Shown: one piece after another, positions 1 through 64,000 of the stretch | How positions within the stretch are numbered: position 1 is the first letter of the stretch | Layout: each line of letters starts with the position of its first letter | Assembly: GCF_000507245.1 (NCBI RefSeq) | Contig: NC_023035.1 | Location: 447,001 to 511,000 of the forward strand | From: Salinispira pacifica | GTDB lineage: Bacteria; Spirochaetota; Spirochaetia; DSM-27196; Salinispiraceae | DNA length: 64,000 nucleotides | Reading direction: 5' to 3' | Translations under genes and position numbers: made by a program | Notes under the pieces: model-generated | Told to the model about the DNA's origin: nothing | Seen by the model: the letters and a program-made list of their open reading frames with translations, nothing else | Databases searched by the model: none

Positions 1-161
1 AGATCAATCAGCTGGGCTATCAGGCCACCATTTTCCGAAGCGATAAATGTACGGCATGCGGAATCTGTTATTACGTATGCCCCGAACCGGGTGCCATCAC
101 CGTTCACAGCGGTGAGGATGTGATACCCGAGGAGCTGAAAAAGGGGGCCAGCTTTGCGTAA
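1..161 (+). CDS. 4Fe-4S ferredoxin subunit of 2-oxoacid oxidoreductase (partial, 5' end outside window)
   Basis: Only the last ~52 codons are present, read from base 3 to a TAA at 159-161. The translation contains DKCTACGICYYVCPEPGAI, a typical CxxCxxCxxxCP iron-sulfur motif. It is followed directly, with an overlap, by the alpha subunit of a 2-oxoacid oxidoreductase. In this enzyme family a small two-cluster ferredoxin (delta) subunit passes electrons from the catalytic core to free ferredoxin, so that is the likely role. The upstream cluster motif and the start lie before the window. Confidence 0.85.
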   Translation, partial: INQLGYQATIFRSDKCTACGICYYVCPEPGAITVHSGEDVIPEELKKGASFA

Positions 162-1218
162 ACAGTTAATGAAAGGAAATGAAGCGGTTATTTACGGCGC
201 AATTCTGGGGGGAAGCACCCATTTTTTCGGCTACCCCATTACTCCGGCAAGCGAAATTGCCCATGCGGCAGCGGAGCTCTTTCCCAAAAGCGGACGGCAT
301 TTTCTCCAGGCGGAAAGCGAAGTGAGCGTAATCAGTATGCTGTTCGGAGCAGCCAGTGCAGGATCACGGGTGATGACTGCCAGCTCCGGTCCGGGGATTG
401 CCCTCATGGCCGAAGGACTGAGTTATCTTGCAGGGGCGGAGCTTCCCTGTGTTCTTGTGGACGTGCAGCGGGCAGGTCCGGGGCTGGGAAATATCTGGCC
501 TGAACAGAGCGACTACAACATGGTTGTGAAAGGTGGCGGTCATGGAAACTACCGCAACATCGTTCTCGCTCCCAATTCGGCACAGGAAATGTGTGATTTC
601 ACCTATAAGGCTTTTGAATTGGCAGACCGCTACCGCATGACGGTATTTGTTCTTTCGGATGCATACATCGGCCAGATGATGGAACCGGTGGCATTCCCTG
701 AGCAAGTGAAGCATGTTGACCGTCACGACTGGGCTCTATACGGGGATACGGAAAGCCGGGAAAATCTTATCACCTCCATTCATATGAACCGGGATCTGCT
801 CTCGGACCACAATAAAAAACTGATGCAGAAATACGCCGGTCTGGAAGATGAGATAGTGGACTTTGAAGAGTACCGTCTGGAAGACGCCCAATTCGCCATT
901 ATTGCCTACGGAATTTCCAGCCGGATTGCCCATACCGCCGTGGACGAACTGCGCAGCAAAGGTATTGCTGCAGGTCTGCTAAGACCCAAGACCCTCTTCC
1001 CCCTGCCTGAAACCAGAATCCGCCGGCTCGCCTCGGAAGTGGAGCAGATTTCCGTGATGGAACTCAGCGACGGACAGTTGTGTCAGGATGTTCAGCGGAT
1101 TGTTGCGGAAAAAGTGCCTGTTCACCCATATCTGTGGATGGGCGGCGTGGTACCGCCGGTGGAGGAAGTAGTAGCCAGGGCTGAGGCCGATGCGGCCGCC
1201 CGTCCGGTGAAGGTCTGA
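154..1218 (+). CDS. vorB: 2-oxoacid:ferredoxin oxidoreductase, alpha subunit (VorB-like)
   Basis: This is the 354-residue alpha subunit of a thiamine-dependent 2-oxoacid:ferredoxin oxidoreductase, which decarboxylates a 2-oxoacid to an acyl-CoA and reduces ferredoxin. The family signature [12 protein letters not shown] lies near residues 25-36, followed by [19 protein letters not shown], which carries the glutamate region that contacts thiamine. I chose the TTG at 154 because AAGGGGG sits six bases before it and it overlaps the ferredoxin stop, whereas the ATG at 169 lacks a binding site. Substrate cannot be read from the sequence. The neighbouring butyrate kinase and phosphotransbutyrylase favour branched-chain oxoacids (VOR) over pyruvate. 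A 2-oxoglutarate enzyme (KorA) is the main alternative. Confidence 0.88.
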
Positions 1219-1229
1219 AGGAGATACAC

Positions 1230-2252
1230 ATGGTTAAATATAAAAAGCCTGAAGCATTTTACGATACATTTGAACGAAAGGGATCCGGACAGAAGGTGAC
1301 CCATTACTGCCCCGGCTGCGGTCACGGTACGGTGCACAAACTGCTGGCGGAGCTGATTCAGGAGATGGGAATAAAGGATAAAACGGTGATGCTCTCTCCT
1401 GTGGGATGTTCGGTGTTCGCCTATTACTATTTTGATACCGGTAATATCCAGTGTTCCCACGGCAGGGCCCCTGCGGTGGGTACGGGAGTGAAACGGGTTC
1501 ATGACGATTCAGTGGTCATATCCTATCAGGGGGATGGCGACCTTGCGGGAATCGGAACCACCGAAATTATTCATGCGGCAAACCGGGGTGAAAACATGAC
1601 CGTGGTGTTCATTAACAACGCCATTTACGGGATGACCGGCGGACAGATGGCTCCCACCACGCTGCAGGGTCAGAAGACGGCCACAACCCCCCGGGGCCGG
1701 GACCTTCTCAATGACGGTGCTCCCATAGGCATGGCAGAAGTGATGGATGCGATCAAGACGCCGGTGTTCATCGAGCGGGTATCGGTGGCGGATTACAAAC
1801 ATATCAGAAAAACCCGGAAGGCTCTTCAAAAAGGGCTTCAGAATCAGATAGACAAGAAAGGATTTTCTTTTATCGAAATACTCTCTCCCTGTCCCATCAA
1901 CTGGAAGATGGGGGCGGTTGAAGCCAGGGACTGGATTTCCGGAAGCATGGAAAAGATGTATCCCCTGAAAAATTTCAGGGATGATGACAGACCATCGGCC
2001 CGGAGGGATGAGGCTGAAGTTCTGGATGACGCTACATTGAAAGAACTGTTCGCCGGAAGCAAGGATCTGCCGGACGTACAGGCCCGTCCTCTGGAGGAGG
2101 ATCAGCTGGTGAAAATATCCGGTTTCGGCGGCCAGGGAGTGCTCTCGGCGGGTATTCTTCTGGCGAACTGCGCCATCACCGAGGGGCTGAACGCCACCTG
2201 GCTTCCTTCCTACGGTCCCGAGATGCGGGGGGAACGGCAAATGCCAGCGTGA
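1230..2252 (+). CDS. vorA: 2-oxoacid:ferredoxin oxidoreductase, beta subunit fused to the start of gamma (frameshifted)
   Basis: Residues 1-285 form the beta subunit: [12 protein letters not shown] near residue 27 and the thiamine-pyrophosphate motif GDGDLAGIG with [12 protein letters not shown] near residues 95-130. From about residue 290 the chain runs into the gamma subunit start ([16 protein letters not shown]) and then SYGPEMRG, where the gamma family continues GGTANASV. Here the frame changes after CGG GGG and ends at a TGA at 2250-2252. The G run at 2227-2232 has six Gs, and seven would restore the expected reading into the next frame. The intact gene would be a 1230-2638 beta-gamma fusion. 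AAGGAGATACAC precedes the ATG. The cause could be a sequencing error, a true inactivating indel or slippage. Confidence 0.85.
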
Positions 2253-2638
2253 TCCTTTCTCAAAAGGAGATCGGCAGTCCCGTTGTGGATTATCCCAACA
2301 GTCTGATCGCCATGAACCGACCCAGCCTGCTTCAGTTTGTGGATAAGGTTCAGTCCGGCGGACTGATCATCGTGAATTCCTCGGTGGTGCAGGACAAGGT
2401 TGAGCGGGATGATCTGCGGGTAATTTACGTTCCGGCAACAGATATGGCCAAGGATGCGGGATTGATAAACGCCGCAAACATGATTGTGCTCACCCTCTAT
2501 CTGCTTGAAAAAGAGGTGGTTGATATAGAAACCCTGAAAGCTGTTGTACCCCTGAGTCTGAAAAAGAAGGAATATCTGGATATCAACCTCAGGCTGATAG
2601 AGAAGGCCGCTGAATATCACCGGGAATATAAAGACTGA
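2249..2638 (+). CDS. vorC: 2-oxoacid:ferredoxin oxidoreductase, gamma domain remainder (other side of the frameshift)
   Basis: This 129-residue frame continues the gamma domain that begins at the end of the preceding gene. Reading back across the G run in this frame gives [25 protein letters not shown], which is where the family should go. The apparent GTG start overlaps the upstream TGA, so a separate polypeptide is formally possible, but it would split a single globular domain. In the family the gamma subunit contacts CoA and stabilises the alpha-beta core. I treat it as part of one fused gene broken by a one-base shift. Confidence 0.8.
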
Positions 2639-2668
2639 TTCCAGCCGTCGGCAAAAGGAGAAAGCTGC

Positions 2669-3922
2669 ATGAGTTCTGCACCGTCTGTGGAACCGGACAC
2701 CAGACAGATAATACTGGTAATCAACCCCGGTTCCACCAGCACCAAGCTTGCCCTCTATGAAATGGAAGGCGTGAATCTGCGGGAGCTGGAAGAGCAAAGT
2801 ATCAGCCACCAGCCCGGGGAGATACAAAGTTTTACAGCCGTGGCCGATCAGGCCGATTTCCGGACCAGGGCTGCGGAGGAGTTTCTCTCCGCTTCCTGGA
2901 AACACCAGGGGCTGGAAAACGATGGCGCATTACAAGCGGTCATCGGCCGGGGAGGCCTGCTGGCCCCCCTGGCCGGAGGTGTCTACCGGGTGAGTTCCTA
3001 TATGCTCGGGGATCTCTCCTCGGGCGTATACGGCGAGCATGCAAGCAATCTGGGGGGGATCATTGCGCGAAAAATCGCAGATTCAGCTCCCGGACGCTAC
3101 AGCCCCGGGGACGGTGGGCCCGTGGAGGCATATATTGCCGATCCGGTGGTGGTGGATGAGCTGATGGATGAGGCGCGCCCCAGCGGACTGCCGGGGATGG
3201 ACCGTCGCAGCATTTTTCATGCACTGAACCAGAAAGCCTGCGCCCGGAAGATCGCCGGAAGGCTCAAACGGCGTTACGAGGACTGCAATTTCATCGTTGC
3301 GCATATGGGCGGAGGTATATCCGTGGGGGCTCACCGGCAGGGCCGGGTGGTTGATGTGAACAATGCCTTAGATGGAGATGGGCCCTTCTCCCCGGAACGC
3401 TGCGGAGGTCTGCCTGCCGGCCAGCTCATGGAAGAAGTGATCCGCAGCTATGCCGAAACCGGCGGAGTTCCGGCGATTCACGATCCGGTGCATCGGGAAT
3501 TAAAAAAGCGGCTGGTGGGCCGGGGAGGCCTGGTAGCCTACCTGGGGCACAGCGATCTCCGGAAAATCCAGGAGGAAAACTCCTCATCCGGCAAAGCCGG
3601 GAACCGGGAGTACTCCAGCGAACTGATTATCAATTCCATGATTCACCAGATTGCCAAAGAGGTGGCCCAGCATGGAGCAACCCTCCAGGGCGATGTGGAC
3701 GGAATTATCCTCACCGGCGGCCTTGCTCACAGCAGCCGCATTATCCGCGGACTGGAGGCGAAGCTTTCCTGGCTGGGGAAAATTTTCGTGATTCCCGGAG
3801 AGGGGGAAATGGAGGCTCTGGCGGAAAACGCCCGGGCAGCGCTCAGAGGGGATCGTGAGCTGAAGGAGTATGACCCAGATCAGCCCCGCCAGGATCAGAA
3901 GCACCGGCAGGAAGACCGGTAA
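2669..3922 (+). CDS. buk: Butyrate kinase / branched-chain fatty acid kinase
   Basis: This ASKHA-fold kinase makes ATP and a carboxylate from butyryl- or branched acyl-phosphate. The amino-terminal phosphate loop NPGSTSTKLALYE lies near residue 18, and AHMGGGISVGAHRQGRVVDVNN with DGDGPFSPERCGGLP lies in the middle. The ATP-binding segment DGIILTGGLAHSS lies near residue 345, all typical of butyrate kinases. At 417 residues it is longer than the usual ~355, with about 15 extra residues at the amino end and a charged carboxyl tail. The start has an AAAGGAGAAAGCTGC leader. Its neighbours are the oxidoreductase upstream and phosphate butyryltransferase downstream, which together form an acyl-CoA-to-ATP route. 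Chain length of the substrate is not readable. Confidence 0.92.
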   Translation: MSSAPSVEPDTRQIILVINPGSTSTKLALYEMEGVNLRELEEQSISHQPGEIQSFTAVADQADFRTRAAEEFLSASWKHQGLENDGALQAVIGRGGLLAPLAGGVYRVSSYMLGDLSSGVYGEHASNLGGIIARKIADSAPGRYSPGDGGPVEAYIADPVVVDELMDEARPSGLPGMDRRSIFHALNQKACARKIAGRLKRRYEDCNFIVAHMGGGISVGAHRQGRVVDVNNALDGDGPFSPERCGGLPAGQLMEEVIRSYAETGGVPAIHDPVHRELKKRLVGRGGLVAYLGHSDLRKIQEENSSSGKAGNREYSSELIINSMIHQIAKEVAQHGATLQGDVDGIILTGGLAHSSRIIRGLEAKLSWLGKIFVIPGEGEMEALAENARAALRGDRELKEYDPDQPRQDQKHRQEDR

Positions 3923-3941
3923 AAAACCAGTATTCAATGGA

Positions 3942-4074
3942 CAGTGCACCAAAGCTTGTGAAAAATATATGTTTCGAAAAAATCGACCGTACTGGTAGTG
4001 TCTGGTGTTTTTCAGGCACTACATATGTTGGTTTTTGTTGGAAAAAGTAGTGCTTCACAAGCTTCCGTGCACTG
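3942..4074. repeat. 133-bp element bounded by 21-bp inverted repeats, with an internal hairpin
   Basis: The arms at 3942-3962 and 4054-4074 are complementary at 19 of 21 positions, with outer sequence CAGTGCAC and inner AAGCTTGTGAA. Between them 3995-4004 pairs with 4013-4022 (GTAGTGTCTG with CAGGCACTAC, one G-T pair) around an eight-base T-rich loop. The stretch fills most of the gap between the kinase and the transferase. It has no open frame of note. It could be a small mobile-element remnant or a structured transcript segment, and I see no clear target-site duplication. Confidence 0.6.
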
Positions 4075-4103
4075 GCTAATCAATACGAAGGACGGAAGCG
4101 TAG

Positions 4104-5009
4104 ATGCGACTTGAAGAATTTTTTGTACCTCCGGTGAAACGCCGCGTTGCGGTACCCTTTCCCTATGAGCCGGCACTCCTGGAAACCACTTCAGCCGCAG
4201 CCGTGGAGGGTTGGGCGGAATTCCTGTTCATCGGTGAAACGGCGAAAATAGAAGAACTTGCCTCGGCGGCGGGAATGGATCCGGGCCATTACCGCTGCAT
4301 AGAATCCACCCGGGAGGATGAAGCCTGCTCCCTTGCCGCAGAAGCTCTCCGGGACGGTCTGGCGGATCTTGCCATGAAAGGTGCGGTGCATACGGCAAAT
4401 TTCAGCAGAGCGATTTTCTACAAGGAGTACGGACTGGTCGAGCCCGGCCGACTTGCCAGCCACATAGGCGCCTGCGAGCTGCCGGGATTCAAAAAAATTC
4501 TGTTTCTCACCGACTGTGCCATAAATATCAGCCCGGATTATGATGATAAACTGATTATTCTCAAAAATGCCCTGGAAACCCTCCGGGGACTGGGAGTGAA
4601 GGTTCCGAAAGTAGCTCTGGTTGCTCCGGTTGAAACGGTGAACCGGAAGATACCGGCAACCGTGGATGCTGACAGAATGGTGCAGGATTATAATGAGGGC
4701 CTTCTCACTGAAGAGCTGGGTCCAGCGGTGATCGAGGGTCCCTTCGGGCTGGATGTTGCCCTGTCCGCCGAGGCAGCCAGGACGAAGGGAATCGAAAGCA
4801 GGGTAGCCGGTGATGCGGATATTCTTCTTTTCCCGGATCTGAATACCGGGAATGCGGTGTATAAGGCTTTCACCTACGCCGCAGGGGGAACCATTGCCGG
4901 GAATCTCATCGGACCGCGGTCTCCGGTGGTGCTCACGTCCAGGGCGGATGATAACAGAACCAAGCTGCTCTCCCTGAAAATGGGGGTAAGCCTGATTCCC
5001 CCTGCCTGA
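4104..5009 (+). CDS. ptb: Phosphate butyryltransferase
   Basis: This 301-residue protein belongs to the phosphate acetyl/butyryltransferase family, which exchanges CoA for phosphate on a short acyl group. Recognisable segments are MKGAVHTANFSRAIF near residue 94, SHIGACELPGFKKILFLTDCAIN near 120, and the carboxyl-terminal GNLIGPRSPVVLTSRADD. Length and segment order fit Ptb rather than the longer Pta. GAAGGACGGAAGC precedes the ATG. It follows butyrate kinase, reversing the clostridial ptb-buk order, with an inverted-repeat element in between. It should convert the acyl-CoA made by the oxidoreductase to acyl-phosphate for the kinase. Confidence 0.92.
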   Translation: MRLEEFFVPPVKRRVAVPFPYEPALLETTSAAAVEGWAEFLFIGETAKIEELASAAGMDPGHYRCIESTREDEACSLAAEALRDGLADLAMKGAVHTANFSRAIFYKEYGLVEPGRLASHIGACELPGFKKILFLTDCAINISPDYDDKLIILKNALETLRGLGVKVPKVALVAPVETVNRKIPATVDADRMVQDYNEGLLTEELGPAVIEGPFGLDVALSAEAARTKGIESRVAGDADILLFPDLNTGNAVYKAFTYAAGGTIAGNLIGPRSPVVLTSRADDNRTKLLSLKMGVSLIPPA

Positions 5010-5085
5010 TGTGCACGTGCTCATGAGCACCTGCTGGTTTTTGCCTGCGGATTTTCCCGTCCGGCAGGCAGCCCCGGCCCTTCTG

Positions 5086-5116
5086 GAGGCGGAGGTTCCG
5101 CCCTTGCCTCTTTTTT
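5086..5116 (+). terminator. Probable intrinsic terminator after ptb
   Basis: GGCGG at 5088-5092 pairs with CCGCC at 5098-5102. A longer alternative pairs GAGGC at 5086-5090 with GCCTC at 5106-5110. Six Ts follow at 5111-5116. The site lies about 80 bases after the ptb stop and overlaps the next promoter. Confidence 0.5.
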
Positions 5117-5133
5117 CATATTACCCTTATACT
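5104..5133 (+). promoter_or_regulatory. Putative sigma-70-type promoter of the lipid/beta-branching operon
   Basis: TTGCCT (5104-5109) and TATACT (5128-5133) are separated by 18 bases, matching the -35 and -10 consensus at four and five of six positions. The first gene starts 50 bases downstream. The -35 box overlaps the stem and T run of the preceding terminator, a compact arrangement. Confidence 0.5.
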
Positions 5134-5137
5134 GCAC

Positions 5138-5148
5138 GAACGGCGTTC
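5138..5148. promoter_or_regulatory. GAAC-N3-GTTC dyad at the predicted transcription start
   Basis: GAACGGCGTTC is a perfect interrupted dyad placed five bases after the -10 box, where a repressor would block transcription. The same GAAC-N3-GTTC pattern occurs at 18457-18467 between the second ketosynthase and the phosphopantetheinyl transferase. It resembles, but is one base shorter than, the Gram-positive LexA box spacing. The role as operator is inference. Confidence 0.4.
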
Positions 5149-5182
5149 AGTAATTCCCGCCGAAGTTATGAGGAGACATGGA

Positions 5183-6322
5183 ATGGCCATAGAGGTGCGC
5201 CCCGTTGAGGGGAAAAAGGATTTTAAGAAATTTCTGAACTTCCCGTATAAGGTATACCGGGCGAAGACCGGTGAGCCCGGCGGACACTACGACGCCTGGG
5301 TCCCTCCTCTGGATATGGACATGAAGCACATGTTCGACCGGAAACACAACGGGCTTTTTGATCACGCAGAGCTGCAGGAGTACCTCGCCTACCGGAATGG
5401 AGCCGTTGCCGGAAGGATTGTGGCAATCGTGGATCATGCCTTCTGTGAATATCAGAATACCAAAACCGGCTTTGTGGGATTTTTTGAAGCCTATGATGAT
5501 GTGGATGTGGCCAAAGCATTGTTCAGCACGGCGGAAGACTGGGTGCGCAGCAAGGGAATGGCCCGGGTTATCGGCCCGATTAACGGGTCCACCAATTATC
5601 AGCTGGGCAATCAGATAGACAGTTTCGACACCCTGCCGGTGATCGAGATGCCCTATTCTCCGCCCTATTACGGAAAACTGTATGAAGCCGCGGGCTACGC
5701 AAAAGACCAGGATCTGTATTCCTACAAAATGAAAACCACCCTCAAGCTCAGCGATAAAATCACCAGGGTGGCTGAGCTTGCCCGTAAGCGCAGCAAGGTG
5801 GAAATCAGAACGGTTGAAATGAAGAATTGGGACCGGGATGTGAATTATGTACGGGAAATCTGGGACGATGCCTGGCGGGACAATTGGGGATACGTACCCT
5901 GGAACAAGTCGGAGTTTGATCAACTGGCCGACGGACTGAAAATGGCCATCGACCCCAAGATCACCCTTTTTGCGTATGTTGACGGCAAGCCGGTTGGGTT
6001 TGCATTTCCCATTCCCGATCTGAATCCCGTGTTCCACGGCATGAACGGGAAGCTTCTGCCCTTCGGAATTTTCAAGCTTCTGGCAGGAAAAAAGAAGGCG
6101 GACAGTATCCGCATTGCCGCTTTCGGCGTGCGAAAAGAGTACCAGAATAAAGGAATTGATGCCCTTTTTGTGTATGAACTGTACACCAGAGGAGTAAAGC
6201 AGGGGGTGCGGGGGGCAGAATTCAGCTGGATTCTGGAATCCAATCTCCATCTCCGGAATCTTCTGGAAAACTGGGGTGCGGAGCATTACCGGACCCACCG
6301 GGTATACGGCAAAGAATTGTAA
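5183..6322 (+). CDS. GNAT-family acyltransferase, bacterial ceramide synthase (bCerS/YghO)-like
   Basis: The 379-residue protein has the layout of the YghO/bCerS group of GNAT proteins: an amino-terminal half with WVPPLDMDMK, GRIVAIVDHAF, GFFEAYDDV and GPINGSTNYQLG, and a carboxyl-terminal GNAT fold with FGVRKEYQNKGIDALF near residues 314-329. Proteins of this group N-acylate sphingoid bases in bacteria such as Caulobacter, an acyl-CoA-dependent step. I chose the ATG at 5183, which has GAGGAG seven bases before it, over the ATG at 5168. It is the first gene of an operon that also holds an alpha-oxoamine synthase and carrier protein, which supports N-acylation of a long-chain amine. The exact substrate is unknown, and members of this family without sphingolipid roles exist. 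Confidence 0.6.
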   Translation: MAIEVRPVEGKKDFKKFLNFPYKVYRAKTGEPGGHYDAWVPPLDMDMKHMFDRKHNGLFDHAELQEYLAYRNGAVAGRIVAIVDHAFCEYQNTKTGFVGFFEAYDDVDVAKALFSTAEDWVRSKGMARVIGPINGSTNYQLGNQIDSFDTLPVIEMPYSPPYYGKLYEAAGYAKDQDLYSYKMKTTLKLSDKITRVAELARKRSKVEIRTVEMKNWDRDVNYVREIWDDAWRDNWGYVPWNKSEFDQLADGLKMAIDPKITLFAYVDGKPVGFAFPIPDLNPVFHGMNGKLLPFGIFKLLAGKKKADSIRIAAFGVRKEYQNKGIDALFVYELYTRGVKQGVRGAEFSWILESNLHLRNLLENWGAEHYRTHRVYGKEL

Positions 6323-6343
6323 CAATAGATAATCAATATACAG

Positions 6344-6380
6344 CGGGATCCCCGGGGAAAATCCCCGATCGGGGATCCCG
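6344..6380. other. Strong nested hairpin between the GNAT gene and the acyltransferase gene
   Basis: CGGGATCCCCG (6344-6354) is perfectly complementary to CGGGGATCCCG (6370-6380). The 15-base loop can itself form GGGGAAAATCCCC, and CCCCGATCGGGG (6363-6374) is a second perfect palindrome. There is no T run, so a simple terminator is unlikely. It may protect or partition the polycistronic message. Confidence 0.6.
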
Positions 6381-6408
6381 GAAAAGTTTCAGGTAAGGAT
6401 GGTTTCTC

Positions 6409-7362
6409 ATGAGTACGGTTTTTCTATTCCCCGGCCAGGGAGCTCAGTATCCGGGTATGGCGCGGGATCTATATGAAGGAAGCGATGAAGTTAAAAATCT
6501 TTTTTCCACCGCCTCAGGGGTGCTGAATAAAGATATGGCCGGGCTTCTTTTCGACGGAAGCGAAGAGGACTTGAAGTCCACTGACAACACCCAGGCGGCG
6601 GTGACCCTTGCAAATATTTCCGCTTCGGCGGTTCTCAAGGAAAAGGGCGTTACTCCCGCAGCGGTAATGGGATTTTCCGTAGGTGAGTATGCAGCCCTTC
6701 ATGAAGCTGGAGTGCTGGATACCGAAACCCTGTTCCGCGTGGTTCAGATCCGCGGCGAGGTGATGGAAAAAGGAGCCCGAAAGGCCGACACTGCAGCCGG
6801 CCCCAGCGCAATGAGCGCCGTTCTTGGCCTGCCCTTCGAGGAAGCCCGTGATGTGGTATCTCCCATGGCCGGGCAGGGGGTGTTCATCGCCAACCACAGC
6901 TCTCCCACCCAGATTGTGATTGCAGGAACTTCCCAGGGACTGGATGCCGCAGAGGCCGCGCTGAACGATGCCGGTGCCATGAAGGTTGTACGCCTGAAAG
7001 TCAGCGGCCCGTTTCATTCCCCTCTGCTGGAAGATGCCAGGACAGAATTCGAGGAGCGGATCGGGGAGTTCACCTTTCATGATCCCCGGCTGCCCCTGAT
7101 TTCCAATGTAAGCGCCACGCCAATCGAAAACGGAGAACAGGCCAGGAAACGGGCCGGTGAGCAGATTGTGTCCATGGTTCGATGGGTGGATTCAGAACAA
7201 TATCTGCTGGATAAGGGCTTTATTACCGGCGGGGAGCATGATCTGGTAATTGAAGCGGGGCCGGGAAAAGTGCTTTGTGGACTTTGGAAATCTTTTTACA
7301 AGGGACTGAGGGGAAAACCCGCAGGAACCCTCGAGGCGATAGAGAAAATTCTCCAGGGCTGA
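6409..7362 (+). CDS. Discrete malonyl-CoA:ACP transacylase (FabD/trans-AT type)
   Basis: The 317-residue protein begins with FLFPGQGAQYPGMA and carries the nucleophile motif GFSVGEYAA with Ser90. Arg115 (VVQIRGEVM) and His203 (SGPFHSPLL) complete the usual acyltransferase set. The nucleophile elbow reads GFSVG where malonyl transferases usually have GHSLG, which may affect acyl selection. It loads malonyl groups from CoA onto the acyl carrier protein for the neighbouring ketosynthase. The ATG has a weak AAGGATGGTTTCTC leader, and a strong hairpin lies just upstream. Whether it is the housekeeping FabD or cluster-dedicated cannot be told from this window. Its operon position favours dedication. 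Confidence 0.85.
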   Translation: MSTVFLFPGQGAQYPGMARDLYEGSDEVKNLFSTASGVLNKDMAGLLFDGSEEDLKSTDNTQAAVTLANISASAVLKEKGVTPAAVMGFSVGEYAALHEAGVLDTETLFRVVQIRGEVMEKGARKADTAAGPSAMSAVLGLPFEEARDVVSPMAGQGVFIANHSSPTQIVIAGTSQGLDAAEAALNDAGAMKVVRLKVSGPFHSPLLEDARTEFEERIGEFTFHDPRLPLISNVSATPIENGEQARKRAGEQIVSMVRWVDSEQYLLDKGFITGGEHDLVIEAGPGKVLCGLWKSFYKGLRGKPAGTLEAIEKILQG

Positions 7363-7410
7363 TTTTCGGGGGATGAACCCCCGGGCCCGTCCTTAATGCA
7401 AGGAGCATAT

Positions 7411-8700
7411 ATGAACAAACAGCGCATAGTGATCACCGGGATGGCAACAATTAATCCCCTGGGTGACACCGTTGAAGAGTATTATCAGAACCTTCTGGCC
7501 GGTAAATCCGGTGTGAAGAAATGGGAGTCCCTGGATCTGGCCAAATGTGAGAACAGAGTGGGCGGGGATCTGGGCGATTACGATACCAAGGCGGCTCTGG
7601 AGCGGCTGAAAGAGGGAATCGGCGAGGCGAAGTTCAAGAAGCTTCGCAAACTGTTCCGCTCTGCAACCTTTTCCTCCAAAACCGCAGTGCTCACATCCCA
7701 GAATGCCTGGCTTGATGCCGGACTGGAAGGGGTTGAAATTGACCCCTACATAACCATGGTGGTGGTTGCAGGGCATAACCTGAACTCAAAGTATATCAAC
7801 CGATTGAGCAAACAGTATGAGGAAGAGCCCGAGTACATGGATCCCCTCAGTTCGGTGGAAGCCATCGATAATAACGTTCCCGCCCTCATCTCCGAGGTCC
7901 TTAAAGTTCACGGCCCCAGCTACACGGTGGGTGGAGCCTGTGCAAGCGGCAATCTGGCATTGCGGGATGCAGTACGGGATATCAGATCAGGCGAAGTTGA
8001 ACGGGCGGTTGTGACCGGAGCCCTCTTCGATGTTGCGGAGCCGGACATTCAGGCTTCGGTGATCATCAACTCGGTGGTAATGGACAAGGAGTTGAACGAG
8101 CATCCGGAAACGGCCTGCCGTCCTTTCGATACCCGGCGCAACGGTTTTGTGTACAGCCACGGCTCAGCCGCTTTGGTGGTGGAGAGTCTGGAATCCGCCC
8201 TGGCGCGGGGTGCACACATCCACGCCGAGGTGCTTTCGGTGCGGGCGAACGCCAATGCGAACCACCTTCCCATGCCCGGCGCCCAGCACCAGGCATGGGT
8301 CATGCGGAAGGTACTGGAAGATGCGGGGGTGAAGCCCGGGCAGGTTGAGTACGCGAACTGCCATGCCACGGGTACGCCCGCCGGAGATAAGCAGGAGATA
8401 TACGCACTCAGGGAAGTATTCGGCGATCACCTGAAGGAAATGAAAATCAACGCCCCCAAATCCATGCTGGGCCACACCTGTTGGGCAAGCCCTCTTGTTG
8501 AGACCATCGGAGGAATCATGCAGATGAACAATTCCCGGCTTCATCCCACCATCAACGTGGATGCACAGGATCCGGAAATTGAAGCTGATGTGTGCGCCGA
8601 CGGACCAGTGGATTGGGAAGTAAATTATATGCTGAAAAACTCCTTCGGCTTCGGCGGACTCAACTGCTGCAGCCTCATCAAGAAGTGGGAGGGAGCATGA
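7411..8700 (+). CDS. Beta-ketoacyl-ACP synthase of the beta-branching operon (KS1)
   Basis: This 429-residue thiolase-fold enzyme keeps the condensing triad: Cys177 in GGACASGN, His318 in NCHATGTP and His355 in KSMLGHTCW with Lys350. It is divergent from ordinary FabF, with a long insertion around residues 125-150 and a carboxyl-terminal FGFGGLNCCSLI. In known beta-branching cassettes a companion ketosynthase has Cys replaced by Ser and only decarboxylates malonyl-ACP. Here the Cys is present, so it may condense, or decarboxylate by another arrangement. I chose the ATG at 7411, with AAGGAGCATAT before it, over the ATG at 7396. Its stop overlaps the next start (ATGA). Confidence 0.82.
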   Translation: MNKQRIVITGMATINPLGDTVEEYYQNLLAGKSGVKKWESLDLAKCENRVGGDLGDYDTKAALERLKEGIGEAKFKKLRKLFRSATFSSKTAVLTSQNAWLDAGLEGVEIDPYITMVVVAGHNLNSKYINRLSKQYEEEPEYMDPLSSVEAIDNNVPALISEVLKVHGPSYTVGGACASGNLALRDAVRDIRSGEVERAVVTGALFDVAEPDIQASVIINSVVMDKELNEHPETACRPFDTRRNGFVYSHGSAALVVESLESALARGAHIHAEVLSVRANANANHLPMPGAQHQAWVMRKVLEDAGVKPGQVEYANCHATGTPAGDKQEIYALREVFGDHLKEMKINAPKSMLGHTCWASPLVETIGGIMQMNNSRLHPTINVDAQDPEIEADVCADGPVDWEVNYMLKNSFGFGGLNCCSLIKKWEGA

Positions 8701-9440
8701 GTAACGCCTTTGTAACCGGAGGATCCCGGGGGATCGGCAGAAGCATTGTGCTCCGCTATGTAAGCGAAGGCTGGGGGGTGGCGTTCACCTACTCATCCAA
8801 CAAGGAAGCGGCGGACCGGACCCTGGAAATGGCCCGGGAGATACGCCCGGATGCACGAGTCCAGGCGTATCAGCTCAACCTGTCTGATGAAGATGCCATC
8901 GATAAGGTGTGCGAACAGGCCATAGATGATTTTGAAAACATCACTGCGGTGGTGAACAATGCTGCCATACTCAAAGATAACGCTGCGGCGCTGATGAGCA
9001 ACGAAGAGTGGAAAGATGTGGTGTCGGTGAATCTCACCGCTCCCTTCCTGGTATCCAGAAACTTCCTGCTTCACTTTCTCAGCAACCGCAAGGGAAGACT
9101 GATCCATGTTTCCAGCCTTGCCGCCTACGGATCCAGCGGGCAGGTGAATTACGCCGCATCCAAGGCCGGTCTCCAGGGAATGAGTCTCACGATAGCCAAG
9201 GAGTACGGAAAGAAGGGAATTACATCCAACATTGTGACGGTGGGTTACGTCCCCACAGCCATGACGGAAGAAAACATGAACAAGCAGCTTCAGGAATACT
9301 GGTTAAAACACTGTCCCGCCCGCAGGGTGGGAACCCCCGAAGAGATCGCTTCGGCGGTGTATTATCTCAGTTCAGATGAAGCCTCTTTTATAAGCGGAGA
9401 AGATCTCCGTATATCCGCAGGGCTTACCTACGCCCCCTAG
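8697..9440 (+). CDS. 3-oxoacyl-ACP reductase (FabG-like SDR)
   Basis: The protein has 247 residues. The short-chain dehydrogenase signature is complete: GGSRGIGRS at the amino end binds NAD(P), NNAAILKDN is the NNAG-type motif, and Ser with YAASKAG gives the YxxxK catalytic pair. It should reduce a beta-keto group on the carrier protein, either during chain growth or on a 3-keto sphingoid-like product. The start at 8697 overlaps the ketosynthase stop by four bases with GGAGGGAGC before it, which implies coupled translation. NADPH preference is assumed from the family. Confidence 0.85.
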   Translation: MSNAFVTGGSRGIGRSIVLRYVSEGWGVAFTYSSNKEAADRTLEMAREIRPDARVQAYQLNLSDEDAIDKVCEQAIDDFENITAVVNNAAILKDNAAALMSNEEWKDVVSVNLTAPFLVSRNFLLHFLSNRKGRLIHVSSLAAYGSSGQVNYAASKAGLQGMSLTIAKEYGKKGITSNIVTVGYVPTAMTEENMNKQLQEYWLKHCPARRVGTPEEIASAVYYLSSDEASFISGEDLRISAGLTYAP

Positions 9441-9471
9441 TCGGAAAATTACCCAATCCGGGAGGAATTAT

Positions 9472-10698
9472 ATGAAACGAGTAGGAATTGAAAAACTCAA
9501 CGTGTACGGAACATCAATGTATCTTGACCAGGCCGATCTGGCGAAGGCCCGGGGCAAGGATCCCGAGCAGATCAAAAAAGACTATCTGATCGAAACCAGA
9601 AGTCTGAACCCCACCTGGGAAGATGCGGTAACCATGGCGGCCAATGCGGCCATGACCATGCTCAGCGAAGAAGATAAGAAAGATATCGGTATGCTGATAG
9701 TGGGTACCGAGGGTTCGGTGGATTTCGGAAAGCCAATCTCCACCAACGTCCACTCCGCACTGGGACTGGGGCCCAATGTCCGGAACTATGAGACCAAGTT
9801 CGCATGTTACAGCGGGGTCGCCGCCCTGGATACTGCGGTAAACTGGGTGGCCTCAGGGCTGAACAAGGGGAAAAAGGCGCTGGTTATTGCCTCGGACTTC
9901 TCCCGTCAGCATCTCGGCAAACTTGAGGAGTTTGTCCTCGGAGGATGCGCCGCCGCAGCCCTGGTTTCCGATGATCCGAAAATCATCGAGTACGATCTGG
10001 AAAGGAAGGGAACCTGGACCACCGACATTTACGACACCTTCCGTCCGTCAGCCCTGGCTGAAGTGGGCAATAATGAAGTAAGCCTTTTCTCCTACATGGA
10101 TGCGGTGCAGGGTTCCTATGAGCACTATAAGGAGCAGGTTGAAGGTGATGTGGATTTTGATAATGACTTCTCCTACTTTGTGTACCACACACCCTTCCCC
10201 GGAATTGCATTCCAGGCACACCGGACTCTCACACGAGAGAACGCCCCCAAAAAGAAACCCGAGCTCCGGGCGGACTTTGAAAACCGGGTAATCCCCGCTC
10301 TGGCATACAGCCGCAGGGTGGGTTCAACCTACGGAACATCCAACCTTACCGGGCTGGCCGCACTGGTGAACCATGCCGACGATGCGGAAGGCAAGCATAT
10401 TGCTCTCTTTGCCTACGGTTCCGGCGCCATCGGCGAGTTCTACTCGGGAACCATTCTCCCCGGTGCAAAGGCTGAAATGGCCAAAATGAAAATCGACGAG
10501 CGCCTTGATGAGCGCCGCCGCTGCAGCGTGGAAGAGTATGAGGCCATCGAAAAACTCCGTGAAACCTATGTTGAAAACTCTGATTTTGTGCCGGATTACA
10601 GCATTCTCGACGGCTGGTATGAAAAGCACTACAAGGGAAGCGGTCTGCTGGTGCTGAAAGAAGTGAAAGACTGGTACAGAACCTACGAAAGGGCCTAG
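9472..10698 (+). CDS. HMG-CoA-synthase-like enzyme of a beta-branching (HCS) cassette
   Basis: This 408-residue protein is a 3-hydroxy-3-methylglutaryl synthase homologue. The catalytic residues are visible as Glu80 (GTEGSVDFGKP), Cys112 (FACYSGVAAL) and His239 (YHTPFPGIAFQAH). In polyketide pathways such proteins (PksG, TaC) add acetyl-ACP to the beta-keto group of an acyl-ACP. The two following hydratase-family genes then dehydrate and decarboxylate the product to leave a methyl branch. GGGAGGAATTAT precedes the ATG. A mevalonate-pathway MvaS is the alternative, but no other mevalonate gene is nearby and the adjoining ECH1/ECH2 pair is diagnostic of HCS cassettes. Confidence 0.85.
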   Translation: MKRVGIEKLNVYGTSMYLDQADLAKARGKDPEQIKKDYLIETRSLNPTWEDAVTMAANAAMTMLSEEDKKDIGMLIVGTEGSVDFGKPISTNVHSALGLGPNVRNYETKFACYSGVAALDTAVNWVASGLNKGKKALVIASDFSRQHLGKLEEFVLGGCAAAALVSDDPKIIEYDLERKGTWTTDIYDTFRPSALAEVGNNEVSLFSYMDAVQGSYEHYKEQVEGDVDFDNDFSYFVYHTPFPGIAFQAHRTLTRENAPKKKPELRADFENRVIPALAYSRRVGSTYGTSNLTGLAALVNHADDAEGKHIALFAYGSGAIGEFYSGTILPGAKAEMAKMKIDERLDERRRCSVEEYEAIEKLRETYVENSDFVPDYSILDGWYEKHYKGSGLLVLKEVKDWYRTYERA

Positions 10699-10707
10699 GC
10701 GGTTTCC

Positions 10708-11592
10708 ATGAGTACGAATGGCGGTGATGCGGTTTCAGCCCGGGAGGAATCCCAGGCCTCTGCAGTAACATATTCAAACGACTCGGGCCTGGGCATTATT
10801 CACATATCCGACGGACGGGGAAACCGGCTCAATCCTTCAAGTCTGGAAGAGCTTTCCCGGGCATTTCAGGAAGGTCTGGCAGACGAGGATGCAAAACTGC
10901 TGATGATCCGCTCAGGGGAACGGAGTTTCTGTCTGGGAATGGATCTGGAAGGTCTTGAATCCAGTCTTGATGATGACGGTTCCGGAGGAAATTCCGGCGG
11001 CGATCATCGAAGCGGCGGAGTGAAACGCTACTCCAGCCTCCTGTACAGTATTGCCGGCTGCGCAAAGCCGGTAATCGCCCTTGTTGAAGGGGATGTGAAA
11101 GCCGGCGGGGTGGGCCTTGCGGCCGCATGCGACATTGTGATTGCCCGGGAGGACGCCAGCTTTGAACTCTCGGAAGTGCTCTTCGGCCTCGTACCCTATA
11201 ATGTGCTGCCCTATGTGTTTTCCCTGAGAATGAGCCCCCAGCGCTTCCGTTATATGGTGCTCAGCGCAGCCCGGGTGGATGCCCGGGAAGCCCGAGACTT
11301 CGGCCTGGTGGACAGGGTGTTTTCCGAAGACGCCCTGGAAAAGGGGTTGAAAAGCATGTTGAAAACCATGATGCGGGCCGAGCCCCGGGCTCTGGCTGCC
11401 GCAAAGACCTTCTTCACCCGTGCCCTGGACCAGGATTTCGATACCTTGCGGGGTAATGCCGAACAGGCGCTGCTGAAACACATGGCCCAGCCCCAGGTGA
11501 AGGAAGGGCTGGAAGCGTTTCATTCAGGAGATATGCCGGAGTGGTTTTCCAGATTCAAACCCGGAAAAAAGCTTTCCGGCCAAAACGGTTGA
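10708..11592 (+). CDS. Enoyl-CoA hydratase-family dehydratase ECH1 (PksH-like)
   Basis: This 294-residue crotonase-fold protein matches the ECH1 type of beta-branching cassettes. The segment PVIALVEGDVKAGGVGLAAACDIVIA, with SFELSEVLFGLVPYNVLPY after it, closely follows the PksH pattern. ECH1 enzymes dehydrate the HMG-ACP-type intermediate to a 3-methylglutaconyl-ACP. An unusual glycine- and serine-rich stretch near residues 85-105 (DDDGSGGNSGGDHRSGG) interrupts the loop after GMDLEGL, which I take as a surface insertion. It begins nine bases after the synthase stop with only a weak binding site (GGCGGTTTCC), suggesting coupling to the upstream gene. Confidence 0.82.
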   Translation: MSTNGGDAVSAREESQASAVTYSNDSGLGIIHISDGRGNRLNPSSLEELSRAFQEGLADEDAKLLMIRSGERSFCLGMDLEGLESSLDDDGSGGNSGGDHRSGGVKRYSSLLYSIAGCAKPVIALVEGDVKAGGVGLAAACDIVIAREDASFELSEVLFGLVPYNVLPYVFSLRMSPQRFRYMVLSAARVDAREARDFGLVDRVFSEDALEKGLKSMLKTMMRAEPRALAAAKTFFTRALDQDFDTLRGNAEQALLKHMAQPQVKEGLEAFHSGDMPEWFSRFKPGKKLSGQNG

Positions 11593-11622
11593 ACCTCCGG
11601 GTTCGACACAGACGAGGAACAT

Positions 11623-12450
11623 ATGTCAGAAGAAAAATTACACCCCAAGCAGGTTGAACCTTCCCGGCACGGGGAGGATGCGGATCCCGCATCTCTTTTT
11701 GAACAGTACGGGAGAGTTTCGTTTTCCCTGGATGAAAAGGAAATAGCCACCATCTTCATGCATGATATGGAGGGACAAAATGTATTCTCCCATGCGTTTG
11801 TTGAGGACTTTCTCAGCGTACTGGATGCGGTTGAAGAGATTGATCCCCGGGTTGTTATTCTCAGAGGACTTACAAGCACTTTCTCCGGTGGGGCCGATAA
11901 GGAATCTCTCATGGAGCTGGCCAGCGGAAAAATTGTAGTCCGGGATCTCGTAATCTCCGAAAGACTTATCAACTGCCGCTTCCCGGTTATCTCCGCAATG
12001 GAAGGACATGCCATGGGCGGGGGATTTGTAATAGCCCTCTGCTCGGATATTATCATTGCCTCCCGGGAGGCCAGGTACGGCACGGTCTTTATGAATATGG
12101 GGTTTACGCCGGGAATGGGAACCACCACCCTTCTGCAGGGTGCCGTGGGAAGCTATATTGCCAACGAAATGATGTTCACCGGCAGGCGATACAAGGGCCG
12201 TGAACTGGCGGAAAAGTCCACAAATATCAACTACATTCTCCCGAAAAAAGAGGTTCTGGCAAAGGCCGCAGATCTTGCCCTGCAGATTGCGGAGAAGAAT
12301 CCCAAGTCTGTACAGCTGTTGAAGTACAGTCTTGCCGCACCCAAGAAAAAACTTCTCACCGATGCCCGGCTGCAGGAGGATATGATGCATGCCCTCAGCT
12401 TCGGGTATCCGGAGACGAAAAAAATTATTGATGATCTCTACGCAGGATGA
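11623..12450 (+). CDS. Enoyl-CoA hydratase-family decarboxylase ECH2 (PksI-like)
   Basis: The 275-residue protein is a crotonase-fold enzyme of the ECH2 type. AMEGHAMGGGFVIALCSD supplies the oxyanion-hole region and FMNMGFTPGMGTTTLL matches the PksI/CurF signature. ECH2 decarboxylates 3-methylglutaconyl-ACP to a 3-methylcrotonyl-type product, completing the methyl branch. It lies 30 bases after ECH1, in the order synthase, ECH1, ECH2 that is standard for HCS cassettes. A GACGAGGAACAT leader precedes the ATG. The first 25 residues are charged and look disordered. Regiochemistry of the remaining double bond (alpha-beta or beta-gamma) cannot be inferred. Confidence 0.83.
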   Translation: MSEEKLHPKQVEPSRHGEDADPASLFEQYGRVSFSLDEKEIATIFMHDMEGQNVFSHAFVEDFLSVLDAVEEIDPRVVILRGLTSTFSGGADKESLMELASGKIVVRDLVISERLINCRFPVISAMEGHAMGGGFVIALCSDIIIASREARYGTVFMNMGFTPGMGTTTLLQGAVGSYIANEMMFTGRRYKGRELAEKSTNINYILPKKEVLAKAADLALQIAEKNPKSVQLLKYSLAAPKKKLLTDARLQEDMMHALSFGYPETKKIIDDLYAG

Positions 12451-12497
12451 TCAGGGATTATCAGCTTCGGTAAACACGGAAAAGGAAGGAAACAGCT

Positions 12498-13319
12498 ATG
12501 ATCAGCATTGATATGACAGGAAAAACCGTACTGATTACCGGCGGTACCAAAGGAATCGGCCTGGCCTCGGCACTGAATTTTGCCCAGGCGGGAGCTCAGA
12601 CTGTACTCACCTATAAGTGGGGAAGTGCGGACATGGATGAACTGAAAAAACAGTTTTCCGATCTTGGTGCACCCGAGCCCCTGCTTGTGCAGGCGGATGT
12701 TTCGGTGGATGAAGATACCGATGCCCTTCTCGACGAAGTGGCTAAGATATCCAAATCGGTTGATATCTTTATCAGCAATGTGGGATATGCTGCGACAATG
12801 CGAAATCTCGATGCGTATAAGAAGAGATCGCTCTATAAGACTCTGGACTATTCAACCTGGCCTATGGTTGAATATACCCGGAAAATACAGAAAAAATTCG
12901 GTTCCTACCCTGAAAAGGTGATCGGGATCAGCAGCGACGGTCCGGATCATTTTTATCCGGGATACGATTATGTGGCAGCGAGTAAGGCATTGCTTGAATT
13001 TTTCGGAAAGTACATGGCCGCCCATCTCTACAAAGAGGGCAGCCGGGTGAATGTTATCCGCTTCGGGCAGGTAAAAACCGAGAGCTTTACCGCCATTTTC
13101 GGCGAAGAGTTTTTCGATTACCTTCGCGATCAGGGACTGGCCAGCGAAGAGCAGATCCTGACCCCCGAGGAATGCGGAAAAGCAGTGTTCGCTCTTTGCA
13201 GCGGATTAATGGATGGAATGAACGGACAGGTTGTAAATGTTGACTACGGCCTGCCATTCACAGATAATACGATGATGCGTTTCCTTTCATGGAAAGAGAA
13301 ACAGGATCAATCATCTTAA
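12498..13319 (+). CDS. FabL-like enoyl-ACP reductase (SDR with Y-x6-K)
   Basis: The 273-residue protein starts with the cofactor motif GGTKGIGLASA. It lacks the classical YxxxK of ketoreductases. Instead Tyr156 and Lys163 in GYDYVAASKALLEFFGKY stand in the Y-x6-K spacing of enoyl-ACP reductases, and the segment aligns well with Bacillus FabL. It would saturate the enoyl product, either in ordinary chain extension or after the beta-branch decarboxylation, as seen in some HCS pathways. GGAAAAGGAAGGAAACAGCT precedes the ATG. A 3-ketosphinganine-type reductase is an alternative that the Y-x6-K spacing argues against. Confidence 0.72.
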   Translation: MISIDMTGKTVLITGGTKGIGLASALNFAQAGAQTVLTYKWGSADMDELKKQFSDLGAPEPLLVQADVSVDEDTDALLDEVAKISKSVDIFISNVGYAATMRNLDAYKKRSLYKTLDYSTWPMVEYTRKIQKKFGSYPEKVIGISSDGPDHFYPGYDYVAASKALLEFFGKYMAAHLYKEGSRVNVIRFGQVKTESFTAIFGEEFFDYLRDQGLASEEQILTPEECGKAVFALCSGLMDGMNGQVVNVDYGLPFTDNTMMRFLSWKEKQDQSS

Positions 13320-13332
13320 GAGGAGAGACATC

Positions 13333-13578
13333 ATGACTAAACCTGAAGTCATCGAAGTCATCAAAAAGAATATCGTGGATAATCTTGATGATATTGAACT
13401 GGATGAGATCGACGCATCCAAATCCATGAAGGATTATGGTGCAAACAGCCTGGATATTATCGAGGTTGTGAGCTGTTCCATGCGGGACCTTGATATCAAG
13501 ATTCCCCGTTCCGAACTTGCTGACATCGGAGATATTGACGGTCTTGCGGACAAATTTCTGGAGCATGTCGAAGAATAA
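13333..13578 (+). CDS. Acyl carrier protein
   Basis: This 81-residue acidic protein carries the phosphopantetheine site in YGANSLDIIEVV with Ser39. The GANS form, and the later IPRSEL, resemble carrier proteins of beta-branching cassettes (AcpK type) more than housekeeping AcpP, which usually has GADSLD. It is the only carrier protein in the cluster, so it may act both as chain carrier and as acetyl donor. It might also be partner of the alpha-oxoamine synthase, as ACPs beside serine palmitoyltransferase are elsewhere. AAGAGGAGAGACATC gives a strong start, 13 bases after the reductase. Confidence 0.92.
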   Translation: MTKPEVIEVIKKNIVDNLDDIELDEIDASKSMKDYGANSLDIIEVVSCSMRDLDIKIPRSELADIGDIDGLADKFLEHVEE

Positions 13579-13638
13579 TCAGGCGTCCGATTTCCCCGGA
13601 GACGGGATGGTTTCATCCTGTCCCGGGTTTCTCATCTC

Positions 13639-13667
13639 TTGACCCGCGTATAGTCCCGGCGTACAAC
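13639..13667 (+). promoter_or_regulatory. Possible internal promoter before the oxoamine synthase
   Basis: TTGACC (13639-13644) and TACAAC (13662-13667) are 17 bases apart within the 126-base gap after the carrier protein gene. An imperfect hairpin (CGGGA with TCCCG, about 13604-13625) precedes it. The oxoamine synthase starts 38 bases after the -10 box. This could let the last two genes be expressed separately. Confidence 0.35.
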
Positions 13668-13704
13668 ACCGGCGGCTAAGAAATTTAATATACAGGAAAA
13701 ACTT

Positions 13705-14958
13705 ATGGCGAAAGCAACAGATTTCAGCCTCGCTGATTTTCATTATACCAATAATCCCGATGTCCTCTCTCCTCCCGAAGATTTTGAAGAATGGATTAAC
13801 GATCCGGAAGTACAACAGGCATTCAGCTTCACCGGCCAGAGCCTGCTCATGGCACCCAAAGCCAACACGGAAATTCTGAGCAATCTTGACGGCAAACGCC
13901 GGAAGATTATTAACATGACCAGCTACAATTATCTGGGGCTTTCAACACACCCGGAAGTACTGGCTGCAGCGAAAGAGGCGGCGGATAAATACGGCCTCAG
14001 TTCCTCAGGAGCCCCCCTGGTTTCCGGAACCCTGGATCTGCACCTGGAATTTGCTGAAAAACTGGCAAAACTGAAACATAAAGAAGCAGCCCTGATCTTC
14101 AGCTCCGGATACGGCGGAAATGTGGGTGCCCTGCAGGGAATGATGCGGAAGGGCGATGTACTGATTTTTGATGAGAAGATTCATAAATCCCTCATCGACG
14201 GCGGGACTCTTTCCCATGCCAAAATGGAATTCTTTGACCACAACGACATGAACAGTCTTGAGCAGAAGCTTGAAAAACATAAAGACAAGCGGAAGCTCAT
14301 CGTTGCAGAAGGCGTCTACTCCATGGATGGCGATATGGCCAAACTTCCGGAAATGGTGCCCCTTTCCGAGGCCTACAATGCGCCTATCTATCTGGATGAA
14401 GCCCATTCAACCCTGATGTTCGGCGAAAAGGGCGGCGGAGTGGGTGAACACTTCGGTCTTGAAGACAAAATCGGCATGTCCTACGGTACCTTGAGCAAGA
14501 GCTTCGGCGGTGTGGGTGGCTTCATTGCGTCCAACGAGCGGATTATCCGCTATCTGAAAGGCTATGCTTCCAGCTGGAACTTTTCCTGTGCCCCCAGTCC
14601 TCCGGTGATTGCCGGGCTGATCAAGGCACTGGAAGTTGCAACCCGGGATTCCACTCTTCGGGATCAGCTCTGGGCAAACACCCGTTATCTGAAAGAAAAT
14701 ATTCAGGCACTTGGGCTGGATATCGGTGACTGTGAAAGTCAGGTAATACCGGTGATCATCGGTCAGAGCGGTGAAAAACTCTTCCATTTCGCCGGTGAAA
14801 TGCAGAAACGGGGACTCTTTCTCCAACCCATCGACTATCCTGCGGTTCCCGCACATGCCCGCCGTTTCAGAATCTCTGTATCCTCCCAGTTCACCAGGGA
14901 AGACATGGATACTGCGCTGAATATTATGGAAGATGTAATTGTGAAAGGGATGAAATAA
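13705..14958 (+). CDS. Alpha-oxoamine synthase (serine palmitoyltransferase family)
   Basis: This 417-residue PLP enzyme belongs to the family of serine palmitoyltransferase, KBL, BioF and ALAS. Lys265 in YGTLSKSFGGVGGF is the PLP lysine, Asp231 and His234 lie in DEAHS, and His160 stacks on the cofactor. It joins an acyl thioester to an amino acid with loss of CO2, giving an amino ketone. The His160 region reads DEKIHKSLIDG instead of the usual HAS, a possible mark of a different substrate. With a carrier protein just upstream and a bCerS-like protein in the operon, a sphingolipid-like product is likely. The amino acid (serine, cysteate, alanine or glycine) is not readable. Confidence 0.85.
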   Translation: MAKATDFSLADFHYTNNPDVLSPPEDFEEWINDPEVQQAFSFTGQSLLMAPKANTEILSNLDGKRRKIINMTSYNYLGLSTHPEVLAAAKEAADKYGLSSSGAPLVSGTLDLHLEFAEKLAKLKHKEAALIFSSGYGGNVGALQGMMRKGDVLIFDEKIHKSLIDGGTLSHAKMEFFDHNDMNSLEQKLEKHKDKRKLIVAEGVYSMDGDMAKLPEMVPLSEAYNAPIYLDEAHSTLMFGEKGGGVGEHFGLEDKIGMSYGTLSKSFGGVGGFIASNERIIRYLKGYASSWNFSCAPSPPVIAGLIKALEVATRDSTLRDQLWANTRYLKENIQALGLDIGDCESQVIPVIIGQSGEKLFHFAGEMQKRGLFLQPIDYPAVPAHARRFRISVSSQFTREDMDTALNIMEDVIVKGMK

Positions 14959-14960
14959 GC

Positions 14961-15488
14961 GTGAGCGAACAGGAAACCCTGCTGAAAAAGCACAGGAAAA
15001 AGCCTCTGTTCGATATAGCCTCCCTGCCCGTGAGCCTGAGTTACGGCAGGGAGGATATCAAGAAAATCATCCCCCACAGAGAGCCCATGCTCTTTGTGGA
15101 CCGACTTCTGGGGCTTGACCGGGAGCAGGGGCTGATGTACGGCCAGCGCTACATGGATCCTGACGATCCGGTGTTTCAGGGGCATTTTCCCGATGCTCCC
15201 ATGTATCCGGGGAATTTCACCATTGAAATGATCGGTCAGCTGGGTTTGTGCATGTATTATTTTGAAGAACAGGGGCGCAGCGATATTGCCGAACAGGCAA
15301 CTCCGGTACCCGCACGGGCCACCCGCATTGCCGGAGCCCATTACCTGAAACCCGTGGAACCCGGTAAAACCGTAACCCTGCTGGCAAAAAAGCTTGAGTA
15401 CGACGGCTTTTTTGCATCCATGATCGGCCAGGCTCTGGTGGATGGTGAAGTTGCGGTAACGGTGATCGGGGAAGTGGTTATTCTGTAG
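14961..15488 (+). CDS. FabZ/FabA-like 3-hydroxyacyl-ACP dehydratase
   Basis: The 175-residue hot-dog-fold protein has IPHREPMLFVDRLL near residue 37, His75 in GHFPDAPMYPGNF and Glu89 in TIEMIGQ, the catalytic pair of FabZ. It would dehydrate 3-hydroxyacyl-ACP, completing a full reductive cycle with the ketosynthase, ketoreductase and enoyl reductase of the same operon. It starts with GTG two bases after the oxoamine synthase stop. An extra ~25-residue amino-terminal stretch precedes the usual FabZ start. It is the last gene of the operon, and the next genes face it. Confidence 0.85.
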   Translation: MSEQETLLKKHRKKPLFDIASLPVSLSYGREDIKKIIPHREPMLFVDRLLGLDREQGLMYGQRYMDPDDPVFQGHFPDAPMYPGNFTIEMIGQLGLCMYYFEEQGRSDIAEQATPVPARATRIAGAHYLKPVEPGKTVTLLAKKLEYDGFFASMIGQALVDGEVAVTVIGEVVIL

Positions 15489-15583
15489 TCCGCTACACTA
15501 AGGAAGTTACACCGGAACAGGATGTACCGCTCCGCCCGTTTCCGTGCCCGGAGCCGGTTTAGCCAATACGGTATTTCGCCGGT

Positions 15584-16306
15584 TTATTCGGCATCTTCCC
15601 CGGCAGCACTCCTGCCGGCACCACCGGGAACATCAAGGTGAAAAATCACCCTGCCGTCCTCACTGTTCTCCTGTGAAAACCCCCATCCCAATGCAGCGCA
15701 GATTGTCAGAATCAGCTTCATATCCAGGGAGAGCCTTCGATCGTTCATATCCACACCGATCGCCTGCTTTTCCGGCGTTCTTCGAACCAGCTCGCGCATT
15801 TCCCCGGGCCAGGGTTCATCCCCGTAAGAGACCTCAATCCGGACCCATCCCTGAATGACCGGGCAGGGTCGGCTGGAAAGATCTATGCCGCCGCCTTCTC
15901 CGGCTGCAGCTGATCCCTGCTGTAGAAGTGACTGAATTACCCGTTCCAGCCCGTAACTGTCGCAGAACACAGTCAGGGAGTCATCGCAATCCTGAACTAT
16001 TTCGATATCTTTCTCATTCCCTTTTTCATGGAACTGCGCAACCGATGACCAAATAAGGGGCGTCAAAAGAATTTCCTCCTGGCTGGGAAGAGCCCGGTGG
16101 AGCTGGTACTTTCCTATATCGCTGATCACAGCCAGAAGACGAATGCTTCTCCGGGAAACATCCTGCATTACCTGCAGAGTTGTATAATCAGGAAGTTCCC
16201 CGCTGCCGACCTGTGCGGCTATTTCATTCAGCAGATTATTCAGGCTGCCCATGGGAGCGTTCAGATCGTGATTCAGCAGACGGTTTAAATACGCCTGTGT
16301 TTCCAC
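15584..16306 (-). CDS. Degenerate histidine-kinase-like protein
   Basis: An H-box, LLNHDLNAPMGSLNNLLNE, is clear near the amino end, so the protein belongs to the histidine kinase group. The ATP-binding domain looks worn: the N-box position reads SLLQQGSAAA without the asparagine, and the D-x-G box reads SYGDEPWPG. It may bind a partner without phosphorylating. The frame stays open upstream to an ATG at 16477, but that would overlap the membrane protein gene by 121 bases. I prefer the GTG at 16306 with GGGAGGT ten bases before it. It sits on the same strand just after the membrane protein, with which it may form a sensor. Confidence 0.6.
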   Translation of the reverse strand: METQAYLNRLLNHDLNAPMGSLNNLLNEIAAQVGSGELPDYTTLQVMQDVSRRSIRLLAVISDIGKYQLHRALPSQEEILLTPLIWSSVAQFHEKGNEKDIEIVQDCDDSLTVFCDSYGLERVIQSLLQQGSAAAGEGGGIDLSSRPCPVIQGWVRIEVSYGDEPWPGEMRELVRRTPEKQAIGVDMNDRRLSLDMKLILTICAALGWGFSQENSEDGRVIFHLDVPGGAGRSAAGEDAE

Positions 16307-16356
16307 TAATTCAGATACCTCCCGGGGTTGATCACCTGTGCGGATCTGACCCTGCT

Positions 16357-17127
16357 TCAACTCCGTATCTTTGCCGGGGGGTGCGGTTTTTCTGATGGCT
16401 TCTTTGGTGCCTTCTCTGGTTTTTCGGCTGCGTCTTTTGCTGCGGGCTGAAAGACATGCAGATTCATATAGATCCACAGGGGCATGGAGGCGGTCATATA
16501 TAAGGCTGTAAGCCCCAATGACGCATTGCCCTGAATAAAGGCGGAATTCAGTGAAGACAGGCCTGCCAGCAGCGCAGCTGCGGAGATCAGAGCACCCGTA
16601 AGGGGGATGATTGCGGTGATGAGGCCGATTATCAGCAAGGCGGATTTGCCGGTCGGTCCTGCGGTCGGGGATGGAGCGTACAGTGCCCCAAGGGATACAA
16701 GAAGCAGGGCGAACAGCCCGGTGTTGAGAACCAGTACGCCGGCACCATCGATCCCGTTCACCGCAACCAGTGCAAAGAGGGCCGGGACTGCAGCCGCAAG
16801 CACCGGCGGCAACCTCCGGGCTGATGAGACAGCTGCAGACCTGAAACCCAGGGAAAGGATCCCGAACGCAGACAGAGTCAAAGTGTGCAGGGCGGTAATC
16901 ACAAGCCGGGAGATTCCCGCCTCCGTTCCGTGAAGAAAACCGAAAACGAAAAAATACAGGAAGGCGGCCGCCGAAGCCGAAAGGGCGCCGATCCCCGACA
17001 TGATTCCCGCTTTACGTCTTCCCTGAAATCCCGGAGATAGATGCAGGGCTCCCGAGAGAAGCCCTGATATCCCTGCTGCGAGAAACAGAGGAGGTAATGC
17101 ATCCGGTTGAATTCCGGTAAATATCAT
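16357..17127 (-). CDS. Multi-pass membrane protein (putative sensor partner)
   Basis: I do not recognise this 256-residue protein. It shows about seven hydrophobic segments (for example PPLFLAAGISGLLSGALHL, ASAAAFLYFFVFGFLHG, LVITALHTLTLSAFGILSLGF and AALYMTASMPLWIYMNLHVF-like regions) and a lysine/proline-rich cytoplasmic tail. Seven spans followed by a kinase gene recall 7TM-sensor kinases split into two polypeptides. It lies 33 bases after the second ketosynthase on the same strand, so it is probably cotranscribed with it. A frameshift that separates one sensor kinase into two is also possible. Confidence 0.6.
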   Translation of the reverse strand: MIFTGIQPDALPPLFLAAGISGLLSGALHLSPGFQGRRKAGIMSGIGALSASAAAFLYFFVFGFLHGTEAGISRLVITALHTLTLSAFGILSLGFRSAAVSSARRLPPVLAAAVPALFALVAVNGIDGAGVLVLNTGLFALLLVSLGALYAPSPTAGPTGKSALLIIGLITAIIPLTGALISAAALLAGLSSLNSAFIQGNASLGLTALYMTASMPLWIYMNLHVFQPAAKDAAEKPEKAPKKPSEKPHPPAKIRS

Positions 17128-17160
17128 CCTCAGTCCTGGGAGCCTTCCCGAAGGAATAGA

Positions 17161-18408
17161 TTATGAATAGCGGCTGAATACCACGCAGGCGTTCTGTCCG
17201 CCGAACCCGAAGGCGTTGGACAGAAAATGGTCTGCCTTTTTCTCCATTGGCTCTTTTATCACATTATAGTTTATTTCGTCGTCAAGTTCGAATTGATTGA
17301 TGGTGTGGTGGATTACTCCCTGCTCGAAGGATAAAATACCAGCAACCGCTTCTACGGCACTGGCTGCCCCGATGAGGTGGCCGGTCATGCTTTTGGTGCT
17401 GTTGACGGGGATGCTCGAGGCAAGGTCCGCTCCCATGGCACGGTTCACCGCCTGGCATTCGGCCTTGTCCCCGATGGGGGTGGAAGTTCCATGACAGTTG
17501 ATGAAATCAAGCTGCTCGTAGTTCAGCTCCGCCATCTCCACCGCGAGTTCGATGGCCTTGGATGCGCCGATTCCGTCGGGGTGGGGCGCAACCAGATCGT
17601 AGGCGTCGGAGGTGAAGCCGAAGCCGCTGATTTCCGCATAGATATGAGCGCCGCGTTTTTTCGCATGTTCAAGTTCTTCCAGAAACAGAACTCCTGCACC
17701 CTCGCCCATTACAAATCCGTCCCGGCTTTTGTCGAAGGGCCGTGAGGCAGTTTCCGGATCATCATTCCTGGAGGAGAGTGCTCCGATCTGACCGAACCCC
17801 GCCATTGAGGGCTCTGTAGCCACCGCTTCGGTTCCGCCGGTTACCATTGCATCCACCATACCTGTGGCAATCATATTGTATGCCGTTCCCAGTGCATGAT
17901 TGGAACTGGCGCAGGCCGAGTTTACCGAAAAGCTGGGACCGGTGAAGCCGAATTCCATGCTGATCATGGCGCTGGTGGAATTGGGAATTACCGAAGATAC
18001 ATAGAACGGGCTGACTGAGGATAAGCCGCTTTTGGCCATCCGGTTGATCTGCTGATACTGGGTGATAAGTCCCCCGTCACCTGTGCCAACCAGAACCCCC
18101 ACCCGATGGGGTTCCTGATAATTATCCATTCCGGCATCTTTAATCGCCTGGTAACCTGCTATATGACCGAGAATAATATGCCTGTCCAGTCGGCGGGCCA
18201 TTTTCCTCTGGGTAAAATAATCCCTCACATCAGGCAGATCGATTTCCGCCGCAATCTGAACATGGAAATCGCTCAGATCCATATTTTGAGCCTTTCGGGC
18301 TCCGCTTTTACCCTTTACCAGATTCTCCCAGAACTGGGAAACATTGAAACCTATGGGATTCACCGTACCGAGACCGGTAATAACCACTCTACGTTGTTTT
18401 GCTGCCAC
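17161..18408 (-). CDS. Beta-ketoacyl-ACP synthase, FabF type (KS2)
   Basis: The 415-residue protein is a regular FabF-type condensing enzyme. Cys166 (NSACASSN), His306 (NCHGTSTP) and His344 (TKSMTGHLIGAAS) with Lys339 form the triad, and FGFGGQNACVVF closes the chain. It elongates acyl-ACP with malonyl-ACP. I chose the GTG at 18408 with GGGAGG five bases upstream, over an ATG seven codons earlier that would lie before that site. It heads a minus-strand group with a membrane protein and a kinase-like gene and is divergent from the phosphopantetheinyl transferase. It probably supplies elongation for the same acyl line as KS1. Confidence 0.87.
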   Translation of the reverse strand: MAAKQRRVVITGLGTVNPIGFNVSQFWENLVKGKSGARKAQNMDLSDFHVQIAAEIDLPDVRDYFTQRKMARRLDRHIILGHIAGYQAIKDAGMDNYQEPHRVGVLVGTGDGGLITQYQQINRMAKSGLSSVSPFYVSSVIPNSTSAMISMEFGFTGPSFSVNSACASSNHALGTAYNMIATGMVDAMVTGGTEAVATEPSMAGFGQIGALSSRNDDPETASRPFDKSRDGFVMGEGAGVLFLEELEHAKKRGAHIYAEISGFGFTSDAYDLVAPHPDGIGASKAIELAVEMAELNYEQLDFINCHGTSTPIGDKAECQAVNRAMGADLASSIPVNSTKSMTGHLIGAASAVEAVAGILSFEQGVIHHTINQFELDDEINYNVIKEPMEKKADHFLSNAFGFGGQNACVVFSRYS

Positions 18409-18456
18409 ACATCCTCCCTGGGGATCCATTATACTTTGTTACATCCATCGATCCCG

Positions 18457-18467
18457 GAACACTGTTC
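18457..18467. promoter_or_regulatory. GAAC-N3-GTTC dyad in the divergent KS2/PPTase region
   Basis: GAACACTGTTC is a perfect interrupted dyad, flanked symmetrically at a distance by TGTTACA (18438-18444) and its complement TGTAACA (18477-18483). It repeats the pattern at 5138-5148. A minus-strand TATAAT (18433 down to 18428) may be the -10 of the ketosynthase gene, without a good -35. Operator function is inference. Confidence 0.4.
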
Positions 18468-18502
18468 AAAAATGCTTGTAACAGATTACTATACATGCAC
18501 AG

Positions 18503-19189
18503 ATGTTTCAAAGACCAATTGCACAGCTCCTTGTCTATTATTTTCACCGCTACAAAGCATACGCTTCAGACCCTGGCGTCCAGGGGGAACAGACCCCCGG
18601 CAGAATTTGTCTTCGTCTGGCGTTGAACAATGCCTTTTCCCGTTTGGCTCTGCCCCCCCTGGATAATTCCGATACATTTGTCACTGCAGAAGGCGGAAAA
18701 CCGTATCTGCTGCGTTCAGGAGAGGATAAGTTCTTCGGGTTTAACATGAGTGTTTCCGGAGATCACCTGGCCGTGGGGGTAACTGATTACGGCTCCATCG
18801 GTGTGGATATTGAGGCGCGATCAATACCGAGGAAAAAGACCAGTCTTGAAGCCGTAATGATCTACTACTTTCAGGATGATGAGAGATTGTTTGTGCTGGA
18901 TGCTTCGCAAGACGAAGAGGAATTTCTCTGGAGATTTCTCCGGATCTGGACAAGGAAGGAAGCGGCGGTAAAATGTCAGGGAAAAAGCATCGGCAGTCAC
19001 GGGATGCTGGTGAACGGAATGGAGGACTATTGGATCGATGAGGAATCGGGCACATCGGTGGCGATACAGGATGTGTCTTTTCCCGGCGCCCCCCGCCTTC
19101 AGGCCTCTGTGGCTCTGCAATCAGGGGCTCTGCAATCAGGGGGATCACCCCGTCCGATGATTATCGACGGGGATGATCTGAGGCTGTGA
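18503..19189 (+). CDS. 4'-phosphopantetheinyl transferase (Sfp/AcpT type)
   Basis: The 228-residue protein shows the Sfp-family pattern: FNMSVSGDHLAVGV, then GSIGVDIEA, which binds magnesium and CoA, and FLRIWTRKEAAVKCQGKSI about 55 residues later. It transfers the phosphopantetheine arm of CoA to the serine of carrier proteins, so it can activate the cluster's ACP. It is divergent from KS2 across a 94-base region with a shared dyad. Its 3' end contains an in-frame 15-base tandem duplication giving ALQSG twice. The ATG has no strong binding site. A housekeeping AcpS would be shorter, so this looks like a pathway enzyme. Confidence 0.85.
   Translation: MFQRPIAQLLVYYFHRYKAYASDPGVQGEQTPGRICLRLALNNAFSRLALPPLDNSDTFVTAEGGKPYLLRSGEDKFFGFNMSVSGDHLAVGVTDYGSIGVDIEARSIPRKKTSLEAVMIYYFQDDERLFVLDASQDEEEFLWRFLRIWTRKEAAVKCQGKSIGSHGMLVNGMEDYWIDEESGTSVAIQDVSFPGAPRLQASVALQSGALQSGGSPRPMIIDGDDLRL
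19111..19140 (+). repeat. Two-copy 15-bp tandem duplication inside the PPTase gene
   Basis: GGCTCTGCAATCAGG occurs twice in perfect tandem at 19111-19125 and 19126-19140. It is in frame and encodes ALQSG-ALQSG near the carboxyl end, outside the conserved core. It looks like a recent slippage event. Confidence 0.8.
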
Positions 19190-19201
19190 TTCCTGAAAAA
19201 A

Positions 19202-19957
19202 TCAGGCGATGTCCGTGGGAACCTCGGCATTCTTTGCAGCCTGCTGAAGTTTTTTGGAATTCTTCAGGATGCGGAACATCCATCGGTTGATGCGCTGCAT
19301 GAATTTCGGGAGTCCTTTTTCCCGGAGTACGTCGATGAATAGAACCACACGTCGCTCATCGGTTTTATTCCACACCTCGTGGCGGTACGTGTCGTCAAAA
19401 AGGACATCTTCGCCTTCTTTCCAGCTGTACTTTTCTCCGTTCACCAGGATGTAGCATTCCCCCTGGGGGATCATCAATCCCAGATGATAACGGAGCACAG
19501 ACTTGAAGAATCCGTAATGGGGCGGGATGTGCTTGCCACCGTCAATGATGCTGAACATTGCCATGGACACTCTTGGCAGCTGTTGAATGAGCTCCGTGGT
19601 CTTGGGGACCTGTTCGCAGTTGTGGGGCAGCCATTCGTTAAACCCCTTAATAATAAAGGTCCGCCATGCCTTGTCGTCCTTGGCGGAGATAAACTTCTGC
19701 AGCTTATCCACCTCATGGAATTTGGGGATGTTTTCAATGTTCTTCAACACTTCATCCAATTCGGCCCGAATGGTGGTCCAGTTTTCTTTTAACAGCTTGC
19801 TTTCCGGAAATTCCTCCTGAATATTTACGTATGGGGGATTCTTCACAAAGAGTGAGAGAATCCAGGAATAAAGCAAGGCGATAATAAACGGTTCAATAAA
19901 ATAGATCAGAACCAGAAGTAAAACTATAGATGCTAATACTATGAGAGCTGTAAGCAT
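19202..19957 (-). CDS. Aspartyl/asparaginyl beta-hydroxylase-fold enzyme (LpxO-like)
   Basis: This 251-residue protein has a membrane anchor at residues 1-38 and then an Fe(II)/2-oxoglutarate oxygenase domain. HIPPHYGFFKSVLRYHLGL and WKEGEDVLFDDTYRHEVWNKT carry the two iron histidines and the family's RVVLF motif follows. LpxO of this family 2-hydroxylates an acyl chain of lipid A at the membrane, and AspH hydroxylates protein. The membrane anchor favours a lipid. Next to a possible sphingolipid cluster, it could 2-hydroxylate the N-acyl chain, which is inference. I chose the ATG at 19957 with AAAGGAGG seven bases before it. The reaction needs oxygen, which is notable beside anaerobic pathways. 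Confidence 0.75.
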   Translation of the reverse strand: MLTALIVLASIVLLLVLIYFIEPFIIALLYSWILSLFVKNPPYVNIQEEFPESKLLKENWTTIRAELDEVLKNIENIPKFHEVDKLQKFISAKDDKAWRTFIIKGFNEWLPHNCEQVPKTTELIQQLPRVSMAMFSIIDGGKHIPPHYGFFKSVLRYHLGLMIPQGECYILVNGEKYSWKEGEDVLFDDTYRHEVWNKTDERRVVLFIDVLREKGLPKFMQRINRWMFRILKNSKKLQQAAKNAEVPTDIA

Positions 19958-20042
19958 GGAAAATCCTCCTTTTCCATACTCTATGACTCTTCCCATTTCG
20001 AGGCAAGGTATTTCAGCCCATTTCCCGTGAATTGGAAATGAA

Positions 20043-20678
20043 TCAGTTCAGCACTTCCGGCGGTTCACCGCCTTCGGGCACGAATATCATGGCCGCGGAG
20101 TTCATGCAGTAGCGCAGGCCTGTGGGATCCGGGCCGTCAGGAAACACATGACCGATGTGAGAACCGCTGAGACTGTCCACAACCTCGACACGGACCATTC
20201 CCATGGAGTAATCGGGAACAAGATGAACTGCATCAGGGGAGATGGGTTCCCAGAAGCTGGGCCAGCCGGTTCGGGAGTTGTATTTTGTTTCCGAACTGAA
20301 CAAGGGCTGACCTGTTGCCTTTGAGTAATAGGTTCCCTTTTCCTTGTTGCCGTTGTACTCGTTCAGCCACGGACGCTCCGTTCCTTTTTCACGGAGAATT
20401 TCGAAGCTGTGGGAGTCAAGGCGGGACTGCCATTCCCGGGTGCTGAACTGAACCGGGTATTCGAAGTCTTCGGGCAGCTGGGTGATGGGAATCCCGTCAA
20501 TCCGGGAGGGCCAGTTCTCTCTTTCCGGGTTTCCCGTTGCGGGTTCTTCGGTTAGCTCACCGGTTTCACCCCCAGCCGTCTCCCGGTTTCCTTCCGCCTC
20601 CAGAGGCTGCCGGGGTTGGAGCGCAAACACAATAAGCATCAGCAGAACCGGGATATTGAGAATATATGGATACTTCAT
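20043..20678 (-). CDS. msrB: Exported peptide-methionine (R)-S-oxide reductase
   Basis: The catalytic domain (about residues 75-205) has [40 protein letters not shown] and RYCMNSAAM, whose Cys is the reducing residue. The two CxxC pairs that bind zinc in many MsrB proteins are absent, so this is the zinc-free type. The amino end has a hydrophobic signal ([14 protein letters not shown]) and a glutamate-rich linker, so it likely acts outside the cytoplasm. GGGGAGGTTTTT precedes the ATG. It repairs oxidised methionine in proteins. An oxidative-stress protein next to an oxygenase gene fits an organism that meets oxygen. Confidence 0.9.
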
Positions 20679-20972
20679 AAAAACCTCCCCATAGTGCGGG
20701 GATACCCCGCATATATGACTAAAATACTCATGGGACTTGTGAAAAGCAAAATCAATTGAGCCGGAACGGCAGCAGGCCCGGTATCCACGGATAGGGTGCC
20801 CGACGGGTCGGGAGTTCGGCAGGGGTGCAGGGCCCGTGCCTCTGTCGGCGTTGCGCTGATGACATCCAACTTAATATCTGATATTATTCGCCGGTACCAA
20901 GGGGTATAATACGGCATCAGGGTGTAACAGGGGACTTGCGTCATTCCTGAACCATGCCTGTTTAGGTAATTA
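20679..20972. other. Divergent intergenic region between msrB and the GGDEF-EAL gene
   Basis: This 294-base stretch holds a perfect seven-base-pair hairpin with a three-base loop (TGCGGGG, ATA, CCCCGCA) at 20695-20711, in the msrB leader. A plus-strand TATAAT lies at 20905-20910 without a convincing -35 box. I see no gene in it. Confidence 0.5.
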
Positions 20973-23072
20973 ATGGAAAATATATTGAAATTCTCTACAG
21001 GCGGCTTTACTGAGATAATGCTGCCTTCAATAAGTCTCGGTCTTCTCATGTTTACCCTGGTTTTCCATGTCTACCTGATTTCCAAGGAAGGCGGTTGGCA
21101 GAATCTTCTGGCACTGAGTATCAGCCTGGCAGCCATGGCCCTTCCTGTGCTGAATATTTACTGGGTTCTTCAAAAATACGGCACCCAGGTGCCCTACGAC
21201 CCGTTTCTCCTTTACAATCTGAAGCATTATTTTTCCGTAAGCCTTTTTGTCATGCTCCCAATCCATATACATCTCTGGTCCGCACGTTGGGTCTGGAATG
21301 GACAGCTGGTTCAACGGCACCTGGTAAAACCCTCATCCCAGCGCTATCCTCTGATTTTCACAATCTCCGGCGGGGTGCTGCTGATTCTGCTTAATCTGAT
21401 ATTTCCCCAGAGTTTCATCAGTGTAAGTCCCAGAGGACAGTTGCTCTACGGCCCCTTGTTTCACATACGAACCCTTCTTTTTGCCATGGTCACTCTGTAC
21501 ATGGGCATACGGGTGTTCACACTGAGCAGGCGCACACAGAATATTGGATCGGGTATTCCCGTGCTGGTTTCCTTCCTGCTTTTTCTCGGCTTTCAGTCCA
21601 TGGATTTTTTCCGCAGCCTGGGGGGGAGCGATCCATCCCTGACTATTCCCTTACAGCAGTGGTTTTCCACCGGGTTCACCCTGGTAGTTCTTTCCGTAGC
21701 GTTTGCTCAGCTCAGGGAATATCTTGAGCGAGCCGGCAGAACACGGGATGCGGAGGTTGAACTTGCATTTCTGGAAACCCATGATCCTCTCACCGGACTG
21801 GAGAACAGAAGACGGTTTTTCAGCCGCCTTGAGCAGTTATTGACCTCGTTTTCACAGCATGAAGGCAGCAGGGATCTTCCCCTGCATGCAGTGTTCAATA
21901 TTGATATCGACTATTTCAACAACATTAACGACAGCCTGGGAAACGAGGCGGGGAACCTGATTCTCAGGGAGATTACCCTGCGCTTCACCCGGGTTCTTGA
22001 TGATTCGGTTCAACTGTACCGTACCGGCGGAGACGAATTTGCGGTTCTCTACAGGGAGGCTGCGTCGGAACTGGATCTGGCCCTTTTCAGCGAACGCCTC
22101 CTTCAGGAGTTTGAAAAACCGTTCACATACCAATGGCAGTCGGTGTACCTCACCGCAAGCATCGGTATTGCCGTGTTTCCCCGGGACGGTCGAAGCATTG
22201 AGCAGATAACCAGTCACTCCGATCAGGCTCTTCAGGAAGCGAAACTTGACAGGAATACCTACCGATTCTACACCCCGGCAATGCACGAGCGGGCGGTAAC
22301 CAGAATACAGATGATCAACTATCTCAGGCAGGCAGTGGACCGCCGGGAACTCTCCCTGCATTTTCAGCCCCAGCTGGATGTCTCGGGAAAACTGGTGGGA
22401 GCCGAGGCTCTGCTGCGCTGGCAGCATCCGGTGCTAGGTTCGGTGAATCCCGACGAGTTCATCCCGGTGGCTGAAGAGACCGGGTTGATTATCCCCATCG
22501 GAACCTGGGTTATCAGAAAAGCCTGCGAAACCCTGGCCGCATGGCAGAAACGGGGGTTGAATATTCCTGTGAGCGTAAATATCAGTCCAAGACAGCTGAA
22601 AGATGTGAAGCTTCAGCGTACGGTTATCAGCAGCCTTCGGGAACATGGACTCCATCCCTCTCTGCTCCATCTTGAAATCACCGAGAATTCCCTGGTTGAA
22701 AACAAGGAAGGGCTGATCAGCAGGCTGCAGAATCTCAGCGATATCGGTCTGAAATTTTCCATTGATGATTTCGGCACAGGATATTCAAGCCTGAGCTATT
22801 TGAAGCGGCTTCCCATTGCAGAAGTGAAGATTGACCGCTCATTTGTCATAGACCTGCCCTTCGATACCCAGAATACCGCCCTGGTGCAATCCATTATATC
22901 CATGGTTCGGGGCCTGGGGCTGATGGTGGTTGCCGAAGGCGTGGACAGTCTGGAGCAGCTCAACTTCCTGCGGCAGAACGGCTGTCACATTATTCAGGGC
23001 TTCTACCACAGTGAACCTCTCAGCCACGATCATTTTCTGACCTTTGCAGAGGATTATACAAGCGCATCATAA
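20973..23072 (+). CDS. Membrane-bound GGDEF-EAL protein (c-di-GMP turnover)
   Basis: The 699-residue protein has about seven hydrophobic spans in residues 10-245. A GGDEF domain with an intact RTGGDEFAVLY near residue 352 follows, then an EAL domain with AEALLRWQHP near 472, ENSLVENKEG, and DDFGTGYSSLSYLKRLPIAEVKIDRSFV near 595. Both active-site signatures look complete, so it may make or break down cyclic di-GMP. The net direction cannot be read. The membrane part is not a named sensor domain that I recognise. The ATG is preceded only by TTTAGGTAATTA, a weak binding site. It stands alone between divergent and downstream genes. Confidence 0.9.
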   Translation: MENILKFSTGGFTEIMLPSISLGLLMFTLVFHVYLISKEGGWQNLLALSISLAAMALPVLNIYWVLQKYGTQVPYDPFLLYNLKHYFSVSLFVMLPIHIHLWSARWVWNGQLVQRHLVKPSSQRYPLIFTISGGVLLILLNLIFPQSFISVSPRGQLLYGPLFHIRTLLFAMVTLYMGIRVFTLSRRTQNIGSGIPVLVSFLLFLGFQSMDFFRSLGGSDPSLTIPLQQWFSTGFTLVVLSVAFAQLREYLERAGRTRDAEVELAFLETHDPLTGLENRRRFFSRLEQLLTSFSQHEGSRDLPLHAVFNIDIDYFNNINDSLGNEAGNLILREITLRFTRVLDDSVQLYRTGGDEFAVLYREAASELDLALFSERLLQEFEKPFTYQWQSVYLTASIGIAVFPRDGRSIEQITSHSDQALQEAKLDRNTYRFYTPAMHERAVTRIQMINYLRQAVDRRELSLHFQPQLDVSGKLVGAEALLRWQHPVLGSVNPDEFIPVAEETGLIIPIGTWVIRKACETLAAWQKRGLNIPVSVNISPRQLKDVKLQRTVISSLREHGLHPSLLHLEITENSLVENKEGLISRLQNLSDIGLKFSIDDFGTGYSSLSYLKRLPIAEVKIDRSFVIDLPFDTQNTALVQSIISMVRGLGLMVVAEGVDSLEQLNFLRQNGCHIIQGFYHSEPLSHDHFLTFAEDYTSAS

Positions 23073-23167
23073 ACCGCTATACTCCTCTTCTTGATACAAC
23101 CCAACATGGCAGGCTTTTCCCAGACCCAATGATTATCCGGCAATGACCTGCCCCATCAGGAGCATAT

Positions 23168-24226
23168 ATGCATTTTCGAGTTGACGATCTGCGCATTCAG
23201 CAAATCAAGCCCCTCATACCTCCGGCAATTCTCATGGAAGAAATACCATTGGGTGAAACCGCCCAGAGGACGGTGGCAGAGTCCCGAAAGAGCATCGAAA
23301 ATATCATGGACGGCAGAGACAAACGTCTGCTGGTGATTATCGGTCCATGCTCCATTCACGATACCGCTGCAGCCCGGGAATACGGGAAGCTGCTCAGTGC
23401 CGCCAGACAGCGGTTTTCCGATAGTCTGGAGATCGTAATGCGGGTGTATTTTGAGAAACCCCGGACCAGAAAAGGGTGGAAGGGGCTGATCAACGACCCG
23501 TATCTGGACGACAGTTTCCAGATAAACAAGGGCTTGCATCTTGCCCGGAAACTTCTGGTGGACCTTGGAGAGATGGAGCTGCCTGTTGGCTGCGAATTCC
23601 TGGATACCATTACACCCCAGTTTCTGGCGGATGCCGTATCCTGGGGAGCCATCGGCGCCCGGACAACCGAAAGTCAGATTCACCGGGAACTGGCATCGGG
23701 GCTGAGCATGCCGGTGGGTTTCAAAAACGGAACCGACGGAAATGTGAAGATCGCCATCGATGCAATTCACGCCTCGGCCTCTCCCCACCATTTCCTTTCG
23801 GTAACCAAACAGTCGGTTGCCGCCATTGTGGAAACCGGGGGGAATGATTATGCCCATCTCATTCTCCGGGGCGGGAATGACGGTCCCAACTATGACCAGA
23901 AATCCATTGCCGATGCCTGCGGTATCCTGAAAGAGGATGATCTGACTCCTAGGGTGATGGTGGATTGTTCCCATGGCAATTCCATGAAGGATCACCGGAA
24001 GCAGGTTCCCGCAGTCCGGGATCTTGCAAAGCAGATCGCCGGAGGAACGGAGAATATTTTCGGACTGATGATCGAAAGCAATCTGGTGGAGGGGAAACAG
24101 CCCATGGCAGTGCTGGACCAGCTGAAATACGGTCAGAGCGTTACCGATGCCTGCCTGGGCTGGGATGACAGTCTGGGGCTCCTGGAAGAATTAGCCCAGG
24201 CTTCTCTTCAGCGGATGGAAGGGTAA
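23168..24226 (+). CDS. 3-deoxy-7-phosphoheptulonate (DAHP) synthase, AroFGH type
   Basis: This 352-residue type I DAHP synthase condenses phosphoenolpyruvate and erythrose 4-phosphate, the first step of aromatic amino acid synthesis. Typical segments are LLVIIGPCSIHD near residue 55, YFEKPRTRKGWKGLINDPYLD near 95, GARTTESQIHRELASG, FKNGTDGNVKIA and VMVDCSHGNSMKDHRKQ near 265. Length and the amino-terminal regulatory region fit the E. coli AroF/G/H group, which are feedback-inhibited by an aromatic amino acid, but which one applies is unknown. TCAGGAGCATAT precedes the ATG. Its last 36 bases overlap the convergent gene on the other strand. Confidence 0.95.
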   Translation: MHFRVDDLRIQQIKPLIPPAILMEEIPLGETAQRTVAESRKSIENIMDGRDKRLLVIIGPCSIHDTAAAREYGKLLSAARQRFSDSLEIVMRVYFEKPRTRKGWKGLINDPYLDDSFQINKGLHLARKLLVDLGEMELPVGCEFLDTITPQFLADAVSWGAIGARTTESQIHRELASGLSMPVGFKNGTDGNVKIAIDAIHASASPHHFLSVTKQSVAAIVETGGNDYAHLILRGGNDGPNYDQKSIADACGILKEDDLTPRVMVDCSHGNSMKDHRKQVPAVRDLAKQIAGGTENIFGLMIESNLVEGKQPMAVLDQLKYGQSVTDACLGWDDSLGLLEELAQASLQRMEG

Positions 24227-25093
24227 CTCGTTCAGCTTCTCCGGTTCAGGAGTGCTCTGCATTCTGGACTGGAGACGCTCAAGCTTCTGACGGTATTCGG
24301 GATTCCCCGGCATGCTGCTGCACAAGCGCTGATACAGTTCCCTGGCCCTGGCGAGTTCGCTGCATCCCTCATGGGCATCTGCACAGTGCGCAAGAATCCA
24401 GTCCTGGCTGTCTCTTTCAAATGCATTATTGAATGCAAACACCGCCTTCCGGTGATGTCCTGCGTTTTGCAGACTCAGGCCCGTCATCAGCCAGGCATCG
24501 GCTTTCATGGATTCCCCCTCGGCAATATGAAGGTAGCGAAGAAAGCTCCGGTAGGCTTGAAAATGATCTCCCTGTGCCATAAAGCCGTTCCCCGATTCCT
24601 TCCATATCCGGGGAATAAAATGCTCCGGCTTTTCAAGAAAATCCCGCTTTTCATGTTCCTGGGCTTCCAGCTCCTCGAAGAGATCCGGCTGTCGGTGAAG
24701 CCCGGGGTCTTCCACAGCGAGCATCTTGCAGCCGTCTGAATCCTCCCATAAATGCTCCTGCAATTCTCCGGGAAGGAGGGGCTGGGGGTCTTCCTGCATG
24801 AGCCGCATATACTGGAGAGCCGCCGCCGTCAGCTGTTCTTCCGGCCACCCTTCCGTCTCATCAAGAACACTCCGCTCGGGTGCTGAACGGTGAAACCAGG
24901 CTTTCCGCCGTATCTCCCTGCGTCTGAACTGATCCTTAATGAACCACCAGTAGGGGCCGAACAGACGGTAGTCCTCGGGATAACGCTCCAGCTCGCCGGC
25001 AAGCTCCCGGTAGAACTCATGGCGGCCTCCGGGGGTGTTCAAAGAAAATTCCTCAATGATCGATTGCTGAATATCAGATTCGTAGAAAAACAC
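24191..25093 (-). CDS. Conserved hypothetical protein with TPR-like carboxyl half
   Basis: I do not recognise the family. The first ~150 residues are rich in charged and aromatic residues (YRLFGPYWWFIKDQFRRREIRRKAW-like, interrupted here by rule). Residues 170-290 look like tetratricopeptide helices (FQAYRSFLRYLHIAE, AWLMTGLSLQNAGHHRKAVFAFNNAFE, LARARELYQRLCSSMPGNPEY). I prefer the GTG at 25093 with AGGTGATC six bases before it. The frame is open four codons further to 25105. Its 3' end overlaps the DAHP synthase gene by 36 bases tail to tail, so both genes probably share a converging transcription boundary. A cytoplasmic scaffold role is a guess. Confidence 0.6.
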   Translation of the reverse strand: MFFYESDIQQSIIEEFSLNTPGGRHEFYRELAGELERYPEDYRLFGPYWWFIKDQFRRREIRRKAWFHRSAPERSVLDETEGWPEEQLTAAALQYMRLMQEDPQPLLPGELQEHLWEDSDGCKMLAVEDPGLHRQPDLFEELEAQEHEKRDFLEKPEHFIPRIWKESGNGFMAQGDHFQAYRSFLRYLHIAEGESMKADAWLMTGLSLQNAGHHRKAVFAFNNAFERDSQDWILAHCADAHEGCSELARARELYQRLCSSMPGNPEYRQKLERLQSRMQSTPEPEKLNELPFHPLKRSLG

Positions 25094-25275
25094 GTGAATG
25101 ATCACCTCATATGATGTGGTTTACATGTGCAGAAGGTTTGTGATGGTACTCCCTCTGCTTGCCTCTTTCAAGGGGAAAAATGAAAATTCCCCGGCCGGGC
25201 TCACCATATTCTAACCTCAGCCTCATGGTTAATTCATCAAAGACAGGGTAGAATAACGCCAATTGGAGGGTTCCC

Positions 25276-26436
25276 ATGAGGGTGGCGCTTGCGTGCAACG
25301 GTGAAGGCTTCGGCCACGTATCCCGGACAACTGCCTTTTATGAGGCGTTGAAAGACCGCTATGATCTTGTGATTCTGGCCCCTGAGACGGTACACGGGTT
25401 TTTAGCTGAGAAACTCCCGGATGCACGGGTTTTCAGCGTACCCCACATGCATCTGGCGAAAATATCAGACCGCATAAATTTCCTCCGCACCGCCTGGGAA
25501 AACATGCCCACCCTGCTCACCCTGCGAACCAGAATAGTACGTGCAAGCCGCCTGCTCCGGGAGCTGGGCGTAGACGTGCTGATCAACGACTATGAGCCAT
25601 TCTCCGCCATCGCTGCAAAGAGAATCGGAATTCCCGTACTTCAGTTTAATCATCCGGGGATTGTGGTTCAGAGCCCTTCCATAATGCCCGATGCGCTGGC
25701 GGTAAAACTGGTGGCACGCTTTATGATGCCTTCATTCGATAAACGTATTTTCTGTTCCTTTTACAACGGAGATGTAGGCCCCATGATACGCAGGGAGCTC
25801 AGTGAAGCTCAGGTCAGCCGGCAGGACTATTATGTGGTCAGTCTTAAAGAAAGTTACCGTCGGCCGGTGCTCAAGCGCCTGCACCAGATGGGAATTCACA
25901 ATTACCGGCTTTTTCCGAATCCGGATGATGACTATGTCGCGGCGGTTGCCAACTGCAGGGCGGTGATCACCAGTGCGGGGCATCAGACTCTCAGCGAATG
26001 TATCCACATGGGAAAACCGGTGTTTGCCATTCCCCAGCGGGGGCAGTACGAACAGCGGCTGAATGCCAGGATGCTTTCAGCATCCGGCTGGGGGAGCTAC
26101 GGAAGCATCAGGAATCTCAAGCGGACGCTGGGCGGGTTCATTGCCCGGCTGGACAGCTATCCACGGAAAGCTCAGCCGTGGATAAAATTCAATTTCAATA
26201 ACGAAACTGACAGAATAATGAAAAAAGTTGAATCATTTATCCGGCACAGCTCCCGGCCTGCAATTCTGCCGATCTGGAGTTTTCTCTTTCCAGATGATGA
26301 AAAAAACGAGGATGTTCATAACCTCTGGGGCCTGTTGCCGGTAAAGTCCCGGGAAATGGAAGATCTTCGGGACAGGCGTCTTTTTCGACAATTCCGTTCC
26401 CATGAATATTACGAGCAGAGCTCTTCTATTCGCTGA
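25276..26436 (+). CDS. Glycosyltransferase, GT28/MurG-like fold
   Basis: The 386-residue protein starts with MRVALACNGEGFGHVSRTTA, the glycine-rich acceptor loop of GT-B enzymes. Near residue 235 it has AVITSAGHQTLSECIHMGKPVFAIPQRGQYEQRLNA, split over the nucleotide-sugar site as in UDP-dependent GT28 relatives. The sugar and the acceptor are unknown. A diglucosyl- or glycolipid synthase role is possible. The last 80 residues extend beyond the fold and include a basic, charged tail. TTGGAGGGTTCCC precedes the ATG. An insertion sequence begins four bases after its stop, so the gene end may have been set by the insertion. Confidence 0.75.
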   Translation: MRVALACNGEGFGHVSRTTAFYEALKDRYDLVILAPETVHGFLAEKLPDARVFSVPHMHLAKISDRINFLRTAWENMPTLLTLRTRIVRASRLLRELGVDVLINDYEPFSAIAAKRIGIPVLQFNHPGIVVQSPSIMPDALAVKLVARFMMPSFDKRIFCSFYNGDVGPMIRRELSEAQVSRQDYYVVSLKESYRRPVLKRLHQMGIHNYRLFPNPDDDYVAAVANCRAVITSAGHQTLSECIHMGKPVFAIPQRGQYEQRLNARMLSASGWGSYGSIRNLKRTLGGFIARLDSYPRKAQPWIKFNFNNETDRIMKKVESFIRHSSRPAILPIWSFLFPDDEKNEDVHNLWGLLPVKSREMEDLRDRRLFRQFRSHEYYEQSSSIR

Positions 26437-26486
26437 GCCGTAAAAAGCGCCCCAAACAATGTGGAAATCAATCAAAACGCTGAATT

Positions 26487-26520
26487 CTCCGGTTAGCTAG
26501 GAAACACCACCTAACCGGAG
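26487..26520 (+). promoter_or_regulatory. Hairpin that covers the transposase ribosome binding site
   Basis: CTCCGGTTAG (26487-26496) pairs perfectly with CTAACCGGAG (26511-26520) across a 14-base loop. The right arm contains the GGAG of the binding site (GGAGGA, 26517-26522) that precedes the ATG at 26527. Folding would block translation, a known way for insertion sequences to avoid expression from read-through transcripts. Confidence 0.65.
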
Positions 26521-26526
26521 GACTCA

Positions 26527-27657
26527 ATGAATCCACTTCTTCCCCATTGCCCCAATCCCAGCTGCATCTACTTTGATGAAAGCGAGCTGATCCCCAACTG
26601 GTATTACATCCATGGCCGCTACTGCAGCAAAATCAATTATGGTATGCCCCGTTTCCGCTGCCGGGAATGCGGAAAAACCTTCGGTCACACCACATTCTCC
26701 ATCGATTACTACGTGAAAAAGCGGGTCGATTACAGCCGGCTCATGGCCGGACTGTGCAGCGGTTCCGGTCTCTGGGATATTACCCGTTTCACCGGCCATT
26801 CGGTGGATGTAATTCTCAACCGATTCGAGCGCCTGGCCCGGGCCGCCATCGCCGTACACTCGGATATCATGGCGGATCTGAATTTCGGCGAAAATCTGGT
26901 CATGGACGGCTTTGAATCGTTTTCAGTTTCCCAGTTCTACCCCAATAATATCAACATTGTGGCCGGAAGCAAGTCAGAATTTCTATATTCTCTTGGATAT
27001 TCAGGGTTACGTCGAAAAGGAGCCAAGACGGAAAAGCAGAAACTCCGCCAGATTGAGCTGGAGAAAACGGCAAAAGCCCACCCGGAGGAGACAAAATGGA
27101 GCGTACAACACATTCTTGAGCATCTTTTTACCTGCCTGAAACAGAAATTGGGAGAAAAAGACTGGAACAGGACCCTCTTTACCGACAAGCATCGGGATTA
27201 TCCCCGGGCGATGGAAGAGATTGAGGGGTTTGACGGCAAGATCCTCCATGTGGCAATTTCCTCCAAGCTGCCGAGAAATCATGCCAACCCGCTGTTCCCG
27301 GTGAATTATGCCGACCGGCAGTTTCGAAAAGATCTTTCGGATCATGTGAGAGAAACGGTGAAGTTCGCCCACTGCCCCAGTGCCATGATGAGCAGGATGA
27401 CCGTGTACCAGCTGTTTCACAACTGTCTGGTGTCCAGGCGGTTGAAGGCATACCGCAGAATGGATGACTCGACACATGCCGAGGCGGCCGGCTTGGAACC
27501 TGACAGGCTGTCACAGATTCTTGAGAGCAGAATGTCCAGCCGGCCGTTTTTGAGCAAGCTGAATATCGACAGCGAAATGGAGAAGACCTGGAGGATGGGC
27601 TGGAAGATTCCCGGAGGGAAGCTTGGCAGATATGTTCCAAAGTTTATTGCAGCATGA
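26527..27657 (+). CDS. Transposase-like protein with amino-terminal zinc ribbon
   Basis: This 376-residue protein starts with a zinc ribbon: Cys residues in CPNPSC and, about 40 residues on, CRECGK. A helix-turn-helix-like region follows (SGLWDITRFTGHSVDVILNRFERLA). Possible catalytic acidic residues are the Asp of LVMDGFESF near residue 122 and the Asp of LFTDKHRDYPRAM near 218, as in RNase H-fold transposases, but the third is not clear to me. The carboxyl part has NPLFPVNYADRQFRKDLSDHVRE-type segments. It is the only gene inside the terminal repeats at 26440 and 27794, which supports the role. The frame looks intact. The ribosome site is buried in a hairpin. Confidence 0.72.
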   Translation: MNPLLPHCPNPSCIYFDESELIPNWYYIHGRYCSKINYGMPRFRCRECGKTFGHTTFSIDYYVKKRVDYSRLMAGLCSGSGLWDITRFTGHSVDVILNRFERLARAAIAVHSDIMADLNFGENLVMDGFESFSVSQFYPNNINIVAGSKSEFLYSLGYSGLRRKGAKTEKQKLRQIELEKTAKAHPEETKWSVQHILEHLFTCLKQKLGEKDWNRTLFTDKHRDYPRAMEEIEGFDGKILHVAISSKLPRNHANPLFPVNYADRQFRKDLSDHVRETVKFAHCPSAMMSRMTVYQLFHNCLVSRRLKAYRRMDDSTHAEAAGLEPDRLSQILESRMSSRPFLSKLNIDSEMEKTWRMGWKIPGGKLGRYVPKFIAA

Positions 27658-27884
27658 GTTTATGGCAACATGAGATGGCGTCGGCGAGTTGGGCCTGACT
27701 GGATGAAGGAAACGGGCTGCCTGTGTATGCGGCGGAGAATACGCAGGGATTTCGGCTCTGAGGCTGTTTCCACATTGTTTGGGGCGTACTTTACCTGATA
27801 TTCACAAACCGCTACAGATTGCCGATACTTATCTGAGATGAACCGAAAAAAAATTCTTAACCTGTCCCCAGAGGCCGGTACCCC

Positions 27885-29546
27885 ATGAAAATACGAACCA
27901 AGTTTGTCCTGGTGGTATTGCCGGTAATGATTGTCTCCATAGTACTGGTGGGAGCTTCCAGTTTCTTTCTGGCAACCTCGGGAATTAACCGCATTGCCCG
28001 GGAATTTCTGGGCTTTAAAATTAATCAACTTGAAACCTATGCGGTGAATCAGTACCGGCTGCTGGTGGATAACGGCCTTCAAAACTCTGAAGAATTTATT
28101 CAGGCCACCAAGGGCAGCGTCCAGGATTACGCATCAAGTCTCACCCGCAGCGGCAGCGAGAGGATTTTCGCGGTGGACGCCGATGGAAATCTTGAAATGA
28201 ACAGCGGGGACCTGGAAATACTTGAAGAGGAGCGGGCGGTTCTGGCGGATCTCTATGCCCGGGATCCGGACAGCCTCCAGGAGATCAGCATTGGCGGTGA
28301 AATCCGGGTGGGCAGAGGTTTCCGTTTTGAACCCTTCCAGTGGTACGTACTGGTAACCGAGCTGCGCTCGGCCTATTTCCAGGATATCAACAGAATCACC
28401 ACCAGAACTCTCTATCTTTTGGCTGGAGCGATTCTGGTTGCCACCCTTGTGCTGTTCTATTTCACCGGCCGCCTCACCAGGCCTTTGAACACCATTGTAC
28501 AGACCATGCGGGAGATCATCAGCACCAGCGACTTGAGCCAAACCGTGCCCGTTGAGTACAACGATGAAACCGGGACCCTTGCCCACACCTTCAATATCAT
28601 GACCGGGGAGCTGGATAAAGCGTACCAGGAAATTAAGCGCTTCGCCCGGGATGCGGCCATCGCCGAGCACAAGGAAAAGAAGGTCCGCCAGATATTTCAG
28701 AAATACGTCCCCCAGGAGCTGATCGACCGCTTTTTTCAGAGTCCCGAATCCATGCTGGTTGGAGAGGACAGGGTTCTGGCCATCCTTTTTTCCGATATTC
28801 GCTCGTTCACCACCATCAGCGAGGCAATGCATCCCAGTGATCTGGTAAACCAGCTGAATGTCTATTTTGATATTATGGTCGAGATCATCATGAAGCATGG
28901 AGGCATAGTTGATAAGTACATCGGCGATGCCATCATGGCCATCTTCGGTGCTCCGGTGAAACATGACGACGATGCCCTGAGGGCGGTAAATGCCGGCCTG
29001 GACATGGTGGAAGCCCTGGTGGAATTCAATAAAGCCCAGCGGGCAAAAGGGTTTCCCGAATTTCTCACCGGTATCGGCATCAACTACGGAATTGTGACGG
29101 TGGGGAACATCGGTGCGGAGAAGAAAATGGACTACACGGTGATCGGCGACATGGTGAATCTGGCGAGCCGGTTGGAAGGTTTGACCAAGGAATACCGCCA
29201 GGAACTGATTATCTCTGAAAGTCTTCAGCGAAAGGTGGCCGAGTATTACCCCACCAGGCATATTGATACGGTAACGGTGAAAGGAAAGACCCGGGGAATC
29301 AAGATTTATGCGGTGCGCCGTGATCTGGATGCACGGACGGCTGAGGCATGGGAAATTCATCAGGGCGCCATGGATGCCTATTTCCCAGGTCGGGATTTTC
29401 AAACCGCTGCCCGCCGCTTCCGTCAGGTTCTTGAAATTTTTCCTGAAGATTACATTGCCGCTGCAATGATCGCCCAATGCGAGGAATTTATACAGAATCC
29501 GCCTCCCGATGACTGGAATGGCGTGAAAAAAATGAAGACCAAATAG
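27885..29546 (+). CDS. Membrane-bound class III adenylate cyclase with HAMP domain
   Basis: The 553-residue protein has a transmembrane segment at about residues 8-30, an extracytoplasmic sensor of about 140 residues, and a second span near 172-195. A HAMP domain follows, then a class III cyclase domain at about 290-470. Metal-binding aspartates are in LFSDIRSFTT and GDAIMAIFGAP, and EKKMDYTVIGDMVNLASRLEG contains the Lys and Asp expected for ATP. Thus cyclic AMP is the likely product. The last 60 residues look like a TPR pair. Five genes follow or overlap closely, so it may be cotranscribed with secreted proteins. The start is an ATG without a clear binding site, just after the insertion sequence. 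Confidence 0.9.
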   Translation: MKIRTKFVLVVLPVMIVSIVLVGASSFFLATSGINRIAREFLGFKINQLETYAVNQYRLLVDNGLQNSEEFIQATKGSVQDYASSLTRSGSERIFAVDADGNLEMNSGDLEILEEERAVLADLYARDPDSLQEISIGGEIRVGRGFRFEPFQWYVLVTELRSAYFQDINRITTRTLYLLAGAILVATLVLFYFTGRLTRPLNTIVQTMREIISTSDLSQTVPVEYNDETGTLAHTFNIMTGELDKAYQEIKRFARDAAIAEHKEKKVRQIFQKYVPQELIDRFFQSPESMLVGEDRVLAILFSDIRSFTTISEAMHPSDLVNQLNVYFDIMVEIIMKHGGIVDKYIGDAIMAIFGAPVKHDDDALRAVNAGLDMVEALVEFNKAQRAKGFPEFLTGIGINYGIVTVGNIGAEKKMDYTVIGDMVNLASRLEGLTKEYRQELIISESLQRKVAEYYPTRHIDTVTVKGKTRGIKIYAVRRDLDARTAEAWEIHQGAMDAYFPGRDFQTAARRFRQVLEIFPEDYIAAAMIAQCEEFIQNPPPDDWNGVKKMKTK

Positions 29547-29569
29547 TTTCGGTGTATACTGGAACCGTT

Positions 29570-31057
29570 ATGAATCGGTATCCAACGGGATTGGTCCTCA
29601 CATTTCTGACAGCAGTTTCTCTTTTTATTCATCCGGTTTTCCTTCCGGTTTCCCGGGGTTTCCTGTGGGAGGGAACTCCGGCCTGCTCTCAGGCCGGTTC
29701 TTTGGCGGCCCAGGAGAATGCCTCCCCCCTAGCGGAATCGCTGGATGATTCTGCGGGTGATTCTGTGGCGGATTCCGGGGATAATCCCAACATTAATTCA
29801 GACGAAGACCCTGTGAGGGTGATGATTTTCCAGCCGAGAAATCTGGGCCGCCCTGATGCTGCCGTTTCTGATGGCCATTCCGAGGATGAGACCAATGGCG
29901 CTTCCCAAAACCTTCCGGAGGCGGAACCGGCGGAGGAGTCTCCGGAAAATACGGATCTGATCCGGGAGTATGAAGAATTTCTCCGATCCATCAGCGAAAA
30001 TGAGATCCGGGCTGCAGGGTATGAAGCCCTGCGGGCCCGGGAGTGGTCGGCATATGAAAGTCGGGGAGGGGATCCCTTCGGTCTCCTTCCGGTGGATATT
30101 GCCGGGGAGAGGAATGCAGACATTGCACTTTCAGTGTACTTCCGCCTGGAATCCCCGCGAATTTTTCTCATGGTGAAGGCTTATGATGTCCGCACCCGCA
30201 GAATTATCGGCGGAAACGTGCAGGTGGCCAGGGACGGTCTGGTTCTGGTGAACAGCATGGACCGGCTCATGGATTCGGTCATAGGGCAGATTGATCAGGC
30301 CCGGGAGGAAATTCAGCTCATGCGCAGCAACCCGGGCATGCTGGCGGGAACCTCCCCGGCTTCGGTACTGTTCCGTTCAGCCCAGGAGGATGTGGAAGTG
30401 GATATTCCCGGGGTAGGTCCTGCGGGAAAGATTGAAAACGGCAGTTTGACGCTCCCCTACCAGCCGCTGGCGTTGGGGCAGCAGCTGCTGGTTGAAGTTT
30501 CCGGCGAGGGCTATTACCCCCGTCAGGCTTCCTATGCCCTGAATGCTGCGGAGAATGAATTTGATTTGCCTCAGCTGTATCCCCGTACCCGGTTTGCAAC
30601 CGAGTTTGTTTATAATTTCTGGACTCTGGCAGGCGGAGGCATGGCTCTGCGATATTATTTTCAGCCGGATATGATATTTCTGCGGTTGAGCAACCATATA
30701 TTTGTCCGTCCCGGCGACGCCCTGGGTCTGGGGGGAGGCCGGATGACGGTCCATGACGATGTAATGCTGGAATTCGGCAGCTATCTGCTGTTCGGGCCGG
30801 AATCGCCGTTTCGGGCGGCCTACAGCGGCGGCTTCGGGGCAATGTTCAGTTCACTGGATACGGGGATCACTGCGGTTGACGCATATATCAATCTGGCAGC
30901 CCTCCACTGGGAGTGGAATCTGCCCCGGGGTGCTCTTTTCCTCCGCCAGGATCTGCGCTATGCCCTGGGCATTTTTTCTCCCAGGATATTTCCCCAGGGA
31001 ACAGATATTGCGCCGGTGCTGATACCTTTGACTCTGGGGGTGCTGATAAAATGGTGA
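29570..31057 (+). CDS. Secreted/outer-membrane protein, FlgO/TolB-like plus PEGA plus barrel-type (A1)
   Basis: I do not recognise a named family. After a signal-like hydrophobic start (LVLTFLTAVSLFIHPVFL) comes an acidic low-complexity stretch with many Asp, Ser and Glu. A domain with NADIALSVYFRLESPRIF follows, resembling the nucleotide-free TolB/FlgO-like fold that measures function-unknown lipoproteins. Next is a PEGA-like module ending EVSGEGYYPRQASY. The last ~170 residues alternate in hydrophobicity and end in LTLGVLIKW, as outer-membrane barrels do. I chose the ATG at 29570 over the GTG at 29552. It is 23 bases after the cyclase and overlaps the next gene. Confidence 0.6.
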   Translation: MNRYPTGLVLTFLTAVSLFIHPVFLPVSRGFLWEGTPACSQAGSLAAQENASPLAESLDDSAGDSVADSGDNPNINSDEDPVRVMIFQPRNLGRPDAAVSDGHSEDETNGASQNLPEAEPAEESPENTDLIREYEEFLRSISENEIRAAGYEALRAREWSAYESRGGDPFGLLPVDIAGERNADIALSVYFRLESPRIFLMVKAYDVRTRRIIGGNVQVARDGLVLVNSMDRLMDSVIGQIDQAREEIQLMRSNPGMLAGTSPASVLFRSAQEDVEVDIPGVGPAGKIENGSLTLPYQPLALGQQLLVEVSGEGYYPRQASYALNAAENEFDLPQLYPRTRFATEFVYNFWTLAGGGMALRYYFQPDMIFLRLSNHIFVRPGDALGLGGGRMTVHDDVMLEFGSYLLFGPESPFRAAYSGGFGAMFSSLDTGITAVDAYINLAALHWEWNLPRGALFLRQDLRYALGIFSPRIFPQGTDIAPVLIPLTLGVLIKW

Positions 31058-32355
31058 TATTCCGCCGTACACCCGGTTCTTTTCTCCGGTTCCCGGTTTT
31101 CCTTCTGGGACTTTTCTCGCTGCTGACCCTTTCCTGTACTGATAATTTCAACGGCATGGGCGGAGTCCCGGGGTACCTTGGGTATATCAAAGATTCCAGA
31201 TATATCAGCGAACTGGAGATGGAGCCTGACAATGATAACAGCGTGGTGCTGAAGTGGGTTCAGCCGGACAGCCACATGGCCCAATCCTCCCAGATTTTTC
31301 CGGATGGAGATGAACCCGGTTATCTTGTTCTGTCGTTCAGGGAGAATTCCCTGTCGGTGCACCGCAGCCTTGTCTTCGATGAGGATCTTGCTCTTGTTTT
31401 GGATACCCGGGAGTACAATGATGTGCTGGGCGGAAGTTTCGAGGATTGGGTCCGGGGACCGGGAAACTGGGGCTGGGGAATACGGGGCGTGCTGGACCTG
31501 GGCTTCTGGAGCTGGGATCCTGCGGCCGATGAAGACAGCTCCAATCCCTTTGTTGAGAGCGGAAGGCGTCATGAAGGCCAGAAAATTGTGCCGGTACTGG
31601 ACGGAATATGGGAAGAGTATCTTGTGGAGCTTCCCTCTCCCGATGATTACAATGAAATCGTACTGGCCATACGGGCCAGCCGGGATATCAACGGCGTTGT
31701 GAACGAATATGAGGACTATGACCCCTTCGCCACTCCTCCGTATGATGATAAACCGCTGGTGCTCATGACAAACTATCCTCAGGGACTGAACACTGCGCTG
31801 GAAAGTGCAGGACTTTTCGACTACATGTCCAACAACGGGTTTGATGCCCAGCTACGGGAACTGATTCCCCAGCCCCGGAATGACCGGATCGTTGCCGTTC
31901 TCAGCTTCCAGAGCAGAGACCGGGGCGGCAGATTTCACATGCTCTGGTATGTACCCTATGAGGATCTGGTAGATGTTTCGGATGCCGTCCTGGGCGACTA
32001 TGAATTCCACATTATTCCCGGCAGCTGGGAGCAGGAAGAGCACAGGCCTCAATACATTTTTCAGGACGGCTATTTTACGGTGTATAACAATCCCGGGGAA
32101 ATATCTTCCGGCTACGAGCCCGAAGATCTTATGCTTGATGTGTATAAAGTAGACGGTCCCGGCCGCAGGCCTTCATTGGGTTCGCCGCGACTTGAGTTTA
32201 CCCGGCGGATCCCTTATTGGGACCTGTTCCAGGACGGGGTTCCCGGCAGGGATATTGCCGTTACCTACCGGGATCCCTCAGGGGACTGGTTTGTGTACAA
32301 CCGGGAGGCGTCCATGCTCTACCGCCTGGCCATCGCAGCAGGGGGGATCGAATGA
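31051..32355 (+). CDS. Putative lipoprotein (B1)
   Basis: The 434-residue protein begins MVIFRRTPGS followed by a hydrophobic run and LTLSC, a clear lipobox, so it is probably anchored as a lipoprotein at about residue 25. The rest is rich in acidic and aromatic residues with no domain that I recognise. The ATG at 31051 overlaps the previous stop by seven bases, and this choice places the lipobox correctly. The open frame extends to 30913 but only in a translation lacking a signal. It is coupled at both ends and probably pairs with its barrel-type neighbour. Confidence 0.65.
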   Translation: MVIFRRTPGSFLRFPVFLLGLFSLLTLSCTDNFNGMGGVPGYLGYIKDSRYISELEMEPDNDNSVVLKWVQPDSHMAQSSQIFPDGDEPGYLVLSFRENSLSVHRSLVFDEDLALVLDTREYNDVLGGSFEDWVRGPGNWGWGIRGVLDLGFWSWDPAADEDSSNPFVESGRRHEGQKIVPVLDGIWEEYLVELPSPDDYNEIVLAIRASRDINGVVNEYEDYDPFATPPYDDKPLVLMTNYPQGLNTALESAGLFDYMSNNGFDAQLRELIPQPRNDRIVAVLSFQSRDRGGRFHMLWYVPYEDLVDVSDAVLGDYEFHIIPGSWEQEEHRPQYIFQDGYFTVYNNPGEISSGYEPEDLMLDVYKVDGPGRRPSLGSPRLEFTRRIPYWDLFQDGVPGRDIAVTYRDPSGDWFVYNREASMLYRLAIAAGGIE

Positions 32356-33692
32356 CATCTGTGCAGCTGTTTTTTACCAGGATGAGGCTTCTGCGTCCGG
32401 GAGTTTCGTCGATGCTCTGGATGGTCCTGCTGTTCCTTACTGCAGCGGCTGCGCTGCCCGCCCAGGAAGCCCGCCGCAGCCTCTTTGATCTGGAATTCCG
32501 ACCAAGTTCCCGGTTCACTCCGGAGCAGAGACGGGTTATTACCGAAAGCCTTCTGCTGGTGCTTCAGAACCGCATCGAAGGAGTGGATGTTATTCTCTCC
32601 TCGAATCCGGCTTCACGACCGGCTTCAAATACGGCTTTGAATCCGGAGGATCCTTCTTCCGGTGAGGATATGACGGCCTTTCAGCAGGCACGGCTCAACG
32701 GGGCAGATTCCATCGTGTTTGTACGCTTTAACGGAAGCATGGATGATCTTCGCACAGAATTCCGTCTGTATGACGCGTATCTGGAGAGGGATCGGGCAAG
32801 CTTCACGCTGAACGGAGCGGTGGATTCCCGGTACCGCAACCTGTTCGGGGGCTTCTGGTATGAAGCATACCAAGAACTTTCCCGTTTGCTTCGGCCTGTG
32901 GAGAACCGGGCCAGGGTTGAGGTGTTTGGACTTCCCGGATCAATGCTGGTTATTCCCTCGGTTTCCGGAGAGGAGGTTGCACAAACCTTTAATCAGCAGG
33001 GAAAGACCGTACTGGAACTTCCGGTTCCGGCGGCGTATGAGTTCCGTATTCAGAAGGAAGGGTATTTTTCCGAAGTGATTGGACGCTTTCTCGACGGACC
33101 AGGGGAAATTGATGCCGCATCACGGCAGGAACGGCTGGACAGGTTCTATGTGGAAGGGGGGCTGCATATGTTCGGGTATCCTTCCATTGAAGCCGGGGGA
33201 CTCTTCCTCCGGGGAAGGCTCTGGGCCGGCATTCAAAGCGTTGTGTATCTGGCGGGCCTCAGTCCCGGGCTGATATACGGAAATGATGATAATCAGGCAG
33301 CAGGCTCCCAGGACCTGTTTCTATCTCTTCCCCTCCTTGCCGGCGGACCTGCCGTGGGGTTTTCTCCCCGGATTATCCCCTGGGAAATTGATATTCAGCC
33401 GGAGTTCCGGCTTCTCAGTTCCCTGAGATTCATGCTGGACGACGGCATCTACCTGGACCCCCTGCTCCCGGTTGAATTGAACCTCCAAAGCGGGCTGTAC
33501 TGGCAGGCCGGCCGGCACCTGAGCTTTTCCCTGGGATTCGGGATTCCCTTCTATTTCCATATTCCTCCATTCAACGGCGGAACAGACTTTTCCCGGGAGT
33601 TGAACGCTCCGGATCTGTATCTCAATTCTCTGGGCGATTATGTGTTCACCGGCAACCCGGCTCCCTATATTTCAGTGAGGTTTGGCCTATGA
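32352..33692 (+). CDS. Secreted/outer-membrane protein with PEGA-like and barrel-type parts (A2)
   Basis: This 446-residue protein has a signal peptide ending near AAALPAQEA. A TolB/FlgO-like domain (SSRFTPEQRRVITESLLLVLQ, then GADSIVFVRFNGSM) comes next. A PEGA-like segment (GSMLVIPSVSG to YEFRIQKEGYFSE) follows, and then a barrel-type carboxyl part ending PYISVRFGL. The order of parts matches A1, so the two appear to be paralogues. The ATG overlaps the previous stop (ATGA), and the next gene overlaps its own stop in the same way. A role in anchoring or assembly at the outer membrane is a guess. Confidence 0.62.
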   Translation: MTSVQLFFTRMRLLRPGVSSMLWMVLLFLTAAAALPAQEARRSLFDLEFRPSSRFTPEQRRVITESLLLVLQNRIEGVDVILSSNPASRPASNTALNPEDPSSGEDMTAFQQARLNGADSIVFVRFNGSMDDLRTEFRLYDAYLERDRASFTLNGAVDSRYRNLFGGFWYEAYQELSRLLRPVENRARVEVFGLPGSMLVIPSVSGEEVAQTFNQQGKTVLELPVPAAYEFRIQKEGYFSEVIGRFLDGPGEIDAASRQERLDRFYVEGGLHMFGYPSIEAGGLFLRGRLWAGIQSVVYLAGLSPGLIYGNDDNQAAGSQDLFLSLPLLAGGPAVGFSPRIIPWEIDIQPEFRLLSSLRFMLDDGIYLDPLLPVELNLQSGLYWQAGRHLSFSLGFGIPFYFHIPPFNGGTDFSRELNAPDLYLNSLGDYVFTGNPAPYISVRFGL

Positions 33693-35113
33693 ACGTGTAT
33701 TTTCTCCGGCGAAACTCCAGCCGCCGCGGCGGCGGCAGAGGAAGAGCCGGGCGTTTTTGGGTGCTTGCAGCCCTGGTTCTTCTGCAGTTTTCATGCTCAG
33801 CCCCGCCGTTTTTTCCCGGACTTTCCAATGCTGCAAAGCTGATTTCCCGCATGGACCCCGGGGGCGGGATCGTAATTCAGGATATTCCCCGATGGCAGAT
33901 TGATGAAATAGGAGACAGATCGCCCATACGTATCTCCCCTCCGGCGTTAACCGGCCCGGATATGCTTGATACCGGAATGTATCTGTTTTTTCCACGGGGA
34001 GATCAACCTGCCGGCAAATATCTGTTCTTCGATGCCCGGGATCCGGAGTTCTCTTCTGATACCCAGGATTATTTGACGGTGACAAAAACCTTGACGGATA
34101 TCAATCTGATTTTTGATGATATGGTATCGAACGGCTATTATTTCGACTATTTGGGAATTGACCTGTACGAACAGGATCTTGAGCGTTGGCCCGCCGGAAT
34201 GTACCCCATTGGATCACAGGACGGCGGTCAGGGAATTCTCAAAGTGGAGCTGGACGGAGCATCTATGAATCTGCAGGCCCAAACCCCCGTGGATACGGCA
34301 TTTGAGTCCTTCAAAGCGACTGAAACAGCAGCGCTGTGGGACAATGGCACTGCAGCATCTTTTCTTTCATCCGACCCTCAGTATTCCTCGGAAGGTTTTT
34401 CCTCTTTCACTGAGGATTACCGTGTACTGGGGTTTTCGCCGCCGTATCAGAGCAGCAATGCAGCCGATTCATCCAGGCTCAGCTATCTGGTGTTTCACTG
34501 GCCCACAGAGACCGCCTATGAAATTGCCCTGGACTATCAACTTCAATTCGACCAGACAAGCCCCGCCGGAACCATCGCCATGTCCGACCCGGCGGTTCAC
34601 GGTATTATCCGTCTGCCCCGGGATGATGATGGCCGGCCGGATGAGCGCTACAGCCCGGTGGGGTTCTACCACCGGCGCAGTAACCAGGACAGCCCCCGCT
34701 CCTATTTTTCGGTGGTTGACCGAAATATCAGCGAATTTATCACCTTCACATGGGACAGCAGCGACCCGGGACTTACGGAGAGAACCGCCGAAAAGCTCCT
34801 GCGAAACGGTGAACCTGTTCGGGGGCGGCTGCTGAACGTCCTTCACGACGGAACTCTGGTGTTCAACAGTCAGGGAGTGCTCAGCTTCTATGGGGAGTCA
34901 GACGGCAGATGGGCGGATCTGAATGCCGGATCCCTGAAGTTCCTAGGCGAACGCTATGATTCCGACGGGGAAGAATGGCGGGTGTTTTTCCGGTATGAGC
35001 TGACCGCCGAGCAGGATTCCTCCTCAAATACCGATGAAGAATCCCTTTTTATGCTGGAGCAGCGCCTGTATTCCATCCCCACCGCCGGACTCTATGAAGA
35101 GATCGGCTATTAG
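33689..35113 (+). CDS. Putative lipoprotein (B2)
   Basis: The 474-residue protein has an arginine-rich amino end and a hydrophobic run ending LLQFSC, a lipobox near residue 35. The body has repeated short acidic and aromatic stretches (LFFPRGDQPAGKYLFFDARD, NISEFITFTWDSSDPG) but no known domain. It overlaps the upstream barrel-type gene by four bases (ATGA). It ends 16 bases before the convergent coiled-coil gene. It completes an A1-B1-A2-B2 alternation and probably works with A2. Confidence 0.65.
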   Translation: MNVYFLRRNSSRRGGGRGRAGRFWVLAALVLLQFSCSAPPFFPGLSNAAKLISRMDPGGGIVIQDIPRWQIDEIGDRSPIRISPPALTGPDMLDTGMYLFFPRGDQPAGKYLFFDARDPEFSSDTQDYLTVTKTLTDINLIFDDMVSNGYYFDYLGIDLYEQDLERWPAGMYPIGSQDGGQGILKVELDGASMNLQAQTPVDTAFESFKATETAALWDNGTAASFLSSDPQYSSEGFSSFTEDYRVLGFSPPYQSSNAADSSRLSYLVFHWPTETAYEIALDYQLQFDQTSPAGTIAMSDPAVHGIIRLPRDDDGRPDERYSPVGFYHRRSNQDSPRSYFSVVDRNISEFITFTWDSSDPGLTERTAEKLLRNGEPVRGRLLNVLHDGTLVFNSQGVLSFYGESDGRWADLNAGSLKFLGERYDSDGEEWRVFFRYELTAEQDSSSNTDEESLFMLEQRLYSIPTAGLYEEIGY

Positions 35114-35129
35114 GACAGATGTGCTGGAC

Positions 35130-37805
35130 TCATTGATCCAGAATCAGCAGCATGTTCTCGTAGAAATCCAGCATGTCCGGATTATCCGTCTGTTCCATCT
35201 GCTGCGAGATGTACTCTCTCCGGGCCCCGGGCGGGTAGCTGGATACCGCATAGATTTCATCCGCAAGCTCCAGAATTACCGCTTCTTTACCGGCTGCTTC
35301 AAAGGCCCGGTCGTAGCGTTTGATTCGCTGAGACAGACCGGGAAAGGCGTCCTGCACTTCGGGAGCGGACAGAAAGCGGTCCAGGGCGATTTTCCCCTGA
35401 AGGATGGCCCGGTCTTCAACCCCTGCTGCAAGCTGCTCTTCTGCCCGGACATATCTTTCATAGGCACTGATCATGGAGCTGTAGTCTTCTGCCACCGCCG
35501 CAAGCTGCTCCACCTGTTCCTGAAGTGAAGCAATCCGTGCCCGGGTTTCCGCATTCAGCCGCTGACTGCTGGTTTCGGTTACCTCAAGTTCCCGTTCAAG
35601 TCTGTCATTTTCCTCTTCAAGATTGGTCACCTGGGTGTCCAGTGAACTGATTCTGTTGCTTTCCCGGGCAATCTGACGTTCCAGACGGGTCAGCTCCGTT
35701 TCCAGTTCGCTGATTCTCGATTCTCTGGCGGCCAGCTCAGCCCGGTTATTCTCAAGTTCCTGGCGAAGCTCGGGTGCTGTTTCCCCGGCGGTTGGTTCAG
35801 CCGTCTCCCGGGCCTGGAGTTCCCGGAGTGCGTCCAGGGCATTCTGCTGTGCGGTTTCCGCCTGAGCCCGTGCCTGCTCGGCCCGCTGAAGTGCCAGACC
35901 GGTTTGAGCCAGTTCGTCCTCCCTGCTGCTGAGACGGTTTTCCAGCTCGGAGATCTGATCTTCCAGTTCACTCAATCTGCTGCGGGTACTCTCCAGCTCG
36001 GCCATGCCCTCTTCAAGTTCCTGTGCGCTGCCGGCTGCATCTGCCTCGGATCCCTGGAGTCTGCTGTTCAGAAGTGCAATTTGTTCTTCCAGGTTCTGCT
36101 CATTGCCCCGGCGGGTTTCAAGTTCCTGCTGAAGACTGTCTATCTGGGCCAGCAGATCTTCAGTTTCCGCATCCAGGTTTTCCCGGGCTCCTTCGAGATC
36201 CTCCACCCCGCTGCGCAGGCGTGTCAGCTCCTGGCTCTGACGGCTGATCCGTGCATTGGCGCTTTCAAGCTCCTGGCGAAGGTCTTCAATGGTCTGATCC
36301 CGCTGATCTATGGTGAGCTGCCGGGACTGAATCTGATCCTGTAAGCCGATGATGGTATCGGTCTGTTCCTGTATTTGCTGATTCAGCCGGGTTTCAAGTT
36401 CCGCCAGCTGAACCTGATATTCCTCTTCAGCCCGGGCCAGAGCCTGCTGTTCCCCTGATTCTTCCGCCGCTTCCACCGCATTCTCCAGCGCGGCCTGATC
36501 CTGCCGTTCATCCGCCTGCTCCAGAGCCTGGTATGACCGGGATATTTCAGGAATCAGGTTGACCGCCTCCCGGTACAGCTCAAGTGCCTGTTCCCCTTCA
36601 CCCCGGTTCTGAAGCTGGGCGGCCTGTCCGTAAATCGCCTGTATTTCGCCGACCAGTTCTGCCGTACGTGCAAGGCTGGTACTCTCGGTATTGCGCCGCT
36701 GATTGCTGGTGATCAGTCTGGAGAGAGAATCCGCCAGAAACAATTCGGTGTCCCTGCGCCGGCTGAGGCTTTCGGTTTCCAGAAATGCCGGGGTGCTGAG
36801 AAAATTCCGCAGAAGCTCAATGGTATTTTGGGCCTGTTCATAGTTGTCGTTGGAAATCTGGGTTCGGATCCGGGAATAAAATCCGTTCAGCTGGGAGGCC
36901 AGGGCCTGCTCCTCTTCCTGCCGGGCATTGAGTTCTTCCAGGGCGCTCCGGGCTTCACTCACCTCACGGCTTGCTTCATCCAGCTCCTGCTGCTGTTCCT
37001 CCCTGGCGGCATCAAGCTGAGCCTGAAGGGCTTCCTCCCGGGCCCTTGCTTCCGCCTGGAGTTCCGCCCTGGCCTGATCGGCTGCGGCCAGTTCGCTGCT
37101 GTATTCATCTTCAATCTGAGCAAGGGCCGCTTCAGCCTGAGCCCGTTCCTCTTCCAGTTCGGTCTGAAAGGATGCCAGGGCCTGTGAGAGTTCGGCTTCT
37201 TTTTCTTCCCTGATTTGGGCAATCCGCTGTTGAATTTCTTCTTCGCTTAAACCCTGGGCACGCAGACGTTCCCGTTCGGCTTCAAGCTCGCTTTCCAGCT
37301 CTTCTCTGAGAAGCTGCTCCCTGGCGGCCAGACGTTCATCAAAGTTTCTGGCGAGATTGCTTCGCTCGGTCTCAACCTGCTGGAGGCGGTTCTGAATTTC
37401 GGCGATTTCAGCTTCTTTGGCAGCAAGATTTGCTTCAGCTTCCTCTCTGAGCACCTCCAGAAGGCGTCCTTCTGTGGAACTGAGAGTTTGAACTTCCCGT
37501 TCAATATTGCTTTCATTCTGCCGGAAGAAGTAAAACATCACCGCTAAACCGGCGGCGAGAACCAGCAGACTGAGAAAGTTGACCATCAGGGGCAGACCGA
37601 TTCCCCGCTTCGTACTCTGGAGCTGAAAGGTGTCCGGCCGGACGTCAATGCGGTTGGCGGAAGCCACTTCATTGATTTTTCTGTTGATGCCCTCGAGTTC
37701 TTCCTGTGAGATACCCTGGGAAGAATCTGAACCTTCCTGATGTACAGGAACAGACAGTCCCCGTTTTCGTCTGATGTCCCTGGCTTTCGCCAGCAGTCCG
37801 CTCAT
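35130..37805 (-). CDS. Large membrane-anchored coiled-coil protein
   Basis: The 891-residue protein has a cytoplasmic amino end of about 70 residues. A single membrane span (LPLMVNFLSLLVLAAGLAVMF) follows, then almost 700 residues of heptad-rich, Glu/Gln/Arg/Leu sequence that must form long coiled coils. A short globular carboxyl part (from about residue 785: YSSMISAYERYVRAEEQLAAG) ends the chain. The middle has a TPR-like break (IQAIYGQAAQLQNRGEGEQALELYREAVNLIPEI). It could be a structural or tethering protein. It starts in an ATGA overlap with the exonuclease I gene, so the two are cotranscribed. I know no family name for it. Confidence 0.75.
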   Translation of the reverse strand: MSGLLAKARDIRRKRGLSVPVHQEGSDSSQGISQEELEGINRKINEVASANRIDVRPDTFQLQSTKRGIGLPLMVNFLSLLVLAAGLAVMFYFFRQNESNIEREVQTLSSTEGRLLEVLREEAEANLAAKEAEIAEIQNRLQQVETERSNLARNFDERLAAREQLLREELESELEAERERLRAQGLSEEEIQQRIAQIREEKEAELSQALASFQTELEEERAQAEAALAQIEDEYSSELAAADQARAELQAEARAREEALQAQLDAAREEQQQELDEASREVSEARSALEELNARQEEEQALASQLNGFYSRIRTQISNDNYEQAQNTIELLRNFLSTPAFLETESLSRRRDTELFLADSLSRLITSNQRRNTESTSLARTAELVGEIQAIYGQAAQLQNRGEGEQALELYREAVNLIPEISRSYQALEQADERQDQAALENAVEAAEESGEQQALARAEEEYQVQLAELETRLNQQIQEQTDTIIGLQDQIQSRQLTIDQRDQTIEDLRQELESANARISRQSQELTRLRSGVEDLEGARENLDAETEDLLAQIDSLQQELETRRGNEQNLEEQIALLNSRLQGSEADAAGSAQELEEGMAELESTRSRLSELEDQISELENRLSSREDELAQTGLALQRAEQARAQAETAQQNALDALRELQARETAEPTAGETAPELRQELENNRAELAARESRISELETELTRLERQIARESNRISSLDTQVTNLEEENDRLERELEVTETSSQRLNAETRARIASLQEQVEQLAAVAEDYSSMISAYERYVRAEEQLAAGVEDRAILQGKIALDRFLSAPEVQDAFPGLSQRIKRYDRAFEAAGKEAVILELADEIYAVSSYPPGARREYISQQMEQTDNPDMLDFYENMLLILDQ

Positions 37806-39316
37806 GAAACCTCCAGAGTAATCCTCTTTAATTCATCGAAATATTCCAGCAGCTCCTTGAGAACTATCTTGTCTCTGACCTGAAGCCCCGGTCTGCTCTG
37901 AAGCTTCTCAATTTCCCGGCGGAAGCTGTGGATATCCCGGGCTTCGTTCAGCAGGGGGAAAATGAGACGGTTCTGGCAGAACTCCTTCCAACTCTGGGCG
38001 GCCTTGCCCCTGAGCTGACTGCCGAAATTTCTTCCCAGCATTCTGCTCACCAGTTTGCTCACACGTTCTTTCTGGGTCAGGTTCATGCGCTGAACCCCGG
38101 AAATAAACTCCCGTATACCCGTTTCCCGGGATTTATCATCCATGGAGAGCAATTCCTCCATGCTGCGGTGAATAAACGGGAACTGTTCCCTGTCCCCGTC
38201 GGCAAAAAATCCGCCGTAAATTTGATAATCCGGGTCGTCGGGCAGAGATCCCGACGGAGGATCGTTGAATACCTGCCGAATCTTCGCAGTAATATCCTGG
38301 TTCCGTAATAATGTATCCCGGTTATCCAGACATTTCTGAATATCGATATTCAAGGCGTCGGCACGCTCGGGCTTCAGGGAGTTCAGGGGGGCCACGAAGG
38401 GGGCCCGGTTGATTTTGATGCTGTATACCGGATAGCGCCGGTGGGTTTCATCTTCCATGGCCGAGGGGAGGAATACCCTCTTTCGGATCTCTTCAACGCT
38501 CAGATCCAGAATGCGGGACGGGTCGTAGCGCAGATCTGCGCAGAGCATGGTATCCCGGCCCTGGCGCGCGCCTTCCCCGGGTACGCCCAGGGGGCAGATG
38601 AGGGTGGTTGCTCCTTCTTTTCGGGTGAGCAGGGGGGAGCTGTGCACCAGCGCCGGGCGGCTGTTCAGGTTGAACAGTTTTCTCAGCTCGTCCTTCTTCC
38701 GGTGTTTCCAGCTCCAGTTGAAAAGCCGGGGCTGTTTGTCATGAATCAGCTTTGCCATTTCAATGGTGGCGTATACATCCGAAAGGGCATCGTGAGCCTG
38801 ATCGTGGCCGATACCGTTGGCCGCCGAAAGCCGTTCCAATCGGAACTGAGGTTTCCCCTCATCTGTTTCCGGCCAGATGATCCCCTCCGGACGCAGATCA
38901 TGGGTTGCCCGTACGAGATTGATGATATCCCAGCGGCTGTTGCCGTTGGAGTACTCCCTGAGGTAGGGATCGAACAGGTTTCGGTAGAAAAGATTACGGA
39001 TGAACTCGTCATCGAAGGCAATGGAATTGTATCCGGTGACGGTTGTGCCGGGAACCATCATGATATTGAATATTTCCCGGGCAAACTGGTACTCAGGTAA
39101 ACCCTTGCTTCTGCATTCCCGGGGGGTGATCCCCGTCACCAGGCAGGCCTGGGGGTCGGGAAGGTAATCCTCAGAAGGGATGCAGTAGAGCACCACCGGT
39201 TCGCCGATGATTTCAAATTTCATGTTGGTGCGCACAGCGGCAAATTGGGCTATGCGGTCATGAAAGGGATTCGTGCCGAAGGTTTCCAGGTCGTACCAGA
39301 GAAATGATTGTTCCAT
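37802..39316 (-). CDS. sbcB: Exodeoxyribonuclease I
   Basis: This 504-residue enzyme has the DEDDh exonuclease domain of SbcB at residues 1-200. FLWYDLETFGTNP carries the first Asp and Glu, TGYNSIAFDDEFIRNLFYRNL follows, and GHDQAHDALSDVYATIEMAKL gives the last His and Asp. The rest follows the SH3-like and helical ExoI parts, including the PAL/CPLG segment. It digests single-stranded DNA 3' to 5' and works in recombination and mismatch repair. The carboxyl end overlaps the next gene by four bases. Its start lies inside a promoter shared with the divergent ABC transporter. Confidence 0.93.
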   Translation of the reverse strand: MEQSFLWYDLETFGTNPFHDRIAQFAAVRTNMKFEIIGEPVVLYCIPSEDYLPDPQACLVTGITPRECRSKGLPEYQFAREIFNIMMVPGTTVTGYNSIAFDDEFIRNLFYRNLFDPYLREYSNGNSRWDIINLVRATHDLRPEGIIWPETDEGKPQFRLERLSAANGIGHDQAHDALSDVYATIEMAKLIHDKQPRLFNWSWKHRKKDELRKLFNLNSRPALVHSSPLLTRKEGATTLICPLGVPGEGARQGRDTMLCADLRYDPSRILDLSVEEIRKRVFLPSAMEDETHRRYPVYSIKINRAPFVAPLNSLKPERADALNIDIQKCLDNRDTLLRNQDITAKIRQVFNDPPSGSLPDDPDYQIYGGFFADGDREQFPFIHRSMEELLSMDDKSRETGIREFISGVQRMNLTQKERVSKLVSRMLGRNFGSQLRGKAAQSWKEFCQNRLIFPLLNEARDIHSFRREIEKLQSRPGLQVRDKIVLKELLEYFDELKRITLEVS

Positions 39317-39336
39317 AGATTGCTAGAGTTTATAAT
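39308..39336 (+). promoter_or_regulatory. Probable promoter of the NatAB-type transporter genes
   Basis: TTGTTC (39308-39313) and a perfect TATAAT (39331-39336) are 17 bases apart, upstream of the ATP-binding gene that starts at 39382. The -35 lies inside the first codons of the divergent sbcB gene. The downstream leader carries GTGAGGAG. Confidence 0.5.
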
Positions 39337-39381
39337 AGATCACGATTCGGGTCATCACCGGATTATTGTGAGGAGTATCTA

Positions 39382-40287
39382 ATGCTTGAACTTCAAGAGT
39401 TGAAAAAGGATTTTGAGGGTGTACGTGCGGTGGATTCACTGAGCCTGAGCCTGAAGCGGAGCGGTATTTTCGGCCTCCTGGGTCCCAACGGAGCGGGAAA
39501 ATCCACAACCATCCGAATGATCCTCCAGATCATCATGGCAGACAGCGGAAAGATTTTATTTGACGGAAGACCCATCACCTCCGCAGACCGTGAACGGATC
39601 GGCTATCTGCCGGAGGAACGGGGGTTGTATCCTAAAATGAAATGCGGAGAAACCCTGGAGTACTTCGCCCGGCTGAAGTCCGTGGAGCCCGGGGAAAATT
39701 TGAACCGCCGAATAGATTACTGGCTGGATCGTTTCCAGCTCAGTGAGTATAAGAACCGCAAAGTGGACGATTTAAGCAAGGGAATGGGGCAGAAGCTCCA
39801 GTTTATTGTGACTTTGCTGCACGACCCGGATCTGCTGATCCTTGACGAACCCTTCAGCGGTCTGGATCCTCTGAGTCAGAATCTGATTCTTGAAATTCTC
39901 ACCGAGCTGAAACGGGATGGAAAAACGATTCTCTTTTCCACGCACATAATGGATCATGCGGAAAAAATCTGTGACGAAATCTGCATCATCAACCGGGGGG
40001 CACAAATACTCAGCGGACGCCTGAGCGACATTAAAAGCAGCAGGGGGAATAACACCCTCTACCTTGAATCGGAGCAGGACTTTCCCCGATTGGAAGATAT
40101 TCCCGGGGTTCAGTCGGTACTTTCCTTTCCCCGGGGGAGGGAGATTATGCTGGAGCAGGGGAACGACGGCCAGCAGCTTCTGAAAACCCTGCTTGAGCAG
40201 ATATCAATTCAGAGATTTGAATTCAAAGCCCCCTCCCTGCACGCAATATATTCCGAACTCCTTGGAGCAGATCATGAAAAGCAATAA
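39382..40287 (+). CDS. ABC exporter ATP-binding protein (NatA-like)
   Basis: The 301-residue protein has the Walker A motif GPNGAGKST near residue 35, the signature LSKGMGQKLQ near 130, and Walker B ILDEPFSGLDPLSQN near 152, followed by the switch histidine in FSTHIMDHAEK. The extended carboxyl part after residue 210 is the usual regulatory tail of the NatA/DrrA group. It pairs with the following permease gene, overlapping it by 14 bases. NatAB of Bacillus exports sodium, but many related pairs export other substrates, so the cargo is unknown. Confidence 0.9.
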   Translation: MLELQELKKDFEGVRAVDSLSLSLKRSGIFGLLGPNGAGKSTTIRMILQIIMADSGKILFDGRPITSADRERIGYLPEERGLYPKMKCGETLEYFARLKSVEPGENLNRRIDYWLDRFQLSEYKNRKVDDLSKGMGQKLQFIVTLLHDPDLLILDEPFSGLDPLSQNLILEILTELKRDGKTILFSTHIMDHAEKICDEICIINRGAQILSGRLSDIKSSRGNNTLYLESEQDFPRLEDIPGVQSVLSFPRGREIMLEQGNDGQQLLKTLLEQISIQRFEFKAPSLHAIYSELLGADHEKQ

Positions 40288-41509
40288 AACCTGGGTAATA
40301 GCCCTGCAGCATTTGCGCACCACGGCGCTGACCAAAGCCTTCGCCGTTACAACGATTCTGGGACCGTTTCTGATTCTGGCCATCTCAATTCTCCCCGGGC
40401 TTCTTGCCAACGATCCCTTCACCTATGACGACGATACCAGGGTGGCCTTGGTGCGGCCGGATGATGAGAGCCTCTTCCGCAACATCGAAAATGCACTGGA
40501 AGAGGGGGGCGGAAGAATTATTCTGGAGCCCGTGTCCGGGGAGGATGAAGGAAGGAAACTTCTGGACGAAGATGAGGTGACCGCCATGGTTGCCCTTTCC
40601 GAGGATCTGGAAACCATCCGCTACTTCAGCAAAACCGATACCGCATACCACATTCAGCAGGCTGTCCGGGGAGCAGTGAACTCCATTGCGTACCAGCGGA
40701 AGCTTGAAAAATACAATATTGAGCCCCGGGTCGCCGAAGACCTGAACAGTAATCCCCAATTCCGCTTCATTCGGGTGGGAGCTGCCGGAGATGACGATCA
40801 GGGGGATGATGGTTTTGAGAACACCATATTTGTGGTGGTCACCCTGACCATGCTTCTGTATATGACCATCCTCTTCTACGGTCAGGTGATAGCCCGCTCG
40901 GTGGTTCTGGAGAAAACCAGCAGGACCATAGACCTGATGATGAGCTCGGTGAGCAGCGGACAGCTGATGATGGGTAAGATCCTGGGCATCGGCACCGCAG
41001 GGGTGATCCAGTACGGCATTTGGATCGGCGCACTCCTGCTGTTCAGTTCGGTAAGCCGGGAACTGTGGGATATCGGTTTGCCTGCCAGCCTTCAGCCCGG
41101 AAATCTCCTGATACTCATGGTGTTTTTTGTGCTTGGATTTCTGCTGTATGCGGCCTTTTACTCAGCCATCGGGGCTGCGAGCAAGGATGAGCAGCAGGTG
41201 GGGCAGCTGGGTATGCCGCTGATCCTGTTTCTCATTGTGCCCATGATGATGATCGCTCCCATTACCATCAGTCCCGGCAGTTCCATGGCAGTTGGGTTGA
41301 GCCTTTTTCCCCTGACCAGTCCGCTGGTGATGGTGATGCGTTCGGTGGCGGCTGCAGTCCCCCCGTTCCAGGTGGTTCTTTCAGCGGGAATCCTCATCGC
41401 ATCCATTTTTGCTGTGGGATACATTGCAGCCAGAATTTTCCGTACTGGAATTCTCATGACCGGGAAAAAGGTCCGGCTTTCCGAGGTGCTGCGCTGGATT
41501 CGGGAATGA
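40274..41509 (+). CDS. ABC exporter permease (NatB-like)
   Basis: This 411-residue membrane protein belongs to the ABC-2 permease group. A first span at about residues 20-45 is followed by a long extracytoplasmic part and then about five spans beginning FVVVTLTMLLYMTILFYGQVIARSV and ending near VLSAGILIASIFAVGYIAARIF. The segment KTSRTIDLMMSSVSSGQLMMGKILG is characteristic of NatB. The ATG at 40274 with GGAGCAGATC is better than the earlier frame at 40193, since it overlaps the ATPase gene by only 14 bases and begins right before the first span. Confidence 0.85.
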   Translation: MKSNKTWVIALQHLRTTALTKAFAVTTILGPFLILAISILPGLLANDPFTYDDDTRVALVRPDDESLFRNIENALEEGGGRIILEPVSGEDEGRKLLDEDEVTAMVALSEDLETIRYFSKTDTAYHIQQAVRGAVNSIAYQRKLEKYNIEPRVAEDLNSNPQFRFIRVGAAGDDDQGDDGFENTIFVVVTLTMLLYMTILFYGQVIARSVVLEKTSRTIDLMMSSVSSGQLMMGKILGIGTAGVIQYGIWIGALLLFSSVSRELWDIGLPASLQPGNLLILMVFFVLGFLLYAAFYSAIGAASKDEQQVGQLGMPLILFLIVPMMMIAPITISPGSSMAVGLSLFPLTSPLVMVMRSVAAAVPPFQVVLSAGILIASIFAVGYIAARIFRTGILMTGKKVRLSEVLRWIRE

Positions 41510-41514
41510 TTCCG

Positions 41515-41605
41515 GCTATAGTATTACATAGCCGTAGTAGCATTCAGCAGCTATGGTGTTACAGCCATGGCTTTACAGCGATGGAATTATAGTTATGGAA
41601 TCATA
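41515..41605. repeat. Degenerate tandem repeat array, 14-16 bp period, six units
   Basis: Four adjacent 14-base units lie at 41550-41563, 41564-41577, 41578-41591 and 41592-41605, each of the form G-Y-N-ATGG-NN-TTACA or close to it (for example GCCATGGCTTTACA). Two related 16-base units lie just before at 41515-41530 and 41531-41546. The array fills the gap between the permease gene and the next small gene, whose start at 41637 lies 32 bases after it. No function is known to me. Confidence 0.65.
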
Positions 41606-41636
41606 ATGACGGATACACAGACGGACGGCGGTATAC

Positions 41637-41981
41637 GTGGCGGACAGAAATACAACGCTGCTGGATTGCATTAAAGGCAACCGGTATGTGACAGTACAGA
41701 ATGCTCTCATGAGGGTCAGCGATCAGAATCTTGCGCTGGCCCTTTACTATCTCCACGAAGAGGATAGAAGATATGTTCTTTCCTTTATCGCACCCGCCAA
41801 GACCGAGCGTGTTGAAACTGCACTCAAGCGGCTTGAGCAGGTGAAGGTTCGGGATGAGTACTGCAGTCATGCAGTGGAACTGATTATCGGTCATATTCGG
41901 GGGATGCACGGGGACCGCAGCAGTCAGGCTATTACCGGCCCCGGAAACGGCCGTGAACTGTACAGAAGAGGAAGGAACTAA
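41637..41981 (+). CDS. Small conserved-looking protein of unknown function
   Basis: I do not recognise this 114-residue protein with certainty. It looks wholly alpha-helical: VTVQNALMRVSDQNLALALYYL, EEDRRYVLSFIAPAKTERVETALKRLEQ and HAVELIIGHIRGMHG. The pattern of two short helical repeats with ALYYL and VLSFIAPAKT resembles one module of FliG, but no motor residues are evident. It begins with GTG and a weak binding site, ends in a charged tail, and lies four bases before the amylase gene, so both are likely cotranscribed. Confidence 0.55.
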   Translation: MADRNTTLLDCIKGNRYVTVQNALMRVSDQNLALALYYLHEEDRRYVLSFIAPAKTERVETALKRLEQVKVRDEYCSHAVELIIGHIRGMHGDRSSQAITGPGNGRELYRRGRN

Positions 41982-41984
41982 CCA

Positions 41985-44057
41985 GTGAACCATCAAGATA
42001 CAGATCAATATAAACCCCGATATACCGAGGCAGAATCCGATTCCCGGCTGGGTTCGGAGTTCAGGGACGGCAGGGCGTTTTTTTCCATATGGGCTCCGCA
42101 GGCTGATGCGGTTCATGTATACCGTGTTTCCCTCTCCTATTTAACGAACTGGTACTGGCCCGCAGGCGGTTCAGCGGCTTCCGAAGTACAGGCTGCACAG
42201 GATGACCTGCCCGGTGTTCATCTTCCACCGGAGGCGGGCAGGTTTCTTAGTCTGGAATACAGCGCAGAAGAGGGTGTCTGGCGGGGAGATGCAGAACTTG
42301 CAACCCCAGTGGATGAGTCGGCATTTCAATATATGATAATCCGCAACGGCGAAGCCCGCCCCCTCTGCCATCCCTACGCCCGGGCCCTGGCGCCCTTTCC
42401 CGGTCCCCGGGGGGGACAGCCCTGGGAGGTTCTTCTTCCGCCCCCGGGGCATCCGGATTCAGGAAGATTGGTTCCCCCAAACGGCTGGGAAGGTCTGGAG
42501 CTGCCTGTGGAAAGCCATCCCGGCCGTGAAAAGGATAACCGGGTAATATATGAGCTTCATGTCCGGGATATGACCATTCATCCCCACAGCAACGTTGCTC
42601 CGGAGAAGCGGGGCAGCTATGCCGGTCTGGTGGAGAAGCTGGATTATATTGCCGGGCTGGGGGTGAGTCACATTCAGCTTCTGCCGGTGATGAAATGCTA
42701 CAGCATCGATGAAACCCTGCGGGAGTACAACGGTTCACCCCGTTCCGGGGAAAACAACTACAACTGGGGATACGATCCCCTCTCATATTTTACCCCGGAG
42801 GGCTGGTATTCCGTGGATCCGGAAGATCCGTATCTGCGGATATCCGAACTGAAAACCCTGATCAAGGAAGCACACCGCCGGGGATTACGGATTATTCTGG
42901 ACGTGGTGTACAATCATATGGCCGACAGCAGCCTGCTTGAACCCTCTGCCCCGGGATACTGGTTCCGCAGGGATGAACACGGCGGGTTTACCTCCAACTC
43001 CGGCTGCGGAAACGATGTGGCCAGCGAACGGACAATGGTTCGCCGTCTGATTCACCACAGCCTGGAATATTTTGTGCGGGAATTCCATGTGGACGGGTTC
43101 CGCTTCGATCTGATGGGCCTTTTGGATTCCAGAACAGTCCTTGAAGCGGATGAGAAGCTGCGTGCTCTCAGGCCGGACATTATGCTGCTGGGCGAAGGCT
43201 GGCGGATGTATAACGGAGAAGAGGGTACCCGGGGCATGGACCAGGATCTTGCCGCCCAGCATTGTCATGTGGCCATGTTCAGCGATGAAATCCGGGATAT
43301 GCTCAAGGGCGGGGGGCTGAATGAGGCCAGTCAGGGGTTCCTCAGCGGACTGGAGCGGGATAAGGAGCTGGTGCTCTCAAATCTTCTGGGGAATCCCCGG
43401 CAGTACTTTTCCTCCCACCGGCCGCTGCAGGTGGTGAATTATCTGGTCTGTCATGACGGTCTGACCCTGAGAGATTCCCTGTGCCATAACTACGGTATCG
43501 ATACTTCCTCCGCCTCGGGCAGGTGGGAGCTGGCCCAGCGCATACGGGCGGCGAATCTTCTTTTAGCAAGCAGCCAGGGTATTATATTTCTTCATGCCGG
43601 CCAGGAGCGGGGCAGGAGCAAACCCAATCCTCCGGATTCTGATTACTCCGCAATAGGGCCCTATGTCCATAACTCATATCACAGCGATGACGGGGTGAAC
43701 GCATTTCCCTGGACCATGGAGGCCGAATTCGCCGGGCTGCCCGATCATCTGAGAAAGATTCTGGAATTTCGCAGGAATGAGCCTCTTCTCCACCTGGATG
43801 ATCATGAGGAGCTTCATGCGTCGGCAAGACTCATAGAAACACCCGGGGCGTTCAGTTTCGCTTATACCATCAGCGACGGATCCCGGGGAATAGTGATAGG
43901 GGTGAATCTGGAGAACCGGAGTTTCAGCTGCAGCTTGAAGGACTCCCTTCCCGGTGGGCATCATTTTACGGTGATTGCGGGGGACGCCAGGATGGAGGAA
44001 GACCTGTGCAGGATGGACCCCTTCGGTTCTCTTCTGATGACCTATGACATTTCTTAG
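41985..44057 (+). CDS. Type I pullulanase / glycogen-debranching-like GH13 enzyme
   Basis: The 690-residue protein has an amino-terminal CBM48-like region (AFFSIWAPQADAVHVYRV) and a GH13 barrel from about residue 175 to 600. The pullulanase hallmark YNWGYDP lies near residue 262. Catalytic segments are VDGFRFDLMG (nucleophile Asp), IMLLGEGWRMY (acid Glu) and YLVCHDGLTLRD (second Asp). It hydrolyses alpha-1,6 branches of pullulan, glycogen or starch. No signal peptide is visible, so a cytoplasmic role in glycogen turnover or imported oligosaccharide use is likely. It starts with GTG preceded by GAGGAAGGA. GlgX and isoamylase are alternative names. Confidence 0.88.
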   Translation: MNHQDTDQYKPRYTEAESDSRLGSEFRDGRAFFSIWAPQADAVHVYRVSLSYLTNWYWPAGGSAASEVQAAQDDLPGVHLPPEAGRFLSLEYSAEEGVWRGDAELATPVDESAFQYMIIRNGEARPLCHPYARALAPFPGPRGGQPWEVLLPPPGHPDSGRLVPPNGWEGLELPVESHPGREKDNRVIYELHVRDMTIHPHSNVAPEKRGSYAGLVEKLDYIAGLGVSHIQLLPVMKCYSIDETLREYNGSPRSGENNYNWGYDPLSYFTPEGWYSVDPEDPYLRISELKTLIKEAHRRGLRIILDVVYNHMADSSLLEPSAPGYWFRRDEHGGFTSNSGCGNDVASERTMVRRLIHHSLEYFVREFHVDGFRFDLMGLLDSRTVLEADEKLRALRPDIMLLGEGWRMYNGEEGTRGMDQDLAAQHCHVAMFSDEIRDMLKGGGLNEASQGFLSGLERDKELVLSNLLGNPRQYFSSHRPLQVVNYLVCHDGLTLRDSLCHNYGIDTSSASGRWELAQRIRAANLLLASSQGIIFLHAGQERGRSKPNPPDSDYSAIGPYVHNSYHSDDGVNAFPWTMEAEFAGLPDHLRKILEFRRNEPLLHLDDHEELHASARLIETPGAFSFAYTISDGSRGIVIGVNLENRSFSCSLKDSLPGGHHFTVIAGDARMEEDLCRMDPFGSLLMTYDIS

Positions 44058-44110
44058 CTTCCGGAATCGGATTCATATGAAATTGTGTTCAATATATTGA
44101 CTTTTGAATG

Positions 44111-44139
44111 TTGTTGAGATGCCATCTCTAGTGTATAAT
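44111..44139 (+). promoter_or_regulatory. Strong promoter for the rseC-rnf operon with an internal dyad
   Basis: TTGTTG (44111-44116) and a perfect TATAAT (44134-44139) are 17 bases apart. The spacer contains GAGATGCCATCTC (44116-44128), a perfect five-base-arm dyad with a three-base centre, placed where a repressor would prevent polymerase binding. The first gene starts 53 bases after the -10. Confidence 0.6.
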
Positions 44140-44192
44140 AGGGCCGTACCAAAAAATTCCACGTACCGGGAATACGATTTATAGGGACTTAT

Positions 44193-44675
44193 ATGACAGA
44201 TTCAACTCTGAGCGTTGAATCTCACTCTTCAATGGTGACACAGGAAGGCATTGTTGAGGAAATGAGAAACAACCACGCTCTTGTCAGAATATACCAGAAC
44301 TCCAGTTGTGCAGGCTGTAAGGTCTCCGGATCATGCAGCAGCAAAACGCTGGGAGGGAATAACAGCCGGATTATCGAAGCCATGGCGGACGACGGTGTGG
44401 CCGTGGGCTCGAAGGTTATTCTCCGGATGCGTACACGTGACGGATTTCTCTCCGTGCTCCTGTCGTTTATTCTGCCGCTTATTCTACTATTCAGCTTTAT
44501 TCTGTCTCTCCAGTCTCTTGATATCAGGGAAGAGATGCTGGCCCTCGGCGGGCTGGGAGTTCTTTCGGGATACTACCTGATTCTCAGTTTATTCCGTAAT
44601 ATTCTCAAACGGCATATCAGCTTCACCGCCGTTCCTGCATCCCAGGCCCACCCCGTGGTATGTGATAATCTTTGA
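44193..44675 (+). CDS. rseC: RseC/SoxR-reducing system family protein
   Basis: The 160-residue protein has the cysteine-rich amino part of the RseC family (NSSCAGCKVSGSCSSKTL near residue 36, a CxxCxxxxxC pattern). Two transmembrane helices follow (VLLSFILPLILLFSFIL and MLALGGLGVLSGYYLILSLF). In gamma-proteobacteria RseC acts with Rnf-like RsxABCDGE to reset SoxR, and here it heads an rnf operon, so it is probably an accessory of the Rnf complex. It ends 68 bases before rnfB, a gap that contains a stable hairpin. Its function in this organism is inferred from family and position. Confidence 0.85.
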   Translation: MTDSTLSVESHSSMVTQEGIVEEMRNNHALVRIYQNSSCAGCKVSGSCSSKTLGGNNSRIIEAMADDGVAVGSKVILRMRTRDGFLSVLLSFILPLILLFSFILSLQSLDIREEMLALGGLGVLSGYYLILSLFRNILKRHISFTAVPASQAHPVVCDNL

Positions 44676-44682
44676 TAGGCAA

Positions 44683-44716
44683 GGCAGTTTCAACAGACAG
44701 TAAGTTGGAAACTGCC
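44683..44716 (+). other. Hairpin in the rseC-rnfB gap
   Basis: GGCAGTTTCAAC (44683-44694) pairs with GTTGGAAACTGCC (44704-44716) with one bulged base and a nine-base loop. The following GGTTCGAATCC resembles a tRNA T-loop, but the flanking bases do not form a T stem, and no tRNA can be folded here. It may stabilise or attenuate the rnf message. Confidence 0.55.
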
Positions 44717-44743
44717 GGTTCGAATCCACGATAGGGGTTGAGT

Positions 44744-45607
44744 ATGACAGTTGTTTACTCTCTGGTTAGTCTCGGCGGAATAGCTGCGCTGTTTGCTGTT
44801 CTGCTGTTTATAGTCGCCCGGCGATTCCATGTGAATGAAGATCCCCGGGTGAAGGAAGTGGAAGAGCTGCTGCCCGGAATCAACTGCGGAGCCTGCGGTT
44901 TTCCAGGATGCAGTGCCATGGCGGAAGCTCTGGTAAAGGGCGCGGAAGCGGGAGATATCTCCCATCTGAGCTGTCCTCCCGGCGGTCCCAGCACCATGGA
45001 AGAGATCGGTGAATATTTCGGTCTCAGCACAGGGGAATTCGCACAGAAAGTGGCTGTCCTTCGCTGCGGAGGAGACTGCGATGCGGCTCCCCGGAAAAGC
45101 AGTTATCAGGGTCCTTCAAGCTGCAGCATTGAACATATGCTTCACTCCGGTGAATCCGGATGCCCCTTCGGTTGTCTGGGACAGGGTGACTGTGAGGTGG
45201 TGTGCGAATTTGATGCTCTTCATATGAACCCGGAAACCGGTCTGCCCGAAGTGGATGCGGAAAAATGTACCGCCTGCAACGCCTGCGTTGAGGCCTGTCC
45301 CCGAAATCTCTTTGAACTCAGACCCGTGGGCCGCCGTGAACGCCGTGTATGGGTGAACTGTCAGAGTCAGGAAAAAGGTGCGCTTGCCAAAAAACACTGC
45401 AGCAATGCCTGTATCGGCTGCGGAATCTGCGTAAAAACCTGCCCGGAAAAAATCCAGGCCATCAGCATGGAAAACAACCTTGCATATATAGATCCCCAGA
45501 AATGCATCATGTGCGGAAAATGCATCCCCGTATGTCCCACAGGAGCCATTCAGGCCACCTTTGAGGTGAAGCAGAAAAAAGCTCCGGCACAGGAGGCGAA
45601 ATCATGA
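44744..45607 (+). CDS. rnfB: Rnf complex iron-sulfur subunit RnfB
   Basis: The 287-residue protein starts with a membrane anchor (SLGGIAALFAVLLFIVARR). The four-cysteine Fe-S domain NCGACGFPGCSAMAEAL follows near residue 49. Then come three ferredoxin-type motifs (CTACNACVEACP, CIGCGICVKTCP, CIMCGKCIPVCP) over residues 170-260, and an extra CPFGCLGQGDC. RnfB takes electrons from reduced ferredoxin into the Rnf complex at the membrane. I chose the ATG at 44744 with AGGGG six bases before it over the TTG at 44738. The gene order is B-C-D-G-E-A, and each neighbour overlaps or nearly touches. Confidence 0.95.
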   Translation: MTVVYSLVSLGGIAALFAVLLFIVARRFHVNEDPRVKEVEELLPGINCGACGFPGCSAMAEALVKGAEAGDISHLSCPPGGPSTMEEIGEYFGLSTGEFAQKVAVLRCGGDCDAAPRKSSYQGPSSCSIEHMLHSGESGCPFGCLGQGDCEVVCEFDALHMNPETGLPEVDAEKCTACNACVEACPRNLFELRPVGRRERRVWVNCQSQEKGALAKKHCSNACIGCGICVKTCPEKIQAISMENNLAYIDPQKCIMCGKCIPVCPTGAIQATFEVKQKKAPAQEAKS

Positions 45608-46941
45608 CACAGCTCAAGACCTTTCCCATGGGAGGAATTCATCCCCCGGAGGAAAAGCTTACCTCAGATATGCCGGTGCAGCCTCTTCCCCTGCCCAAAG
45701 AGGTCACAGTACTTCTGGGGCAGCATCTGGGTAAACCCGCGGCAGCCCTGGTCAAACCGGGAGATGAGGTGAAAGCAGGCACCCTCATCGCCAAAGCCGA
45801 CGGATTTATTTCCGCCAACGTTCATTCCCCTGTTTCAGGTAAAGTGAAGCGGATCACCACCGCCTACGATGTCTCCGGCTTTCCCAGGGATGCGGTGATT
45901 ATCGCTGTAAACGGAGACGAGTGGGAAGAAGAAATCCAGGTTGAGTCCGATCCTTTGTCCACGCTTCCCGATGATCTGGGAGATATTAACACCAAGCTTC
46001 TGGACCGGGGTGTGGTGGGTCTGGGGGGGGCAACCTTCCCCTCCAATGTGAAGTACAGCATTCCCCCGGGAAAACATGCTGACACCTTGATCATCAATGC
46101 CGTGGAGTGCGAGCCCTATCTCACCTCGGATCACCGCATTATGCTAGAATACGCCGATGAAATTCTTCTGGGGGTTGAAATTCTCCGGAGGAATCTTGGG
46201 GTGGACCGGGTGTTTATCGGAATTGAAAACAACAAACCCGATGCCGTGGAGCATATGGAAGAACGGCGCAGTGCGCTGGGCCTGAATTTCACCATCCAGC
46301 CGCTGAAGGTGAAGTATCCCCAGGGAGCTGAAAAACAGCTGATCAAGGCGGTGACCCGCCGTGAAGTTCCCTCGGGAACCCTGCCCATTGAGGTCGGCTG
46401 TGTGGTGAACAATGTTGCAACCGCCCGGGCGGCCTATGACGCGGTAATCCGGAATAAACCCCTGGTTGAACGGGTGGTGACGGTAACCGGACGGGGAGTG
46501 CGCAATCCCGGCAACTACCTGGTACGCATCGGCACCCCATTACGTGAACTCATTGAAGCCGCAGGAGGTTTCAGCGACGATGCAGCCAAGGTGATCCTGG
46601 GAGGACCCATGATGGGCAAGGCCGCCCAGCGCCTGGATATTCCCGTGGTGAAGGGTACCGGCGGGGTGCTTGTGCTCACCGGCCAGGAAGCCGCCAGGAA
46701 ACCGGTGGAGACCTGTATCCGCTGCGGGCGCTGTGTGAAGGTATGCCCCATGGGACTTGAACCCTATCTGCTGCAGCAGCTTACCGAGCTGAAAAGATAC
46801 GATGACGCTGACCGCAGACGTATTACCGATTGTGTGGAATGCGGAAGCTGCAGCTACACCTGTCCCTCAAACCGGCCCCTGCTGGATTACATCCGCCTGG
46901 GAAAAGCAACAGTGATCGCCGCAAAACGCAGGGCGAAATAA
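45604..46941 (+). CDS. rnfC: Rnf complex subunit RnfC
   Basis: The 445-residue peripheral subunit has an amino-terminal biotinyl/lipoyl-like fold. The FMN- and NADH-binding region follows with GLGGATFPSNVKYS near residue 140. Two four-Fe motifs are at the carboxyl end (CIRCGRCVKVCPMGLEP near 373 and CVECGSCSYTCPSNRP near 411). RnfC passes electrons to NAD+ in the cytoplasm. Its ATG overlaps the rnfB stop by four bases (ATGA). All key cysteines are present. Confidence 0.96.
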   Translation: MTQLKTFPMGGIHPPEEKLTSDMPVQPLPLPKEVTVLLGQHLGKPAAALVKPGDEVKAGTLIAKADGFISANVHSPVSGKVKRITTAYDVSGFPRDAVIIAVNGDEWEEEIQVESDPLSTLPDDLGDINTKLLDRGVVGLGGATFPSNVKYSIPPGKHADTLIINAVECEPYLTSDHRIMLEYADEILLGVEILRRNLGVDRVFIGIENNKPDAVEHMEERRSALGLNFTIQPLKVKYPQGAEKQLIKAVTRREVPSGTLPIEVGCVVNNVATARAAYDAVIRNKPLVERVVTVTGRGVRNPGNYLVRIGTPLRELIEAAGGFSDDAAKVILGGPMMGKAAQRLDIPVVKGTGGVLVLTGQEAARKPVETCIRCGRCVKVCPMGLEPYLLQQLTELKRYDDADRRRITDCVECGSCSYTCPSNRPLLDYIRLGKATVIAAKRRAK

Positions 46942-46952
46942 AGGTAGGATTC

Positions 46953-47978
46953 ATGAGCAATATGCAGAATAATCTCACAGTTTCCCTCTCCCCCCACGTC
47001 CAGGACAGGGATTCGGTATCCAATGTAATGTGGACGGTGAATCTTGCGCTGCTGCCGGCTCTGCTGGTGAGCGTGCTGAACTTCGGCATCAGAGTGCTGG
47101 CTGTGAATGCCGCGGCGGTTCTGGCGGCGGTTCTTACCGAGTATCTGGTAAGCCGCTTCATGCTGAAACGGGAGCCCAGGATTTCCGACGGCTCGGCGGT
47201 TCTCACCGGCCTGCTCCTGGCGTTCAACGTACCTGCGGGAATTCCCTTCTGGCAGGTGATTACCGGGGCGGTATTTGCCATCGGCGTGGCCAAGATGGCC
47301 TTCGGCGGTCTGGGCCACAACCCCTTTAACCCGGCTCTGGCCGGACGGGCGTTTATGCTGGTTTCCTTTCCCGCCGACATGTCCAGGTGGCCGGCGGTGG
47401 CATCCGGAGTGTTATCCTGGAATGTGGATGCGGCGTCCAGTGCCACACCCCTTGCCCGTCTTGCAGAAAGCGGAACCGCCGACCTTCCCGGATATCTCGA
47501 TCTGTTTCTGGGCCGGATGAGCGGCTCCATGGGTGAGATTTCCGCCCTGGCCATTCTTGTGGGGGGGATCTATCTCCTCTGGAAGAAGGTGATCAGTCCG
47601 GAAATCCCTCTCCTTTTTCTGGGGACACTGGCACTGTTCACCGGAATTTTCTGGCTGATTGATCCATCCATGTATGCGGATCCCCTCTTTCACCTGCTCA
47701 GCGGCGGAGCCATGCTCGGCGCCTGGTTTATGGCTACGGATATGGTGACCAGCCCCATGACTTTCAAGGGAAGGGCCGTGTATGCGGTGAGCATCGGACT
47801 TCTCACGGGAATTATCCGTCTTTTCGGATCCTATCCCGAGGGGGTGAGCTATGCGATTCTCATCATGAATGCTTTTACCCCCATCATCGATAAATACATC
47901 GTGCCCCGGCGGTTCGGCATCAATAAACCCGCCGTGCTTCCCCAGGCTCCCCGGGAGCCCGCAGGAGGTGAAAAATGA
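46953..47978 (+). CDS. rnfD: Rnf complex membrane subunit RnfD
   Basis: The 341-residue membrane protein has about nine spans. The flavin attachment motif appears as ASSATPLARL near residue 170, where the Thr carries covalent FMN in the family. SDGSAVLTGLLLAFNVPAGIPFWQ and FGGLGHNPFNPALAGRAF are typical family segments. I chose the ATG at 46953 with AAAGGTAGGATTC, since the frame is open to 46830 inside rnfC. It overlaps rnfG by four bases. RnfD is part of the ion-pumping membrane core. Confidence 0.95.
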   Translation: MSNMQNNLTVSLSPHVQDRDSVSNVMWTVNLALLPALLVSVLNFGIRVLAVNAAAVLAAVLTEYLVSRFMLKREPRISDGSAVLTGLLLAFNVPAGIPFWQVITGAVFAIGVAKMAFGGLGHNPFNPALAGRAFMLVSFPADMSRWPAVASGVLSWNVDAASSATPLARLAESGTADLPGYLDLFLGRMSGSMGEISALAILVGGIYLLWKKVISPEIPLLFLGTLALFTGIFWLIDPSMYADPLFHLLSGGAMLGAWFMATDMVTSPMTFKGRAVYAVSIGLLTGIIRLFGSYPEGVSYAILIMNAFTPIIDKYIVPRRFGINKPAVLPQAPREPAGGEK

Positions 47979-48592
47979 GCAGTGCAGCAAAGAAAGCAAA
48001 AAAGATTGAATCAAGCTTCGTGAATATGGTGGTCGTTCTTCTGCTTATTGCCCTGATTTCCGCAGGAATTCTGGCGGCCACATATGAATACACCAAGGAA
48101 GATATCGCCGGGCATCAGCTTGCCAAGCAGATCGCTGCCATCGATGCGGTGCTCCCGGAATACGACAACAATATTCTGGAAGATCAGCGGCAGATTGACG
48201 GCATGAGCGTGTTTCCCGCCTACAGCGGGGGCAGCCTGGTGGGGGTAGCGGTGCTGGGATTCAGCGACCGGGCGTTCAGCGGCGAGATGGAGGTGATGGC
48301 CGGCTTTTCTCCGGACGGTACCCTGCTGAATGCCACAGCGGTCCGTCATGCCGAGACCCCCGGTCTTGGGTCCAAGGTAAACGACGAGCGTTTTGCCTCC
48401 CAGTTCACATCCATCGATATGACCGCAGCTGATCTGTCCGGGGACGGCAATAATTCCGGAGGGCTGGCGGTCCGTAAAGACGGGGGTGAAATTGATTCCA
48501 TCACCGCCGCCACCATCAGTTCCCGGGCGTACTGCCATGCGGTAAATACCGCCTGGAATTCTGCGCGGCAATTTTTCGGAGGCAGAGAATGA
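47975..48592 (+). CDS. rnfG: Rnf complex FMN-binding subunit RnfG
   Basis: The 205-residue protein has one membrane anchor (VVVLLLIALISAGILAATYEYT). A domain ending SITAATISSRAYCHAV contains the Thr that binds FMN covalently in RnfG and NqrC proteins. The Ala in the SGAT position differs from the usual Gly but the Thr is kept. It starts in an ATGA overlap with rnfD and ends in one with rnfE. It passes electrons across the membrane within Rnf. Confidence 0.94.
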   Translation: MSSAAKKAKKIESSFVNMVVVLLLIALISAGILAATYEYTKEDIAGHQLAKQIAAIDAVLPEYDNNILEDQRQIDGMSVFPAYSGGSLVGVAVLGFSDRAFSGEMEVMAGFSPDGTLLNATAVRHAETPGLGSKVNDERFASQFTSIDMTAADLSGDGNNSGGLAVRKDGGEIDSITAATISSRAYCHAVNTAWNSARQFFGGRE

Positions 48593-49296
48593 GCATAGCA
48601 AAGACATTTTCCAAAGGCTTTTTCCGGGAGAACCCGGTATTCGTACTGCTGTTGGGCATGTGTCCCACACTGGGGGTGACCAATTCGGCGGTTAACGGCC
48701 TGGCCATGGGCCTTGCCACCACCACCGTGCTGCTGGGCTCCAATATGGTGATCGCAGCGGTGAAAAACATGATACCCGAAAAGGTGCGGATACCCGCATA
48801 CATCGTGGTGATCGCAAGCTTTGTAACAGTTATCGACCTGATGATGGCTGCCAAGCTTCCCTCACTGCACGAACAGCTGGGCCTCTTTATCCCCCTGATT
48901 GTTGTAAACTGCATCATCCTGGGCCGGGCGGAAAGCTTCGCATCCAAGAACAATGTGCTCTACTCCTTTGTAGACGGGTTGGGAATGGGGCTGGGTTTTG
49001 CCATGGCCCTCACCATGCTGGGTGCAGTGCGTGAAATTCTGGGAAGCGGTTCGCTTTTCGGCTTCAGCTTCGTGGCAGAAGAAGCCACCACCATGCTGCT
49101 GTTTATCATGCCTCCGGGGGCCTTTATTGCCCTGGGTTTTATTATCGCCGCAGTGAACGCTGTGAAAAATCTGCCCCGACGGGCAGGGTCCGGCAGCCCG
49201 AAGGCTGGCGAATCCAAACCGGCGGATGAAACCAAAGGCACAGCCGATCCTGCTTCTGCCGGCCAACCCGCCTCCGCCGGCGGGAATGCATCCTAA
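48589..49296 (+). CDS. rnfE: Rnf complex membrane subunit RnfE
   Basis: The 235-residue protein has six spans in the RnfE/NqrD pattern, with ENPVFVLLLGMCPTLGVTNSAVNGLAMG near residue 10 and INCIILGRAESFASKN-like VVNCIILGRAESFASKN near 103. The carboxyl tail after residue 200 is polar and rich in Gly, Ala and Pro (KAGESKPADETKG), longer than usual. It overlaps rnfG by four bases and lies 11 bases before rnfA. It works with RnfA in the ion channel and iron-sulfur centre of the complex. Confidence 0.95.
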   Translation: MSIAKTFSKGFFRENPVFVLLLGMCPTLGVTNSAVNGLAMGLATTTVLLGSNMVIAAVKNMIPEKVRIPAYIVVIASFVTVIDLMMAAKLPSLHEQLGLFIPLIVVNCIILGRAESFASKNNVLYSFVDGLGMGLGFAMALTMLGAVREILGSGSLFGFSFVAEEATTMLLFIMPPGAFIALGFIIAAVNAVKNLPRRAGSGSPKAGESKPADETKGTADPASAGQPASAGGNAS

Positions 49297-49307
49297 GGAG
49301 GGATAGT

Positions 49308-49880
49308 ATGGAATTATTCAGTCTTTTTATCACCGCAGCGCTGGTGAACAATATTGTACTGGTTCAGTTTCTGGGAATCTGTCCCTTTCTGGGTGTGAGT
49401 TCCCGAATCTCCACCGCCCTGGGAATGGGGGCGGCGGTGATGTTCGTCATGACCCTGGCCAGCATCGTAACCTTTCTGATTCAGAACCTCATTCTCGTCC
49501 CCCTGGAGATCACCTTTCTTCAGACGGTGGCCTTCATTCTGGTAATTGCCGCTCTGGTGCAGATGGTTGAGCTGATCATCAAGAAGGTGAGTCCTGTGCT
49601 GTACCAGGCCCTGGGGGTGTTCCTTCCCCTGATTACCACCAACTGTGCGATCCTGGGGGTGGCTCTTCTGGTGGTGCGGAACAACTATAATCTGGGGGAG
49701 GGAATTGTATTTGCCGCCGCCAGCTCCATCGGCTTTACCCTGGCCCTCTTCATTTTTGCGGGGATCAGGGAGCGTCTGGAGTTTGCGGACCTGCCCAAGG
49801 CCATGAAGGGCGCACCGGTTTCCCTGGTGACTGCCGGACTTCTGGCTCTGGCCTTTATGGGGTTTGCGGGCATCGGCTGA
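49308..49880 (+). CDS. rnfA: Rnf complex membrane subunit RnfA
   Basis: The 190-residue protein has six spans, matching RnfA/NqrE in length. NNIVLVQFLGICPFLGVSSR near residue 13 and LPLITTNCAILGVALLVVRN near 102 carry the conserved cysteines of a shared iron site with RnfE. GGAGGGATAGT precedes the ATG. As the last gene of the B-C-D-G-E-A row it differs from the more common order with A first or B last. The convergent gene ends 34 bases later. Confidence 0.95.
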   Translation: MELFSLFITAALVNNIVLVQFLGICPFLGVSSRISTALGMGAAVMFVMTLASIVTFLIQNLILVPLEITFLQTVAFILVIAALVQMVELIIKKVSPVLYQALGVFLPLITTNCAILGVALLVVRNNYNLGEGIVFAAASSIGFTLALFIFAGIRERLEFADLPKAMKGAPVSLVTAGLLALAFMGFAGIG

Positions 49881-49914
49881 TACCCGCCCCCTCAGGCATT
49901 CTGAATGCGGTCCG

Positions 49915-51603
49915 CTATATGTGTGTCAGAATCATAGAACTGGCAACATACACGCCCATATGAAGAGTGTAAAACACATACTGATAGATAAAAAACCTGA
50001 GATACAGGCTCCCGGCGGTACACTCCCTGAACCGTGTTGCCCAATGGGGGCCAAAGCTCAGCCCTGCAGCTATGAGTGACAGGAGAAGTGAGACCAGGAA
50101 AAACGCCTGGGATCCACCTCCCACCGCAGGCCTGAATGACAGATGAGCTGTTTCATTCATCAAAAAGTTGAGAATTATCAGACTGATACTGATATGCAGT
50201 GCAACACCGGCGGCCGCCGGCAGAGCGGCTTTCAGCCGGGGGTTTTTAAAGCGGGTTGAGAGCAAAGACGTGAGAAACAGCGATGCCGCCACCATGATAG
50301 TGAATAGAAATATCAGTCCCAGACCGCCGGCACTGAGGGTCATGGCCAGGGTCATCCCCGCCACATACCCGATCAGCCCGCCGTCAACCCGGATGCTCTG
50401 TTCAATGAGCCCGGGATTCGAACTCGCAAGATAGAGCTGACGCTTCTCGTTCTCCACATCGTAAAAGATGATATGTTCGTCAGGACCCATATCCGCCAAT
50501 CCGGCGAACTTGCTCATTGACCGGGTTTTGGTGAAAAGCCTGAATTCCGGAGGCTCATCGGGACTCATGGTAAACCCCGCGATATTCACGCCCTCAAGGG
50601 TTTCAATCTGGGCATTATACTCCATAAAATTCTCCCGGGCATTGAGGATCCGGTATTTGCTGCGGTACATGGGCATTTCCAGGGTTCCCAGATCTTTCCG
50701 CTCCGGCCGGGGAGCAAGCTTCCATTGCAGAGCGCTGATCCTGTTCACTCCGAAACGGATATCCCTGAAAAGAAACAGCATGCTCAGAGTATTATCAGTT
50801 ACATGAATGTCCATGAGATCTTCAGGATTATCATTCCCGGCAGCGCCCAGGTTACGGACGCTGGGTCCATGCAGTGAATCAACGGGCAGGAAGCTGTGTA
50901 CAATCTCCCTGATTCCCGGCGAGGTTTCAATGACGGCGGCGGCGTGAAGCCCCTCGTTCACGGAGGCTGCGGCATAACTCAGCACCCTGCCTTCAATCAT
51001 AACCAGAGGATCCGACTCCCGCCGGTTCAGGTTCACCGCGTATAGGCCGCCGTCCTCCCGGAACAGGGCGTACTCTCCCTCCACCCGCAGAAGTTCGCCG
51101 TCAGCCGATATCTGCTCAACGGAGCCGGCGGGGGAAATGTACCGGATGCCCGGTTGACTGCCCCCTTCCACAACCAGCGCAAGGCTGGAAAGCTGTATTG
51201 CCCATTCCTGAGCTCCGCTTTCAGGCTGATGAAGATGGAAAACTCTGGATTGGGAAATATCCGCAGGAATATCCCGGTTCTGACTGATCTTTCCGTCGGG
51301 TCCCAAAAGCGCCACCCGTACCCGGGATCCGTCCACTGATGCCACAGCCGAATTTTCTCCGTCACTCAGAACATCAACATGTCCCGGGCTGATCCGGGAA
51401 AATCCGTACTCCGCAGAAAAGAGAGGAATGGCATTGCTCATACCCGGGGAGGGAGGGGCAATTTCCTTTTGTCCCAGGCTGTATGCATAGAGCAGCAGGA
51501 GCAGAACCGAGATAATCACCACAGCAATAACGGATATGCGGTTAAGTGTCCGTTCCCGTTGGATGTACGTGTTCTGGATTTTTTGGCTGTTTTCAGAAAT
51601 CAT
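49915..51603 (-). CDS. Large membrane protein of unknown function
   Basis: I do not recognise this 562-residue protein. It has one amino-terminal span (VIAVVIISVLLLLLYAYSLG) and about 330 residues of extracytoplasmic sequence whose repeats (SRVFHLHQPESGAQEWAIQL, LSMLFLFRDIRFGVNRIS) suggest a propeller. About five carboxyl-terminal spans begin near IGYVAGMTLAMTLSAGGLGLIFLF and continue to FIYQYVFYTLHMGVYVASSMI. The ATG at 51603 is preferred, since the open frame to 51681 adds no signal. A neighbour of rnfA on the other strand, it shares no operon. Membrane-anchored propeller proteins of this type can be assembly or transport factors, but I cannot assign one. Confidence 0.6.
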   Translation of the reverse strand: MISENSQKIQNTYIQRERTLNRISVIAVVIISVLLLLLYAYSLGQKEIAPPSPGMSNAIPLFSAEYGFSRISPGHVDVLSDGENSAVASVDGSRVRVALLGPDGKISQNRDIPADISQSRVFHLHQPESGAQEWAIQLSSLALVVEGGSQPGIRYISPAGSVEQISADGELLRVEGEYALFREDGGLYAVNLNRRESDPLVMIEGRVLSYAAASVNEGLHAAAVIETSPGIREIVHSFLPVDSLHGPSVRNLGAAGNDNPEDLMDIHVTDNTLSMLFLFRDIRFGVNRISALQWKLAPRPERKDLGTLEMPMYRSKYRILNARENFMEYNAQIETLEGVNIAGFTMSPDEPPEFRLFTKTRSMSKFAGLADMGPDEHIIFYDVENEKRQLYLASSNPGLIEQSIRVDGGLIGYVAGMTLAMTLSAGGLGLIFLFTIMVAASLFLTSLLSTRFKNPRLKAALPAAAGVALHISISLIILNFLMNETAHLSFRPAVGGGSQAFFLVSLLLSLIAAGLSFGPHWATRFRECTAGSLYLRFFIYQYVFYTLHMGVYVASSMILTHI

Positions 51604-51783
51604 GAAATGGAGTATACCCCGGCCCCCGGCAACTGTATATGCATGGCATTCAGATTGATTTTTGCTGCCCGGATGGATCAAACTACTAGACGGACTATGA
51701 GCATGATGTAAAAAAATACAGAAAAACGCCTGTTTTTCAAAATTTATAACCCATTTTTAATAATCCTGCGCTATAGTATTCAT

Positions 51784-52989
51784 ATGCGTGCTGGGATACT
51801 TCAAGATGTGTATGTGGGCAATCGGGGAACCGCGCATTTGGTTCAGGTTCTTGAGCAATGGCGAATCGGCAAACCGCTGATTCTATCGTCCCAGAAGGCC
51901 TGGGACATGATTCCGTTCAAACAGGTCCTTTCCAACAGTAAAATTCGAACGCAGAATTACCGTCTCTACTCTGGATTTACCTATCCGGTGACAAATGTGG
52001 AAATTGAAGCCGCCATGAAATACTACATGGAGAGGGATTTCGATTCCATTATCTGTCTGGGGAGGGAAGGGGCCATAGATCTGGGGAAGATGCTCAGGCA
52101 TTATCTATTTGATGCCGACGACGACGAAATATATCTTTTTGAATCCTTCCTTCATCCTGATGCGGAGGATGATATTATCACATCCCAAATCAAAGCCTTC
52201 CGGAACAGAGTTTCACGGCGGCCGAAAATTATCGCGGTTTCCAGCGGATTCGGCAGCGGTGCGGCGGTGAGCAGCCGGTCGTACTATCTGCGGGGAAGGA
52301 AGATGTGCGAATTGGTGGATGAGCAGATGGTTCCCGAACTGGCCTGCTTCGATCCATTCTTCAGCAGCCTCCAAAGCCCGTCTCAAATAGCCGGTGAAGG
52401 ATTTGACAGCATTTCCCACGCCGTGGAAGGGATGTGGAGCGCCAAAGCCGATGACCAAAGCATCGCCCTGAGCAGAAAATCTCTGGGGCGGCTTATTAAT
52501 GCTCTGCCGGAAGCCGTTGAGGGAAGCAATGATGCATTGCTGGAAATTGCAGACAGCTCAATCCAGGCTGCAAAAAGTCTGGACGGTTCGGGACTTACCG
52601 GGCCCCATGCGCTGACCTTTTACCTTACCAGTTTATTCCGGGTTCCCCATGGAATGGGGCTGGCAGTGCTTCTGCCGGCGTTTATTGAGTACAACTATTC
52701 CCTGGATGACGATGACTGTCAGCATCCCCGGGGAGCCGCCTGGGTGAGAAAGAATATTCTGGATATCAGTCACGTTATCGGGGAAGATACCCCCAGGGAA
52801 GCAGGCGCCCGGCTTATGTCTTTGCGAAAACGCTTCGGGTTGCCCGGAACTCTTCACGACCTGGGAATAAGCACCAGGGACGATATTCACCGGCTCATCG
52901 ATGTCGGGTTCAATCCCCGCCAGGCCCGGAACAACCCCAGAAGGCTGCAGAGCGAATCTCTGAAACGGATGCTTTACGGTCTGCGATAA
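51784..52989 (+). CDS. Iron-type (group III) alcohol dehydrogenase family protein
   Basis: The 401-residue protein has the metal-binding pattern of this family: Asp and His in GFDSISHAVEGM near residue 211, and two His in GPHALTFYLTSLFRVPHGMGLAVL near 263-278. The NAD-binding loop usually written GGGS reads GREG in CLGREGAIDLGKM near residue 98, so cofactor or function may differ. It may reduce an aldehyde or ketone, or act as a diverged relative. No ribosome binding site is visible. A TATAGT at 51772-51777 would place the start of transcription near the ATG, so a leaderless message is possible. Repeats and a hairpin lie just after the stop. Confidence 0.75.
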   Translation: MRAGILQDVYVGNRGTAHLVQVLEQWRIGKPLILSSQKAWDMIPFKQVLSNSKIRTQNYRLYSGFTYPVTNVEIEAAMKYYMERDFDSIICLGREGAIDLGKMLRHYLFDADDDEIYLFESFLHPDAEDDIITSQIKAFRNRVSRRPKIIAVSSGFGSGAAVSSRSYYLRGRKMCELVDEQMVPELACFDPFFSSLQSPSQIAGEGFDSISHAVEGMWSAKADDQSIALSRKSLGRLINALPEAVEGSNDALLEIADSSIQAAKSLDGSGLTGPHALTFYLTSLFRVPHGMGLAVLLPAFIEYNYSLDDDDCQHPRGAAWVRKNILDISHVIGEDTPREAGARLMSLRKRFGLPGTLHDLGISTRDDIHRLIDVGFNPRQARNNPRRLQSESLKRMLYGLR

Positions 52990-52990
52990 A

Positions 52991-53017
52991 AACGGACTGC
53001 AATATTAACGGACTGCA
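52991..53017. repeat. Two-copy 11-bp direct repeat after the alcohol dehydrogenase gene
   Basis: AACGGACTGCA occurs at 52991-53001 and again at 53007-53017, with AT-rich bases between, giving a 16-base period. It begins two bases after the gene stop. I see no further copies. Confidence 0.6.
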
Positions 53018-53024
53018 TTAATAT

Positions 53025-53046
53025 CCGGGGCGTTCAGCCGCCCCGG
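53025..53046. terminator. Perfect hairpin between convergent genes, possible terminator
   Basis: CCGGGGCG (53025-53032) pairs perfectly with CGCCCCGG (53039-53046) across the six-base loop TTCAGC. It lies between two genes that point toward it. A T run is lacking on the plus strand (CCTTCTG), so termination efficiency is uncertain. Confidence 0.45.
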
Positions 53047-53074
53047 CCTTCTGCTGTGAACTGAAACGGCGCTG

Positions 53075-53527
53075 TTATTGTTCATCCCCGTGTTCCGGAT
53101 CTGAGGGGACAAGAATTACCGGTTTGCCGGTTGCCTTCAGTACCCCTTCGGCCACCGAACCCACAACCAGATGGTACATGGCGCCGTTTCCGTGGCTTCC
53201 CATAAGAATATAATCAGCTCCGAATTCCGAAGCCTCCCTGGCGATGGCCTGGGAAACGGGACCGCTGGGAGTGGAAATCTCACAGGGAATATCATCAGCT
53301 TCCAGATCCTCTTTCAGATTCATCAGCTTCCGGATATCCTTCCGGCGCTGAATACCTTCCTCTTCGTTGCCCTTGTTGTGAACCACAGAACTTGGCTGGC
53401 TGGGTCTGTCTCCGGTAACGTATATCAGCATGACCTGAACCGGACAGGTTTTAGCCAGTTTCCGGGTTTCGGCCATTACCTTCTCCGTTAAAGGTGAGAA
53501 ATCAATACAGCTTACGATCTTTCTCAT
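53075..53527 (-). CDS. Universal stress protein (UspA family, ATP-binding type)
   Basis: The 150-residue protein begins MRKIVSCIDFSPLTEKVM and ends with ILMGSHGNGAMYHLVVGSVAEGVLK. The spacing G-x2-G-x9-G-S matches the ATP-binding group of UspA proteins. The function in stress survival is inferred from the family. I chose the ATG at 53527, with CCAGGAG before it, over the earlier frame to 53578. The Usp fold is complete at this length. It is monocistronic here. Confidence 0.85.
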   Translation of the reverse strand: MRKIVSCIDFSPLTEKVMAETRKLAKTCPVQVMLIYVTGDRPSQPSSVVHNKGNEEEGIQRRKDIRKLMNLKEDLEADDIPCEISTPSGPVSQAIAREASEFGADYILMGSHGNGAMYHLVVGSVAEGVLKATGKPVILVPSDPEHGDEQ

Positions 53528-53616
53528 GTAATACTCCTGGTAGTGGTAAGTTTCAGCCGGGCTGATTGCCAGCATCACCGGCTTCTGGTACCCTAGCAGT
53601 ATACACGGGAGGTACC

Positions 53617-54486
53617 ATGGCGTGGAAGCCTGAAATGATCGCGGAAGTTCTCCATGAGTGCGGCCGGCTTGCCCTGGATATCCAGCAGTCCGCCAAGCGG
53701 AGAATCAAAGCGGATAATACCATCGTTACAGAAGCGGATACCCGCATTGAGGCCTTGATCCGACAGCGCCTGGAGGAGAAGGATGCGAACAATTCCCCGG
53801 ATTCTCAGGGTGAGTTATTTTTTATCGGTGAAGAAACTTCTTCCGAACACGGCGAAACCTACCACCGCCAGGCTCTGCAGGGCCGCTGCTATGTTACCGA
53901 TCCCGTGGACGGAACAGTCCTGTATTCCAACGGTCTGCCCGGCTGGGGAATTTCCCTGGGCTATATGGAGAAGGGGAGGCTGGCTGAGGGAGCAATTCTC
54001 TATCCGTTCTCCGGAGAACTGCTGTTAAGCAGCGGGGATACCGTGCTGTACGGCAGAAGCGGGAAAAACCGTTTCCCGGAGTTTCATCAGCTCCGGGAAT
54101 TGAAGGCCCCGGACCCCAGGGCATCCAGCCCGGTATTGACGGTGAGCCAGACCATCGTGAAACACGGACGCTATGACGGGCCTCTTTCGGTTCTCTCCAC
54201 AGGATCCTGCGTTTCCAGTATGCGCAATCTGGCTTTGGGTGGAAGCGTGGGATACCTGACCCGGACCCGTTTATGGGATCTGGCGGCGGGGTTTCCCATT
54301 CTGCATAAGCTGGGGCTGAAGGCGTTCACCCAGGACGGTCATGAATTTCCCCTGGAAATCAGCGATGAATTCTGGAACATTCCCCCGGTTGAGCGGAGGC
54401 ATCATTGGAGAATGAAGCAACATGTGCTGTTTTGTTCCCATGAGCAGGTGTTCCGGGACGTGATGGCCCACAGCAGGATTCCGTGA
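53617..54486 (+). CDS. Inositol-monophosphatase-family phosphatase
   Basis: The 289-residue protein has the metal-dependent phosphatase motifs: ADNTIVTEADTRIE near residue 28, FFIGEET near 66, DPVDGTVLY near 96 and RLWDLAAGFPIL near 224. These are the binding residues of the IMPase/FBPase/CysQ group. The substrate, inositol phosphate, PAP or fructose bisphosphate, cannot be told. The ATG at 53617 has CGGGAGGTACC before it, better than the frame from 53566. It starts 90 bases from the divergent Usp start. Degenerate repeats follow the stop. Confidence 0.82.
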   Translation: MAWKPEMIAEVLHECGRLALDIQQSAKRRIKADNTIVTEADTRIEALIRQRLEEKDANNSPDSQGELFFIGEETSSEHGETYHRQALQGRCYVTDPVDGTVLYSNGLPGWGISLGYMEKGRLAEGAILYPFSGELLLSSGDTVLYGRSGKNRFPEFHQLRELKAPDPRASSPVLTVSQTIVKHGRYDGPLSVLSTGSCVSSMRNLALGGSVGYLTRTRLWDLAAGFPILHKLGLKAFTQDGHEFPLEISDEFWNIPPVERRHHWRMKQHVLFCSHEQVFRDVMAHSRIP

Positions 54487-54490
54487 ACCG

Positions 54491-54569
54491 GGTATTCAGA
54501 AAAGAAGCGTTACTCAAGCAACACGCGCTATTCAATGCACGCGTTATTCAGGGAAGGAGCCGTTCCTCA
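54491..54569. repeat. Degenerate tandem repeats of TATTCA type, 16-19 bp period
   Basis: TATTCA or close variants occur at 54493, 54511 (TACTCA), 54529, 54545 and 54564 (TCCTCA), most preceded by CG(T/C). The array begins right after the phosphatase stop and runs into the 3' end of proB on the other strand. Copies are diverged, and no role is known to me. Confidence 0.45.
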
Positions 54570-55699
54570 AGAATAACCATGTCCTCAGGCCGGGCGATCA
54601 CATCCGGATGACCCTGGCCGAGAATTCCCGGGATCTCTGCACTGTGTCTTCCGATAATTTTCTCCAGTTCCCCGCTGTCGAATGCGGTTACAAGTTTTAT
54701 CCGGTCGTTCACCAGCACCACATCGCCCCGCTGAAACACCCCTTCCACGGAGATGATGCCCCGGGGAAGCAGGCTGCGGTGTTCCCGCATGGCTTCCAGA
54801 GCTCCATTGTCCACCACTATGCGGCCTGAGGCCTCAGCATGTTTAATCCAGCGCCTGCGCTGTTTCATGGGAACTGCGGATTCAAACAGGCTTCCCAGAT
54901 TTTCACCGGCACAGATCCGGGTAACCGCATCTTCTTCCCTGCCCTGGGCGAGTACTACCCGGCAGCCGGCGTCCCTGGCAATATCCACAGCCTTCAGCTT
55001 GGTGCGCATTCCCCCGGTGGAAAATCCGCTTCCTCTGCCGCCTGCTGCTTCACGGTGATGATTCTCCAGCCGGGGAATATAGCTGAGTTTCCGGGCGTCG
55101 GGATTTTCTCTGGGATTGGCGTCGTAGAGACCGTCAATATCACTGAGAATAATCAGCAGCTCGGCATCGATCTTGCTCGCAACATAGGCCGAGAGCTGGT
55201 CGTTGTCACCGAATGCCCGGCCGATCTCCTCAGTGCTGATGCTGTCATTCTCGTTGATCACGGGGATTACCCCCAGCTGCAGAAGTTTTTCCACCGAGCG
55301 TTTGAGATTATTGAAACTGTCCCTGCGGTTGAACTGATCTCTGGTTACCAGTATCTGGGCGACGGCCATTCCCCGCTGTGAAAATGCATCCCGATAGGTC
55401 TGCATGAGCAGGGGCTGGCCGATGGAGGCGCAGGCCTGTTTCATGGCCATATCCTGACTTCGCTGCTGCAAGCCGAGACTGTGGGCGCCCATTCCGATTG
55501 CGCCGGAGCTTACGATCAGAATTTGCCGCCCCTGTGAATGGAGCGCTTCGCACTGGCGGCTCAGTTCATGGATGTAATCCTTGTCTATGCCGCTGCCCCG
55601 GGGATCACTGATGGTCTGGGTACCGATCTTGATGACTATGCGTCGTGCTTTCCCGAGCTGCTCTCTGCTTATTGTGTGCTGATACTGATCATCGCTCAT
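54548..55699 (-). CDS. proB: Glutamate 5-kinase
   Basis: The 383-residue enzyme phosphorylates glutamate in proline synthesis. The amino-acid-kinase core has RIVIKIGTQTIS near residue 20, VSSGAIGMGAHSLG near 64, NENDSISTEEIGRAFGDNDQLSA near 150 and STGGMRTKLKAVDIA near 228. A PUA domain follows from about residue 290 (GRIVVDNGALEAM, GDVVLVND). It overlaps the proA 3' end by 11 bases and should be translated after it. Proline synthesis may serve osmotic adaptation, which would suit a salt-loving organism, but this is conjecture. Confidence 0.95.
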   Translation of the reverse strand: MSDDQYQHTISREQLGKARRIVIKIGTQTISDPRGSGIDKDYIHELSRQCEALHSQGRQILIVSSGAIGMGAHSLGLQQRSQDMAMKQACASIGQPLLMQTYRDAFSQRGMAVAQILVTRDQFNRRDSFNNLKRSVEKLLQLGVIPVINENDSISTEEIGRAFGDNDQLSAYVASKIDAELLIILSDIDGLYDANPRENPDARKLSYIPRLENHHREAAGGRGSGFSTGGMRTKLKAVDIARDAGCRVVLAQGREEDAVTRICAGENLGSLFESAVPMKQRRRWIKHAEASGRIVVDNGALEAMREHRSLLPRGIISVEGVFQRGDVVLVNDRIKLVTAFDSGELEKIIGRHSAEIPGILGQGHPDVIARPEDMVILEERLLP

Positions 55700-57005
55700 T
55701 TTGAGAGAATCCGTAGCGTTCCGTGCTCAGAGGTTTGTGGGTGAATGAGGATTTTCCGGAGGCGAAATCCTCCACAATTTGTCCCTGGCCGAACAGCCGC
55801 CACTGATAGATGGTCAGCCCTTCCATGCCCACCGGTCCTCTGGCGTGAATTTTATTGGTGCTGATACCCACCTCAGCCCCCAGACCGTAGCGGAAGCCGT
55901 CGGCGAATCGGGTGGAACAGTTCCAGAGGGCGCTGGCAGTATCAACGGAATTCATAAACTGAAGCGCAGCTGCGGAGTCGCCGGTGATGATGCTGTCGGT
56001 GTGACCCGAACCGTATGCGTTGATGTGTTCAACCGCCTGTTCCAGGGAATCAACAATTTTGATCGATAGGATGTAGTCAAGGTATTCGCTGCTCCAGTCC
56101 TCTTCCACGGCTTCCTTCATTTCCGGAACCAGTTCCCGGGCAGCGCTGCAGCCCCGCAGTTCAACGTTTTTTTCCTGCAATGCCCGGCAGATATCCGGCA
56201 GCATTCGCCGGGCTGCATCCTTGTGGATCAGCAGCGTTTCCATGGCATTGCACACAGCCACGTACTGTGTCTTGGAGTCAACGCACACCGACTCGGCCAT
56301 CCGGGGATCCGCCTGAGCGTCCACGTACACATGACAGATTCCGTCCGCATGTCCCATCACCGGAATTGAGCTGTTATCCATAATGTGGCGCACAAACTCA
56401 TTGGATCCTCTGGGAATTATCAAGTCCACCAGCTCATCCATATCCAGCAGTTGAGTCACATCTTCCCGGCTTGTCAGCTGGCCCAGCCAGCCCCTGGGCA
56501 GACCTGCAGAAACCGCCGCATCGTGCATCACTCTGTTGAGAACCTCCAGGGTCTCCCGGGCCTCGGAACCGCCTTTCAGCAGAACTGCATTTCCGCTTTT
56601 CAGTCCCAGAGATGCAATCTGCACGGCGGCATCGGGTCGGGATTCGAAAATCATGGCTATGACGCCGATGGGACAGCGCAGTTTATGAAGTTCCAGTCCG
56701 GGAGCAAGCTCCCTGCTGGCCAGCACTTCCCCCACCGGGTCTGGAATATCCACAAGTGCGTCCAGCCCCTTGAGGGTCTCATCCAGTTTTTCCTCCTGGA
56801 ACTTCAGCCGTTTCAGAAGGGGCGGCGCCAATCCTTCAGCCTCGCTTCGTTCCAGATCCCTGCGGTTGGCCCGGAATATCTCTTCACGGGCGGCTTTCAA
56901 TGCAGCTGATATTTCTCTCAGGGCGCGGTTTTTGGTCTCTGAAGGGAGGGCTGCACTGAGTTTTGAAGCCTGTTCAGCCTGTTCGGCAATCTGTCTGGTG
57001 TTCAT
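55689..57005 (-). CDS. proA: Glutamate-5-semialdehyde dehydrogenase (gamma-glutamyl phosphate reductase)
   Basis: The 438-residue enzyme reduces gamma-glutamyl phosphate with NADPH, the second step of proline synthesis. The aldehyde-dehydrogenase-fold segments PIGVIAMIFESRPDAAVQIASL near residue 106, DLIIPRGSNEFVRHIMDNS near 203 and SKTQYVAVCNAMETLLI near 247, with the catalytic Cys, are all typical. I chose the ATG at 57005 (MNTRQIAEQAEQ), which fits the family start, over the open frame to 57095. It leads a two-gene proAB unit on the minus strand, an order opposite to E. coli. Confidence 0.94.
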   Translation of the reverse strand: MNTRQIAEQAEQASKLSAALPSETKNRALREISAALKAAREEIFRANRRDLERSEAEGLAPPLLKRLKFQEEKLDETLKGLDALVDIPDPVGEVLASRELAPGLELHKLRCPIGVIAMIFESRPDAAVQIASLGLKSGNAVLLKGGSEARETLEVLNRVMHDAAVSAGLPRGWLGQLTSREDVTQLLDMDELVDLIIPRGSNEFVRHIMDNSSIPVMGHADGICHVYVDAQADPRMAESVCVDSKTQYVAVCNAMETLLIHKDAARRMLPDICRALQEKNVELRGCSAARELVPEMKEAVEEDWSSEYLDYILSIKIVDSLEQAVEHINAYGSGHTDSIITGDSAAALQFMNSVDTASALWNCSTRFADGFRYGLGAEVGISTNKIHARGPVGMEGLTIYQWRLFGQGQIVEDFASGKSSFTHKPLSTERYGFSQNER

Positions 57006-57125
57006 CGGTTCTGTCCTGGGGCAGCCTGGGAAAATCCGGTATTCCCGGGCTGCGGCGGCGAATATATTTATGGTTTGGTTCCGGGGAAATATCACTCTGT
57101 CGGCAAATCCGTCTGCTATACAGAT

Positions 57126-57719
57126 TTAGAACAGCAGGTCATCCTCCGGATCCTGGGTTGTTTGTGATTTACTATTGTATTTCAGATCCTGCAGGGTTTC
57201 AATGAACTGCTGTTCCTTCTGATTAAACAGCTCAGGAACGGTAAACGAAAAACATCTTCCTTTCATGGGGGATTTTTCGATTTCTTCTACCAGATGTTTG
57301 CTCAGCCCCTTGGAAACGGTTTTTTCACCTTGAAGTATCCCGTTTTCATGGGCGAGAAAGTTCACCACATCCTTCCCTGAGTCAATTTCTACGCATTTCA
57401 CATAAAAACTGCCATAGCGCTGGGAAATGAATGAAGATATGCCTTCCATGACCCCCACGGAAGAGAGAAAGTGGAGAATGATCTGAAACTCTCCTCCGGA
57501 ATAACATATGGTGCTGTGAAGAAACTCAAGGTCGATGCTTTGCCGGAAGTGGTAGCTGTCGTCCTGATTACGGATTGTTTCAATGAGTTCATGAAGCATT
57601 CGCCAGATCGGTCCGGCGTCCTTGACCTGGGAAACATATATGGTGTTGCTGATCCAGCGTGGTATCATTCGAAGCATGCTCCATGTGGGGAATATTGGGA
57701 AATCATATCCTGTTCCCAA
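57126..57719 (-). CDS. Hypothetical protein divergent from a cyclase-fold gene
   Basis: I do not recognise this 197-residue protein. It looks globular and soluble, with alternating helix and strand patterns and no signal peptide. Segments such as IDLEFLHSTICYSGGEFQIILHFLSSVG and KCVEIDSGKDVVNFLAHENG give no hallmark. The start is uncertain: TTG at 57719, or ATG at 57677 with a GGAG too close. It is divergent from the 57772 gene across a perfect 18-base palindrome, so the two may be controlled together. The next gene on its strand, proA, starts 120 bases downstream. Confidence 0.5.
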   Translation of the reverse strand: MGTGYDFPIFPTWSMLRMIPRWISNTIYVSQVKDAGPIWRMLHELIETIRNQDDSYHFRQSIDLEFLHSTICYSGGEFQIILHFLSSVGVMEGISSFISQRYGSFYVKCVEIDSGKDVVNFLAHENGILQGEKTVSKGLSKHLVEEIEKSPMKGRCFSFTVPELFNQKEQQFIETLQDLKYNSKSQTTQDPEDDLLF

Positions 57720-57733
57720 AGGATTGTCAAAAA

Positions 57734-57751
57734 CCGGGAAAATTTTCCCGG
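57734..57751. promoter_or_regulatory. Perfect 18-bp palindrome in a divergent promoter region
   Basis: CCGGGAAAATTTTCCCGG is a perfect palindrome without a gap, centred between the two divergent starts (57719 and 57772). It is a likely operator for a dimeric regulator. A T run follows only weakly, so a terminator is less likely in this position. Confidence 0.5.
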
Positions 57752-57771
57752 GATATTTTATTATTTAATAT

Positions 57772-58590
57772 ATGAAGGATGATTCAGTTCACAGGCTGGA
57801 ATGCAATGCCGAGATTTGGCTGGAGCAGATGCTTTCCCGTCACCGGGAAAGCAGCGACGGCGTGCTGAATATGCACGCCTCCCTGGTGCTTCTGAATCTT
57901 CAGGGGTTCAGCCGGTTTTTGGATCAGATTCCCCGGCGGACTGATCAGGTCGGTCTTATTACCCAGTTGTACCGGGCGTTCCAGAGTGCGTTCGGGAGTT
58001 TTGACGCGTGCCTCTTTTCCCAGCTGGGAGATGAATACCTGTTTGTTGTGGATGAAACGGAGGAGCAGGTAATTTCAGGGGTACGCAGTCTCCACAATAC
58101 CCTTATATCCCTGAATTTTGAAGTGAATGGTCACAATTCTCTCCACCTGAATTCCCGCATGGTGTGCTCCAGTCAGGATCTTAACGTGTATGCCATCCCG
58201 GGGATTCATCGGCCGGTAATCATGCCTTCTGCGGTGGAATTTCTCAAGGATCTTCAGCATGAAGCACAGGTGTGCCGGGCCAGGATTGTGGTGGGAGAGG
58301 TTTTTAAGAACAGTATTTCATGCAAGGATCAGTTTCGCCTCATTGCTCTGAGTGCCCGAACCCAGGATGACGATCCTCTGGGGGTGTTTGAATGGCTGGA
58401 GCCCTATTCCGAAGGTGAGGGGCGGCAGCTCAGGGAGAACAGGCGTTATACAGACCGGGGCATCAGCTGTTTTCATGCCGGTCTGATAAATGAATCACGG
58501 GGGCTTTTTTTCAGTGCTCTCCAGAAGGCACCCTTTGACAGCCTGCCCGGACGGTATCTCAACCGTATTCAACGGAGCAGAAACCCATGA
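57772..58590 (+). CDS. Nucleotidyl-cyclase-fold protein lacking catalytic aspartate (pseudo-cyclase)
   Basis: The 272-residue protein has a cyclase-like amino-terminal domain. ASLVLLNLQGFSRFLDQI resembles the first metal-binding strand of class III cyclases, but the Asp is replaced by Asn (NLQGFS). ACLFSQLGDEYLFVVDE near residue 80 matches the second strand with GDE. The carboxyl part (YTDRGISCFHAGLINESRGLFFSALQ) looks like a TPR pair. It is unlikely to make cyclic nucleotides, but may bind them or regulate a partner. The ATG follows an AT-rich stretch without an evident binding site. The HD-GYP regulator starts 112 bases later on the same strand. Confidence 0.5.
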   Translation: MKDDSVHRLECNAEIWLEQMLSRHRESSDGVLNMHASLVLLNLQGFSRFLDQIPRRTDQVGLITQLYRAFQSAFGSFDACLFSQLGDEYLFVVDETEEQVISGVRSLHNTLISLNFEVNGHNSLHLNSRMVCSSQDLNVYAIPGIHRPVIMPSAVEFLKDLQHEAQVCRARIVVGEVFKNSISCKDQFRLIALSARTQDDDPLGVFEWLEPYSEGEGRQLRENRRYTDRGISCFHAGLINESRGLFFSALQKAPFDSLPGRYLNRIQRSRNP

Positions 58591-58702
58591 TCCTAAATCC
58601 TCGAAATTTTATCAGTGAAACATTATCTTTAAAAAGGGATGTGGGAATTGCAATAATTGGTGGCAGGGCACATCCTGTGGGATACGGCAGAGCGAGGATG
58701 TT

Positions 58703-60253
58703 GTGACAGACCGGGAAAATGATGATCTTTTGATATTTGCCGATGAGCAGAATGAAGGTCAGGCTGAAGCTGGAATACAGCCCTGGAAGCTTCTGGTGGT
58801 TGATGATGATGAAGAGGTTCATGTGATCACCAGGCTGGTACTTCGGGACTATCAATTTGAAAACCGGGGGGTGGAGCTCATTTCCGCATACTCCGCCGGG
58901 AGCGCAAAGGATATTCTGAGGGAAGAGCATGACATTGCCGTAATTCTTCTGGATGTGGTAATGGAAACAGATGATGCAGGACTTCAGCTGGCCAAATGGA
59001 TTCGTGAAGATCTGAAGAATGATTTGGTTCGGATTATCCTCCGCACCGGCCAGCCCGGAGCGGCACCGGAAAAACGGGTGATCACCGAATACGAAATCAA
59101 TGACTATAAGTCCAAGACGGAAATAACCGATATCAAGCTTTACACCGCTATAACCGTGGCCATCCGGGGTTACAGGGACCTGAAAATTATCAGGAGAAGC
59201 AAGGAGGGTTTCGAAAAAATTGTTGATGCCAGCGCAGCCTTGTTCAGCAACCGTTCCTTTCGGGATTTTTACAGCGGTGTGCTCATGCAGCTCACGTCTC
59301 TGCTGAAGATGGATGATGACAGCCTCTATTTGAGAACTCACGGAATTGCTCTGAGGCGCAGCAGCGATGAGTATCGGGTTCTGGCGGGAACCGGAAAATA
59401 TGCCGATGCGGCGGGAACACTTCTGGAGGATCTTGAGGGTGATGAGATTCATCCCCTGCTGGAAGAGGCCATTCAGCGCAGGGAATCCTTCTTTGCAGAT
59501 GACAGCTATGTGGGCTTCTTTCAGGTGGATGAAGGAGTGGAGAATATTATTGTGCTCAAGGCTCACGAAGCCATTACCAGTGTTGATCAGGAGTTGATAC
59601 AGGTTTTCTCGTCCAATGTGGCCATCGCCTTCTCCAATCTCTATCTGAACAATCAGATTGAGAAAACCCAGAAGGAGATTATCTTCACTCTGGGAGAGGT
59701 GGTTGAATCCCGTTCCAAGGAAACCGGAAATCATGTCCGCAGGGTGGGGGAGATTGCAGCCCTTCTGGGCAGGGAACTGGGGATGAAAGAGATGGATGCG
59801 GAGCTGCTACGCCTGGCCGCACCCATGCACGACATCGGTAAGATCGGCATACCCGATTCAATACTGAACAAACCTGCCAGGCTGGATGAGAAAGAACTTC
59901 TTGAGATGCGCAAGCATACCACCATCGGCAATGAGATTCTGAAAACCGGAAAGAAAGGTCTGCTCAAGCTGGCGGCAGTCATCGCCATGAGTCACCATGA
60001 ACGCTGGGACGGGAAAGGCTATCCGGAAAATCTTCATGGCGAGGAAATCCCTCTTGCGGGCCGGATTGTGGCGGTTGCCGATGTGTTTGATGCTCTGGTT
60101 CATGACAGGGTATACAAACCCGCCTGGAGTATACAAGAAGCCCTGGAATACATAGAGAGCCACAGCGGTACCCAGTTTGATCCTCGGATCGTTGAGGCAT
60201 TCATCAAGCAGAAGAGTCGGCTGCTGGAAATCATGGAAAAATACCGGGAATAG
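58703..60253 (+). CDS. Response regulator with REC, DUF3369-like and HD-GYP domains
   Basis: The 516-residue protein has a REC domain at about residues 30-155, with VVDDDEE acidic residues, ILLDVVMET carrying the phosphorylated Asp, and Lys in NDYKSKTE. A middle domain of the DUF3369 type follows. An HD-GYP domain lies in residues 315-510, with MHDIGKIGIPDSIL near 375 and SHHERWDGKGYPENLHGEEIPLAGRIVAVADVFDAL near 430. These residues are those of active cyclic di-GMP phosphodiesterases. It would thus reduce cyclic di-GMP on phosphorylation. The GTG at 58703 has GAGGATGTT before it. The kinase partner is not in the window. Confidence 0.92.
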   Translation: MTDRENDDLLIFADEQNEGQAEAGIQPWKLLVVDDDEEVHVITRLVLRDYQFENRGVELISAYSAGSAKDILREEHDIAVILLDVVMETDDAGLQLAKWIREDLKNDLVRIILRTGQPGAAPEKRVITEYEINDYKSKTEITDIKLYTAITVAIRGYRDLKIIRRSKEGFEKIVDASAALFSNRSFRDFYSGVLMQLTSLLKMDDDSLYLRTHGIALRRSSDEYRVLAGTGKYADAAGTLLEDLEGDEIHPLLEEAIQRRESFFADDSYVGFFQVDEGVENIIVLKAHEAITSVDQELIQVFSSNVAIAFSNLYLNNQIEKTQKEIIFTLGEVVESRSKETGNHVRRVGEIAALLGRELGMKEMDAELLRLAAPMHDIGKIGIPDSILNKPARLDEKELLEMRKHTTIGNEILKTGKKGLLKLAAVIAMSHHERWDGKGYPENLHGEEIPLAGRIVAVADVFDALVHDRVYKPAWSIQEALEYIESHSGTQFDPRIVEAFIKQKSRLLEIMEKYRE

Positions 60254-60333
60254 CATTTCAAGTGGCTTGGCGGAGGCAAATCCTGCCGATGTTCCCGGTA
60301 AAACCTTACTATTAACCGAATCTTTAAACTTTT

Positions 60334-60351
60334 CTAACATAAATCTAACAA
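60334..60351 (+). promoter_or_regulatory. Putative Pho box upstream of pstS
   Basis: CTAACAT (60334-60340) and CTAACAA (60345-60351) are direct repeats separated by AAAT, an 11-base period. This matches the layout of PhoB/PhoP boxes, whose half sites are TTAACA or CTGTCA spaced by four to six bases. It lies 52 bases before pstS, so control by phosphate limitation is likely. Confidence 0.5.
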
Positions 60352-60402
60352 AGCACTGGTACACCTCTTACTGTCATTTGATTCCAAATAGGAGGAAGAA
60401 AC

Positions 60403-61431
60403 ATGAAAAAGATTATTGCAGCACTGCTGGTGCTGGTGCTTGTAGGCGCATCTGTTTTCGCTGAAGGTCAGGGAGAAACTGAGAGCGCAGAAGAAAGCAA
60501 CCCCTTTGCGTGGGTTGAAGAAATGGGCGAGGGAGAACTTCCCGCAGTGAATCCCCTTCTTGTACAGGGTGATGTGGCAACAGCTGGTTCATCCACTGTA
60601 GCTCCCCTTGCAGCTGTTATTATTGAGCGCTACAAGGAAGACGGACTGACAAGTCAGGTTACCCTGGATGTAATCGGTTCCGGTGCAGGGTTCGAGCGCT
60701 TCACCGTTGCCGGTGAAACTGATGTTTCCAATGCTTCACGTGCAATCAAGGACAGTGAAGTTGAAAACGCCGCAGAAATCGGCCGAACTCCCATCCCCTT
60801 CCGTGTTGGTACCGATGCCCTTTCTGTAGTGGTATCCCAGGAAAATGATTTCGTTGAAGATGTAACTGCAGAAGAACTCGCTCTGATTTTCGGCGGTGCA
60901 GAAACCTGGAATGAAGTGCGGTCAGACTGGCCCAATGAGCCCATTCTCCGCTATGTTCCCGGAACCGACTCCGGAACTTTCGATTTCTTTGTGGAAATGG
61001 TTTACGATGAAGATCCTGATACTATTCTCAGTGCTGAAAACACCCAGTTCTCTGAAGATGACAACATTCTGGTACAGGGCGTTTCCGAGAGCCCCTATGC
61101 GGTTGCATTCTTCGGATATGCCTACTTTGTAGAAAACCAGGACATCCTGAAGATTCTCTCAGTTGAAGGAATCGAGCCTTCTCAGGAAGCGGTTGAAAAC
61201 GCAAATTACGACAGCATCGAAAAAAATGTTGAAGCTGGAGGATACCCCATTGCACGTCCCCTGTTTATCTACTCCGATGCTGAGATCATGCGTTCAAAGC
61301 CCCAGGTTGCAGCGTACATCGCATACTTCCTGAACAACGTGAACGATGTAATTGATCAGGTGGGGTATTTCCCCGCAGACCTGAGCGTTGCCGAAGCCAA
61401 CTGGCTGGAAGCAATGGAAGGTGCATACTAA
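60403..61431 (+). CDS. pstS: Phosphate ABC transporter substrate-binding protein PstS
   Basis: The 342-residue protein has a signal peptide (MKKIIAALLVLVLVGASVFA) and a mature part with AGSSTVAPLAAVIIERYKE near residue 62. GSGAGFERFTVAGETDVSNASRAIKDSE near 87 follows, and RYVPGTDSGTFDFFVEMVY is the usual PstS pattern. It binds phosphate outside the membrane for PstCAB. There is no lipobox Cys, so it is soluble or loosely attached. TAGGAGGAAGAAAC gives a strong start. A probable Pho box lies upstream. A terminator-like hairpin follows before pstC. Confidence 0.93.
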   Translation: MKKIIAALLVLVLVGASVFAEGQGETESAEESNPFAWVEEMGEGELPAVNPLLVQGDVATAGSSTVAPLAAVIIERYKEDGLTSQVTLDVIGSGAGFERFTVAGETDVSNASRAIKDSEVENAAEIGRTPIPFRVGTDALSVVVSQENDFVEDVTAEELALIFGGAETWNEVRSDWPNEPILRYVPGTDSGTFDFFVEMVYDEDPDTILSAENTQFSEDDNILVQGVSESPYAVAFFGYAYFVENQDILKILSVEGIEPSQEAVENANYDSIEKNVEAGGYPIARPLFIYSDAEIMRSKPQVAAYIAYFLNNVNDVIDQVGYFPADLSVAEANWLEAMEGAY

Positions 61432-61475
61432 ACTGCGTTCGGAAATCATCGAACAATCAATGGGTATTTTTACCT

Positions 61476-61509
61476 GGCTGCGCTTCCCGACGGAGGCGCA
61501 GCCGTTTTT
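61476..61509 (+). terminator. Intrinsic terminator between pstS and pstC
   Basis: GGCTGCGC (61476-61483) pairs perfectly with GCGCAGCC (61496-61503), and GTTTTT follows at 61504-61509. Partial termination here would give more PstS than membrane parts, a common pattern for binding-protein-dependent transporters. Confidence 0.75.
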
Positions 61510-61668
61510 CCATTATTCCCGGGAACACCCTTGCGTTAACCCGGGCAACTGTAGTTAACTTAATTCTGAATATCATTGTATTAGTTGATGTATTGTGCAC
61601 TTCATGTTTCGGCTGTCCGGGCCGGAACACAAGCAACCGGCTGCAGCCGGATTTAAGCGGAGTTTTTC

Positions 61669-62631
61669 ATGTCAGAGCATACGTCTCTTGAAACATCGCC
61701 CGGCAATTCGGCAGGAGGAGACCCGGCCAGCCCGGAGATTTCCTTTGCCAAGCGCTCCAGACCCCATGAGAGCATTATTCAGGGGGTGCTGTTCGCCATG
61801 GCGATCATGTCTATTCTCACAACTGCGGGAATAGTCATCATTCTCACCACCGATTCCATGCTGTTCTGGCGTGAAGTGAGCGTGTGGGAATTTTTTACCA
61901 GCAAAACCTGGCAGCCCATGTTGGGGAGGATCGGCGTACTCCCCCTGCTGAATTCGACCATTATGACCAGTACCATAGCAATGCTGGTTGCCACCCCCCT
62001 GGGGCTGTTCGTTGCCATATATCTCAGTGAATATGCACCGCCGAATGTAAAATCTGTACTGAAACCGATTCTTGAAATACTGGCAGGCGTGCCCACTGTT
62101 GTGTACGGGTATTTTGCCCTGACCTTCATGACACCCCTGTTGAAGTCCATATTCGGCGCCGAGGTGGTGAATATCTACAATACTGCCTCTGCGGGAATAG
62201 TTATGGGGATTCTTATTCTTCCCCTGATTGCTTCCATGACCGAAGACGCACTCAGTGCCGTTCCCGACAGTCTCCGACAGGCCGCCCACGGCCTGGGTGC
62301 AACAAAAATGGAAACATCCATTCAAATCGTGGTGCCCGCAGCAATCTCCGGGATTGCCGCAGCCTTCATCGTGGGTATTTCCAGGGCAATCGGCGAGACC
62401 ATGATTGTGGCTCTGGCGGCAGGGGCCGGTCCCAACTTCACATTCAACCCCTTTGAGGCCGCAGAAACCCTTACAGGGTATATTGTCCGGATCAGCGGGG
62501 GAGATGTGAGTTATAACACCATTGACTACAACAGCATTTTTGCCCTGGGACTCCTGTTGTTTGTATTCACGCTGATTCTGAATATTATCTCCCGGCAAAT
62601 CGTGAAACGATATCGTGAGGTCTACGAATAA
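61669..62631 (+). CDS. pstC: Phosphate ABC transporter permease PstC
   Basis: The 320-residue protein has six spans with the PstC segments FFTSKTWQPMLGRIGVLPLLNSTIM and ILAGVPTVVYGYFALTFMTP, and the EAA-like loop DSLRQAAHGLGATKMETSIQIVVPAA near residue 203. It forms the membrane channel with PstA. An amino-terminal ~35-residue polar tail precedes the first span. The gap of 237 bases from pstS contains a terminator and possibly a second promoter. It shares its last base with the pstA start. Confidence 0.93.
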   Translation: MSEHTSLETSPGNSAGGDPASPEISFAKRSRPHESIIQGVLFAMAIMSILTTAGIVIILTTDSMLFWREVSVWEFFTSKTWQPMLGRIGVLPLLNSTIMTSTIAMLVATPLGLFVAIYLSEYAPPNVKSVLKPILEILAGVPTVVYGYFALTFMTPLLKSIFGAEVVNIYNTASAGIVMGILILPLIASMTEDALSAVPDSLRQAAHGLGATKMETSIQIVVPAAISGIAAAFIVGISRAIGETMIVALAAGAGPNFTFNPFEAAETLTGYIVRISGGDVSYNTIDYNSIFALGLLLFVFTLILNIISRQIVKRYREVYE

Positions 62632-63926
62632 TGAGCAGTATGTTTTCAACACCCCGTGACATCGCAGCGGAAAACCGGGCGAAGGATAAGGGCCTGCGGC
62701 AGCGGACCCGGATGGGCTATATCTGGCAGGGAATTTTTTACCTAGCCACCACCATCGCCATTCTGGCTCTTGTCACCCTTATTCTGAATATCATTGACAG
62801 TGCATTCGGCTATGTTGCGGTGCAGAACACTGTGGAGCCGGCGGCGCTGGTGGAACAGGTTCAGCCCGGAAGCGATACCCCGCTGCACGATCTGGAAAAA
62901 GCGGACCTCTTAACAATTCTCAATGAAAATGTCCGCAGAGGACTTTTACGGGCCATGAATGCCGATCAGCCCCTTGTAGACAGAAGCCAGAAAGAACTGG
63001 CACGGCTGGTGGTTGACCGGGTTGTAGAACCCCGGGTTGAGAAAAGCTGGCATCTGTGGGAATCCCTCACCGCACGGGACGAAATACGGGCCTGGGTTGA
63101 TGAGAATCTTCCCGACGGCTGGATACAGTTCAGGTCCTGGGTAAACGTTGAATTTCTTTCCAAGGATTTATCCAACGTACCTGAGAGAGCAGGAATCAGG
63201 ACGCCGATAATGGGCTCGGTAATGGTTATTCTCATAACCATTTTGTTCTCTTTCCCGGTTGGGGTGGGATCGGCCCTTTATCTGGAAGAATTTGCCCCGG
63301 ATAACCGGCTGAACCGGTTCATTCAGGTGAATATTTATAATCTTTCGGGAGTTCCTTCGATTATTTACGGACTTCTGGGGCTGGCGGTGTTCGTCAGGAT
63401 TCTGGAGCCCATCACATCCGGAGCAATTTTCGGAGCGATTGAGGATCATTCCACTGCCAACGGCAGAACCATTCTTTCAGCGGGTCTTACTCTGGGGCTT
63501 CTCATTCTGCCCATCATCATTATCAACGCCCAGGAAGCAATAAGGGCGGTGCCCAAGAGTCTGCGGGATTCAGCCTTCGGGCTGGGTGCAACCCGCTGGC
63601 AGACCGTCTGGCACCACGTACTCCCTGCATCAATGGACAGAATTCTCACGGGAACCATCATTGCGGTGAGCAGGGCCCTGGGGGAAACCGCTCCTCTGGT
63701 GGTTGTGGGGGCTTCAGCATTTCTGACCAGAGATCCCTCTTCCATTTTCGATAAGTTCACCACCCTGCCGATCATGATATACCGCTGGACGGCATATCCC
63801 CAGGCTGAATTCCGGAATCTTGCCGCCGGAGCAATTATTGTTCTGCTTGTGGTACTCCTTTCATTGAATGCAGGAGCCATCATCATGCGGGACAGAATCA
63901 GTAAAAAAAGGAGAATGGGTAAATGA
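62631..63926 (+). CDS. pstA: Phosphate ABC transporter permease PstA with long amino-terminal extension
   Basis: The 431-residue protein is about 140 residues longer than PstA of E. coli. After the first span (IFYLATTIAILALVTLILNIID) an added region of about 130 residues (VEPAALVEQVQP to NVEFLSKDLSNV) lies outside the membrane. The usual five spans and GVPSIIYGLLGLAVFV with the loop KSLRDSAFGLGATRWQTVWHHVLPAS come next. The extension is of the DUF3333 kind found in many PstA proteins. It begins with the last base of pstC and overlaps pstB by four bases. Confidence 0.92.
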   Translation: MSSMFSTPRDIAAENRAKDKGLRQRTRMGYIWQGIFYLATTIAILALVTLILNIIDSAFGYVAVQNTVEPAALVEQVQPGSDTPLHDLEKADLLTILNENVRRGLLRAMNADQPLVDRSQKELARLVVDRVVEPRVEKSWHLWESLTARDEIRAWVDENLPDGWIQFRSWVNVEFLSKDLSNVPERAGIRTPIMGSVMVILITILFSFPVGVGSALYLEEFAPDNRLNRFIQVNIYNLSGVPSIIYGLLGLAVFVRILEPITSGAIFGAIEDHSTANGRTILSAGLTLGLLILPIIIINAQEAIRAVPKSLRDSAFGLGATRWQTVWHHVLPASMDRILTGTIIAVSRALGETAPLVVVGASAFLTRDPSSIFDKFTTLPIMIYRWTAYPQAEFRNLAAGAIIVLLVVLLSLNAGAIIMRDRISKKRRMGK

Positions 63927-64000
63927 GTACTCAGCTTGAAAACCAGGATATCGAACTGCGCACCGATAACCTGAACATTTATTATGATACATTCCGCGCG
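63923..64000 (+). CDS. pstB: Phosphate ABC transporter ATP-binding protein PstB (partial, 3' end outside window)
   Basis: Only the first 26 codons are present. MSTQLENQDIELRTDNLNIY continues into YDTFRA, which fits the start of PstB, where LNIYYG is followed by a first beta strand. The ATG overlaps the pstA stop (ATGA) with AAAAGGAGAATGG before it. Walker motifs lie past the window end. Identity rests mainly on context. Confidence 0.8.
   Translation, partial: MSTQLENQDIELRTDNLNIYYDTFRA

Follow-up and report, generated by a model that had tools for sequence, protein, structure and literature searches.

Beta-branching (HCS) cassettes occur in trans-AT and some cis-AT polyketide pathways, such as PksX, curacin, and virginiamycin. 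The cassettes described in PMC10006238 and PMC4768178 serve modular polyketide synthases (PKSs), and the canonical version combines a condensation-inactive ketosynthase, KS0, with separate donor and acceptor acyl carrier proteins (ACPs) (PMC10006238). The bacterial ceramide pathway of Caulobacter, Sphingomonas, and E. coli BL21 comprises Spt, bCerS/YghO, CerR, AcpR, and AasR; acpR and spt are paired in Rhodobacteria, and yghO (ECD_02850) encodes the N-acyltransferase homolog of Caulobacter CC_1154 (PMC9386255). In Pseudomonas fluorescens MYb115, the SgaAB system couples a dedicated polyketide-type synthase, the single iterative type I PKS SgaA, to an alpha-oxoamine synthase (AOS) (PMC12134224); the term beta-branch is absent from the text of that paper. 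Myxococcus xanthus produces a C5 iso unit, isovaleryl-CoA, by HMG synthesis, dehydration, decarboxylation, and reduction with CoA-linked enzymes including MvaS and LiuC (PMC9636800). Plasmid pSF001 of Serratia fonticola GS2 (CP013914) carries discrete homologs of MAT, ACP, DH, a Cys-bearing KS1, KR, HMGS, ECH1, ECH2, and SDR2 (abbreviations as in Table 1), but HMGS, KR, KS1, and ECH1 each matched at two sites, the locus has broken frames, and the 21.5 kb read contained nothing that matched AOS or GNAT. The original prediction knew of no described system joining HCS and AOS through discrete enzymes, and none appeared among the titles and abstract openings listed by searches of the open PMC library.

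The locus analyzed here belongs to the salt-loving spirochaete Salinispira pacifica L21-RPul-D2 and lies in a window of 64,000 nucleotides, the whole stretch of DNA that was studied. An eleven-gene run at 5168-15488, from GNAT to DH in the order of Table 1, has every gene on the plus strand and intergenic gaps of -4 to 126 bp. Gene families were assigned by Pfam and NCBIfam profile models, by which all of the predicted genes were recovered at the expected positions. The KR start was set at an ATG overlapping the KS1 stop by 4 bases, as the mechanical ORF start at 8592 was judged too early. Promoter-like hexamers at 5104-5133, where the original prediction begins the locus, were no better than shuffles (9 sites in the region versus a shuffled mean of 12.3). 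DH and KS2 are separated by two ORFs on the minus strand, neither of which had a Pfam match or was linked to a relative by BLAST among the fetched loci; one of them (15584-16477) gave weak histidine-kinase matches in NCBIfam (≤24 bits).

Table 1. Genes of the S. pacifica locus, with positions in the window
Feature	Position	Strand	Assignment
GNAT N-acyltransferase, bCerS/YghO family	5168..6322	+	putative N-acylation of amino-ketone
Malonyl-ACP transferase (MAT)	6409..7362	+	Pfam PF00698; fabD TIGR00128 245 bits, cut-off 261 not reached
KS1 ketosynthase	7396..8700	+	best NCBIfam model PRK07103, 323 bits, cut-off 445 not reached
KR, FabG-like ketoreductase	8697..9440	+	best model TIGR01830, under cut-off
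HMGS, HMG-ACP synthase (HCS)	9472..10698	+	best NCBIfam model TIGR01835 (general prokaryotic HMG-CoA synthase), 270 bits, cut-off 360 not reached
ECH1, putative dehydratase of cassette	10708..11592	+	in tree with PKS ECH1
ECH2, putative decarboxylase of cassette	11623..12450	+	PRK07110 'polyketide synthase' 254 bits, above cut-off 215
FabI/FabL-like enoyl reductase (ER, SDR2)	12498..13319	+	Y-x6-K; best PDB matches FabI-type ERs
Acyl carrier protein (ACP)	13333..13578	+	best model PRK07117, under cut-off; by model nearest PKS cassette ACPs
Alpha-oxoamine synthase (AOS), PLP	13705..14958	+	best PDB match S. multivorum SPT
FabZ-like dehydratase (DH)	14961..15488	+	PF07977
KS2, FabF-like elongation ketosynthase	17161..18429	-	TIGR03150 above cut-off
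4'-Phosphopantetheinyl transferase (PPTase), AcpT-like	18503..19189	+	PF01648
LpxO/OlsC-like 2-hydroxylase	19202..19996	-	OlsC 158 bits, LpxO 140 bits, both under cut-off

From the observed gene content, family placement, kept catalytic residues, gene order, and co-occurrence we infer, with a probability of roughly 0.7, a type II synthase, composed wholly of discrete enzymes and dedicated to making beta-methylated acyl-ACP, from which the AOS receives its acyl substrate. MAT would load malonyl onto the ACP, and KS1 would decarboxylate malonyl-ACP to acetyl-ACP and, since its catalytic Cys is kept, would also carry out condensation to acetoacetyl-ACP. HMGS would add an acetyl unit to the beta-ketone; dehydration by ECH1, decarboxylation by ECH2, and saturation by the FabI-like ER would then leave a beta-methyl branch. 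Chain elongation would fall to KS2, KR, DH, and ER, and the AOS, whose gene adjoins that of the ACP, would join an amino acid to the acyl-ACP by condensation, forming a branched amino-lipid with a 3-keto group, the putative base to be N-acylated by the bCerS-family GNAT. In the version that we tentatively prefer, branching takes place a single time, on the C4 intermediate, and would lead to isovaleryl-ACP and, with no need for leucine, to a long-chain base carrying an iso branch. This starter version, if true, would share its chemistry with the M. xanthus route, in contrast to which the S. pacifica enzymes are of the cassette HCS/ECH1/ECH2 type and presumably act on ACP. A stand-alone conserved cassette feeding an AOS would mean that beta-branching is open to synthases of the fatty-acid type, and it could provide spirochaetes with branched long-chain bases independently of leucine. 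S. pacifica contains a major unidentified aminolipid, 11.7% iso-C15:0, and C16:0 2OH (PMC4511686); the cluster is possibly the source of this aminolipid and constitutes a testable gene set for it.

The S. pacifica run shares HMGS, ECH1, ECH2, a related ketosynthase, and an AcpK-like ACP with the PKS cassettes. In our trees (48 sequences for HMGS, 41 for ECH; like all trees here, quick trees with SH-aLRT support only), HMGS, ECH1, and ECH2 clustered with polyketide beta-branching cassettes, apart from MvaS and PaaF/PaaG. The MvaS-like comparison set comprised eight HMGS loci and the second S. pacifica copy, the generic crotonases were PaaF/PaaG only, and the PKS-group HCS (n=12) were plasmid matches that include the discrete, non-PKS Serratia locus and two unannotated loci (L047 and L148). 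The original prediction of a true beta-branching cassette had been set against a phylogeny with HMGS beside MvaS and the ECHs beside fatty-acid oxidation enzymes; the opposite grouping was obtained, and the trees together with AU tests point to an HCS cassette that is neither mevalonate- nor PaaF/PaaG-type. Among PDB entries, HMGS scored best with CurD (264 bits), followed by PksG (238 bits) and MvaS (≤212 bits), and it keeps the Glu-Cys-His triad (E80/C112/H239). ECH1 grouped with PKS ECH1 with a support of 100, and its grouping with PaaF/PaaG was rejected (p-AU 0.011). ECH2 matched PksI (142 bits) and CurF (133 bits) ahead of the next entry (78 bits), with a tree support of 99; its catalytic Lys is unconserved, as it also is among PKS ECH2 sequences. 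Two observations count against the proposal: several generic hydratases are nearer to ECH1 than PksH by pairwise score, and the best NCBIfam model of HMGS is a general HMG-CoA synthase, under its cut-off.

The S. pacifica cassette also departs from the canonical one in some of its residues. Unlike the condensation-inactive KS0 (PMC10006238), KS1 keeps its catalytic Cys 182 in the motif GGACASGN; Cys, His, Lys, and His are intact in 13/13 cluster sequences, whereas the Cys is present in 0/8 PKS-cassette KSs. The best solved relatives of KS1 are FabF, and its best NCBIfam model is named 'polyketide beta-ketoacyl:ACP synthase'. Direct descent of KS1 from a cassette KS was considered and set aside, the constrained grouping giving a p-AU of 0.039 with the Serratia KS outside the constrained group (tree of 32 sequences). 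At the HMGS Ser 285 site, Ser is found in 17/17 cluster-type sequences, as opposed to Asn in 11 of the 12 PKS-group HCS and 19/19 others and Ala in Serratia pSF001; a Phe mostly replaces Lys/Arg near the catalytic His of cluster-type HMGS, so that the acceptor or the chemistry may differ, a point against the proposal. A KS1 that retains its Cys and an HMGS with Ser in place of Asn offer reference points for the evolution of condensation-inactive cassette KSs and of acceptor choice.

A possible, though somewhat unlikely, version of the same reading, and one not counted against it, is that the cassette acts on longer 3-ketoacyl-ACPs in one or several rounds, giving an amino-lipid with a mid-chain branch or several methyl branches in place of an iso terminus. 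Canonical cassettes work on polyketide chains (PMC10006238), the run holds KR, DH, and ER for full reduction, and the HMGS changes kept throughout the cluster sequences (G81, S285, and F247) would be compatible with another kind of acceptor, possibly one of greater size or hydrophobicity. Against this version, the residue that follows the GH motif is Trp in all 13 KS1 sequences but Gly in FabF and KS2, and Trp or Tyr occurs there in 2/8 cassette KSs. We take this to be a pocket position, at which the Trp hints at a KS for short acyl groups. In addition, CurD, the best structural match of HMGS, acts on acetoacetyl-ACP. Quite unlikely, in our estimate, is an iterative cassette whose repeated rounds, in alternation with ordinary KR/DH/ER rounds, would set several beta-methyl groups and so build an isoprenoid-like multi-methyl chain from malonyl for the AOS, yielding a new class of bacterial amino-lipids.

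All 13 ER sequences, that of the window included, share the Y-x6-K of E. coli FabI, which we take as the FabI/FabL enoyl-ACP reductase motif; the ACP site reads GANSLD or GADSLD in 14/14 cluster-genome sequences, window included, and the DH keeps GHFP and E in 12/12. KR adjoins KS1 and HMGS in all eight other complete loci. As predicted, the enzymes are discrete only: in contrast to the setting of the PKS cassettes, the S. pacifica genome yielded no modular PKS, all five PF00109 matches being single frames of 425-451 aa. FabH- and FabF-type genes also occur elsewhere in this genome, two FabH exceeding the cut-off. The single AcpK-like ACP in the run, set against the donor and acceptor ACPs of canonical cassettes (PMC10006238), counts against the proposal; this ACP, or else a housekeeping ACP, could serve as the acceptor.

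With the ceramide pathway, the locus shares an AOS adjoining a dedicated ACP, resembling the acpR-spt pair of Rhodobacteria (PMC9386255), and the same GNAT family. It differs in that the acyl chain is apparently synthesized de novo on the carrier protein, no acyl-ACP synthetase being among the eleven genes, and in the AOS itself. Among PDB entries, S. multivorum SPT was the best AOS match (273 bits), and the catalytic Lys in GT[LFM]SKS and the PLP-stacking His are kept. Nevertheless, the cluster AOS form their own clade (support 100, 38 sequences) outside the tested SPT clade, and joining them to its five members was rejected (p-AU 0.0045), though no longer so once sister sequences L180 and L181 were added (p-AU 0.065). 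The GSR loop of all five SPT-clade sequences reads GAP or GSP in the cluster AOS. The SPT Asn52 site was discarded as a predictor of serine use because its Tyr in the cluster sequences is also found in the Sphingomonas AOS. With the AOS in a separate clade, the earlier label "sphingolipid-like" is loose; this placement counts against our proposal.

As predicted, the GNAT belongs to the bCerS/YghO family: in tblastn it is 33% identical to E. coli YghO over 99% of the length, 31% to a Sphingomonas GNAT whose fetched stretch also holds ACP and AOS genes, and 33% to a Streptomyces GNAT whose gene neighbors one for an AOS. In a tree of 31 sequences, which has no outgroup, these three references fell on their own side (support 89). 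The product of the AOS might instead be a signal or secondary metabolite of the alpha-amino ketone or pyrrole type, with the GNAT acylating something else. The place of the AOS outside the tested SPT clade, its missing GSR motif, and the position of the GNAT on other contigs or far away in most cluster genomes fit this reading, which we nonetheless consider unlikely: GNAT is present in 12/12 genomes with cluster-type HMGS (87/380 others; p 4e-8, kinship ignored), the GNATs adjoining the core in four loci, window included, form one clade (support 98), and S. pacifica has the aminolipid mentioned above (PMC4511686). Adjacency in only 3/8 other complete loci (L038, among the eight, stops at KS1 and is uninformative on this point) and occurrence in 87 genomes without the cluster count against the proposal.

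The order KS1-KR-HMGS-ECH1-ECH2-ER-ACP-AOS-DH was kept in eight other spirochaete genomes, arguing against a chance arrangement of these nine genes; in one locus (L086), ECH1 and ECH2 are set apart by two additional ORFs. Across 392 spirochaete genomes, cluster-type HMGS was found in 12, spanning six families, AOS in 13, and both in 11 (Fisher p 1e-18, kinship ignored), so the predicted joining of HCS and AOS recurs almost without exception, the three mismatches all being incomplete genomes. This co-occurrence, and the position of the AOS within the core, flanked by ACP and DH (the three genes are adjacent wherever all were read), make it improbable that the only role of the cassette is to provide isovaleryl-ACP from which general fatty acid synthesis makes iso-C15:0, while AOS and GNAT make an independent straight-chain lipid. 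Such a split would accord with the iso-C15:0 richness of S. pacifica (PMC4511686), with the MvaS route to isovaleryl-CoA in M. xanthus (PMC9636800), and with a locus (L089) that has KR-HMGS-ECH1-ECH2-ACP and no KS1 or AOS match nearby. Against our proposal, the iso-C15:0 may stem from branched CoAs, given the two FabH, a VorB-like ferredoxin oxidoreductase at 154-2252, and the iso-C15:0 implied in S. africana too (PMC4511686). A mevalonate or catabolic HMGS with crotonases of fatty acid oxidation can be dismissed at the sequence level, since, despite the homology of MvaS and HCS and the general HMG-CoA synthase model, it is rejected by the trees and AU tests (with MvaS and PaaF/PaaG as references), and a second genomic HMGS at 3187 kb falls in a different clade.

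Of the flanking genes, those for the VorB-like 2-oxoacid oxidoreductase, butyrate kinase (BUK), and phosphate butyryltransferase (PTB) at 154-5009 were left out of the system because they had no match in 22 other fetched stretches, many partial. The LpxO/OlsC-like hydroxylase, which the original prediction placed beside the run, was likewise unmatched in those stretches; its membership is doubtful, and it looks accessory. No ceramide reductase (CerR) lies near the Salinispira cluster, the best match in its own genome being weak (E 4e-13, 23% identity); among the stretches read, a CerR-like epimerase (extended SDR) accompanies PPTase/KS2 only in G002 and G055. A named-organism scan with a single protein returned one locus, in Spirochaetes bacterium UWPOB_SPIRO2 (L045). 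KS2 also lies near cluster genes in L035, L041, L079, L083, L084, L085, L205, and L207, and PPTases are also found in L035, L041, L085, and L160.

Eleven consecutive genes encode a bCerS/YghO-family N-acyltransferase (GNAT), a malonyl transferase (MAT), a ketosynthase (KS1), a ketoreductase (KR), an HMG-CoA synthase-like enzyme (HMGS), ECH1, ECH2, SDR2, a carrier protein (ACP), an alpha-oxoamine synthase (AOS), and a dehydratase (DH), and are adjoined by genes for a FabF-like ketosynthase (KS2), a phosphopantetheinyl transferase (PPTase), and an LpxO/OlsC-like protein. Polyketide-type models were the top NCBIfam matches for KS1 (PRK07103), ECH2 (PRK07110), and ACP (PRK07117, an ACP model linked to the B. 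subtilis pks cluster), with ECH2 scoring above the cut-off and KS1 and ACP below theirs; HMGS matched a general prokaryotic model below that model's cut-off. SDR2 was assigned as an enoyl reductase (ER), because the Y-x6-K motif of FabI is present in 13 of 13 sequences and FabI enoyl reductases are its top matches among solved structures. GHFP and E were retained in all 12 DH sequences. The VorB-like, butyrate kinase, and phosphate butyryltransferase genes directly upstream of the run had no match in the other compared stretches, many of which are cut short.

Positions of the gene run and of other features discussed in the text
Feature	Sequence	Position	Strand	Remarks
GNAT-MAT-KS1-KR-HMGS-ECH1-ECH2-SDR2-ACP-AOS-DH	window	5168-15488	+	gaps of -4 to 126 bp
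VorB-like 2-oxoacid ferredoxin oxidoreductase subunits, butyrate kinase, phosphate butyryltransferase	window	154-5009	same as run	directly upstream of run
LpxO/OlsC-type hydroxylase	window	19202-19996		
Second HMGS	Salinispira (L044)	3187 kb		
Second GNAT	Salinispira (L159)	6910-8033 (~763.9-765.0 kb of genome)		two overlapping frames
GNAT and SPT-clade AOS	G084 (L158)	66-1160 and 4186-5211		~3 kb apart
KR-HMGS-ECH1-ECH2-ACP	G133 (L089)	3742-7700		
KS1, KR, HMGS, ECH1 matches	CP013914 (L144)	~124.8-130.3 kb		
KS1, KR, HMGS, ECH1 matches	CP013914 (L166)	~0.3-5.8 kb		

The original prediction that HMGS, ECH1, and ECH2 form a beta-branching (HCS) cassette of the polyketide synthase (PKS) type was borne out. 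Among solved structures, HMGS matched CurD best (264 bits) and PksG at 238 bits, with alignments running through the C-terminal region of both, whereas MvaS reached 212 bits or less in an alignment ending near residue 363. In a quick tree of 48 HMGS sequences, 17 cluster enzymes, 12 HCS enzymes from plasmid records (the PKS group), and three mid-distance spirochaete enzymes shared one side of a branch (SH-aLRT 98), and the MvaS sequences and the second Salinispira HMGS lay outside this grouping; joining the cluster HMGSs with six MvaS-type sequences was rejected (p-AU 0.0035). The second Salinispira HMGS fell in a separate spirochaete clade far from the MvaS references, and the MvaS-like HMGSs of family f19 (L013, L076-L078) were placed on the Enterococcus/Streptomyces side. 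ECH2 matched PksI at 142 bits and CurF at 133 bits (next, 78), and ECH1 was less clear pairwise, PksH ranking twelfth with only 68 bits. In the ECH tree, ECH1 joined PKS ECH1 (100) and ECH2 joined PKS ECH2 (99), and grouping with PaaF and PaaG, the only generic crotonases compared, was rejected for both ECH1 (p 0.011) and ECH2 (p 0.009).

The catalytic Cys, His, Lys, and His were all retained in 13 of 13 KS1 sequences, whereas the Cys site of eight cassette KSs from PKS loci held Ser (seven) or Met (one). According to PMC10006238, the canonical cassette KS is condensation-inactive by definition; the Salinispira-type KS1 differs in keeping its Cys and, judged by these residues, would in principle be capable of condensation. 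The residue after the GH motif is Trp in all 13 KS1 sequences and Gly in FabF and KS2 (among the eight cassette KSs, Trp in one and Tyr in one), which, together with known KS structures, hints at a small acyl pocket. FabH- and FabF-type genes also occur outside the run in the Salinispira genome, suggesting a separate source for the ordinary membrane fatty acids, and the run makes most sense as a private synthase for a special chain. Most likely, KS1 would prime and condense, the cassette would then add a methyl branch, and KS2, KR, DH, and ER would extend the chain. We tentatively favour branching at the C4 stage, which would give isovaleryl-ACP. Two points speak for this version: the hint from the KS1 pocket, and the fact that acetoacetyl-ACP is the substrate of CurD, the nearest HMGS of solved structure.

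The HMGS residues, however, would speak the other way. E80, C112, and H239 were kept in all 48 sequences. Ser285 was present in 17 of 17 cluster HMGSs at a site that is Asn in all 19 other sequences and in 11 of 12 from the PKS group, the sole exception being Ala in the discrete Serratia copy; in the S. aureus enzyme, this Asn contacts the substrate. The cluster HMGSs also carried Gly81 (16 of 17) and Phe247 (15 of 17), the latter at a site where all 12 PKS-group sequences have Lys or Arg. These changes are the strongest warning that the acceptor or chemistry may be different.

At the lipid end, the GNAT was confirmed as bCerS/YghO-like: it is homologous to YghO over its full length (33%) and on this basis belongs to the YghO/bCerS family. 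It is 31% identical to a GNAT of Sphingomonas that lies on the same stretch as ACP and AOS, and 33% to a Streptomyces GNAT that adjoins AOS and an epimerase. In a tree without an outgroup, the in-cluster GNATs formed one clade (98), with three reference GNATs on their own side (89). The E. coli BL21 locus contains yghO, a fatty acyl-AMP ligase, an epimerase, ACP, and spt, whereas in laboratory E. coli K-12 spt is absent from the yghO locus. In PMC9386255, yghO (ECD_02850) is given as the homolog of CC_1154, a gene for an acyltransferase that Caulobacter requires for dihydroceramide. The term sphingolipid-like is loose as far as the AOS is concerned: the PLP Lys and His are retained, but the enzyme forms a separate clade, and its union with five sequences of the serine palmitoyltransferase (SPT) clade was rejected (p 0.0045), although not when its nearest AOS relatives were included (p 0.065). 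The union tests covered these five sequences; a Black Sea study reckons a broader 'Spt-like' clade among the candidate producers of sphingolipids (PMC11334938).

In genome G002, PPTase has as its neighbour a CerR-like SDR of the extended type that matches the Streptomyces epimerase at 36%. G055 has a weaker candidate, 27% to the G002 protein, whose stretch also gave PPTase and KS2 matches; the Salinispira match is only 23% and lies elsewhere in the genome. The second YghO/bCerS-family GNAT of Salinispira is probably decayed. Genome G084 carries a GNAT and an SPT-clade AOS in addition to its HCS-AOS cluster and may therefore have a pair of amino-lipid systems. Hydroxylases of the LpxO/OlsC type need oxygen. 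Salinispira has such a gene; according to its description (PMC4511686), it is an aerotolerant anaerobe with a fermentative metabolism, uses neither amino acids nor peptides, and is assigned to biosafety level 1 (strain DSM 27196). Its lipids, in the same description, include C16:0 2OH, iso-C15:0 (11.7%), anteiso-C15:0, iso-C13:0, and a major unidentified aminolipid.

This gene set and the aminolipid occur in one and the same cultivable strain. PKS-derived sphingolipids are known from an iterative type I PKS with AOS (PMC12134224), whereas Salinispira combines AOS with a discrete cassette; among the open-access papers listed by full-text searches, cassettes occurred in modular PKSs and none that was discrete was found joined to AOS. 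A paper on latrunculid-sponge spirochaetes mentions S. pacifica's only terpene cluster, and 'polyketide' is absent from its main text (PMC11656744).

Outside spirochaetes, plasmid pSF001 of Serratia fonticola GS2 (CP013914) carries homologs of MAT, ACP (53%), DH, KS1 (with Cys), KR, HMGS, ECH1, ECH2, and SDR2, those of KS1, KR, HMGS, and ECH1 in two places; no other plasmid record matched SDR2 at E 1e-30. The KS of this plasmid grouped with KS1 (96), although the tree program issued a long-branch warning for it, and the reading frames of the locus are broken, through either poor assembly or decay. No AOS or GNAT match was found in 21.5 kb of this plasmid, and the discrete system may therefore be wider than the spirochaete lipid version.

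The nine-gene core, KS1 through DH, is complete and in conserved order in eight loci besides the window (L035, L036, L038, L041, L079, L083, L085, and L086, in the last of which two additional ORFs separate ECH1 from ECH2); other loci are truncated at contig ends, one genome being spread over three contigs (L087/L205/L157). GNAT adjoins the core in three of the eight; L038 stops at KS1 and is thus uninformative. GNAT and KS1 share a contig in G067. Among 392 spirochaete genomes, 12 had cluster-type HMGS (59% identity or more), 13 had cluster-type AOS (64% or more), and 11 had both, the mismatches being G182 with HMGS only (73% complete) and G080 and G092 with AOS only (81% and 76% complete). 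GNAT (E 1e-20 or better) occurred in 99 of the 392, including all 12 HMGS genomes (Fisher p 4e-8, in tests that ignore shared ancestry; the 12 span 6 families). A separate search of 61 genomes yielded six more carriers (G003, G011, G032, G037, G055, and G060). The partial set in G133 has no KS1 or AOS match nearby, and its HMGS, ~42% to that of the window, retains the Asn; two further loci (L088 and L090) hold KR-HMGS pairs alone.

Follow-up and report, generated by a model that had tools for sequence, protein, structure and literature searches.

The window analysed here is a stretch of 64,000 nucleotides from Salinispira pacifica (NC_023035.1, positions 447,001 to 511,000). It contains genes in the order KS1-FabG-HMGS-ECH1-ECH2-enoyl reductase-ACP-alpha-oxoamine synthase-dehydratase (7396-15488); genes for another ketosynthase (KS) and for a phosphopantetheinyl transferase (PPTase) lie close by (Table 1). 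These genes belong to a longer co-directional unit of about 6409-15488, and the operon is headed by a homologue of YghO, the N-acyltransferase of the E. coli ceramide pathway. An earlier note on this DNA had described a compact cassette at 9472-12450. Its three genes are intact and stand in the standard HMGS-ECH1-ECH2 order, but this interval covers just the middle of the longer unit. That note missed both the alpha-oxoamine synthase (AOS) to which the cassette is tied and the retained Cys of the KS. Genes for a 2-oxoacid:ferredoxin oxidoreductase pair and for a phosphobutyryltransferase-like protein are found just upstream.

Table 1. Genes of the S. pacifica locus, with positions counted from the first nucleotide of the window
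Feature	Position	Strand	Evidence
YghO/CerS-like N-acyltransferase, GNAT fold; candidate for ceramide-type N-acylation	5168..6322	+	Pfam Acetyltransf_1, identity to E. coli BL21 YghO, synteny
FabD-type malonyl-ACP transacylase	6409..7362	+	TIGR00128 245 bits (below cut-off of 261); PF00698
KS1, ketosynthase of the beta-branching-cassette clade, Cys kept (GGACASGN)	7396..8700	+	Best NCBIfam PRK07103; tree
FabG-type ketoreductase (YX3K)	8697..9440	+	Pfam, motif alignment; ATGA overlap with KS1
HMGS, HMG-ACP-synthase-like (E80, C112, H239)	9472..10698	+	Residues, model and PDB scores, tree
ECH1, putative HMG dehydratase (FCLGMD, LSE)	10708..11592	+	Pfam, PDB search, catalytic Asp/Glu kept
ECH2, putative methylglutaconyl decarboxylase (catalytic His, MMH)	11623..12450	+	PRK07110 above cut-off, PksI/CurF best, tree
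SDR, enoyl-reductase type (FabL/FabI-like), invariant Y-x6-K	12498..13319	+	FabL is the top NCBIfam model (95 bits, under its cut-off); motif
Dedicated ACP with GANSLD, Trp flag absent	13333..13578	+	PF00550; alignment
AOS, nearest serine palmitoyltransferase (SPT)	13705..14958	+	PDB search, alignment, identity to E. coli Spt
FabZ-type dehydratase (GHFPDAPMYPG)	14961..15488	+	PF07977; TIGR01750 80 bits, below cut-off
KS2, FabF-type ketosynthase	17161..18429	-	Profile match, synteny, tree; near block in most relatives
Sfp-type PPTase, candidate ACP activator	18503..19189	+	PF01648

The locus comprises a complete type II FAS/PKS set of stand-alone KS, AT, KR, DH, ER, ACP and PPTase genes. As the earlier note had stated, the window holds no multi-domain synthase: its largest ORF encodes 891 aa, and PKS domains are absent. 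The complete S. pacifica genome likewise contains no modular synthase, near the cassette or elsewhere: each of its four KS genes stands alone, in an open frame of 425-451 aa, and it encodes two ACPs. The free ACP and the stand-alone KS, AT, KR, DH and ER genes support the view of the cassette as a methyl-branching device for a type II system, and we strongly infer from the sequence that it acts on a free carrier protein. Well-described HMGS cassettes serve modular PKSs (PMC12560621). In the literature covered, mainly open-access papers, no beta-branching cassette is described from spirochaetes or from any type II system.

Affiliation of the cassette proteins

The assignments of HMGS, ECH1 and ECH2 agree across the Pfam, NCBIfam and PDB searches. 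HMGS has Glu80, Cys112 and His239 exactly as described previously, in an ORF that is intact at the coordinates given. Its best PDB scores are to CurD (264 bits) and PksG (238 bits), and other HMG-CoA synthase chains score at most 212 bits, with the exception of 8s81, an 'HMG-CoA synthase-like protein' (230 bits) that may be the same kind of protein. The score against the MvaS equivalog model is below the cut-off (270 vs 360). In a tree with PksG and MvaS, as the earlier note had suggested building, HMGS joins the ACP-HMGS clade as sister to the polyketide-cassette PksG/CurD proteins, apart from MvaS, and it has no mevalonate genes near it. The mvaS of S. pacifica is a separate gene at 3.187 Mb, beside a mevalonate-kinase-like ORF. 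An MvaS or isoprenoid role for HMGS was rejected on the strength of the tree, the model cut-off and this separate locus.

The ORFs of both crotonase-type proteins are intact, and the motifs reported for them, EGDVKAGGVG in ECH1 and FMNMGFTPGMG in ECH2, are present. ECH2 scores above the polyketide cut-off of PRK07110 (254 vs 215), has PksI (142 bits) and CurF (133 bits) as its top PDB matches, the next scoring 78 bits, and aligns an invariant His with His230 of PksI and His240 of CurF. The assignment of ECH1 is less specific, since 4nnq leads its PDB ranking (90 bits) with PksH lower (68 bits). The ECH1 tree gave no resolution, so the assignment rests on residues and context. ECH1 retains in alignment the PksH-type Asp/Glu pair that was shown to be important in PksH (PMC7501309); the Asp is replaced by Asn in two relatives (L036 and L037).

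KS1 is the sister of the decarboxylating cassette KSs with support of 100/100. The active-site Cys and both His are present in KS1 and in all nearly complete relatives, whereas the Cys position is occupied by Ser or Met in six PKS-associated cassette KSs. A canonical cassette with a non-elongating, decarboxylating KS was rejected because KS1 keeps this Cys. In the trees, HMGS and KS1 belong to a lineage of their own, distinct from the modular-PKS cassettes. The ACP of the block, a candidate donor ACP, is 42% identical to the Photobacterium cassette ACP and 28% identical to S. pacifica AcpP, and in the alignment it lacks the Trp flag of the acceptor ACPs that canonical cassettes serve. A PPTase-like gene near KS2 also occurs in three relatives (L036, L044 and L045).

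In the S. pacifica block, HMGS, ECH1 and ECH2 share their order and catalytic residues with the HMGS (HCS) cassettes of trans-AT and some cis-AT PKSs (PksF-I/AcpK, CurB-F, BonF-I/BonN), and a cassette-type KS and an ACP adjoin them in the same way. The block differs from those cassettes by the absence of a modular synthase, the retained Cys of KS1, the ACP without Trp, the inclusion of KR, ER, DH and AOS in the operon, and the placement of HMGS and KS1 in separate sister clades.

Conservation of the block and its possible sphingolipid link

The order KS1-FabG-HMGS-ECH1-ECH2-SDR-ACP-AOS-DH recurs across several spirochaete families, both within and beyond the class of S. pacifica. Among 393 genomes, HMGS and AOS orthologues were found in 13 each, 12 of them in common, and in each of the two mismatches the contig breaks off within the block. 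In related spirochaetes with a sufficient contig the cassette lies within this type II set. Beyond spirochaetes, where the distribution is known from plasmid records only, plasmid pSF001 of Serratia fonticola GS2 (CP013914.1) carries a related type II block. This block has the order DH-KS-FabG-HMGS-ECH1-ECH2-SDR, a KS with Cys, a divergent ACP and FabD, and, across the stretches examined, no modular PKS. In contrast to the spirochaete block, it lacks AOS, contains frameshifts in KS and HMGS, and is flanked by transposases and oxidase fragments.

The best PDB match of AOS is to SPT (8guh/3a2b, 273 bits). By alignment it is 37% identical to the 3a2b SPT and 29-32% to KBL, and it keeps the PLP Lys and the stacking His of alpha-oxoamine synthases. 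A KBL/BioF identity was rejected by this difference and by a separate KBL elsewhere in the genome. No equivalog cut-off is reached by AOS, including that for SPT (NF047600, 336 vs 640), and it represents a distinct subfamily. The AOS gene lies immediately 3' of the ACP gene, and spt likewise directly follows the ACP gene in acpR-spt operons (PMC9386255). In addition, the YghO homologue is 33% identical to E. coli BL21 YghO along its full length (E 9e-71). The block shares these two features with the AasR-AcpR-Spt-CerR-CerS pathway of Caulobacter and E. coli B, which uses an ACP-bound acyl donor. Unlike in that pathway, the chain is apparently made on site by the branching synthase rather than loaded by AasR, AOS and E. 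coli Spt are just 31% identical, and the ACP is not clearly AcpR.

A YghO-like gene is found in the operon only within Salinispira's own family (G000, G252, G360). Since 86 of the 379 remaining spirochaete genomes also encode a YghO-like protein, such a protein is by itself no proof of ceramides. The S. pacifica genome yielded no convincing CerR or AasR, with only weak generic epimerase and adenylation-domain matches; a CerR homologue (29%, 6e-33) adjoins the block in the relative L036. A full ceramide pathway by homology was rejected, as the genome provides only the Spt-like and YghO-like parts. The lipids of S. pacifica include 2-hydroxy C16:0 and, as a major component, an unidentified aminolipid, and a word search of the text of its genome paper returned no report of sphingolipid (PMC4511686).

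Predicted pathway and alternative explanations

Gene content, gene order, intact catalytic residues, co-occurrence and tree positions are direct readings of the sequence. What each enzyme does, where the acetyl unit comes from, where the branch sits, which amino acid is used and that the product is a lipid are predictions. In the reading that we favour with reasonable but limited confidence, a dedicated ACP-linked synthase beta-methyl-branches an acyl chain and passes it to the SPT-like enzyme, so that a branched aminolipid of the sphingoid type results. KS1 and KS2 would use malonyl units to form beta-ketoacyl-ACP. In one round the beta-ketone would be left unreduced and receive an acetyl unit from HMGS, after which dehydration by ECH1, decarboxylation by ECH2 and saturation by the YX6K reductase would yield the beta-methyl branch. 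The remaining rounds would use FabG, the FabZ-like dehydratase and the reductase. AOS would then condense the branched acyl-ACP with an amino acid, serine being the default guess, to a branched 3-keto long-chain base. The YghO-like acyltransferase would finally N-acylate this base to a ceramide-type aminolipid in Salinispira and its nearest relatives. The conserved order, the shared occurrence of HMGS and AOS, the HMGS and KS1 trees, the likeness of AOS to SPT and its place after the ACP gene, the YghO homologue, and the aminolipid and 2-hydroxy C16:0 of the species speak for this reading. Against it count the sub-threshold model scores of AOS, the lack of a convincing CerR or AasR in the genome, the spread of YghO-like proteins among other spirochaetes and the negative word search for sphingolipid. 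The acetyl donor is also hard to place, since KS1 keeps its Cys and the block has a single ACP.

A single ACP would be enough if the cassette acted only once, on acetoacetyl-ACP, to give 3-methylcrotonyl-ACP and, with the reductase, isovaleryl-ACP; the branch would then be a terminal iso branch rather than an internal one. Such a route resembles the leucine-independent isovaleryl-CoA pathway of myxobacteria, in which HMG-type condensation, dehydration, decarboxylation and reduction also lead to a methyl-branched acyl unit, although there the steps take place on CoA esters and the dehydratase and decarboxylase are different proteins. The enoyl reductase gene immediately 3' of ECH2 fits this starter-unit route, as does iso-C15:0, a major fatty acid of S. 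pacifica that exceeds its level in relatives (PMC4511686). However, anteiso-C15:0, which this route is unable to make, is present too (PMC4511686), and branched acyl-CoA could be provided from amino acids by the products of the upstream genes named above. We regard such a use of the cassette as possible but doubtful. A small diffusible natural product, such as an aminoketone or pyrrole precursor, in place of a membrane lipid seems to us similarly improbable. Small-molecule pathways also use AOS enzymes, the related Serratia block lies on a plasmid amid transposases and has no AOS, and outside Salinispira's own family the neighbourhood comparison revealed no conserved lipid-modifying gene beside the block. 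On the other hand, this comparison detected no conserved exporter or tailoring gene either, the AOS is nearest to SPT, and a YghO homologue is found within the operon.

Pathways of the mevalonate or leucine-degradation type share the HMG-CoA synthase and crotonase folds, and a CoA-level pathway could merely resemble a polyketide cassette. This is very unlikely given the grouping of HMGS with CurD/PksG apart from MvaS, the mvaS elsewhere in the genome, and the ties of the cassette to ACP, KS and AOS genes. Since the well-described cassettes serve modular PKSs (PMC12560621), this one could do so for a synthase at another locus, or it could be what is left of such a system in decay. We give this next to no weight: a modular synthase elsewhere is ruled out by the genome-wide KS and ACP search, the catalytic residues are intact, and the gene order is kept across deep divergence.

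Beta-branching is known from HMGS cassettes that act on megasynthase-bound chains. If a small operon does branch chains on a free ACP, it would be far easier to engineer and to study structurally, and would reveal how the cassette worked before or apart from modular synthases. More tentatively, the spirochaete and Serratia blocks may represent a free-standing lineage, with a KS that still elongates and has the Cys as FabF does, from or beside which the modular-PKS cassettes arose, the KS turning into a decarboxylase with later loss of the Cys. The spirochaete products would then be a new class of beta-methyl-branched sphingoid-type lipids, made by a dedicated branching synthase coupled to an SPT-like enzyme. 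If the branched chain reaches the SPT-like enzyme, the operon would constitute an undescribed spirochaete route to methyl-branched sphingoid lipids.

Gene content and conservation of the block

The earlier note described an HMGS-ECH1-ECH2 cassette without a modular polyketide synthase (PKS) and proposed methyl branching in a type II system. The cassette itself is confirmed, as the three reading frames are whole, run in one direction and contain the residues and motifs cited for them; its extent was drawn too short. The same-strand unit comprises a YghO-like acyltransferase, a FabD-type transacylase, the cassette-clade ketosynthase KS1, FabG, HMGS, ECH1, ECH2, an SDR, an ACP, an alpha-oxoamine synthase (AOS) and a FabZ-type dehydratase (DH), with a 4-base overlap of the KS1 and FabG genes, and with the FabF-type ketosynthase KS2 and an Sfp-type PPTase nearby. 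The absence of a modular PKS holds genome-wide: the source genome is one contig of 3,782,798 bp (the window being bases 447001-511000), in which we counted two ACPs, including that of the operon, and four KS genes; each KS is stand-alone, in an open frame of 425-451 codons. A polyketide synthase was also looked for in the rest of the window and none was found.

Coordinates of the block and of genes discussed with it
Feature	Sequence	Positions	Strand
2-oxoacid:ferredoxin oxidoreductase alpha and beta, acetate/butyrate-kinase-like and phosphobutyryltransferase-like genes	window	154-5009	
KS1-FabG-HMGS-ECH1-ECH2-SDR-ACP-AOS-DH	window	7396-15488	+
HMGS-ECH1-ECH2	window	9472-12450	+
KS2	window	17161-18429	-
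Asp/Arg beta-hydroxylase family gene (PF05118, LpxO-like)	window	19202-19996	
CerR-like epimerase homologue	L036 (locus in G252)	18642-19628	

Among 393 spirochaete genomes, HMGS orthologues were identified in 12 further genomes (59-76% identity, one a fragment) and AOS orthologues (at least 64%) in 13, 12 of which are common with HMGS. The two mismatches, G021 and G124, have contigs that stop inside the block. The Fisher test for this co-occurrence (7e-21) ignores shared ancestry, and its value therefore measures linkage, not independent gains. The order from KS1 to DH is retained wherever the contig suffices, mostly with KS2 close by; extra genes separate HMGS from ECH1 in one relative (L046 in G008), and two short ORFs separate ECH1 from ECH2 in another (L045). 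The FabD and YghO-like genes are part of the block only in the organism's own family (G252, G360), and the flanking genes vary otherwise, so that the block stands out as a unit. The genes just upstream, which could provide branched acyl-CoA, do not accompany the block in relatives. Three divergent spirochaete loci (L047, L048, L049) carry FabG paired with an HMGS of 41-45% identity to the window enzyme, joined in L048 by ECH1, ECH2 and ACP; no KS lies near any of them, and their pathway is possibly reduced.

Family placement of the branching enzymes

The best PDB matches of HMGS are CurD (264 bits) and PksG (238), and other HMG-CoA synthase chains reach at most 212 bits, except for the 'HMG-CoA synthase-like protein' 8s81 (230 bits), which may be of the same kind; the score is under the MvaS equivalog cut-off. 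The trees proposed by the earlier note placed HMGS and ECH2 near cassette enzymes and gave no resolved grouping for ECH1. The MvaS proteins are separate, and all ACP-type HMGSs fall into a single group (100/98). On one side of it are CurD, PksG and eight cassette HMGSs taken from plasmid records, and on the other a clade (98/96) uniting the spirochaete block, the Serratia plasmid block and the three divergent loci, with no modular synthase in the stretches read. The spirochaete ECH2 enzymes adjoin the PksI/CurF group, and KS1 with the Serratia KS is sister to the PKS-associated cassette KSs (100/100), with FabF and KS2 outside; the Serratia rows are long branches of uncertain exact place.

ECH2 scores above the PRK07110 cut-off with PksI and CurF as nearest proteins, and ECH1 is a crotonase with 4nnq as top PDB match and PksH ranked lower. 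PksH requires Asp68 and Glu137, and PksI requires His230 (PMC7501309). In the spirochaete and Serratia proteins the equivalents of this Glu and His never vary, and Asn replaces the Asp in L036 and L037 only. Judged from their sequences, HMGS, ECH1 and ECH2 individually belong to the beta-branching families. The SDR pattern Y-x6-K, that of enoyl reductases, is invariant in both kinds of block, and FabG has Y-x3-K. The block ACP shares 42% identity with a Photobacterium cassette ACP and 28% with the genome's own AcpP, and contains no Trp, the residue by which acceptor ACPs are flagged (PMC12560621). The active-site residue is Ser or Met in six PKS-associated KSs and Cys, alongside both catalytic His, in KS1, its near-full-length relatives and the Serratia KS. 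As FabF also has Cys, its loss on the polyketide side would be the simpler reading.

Two features that define a canonical HMGS cassette, a KS that does not elongate and a modular synthase as its client, were looked for and not found, and the whole Salinispira system is thus not classed as one. It would act in the same way, with a free-standing carrier protein.

Of the plasmid records, pSF001 of Serratia fonticola (CP013914.1; L060, L066) matches the SDR far better than any other (169 bits, with the runner-up at 85). It has the gene set DH-KS-FabG-HMGS-ECH1-ECH2-SDR plus a divergent ACP and FabD, and neither AOS nor modular synthase in the stretches read. The region is present at both ends of the record, with a broken KS frame in one copy and a broken HMGS frame in the other; the plasmid is mobilizable. 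An unannotated 1.7-Mb replicon of Photobacterium sp. GJ3 (L058), the second-best plasmid match of KS1, has its cassette, with donor-type ACP and a Cys-to-Ser KS, in a large modular PKS cluster.

Oxoamine synthase and proposed lipid pathway

Among solved structures, AOS is closest to a serine palmitoyltransferase (SPT; 273 bits, versus 217 for KBL and 209 for the cysteate enzyme). With 37% identity to that SPT and 29-32% to KBL it makes up a subfamily of its own, and it scores below every equivalog cut-off. A second SPT-like subfamily, 41-44% identical to the window AOS, occurs outside fatty-acid clusters in G003 and G039 (L086, L087). The AOS gene sits directly downstream of the ACP gene. The same arrangement is known for acpR and spt in proteobacteria, whose SPT has a preference for a dedicated acyl-ACP (PMC9386255). 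E. coli BL21 has such an acpR-spt ceramide pathway, and the first gene of our operon encodes a full-length homologue of its ceramide N-acyltransferase YghO (33%, E 9e-71). YghO-like proteins occur in 13 of 14 block-bearing genomes versus 86 of 379 others (99 of 393, far wider than the block), so that their tie to the block is suggestive only. CerR and AasR were sought in the Salinispira genome with no convincing candidate; the CerR-like homologue of L036, located beside the block and immediately preceded by the PPTase gene, has no clear Salinispira orthologue. Salinispira pacifica contains a major aminolipid and some 2-hydroxy C16:0 (PMC4511686), and the LpxO-like gene lies close to the block.

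What the sequences show is which genes are present, their order and linkage, the residues kept and the phylogeny; the reactions, acetyl donor, branch position, amino acid and product class are inferred from these. The main rival within the same frame, a cassette that yields only an isovaleryl-ACP starter, fits the presence of iso-C15:0, whereas anteiso-C15:0, like the oxidoreductase and phosphobutyryltransferase genes upstream of the block, points to other routes to branched acyl units. No such system is reported in the open literature searched, and its novelty is provisional, as subscription journals were mostly outside this search. In the best-supported reading, the block encodes a dedicated type II acyl synthase that includes a beta-branching step; this step would yield a methyl-branched acyl-ACP, which would then be handed to the SPT-like AOS.
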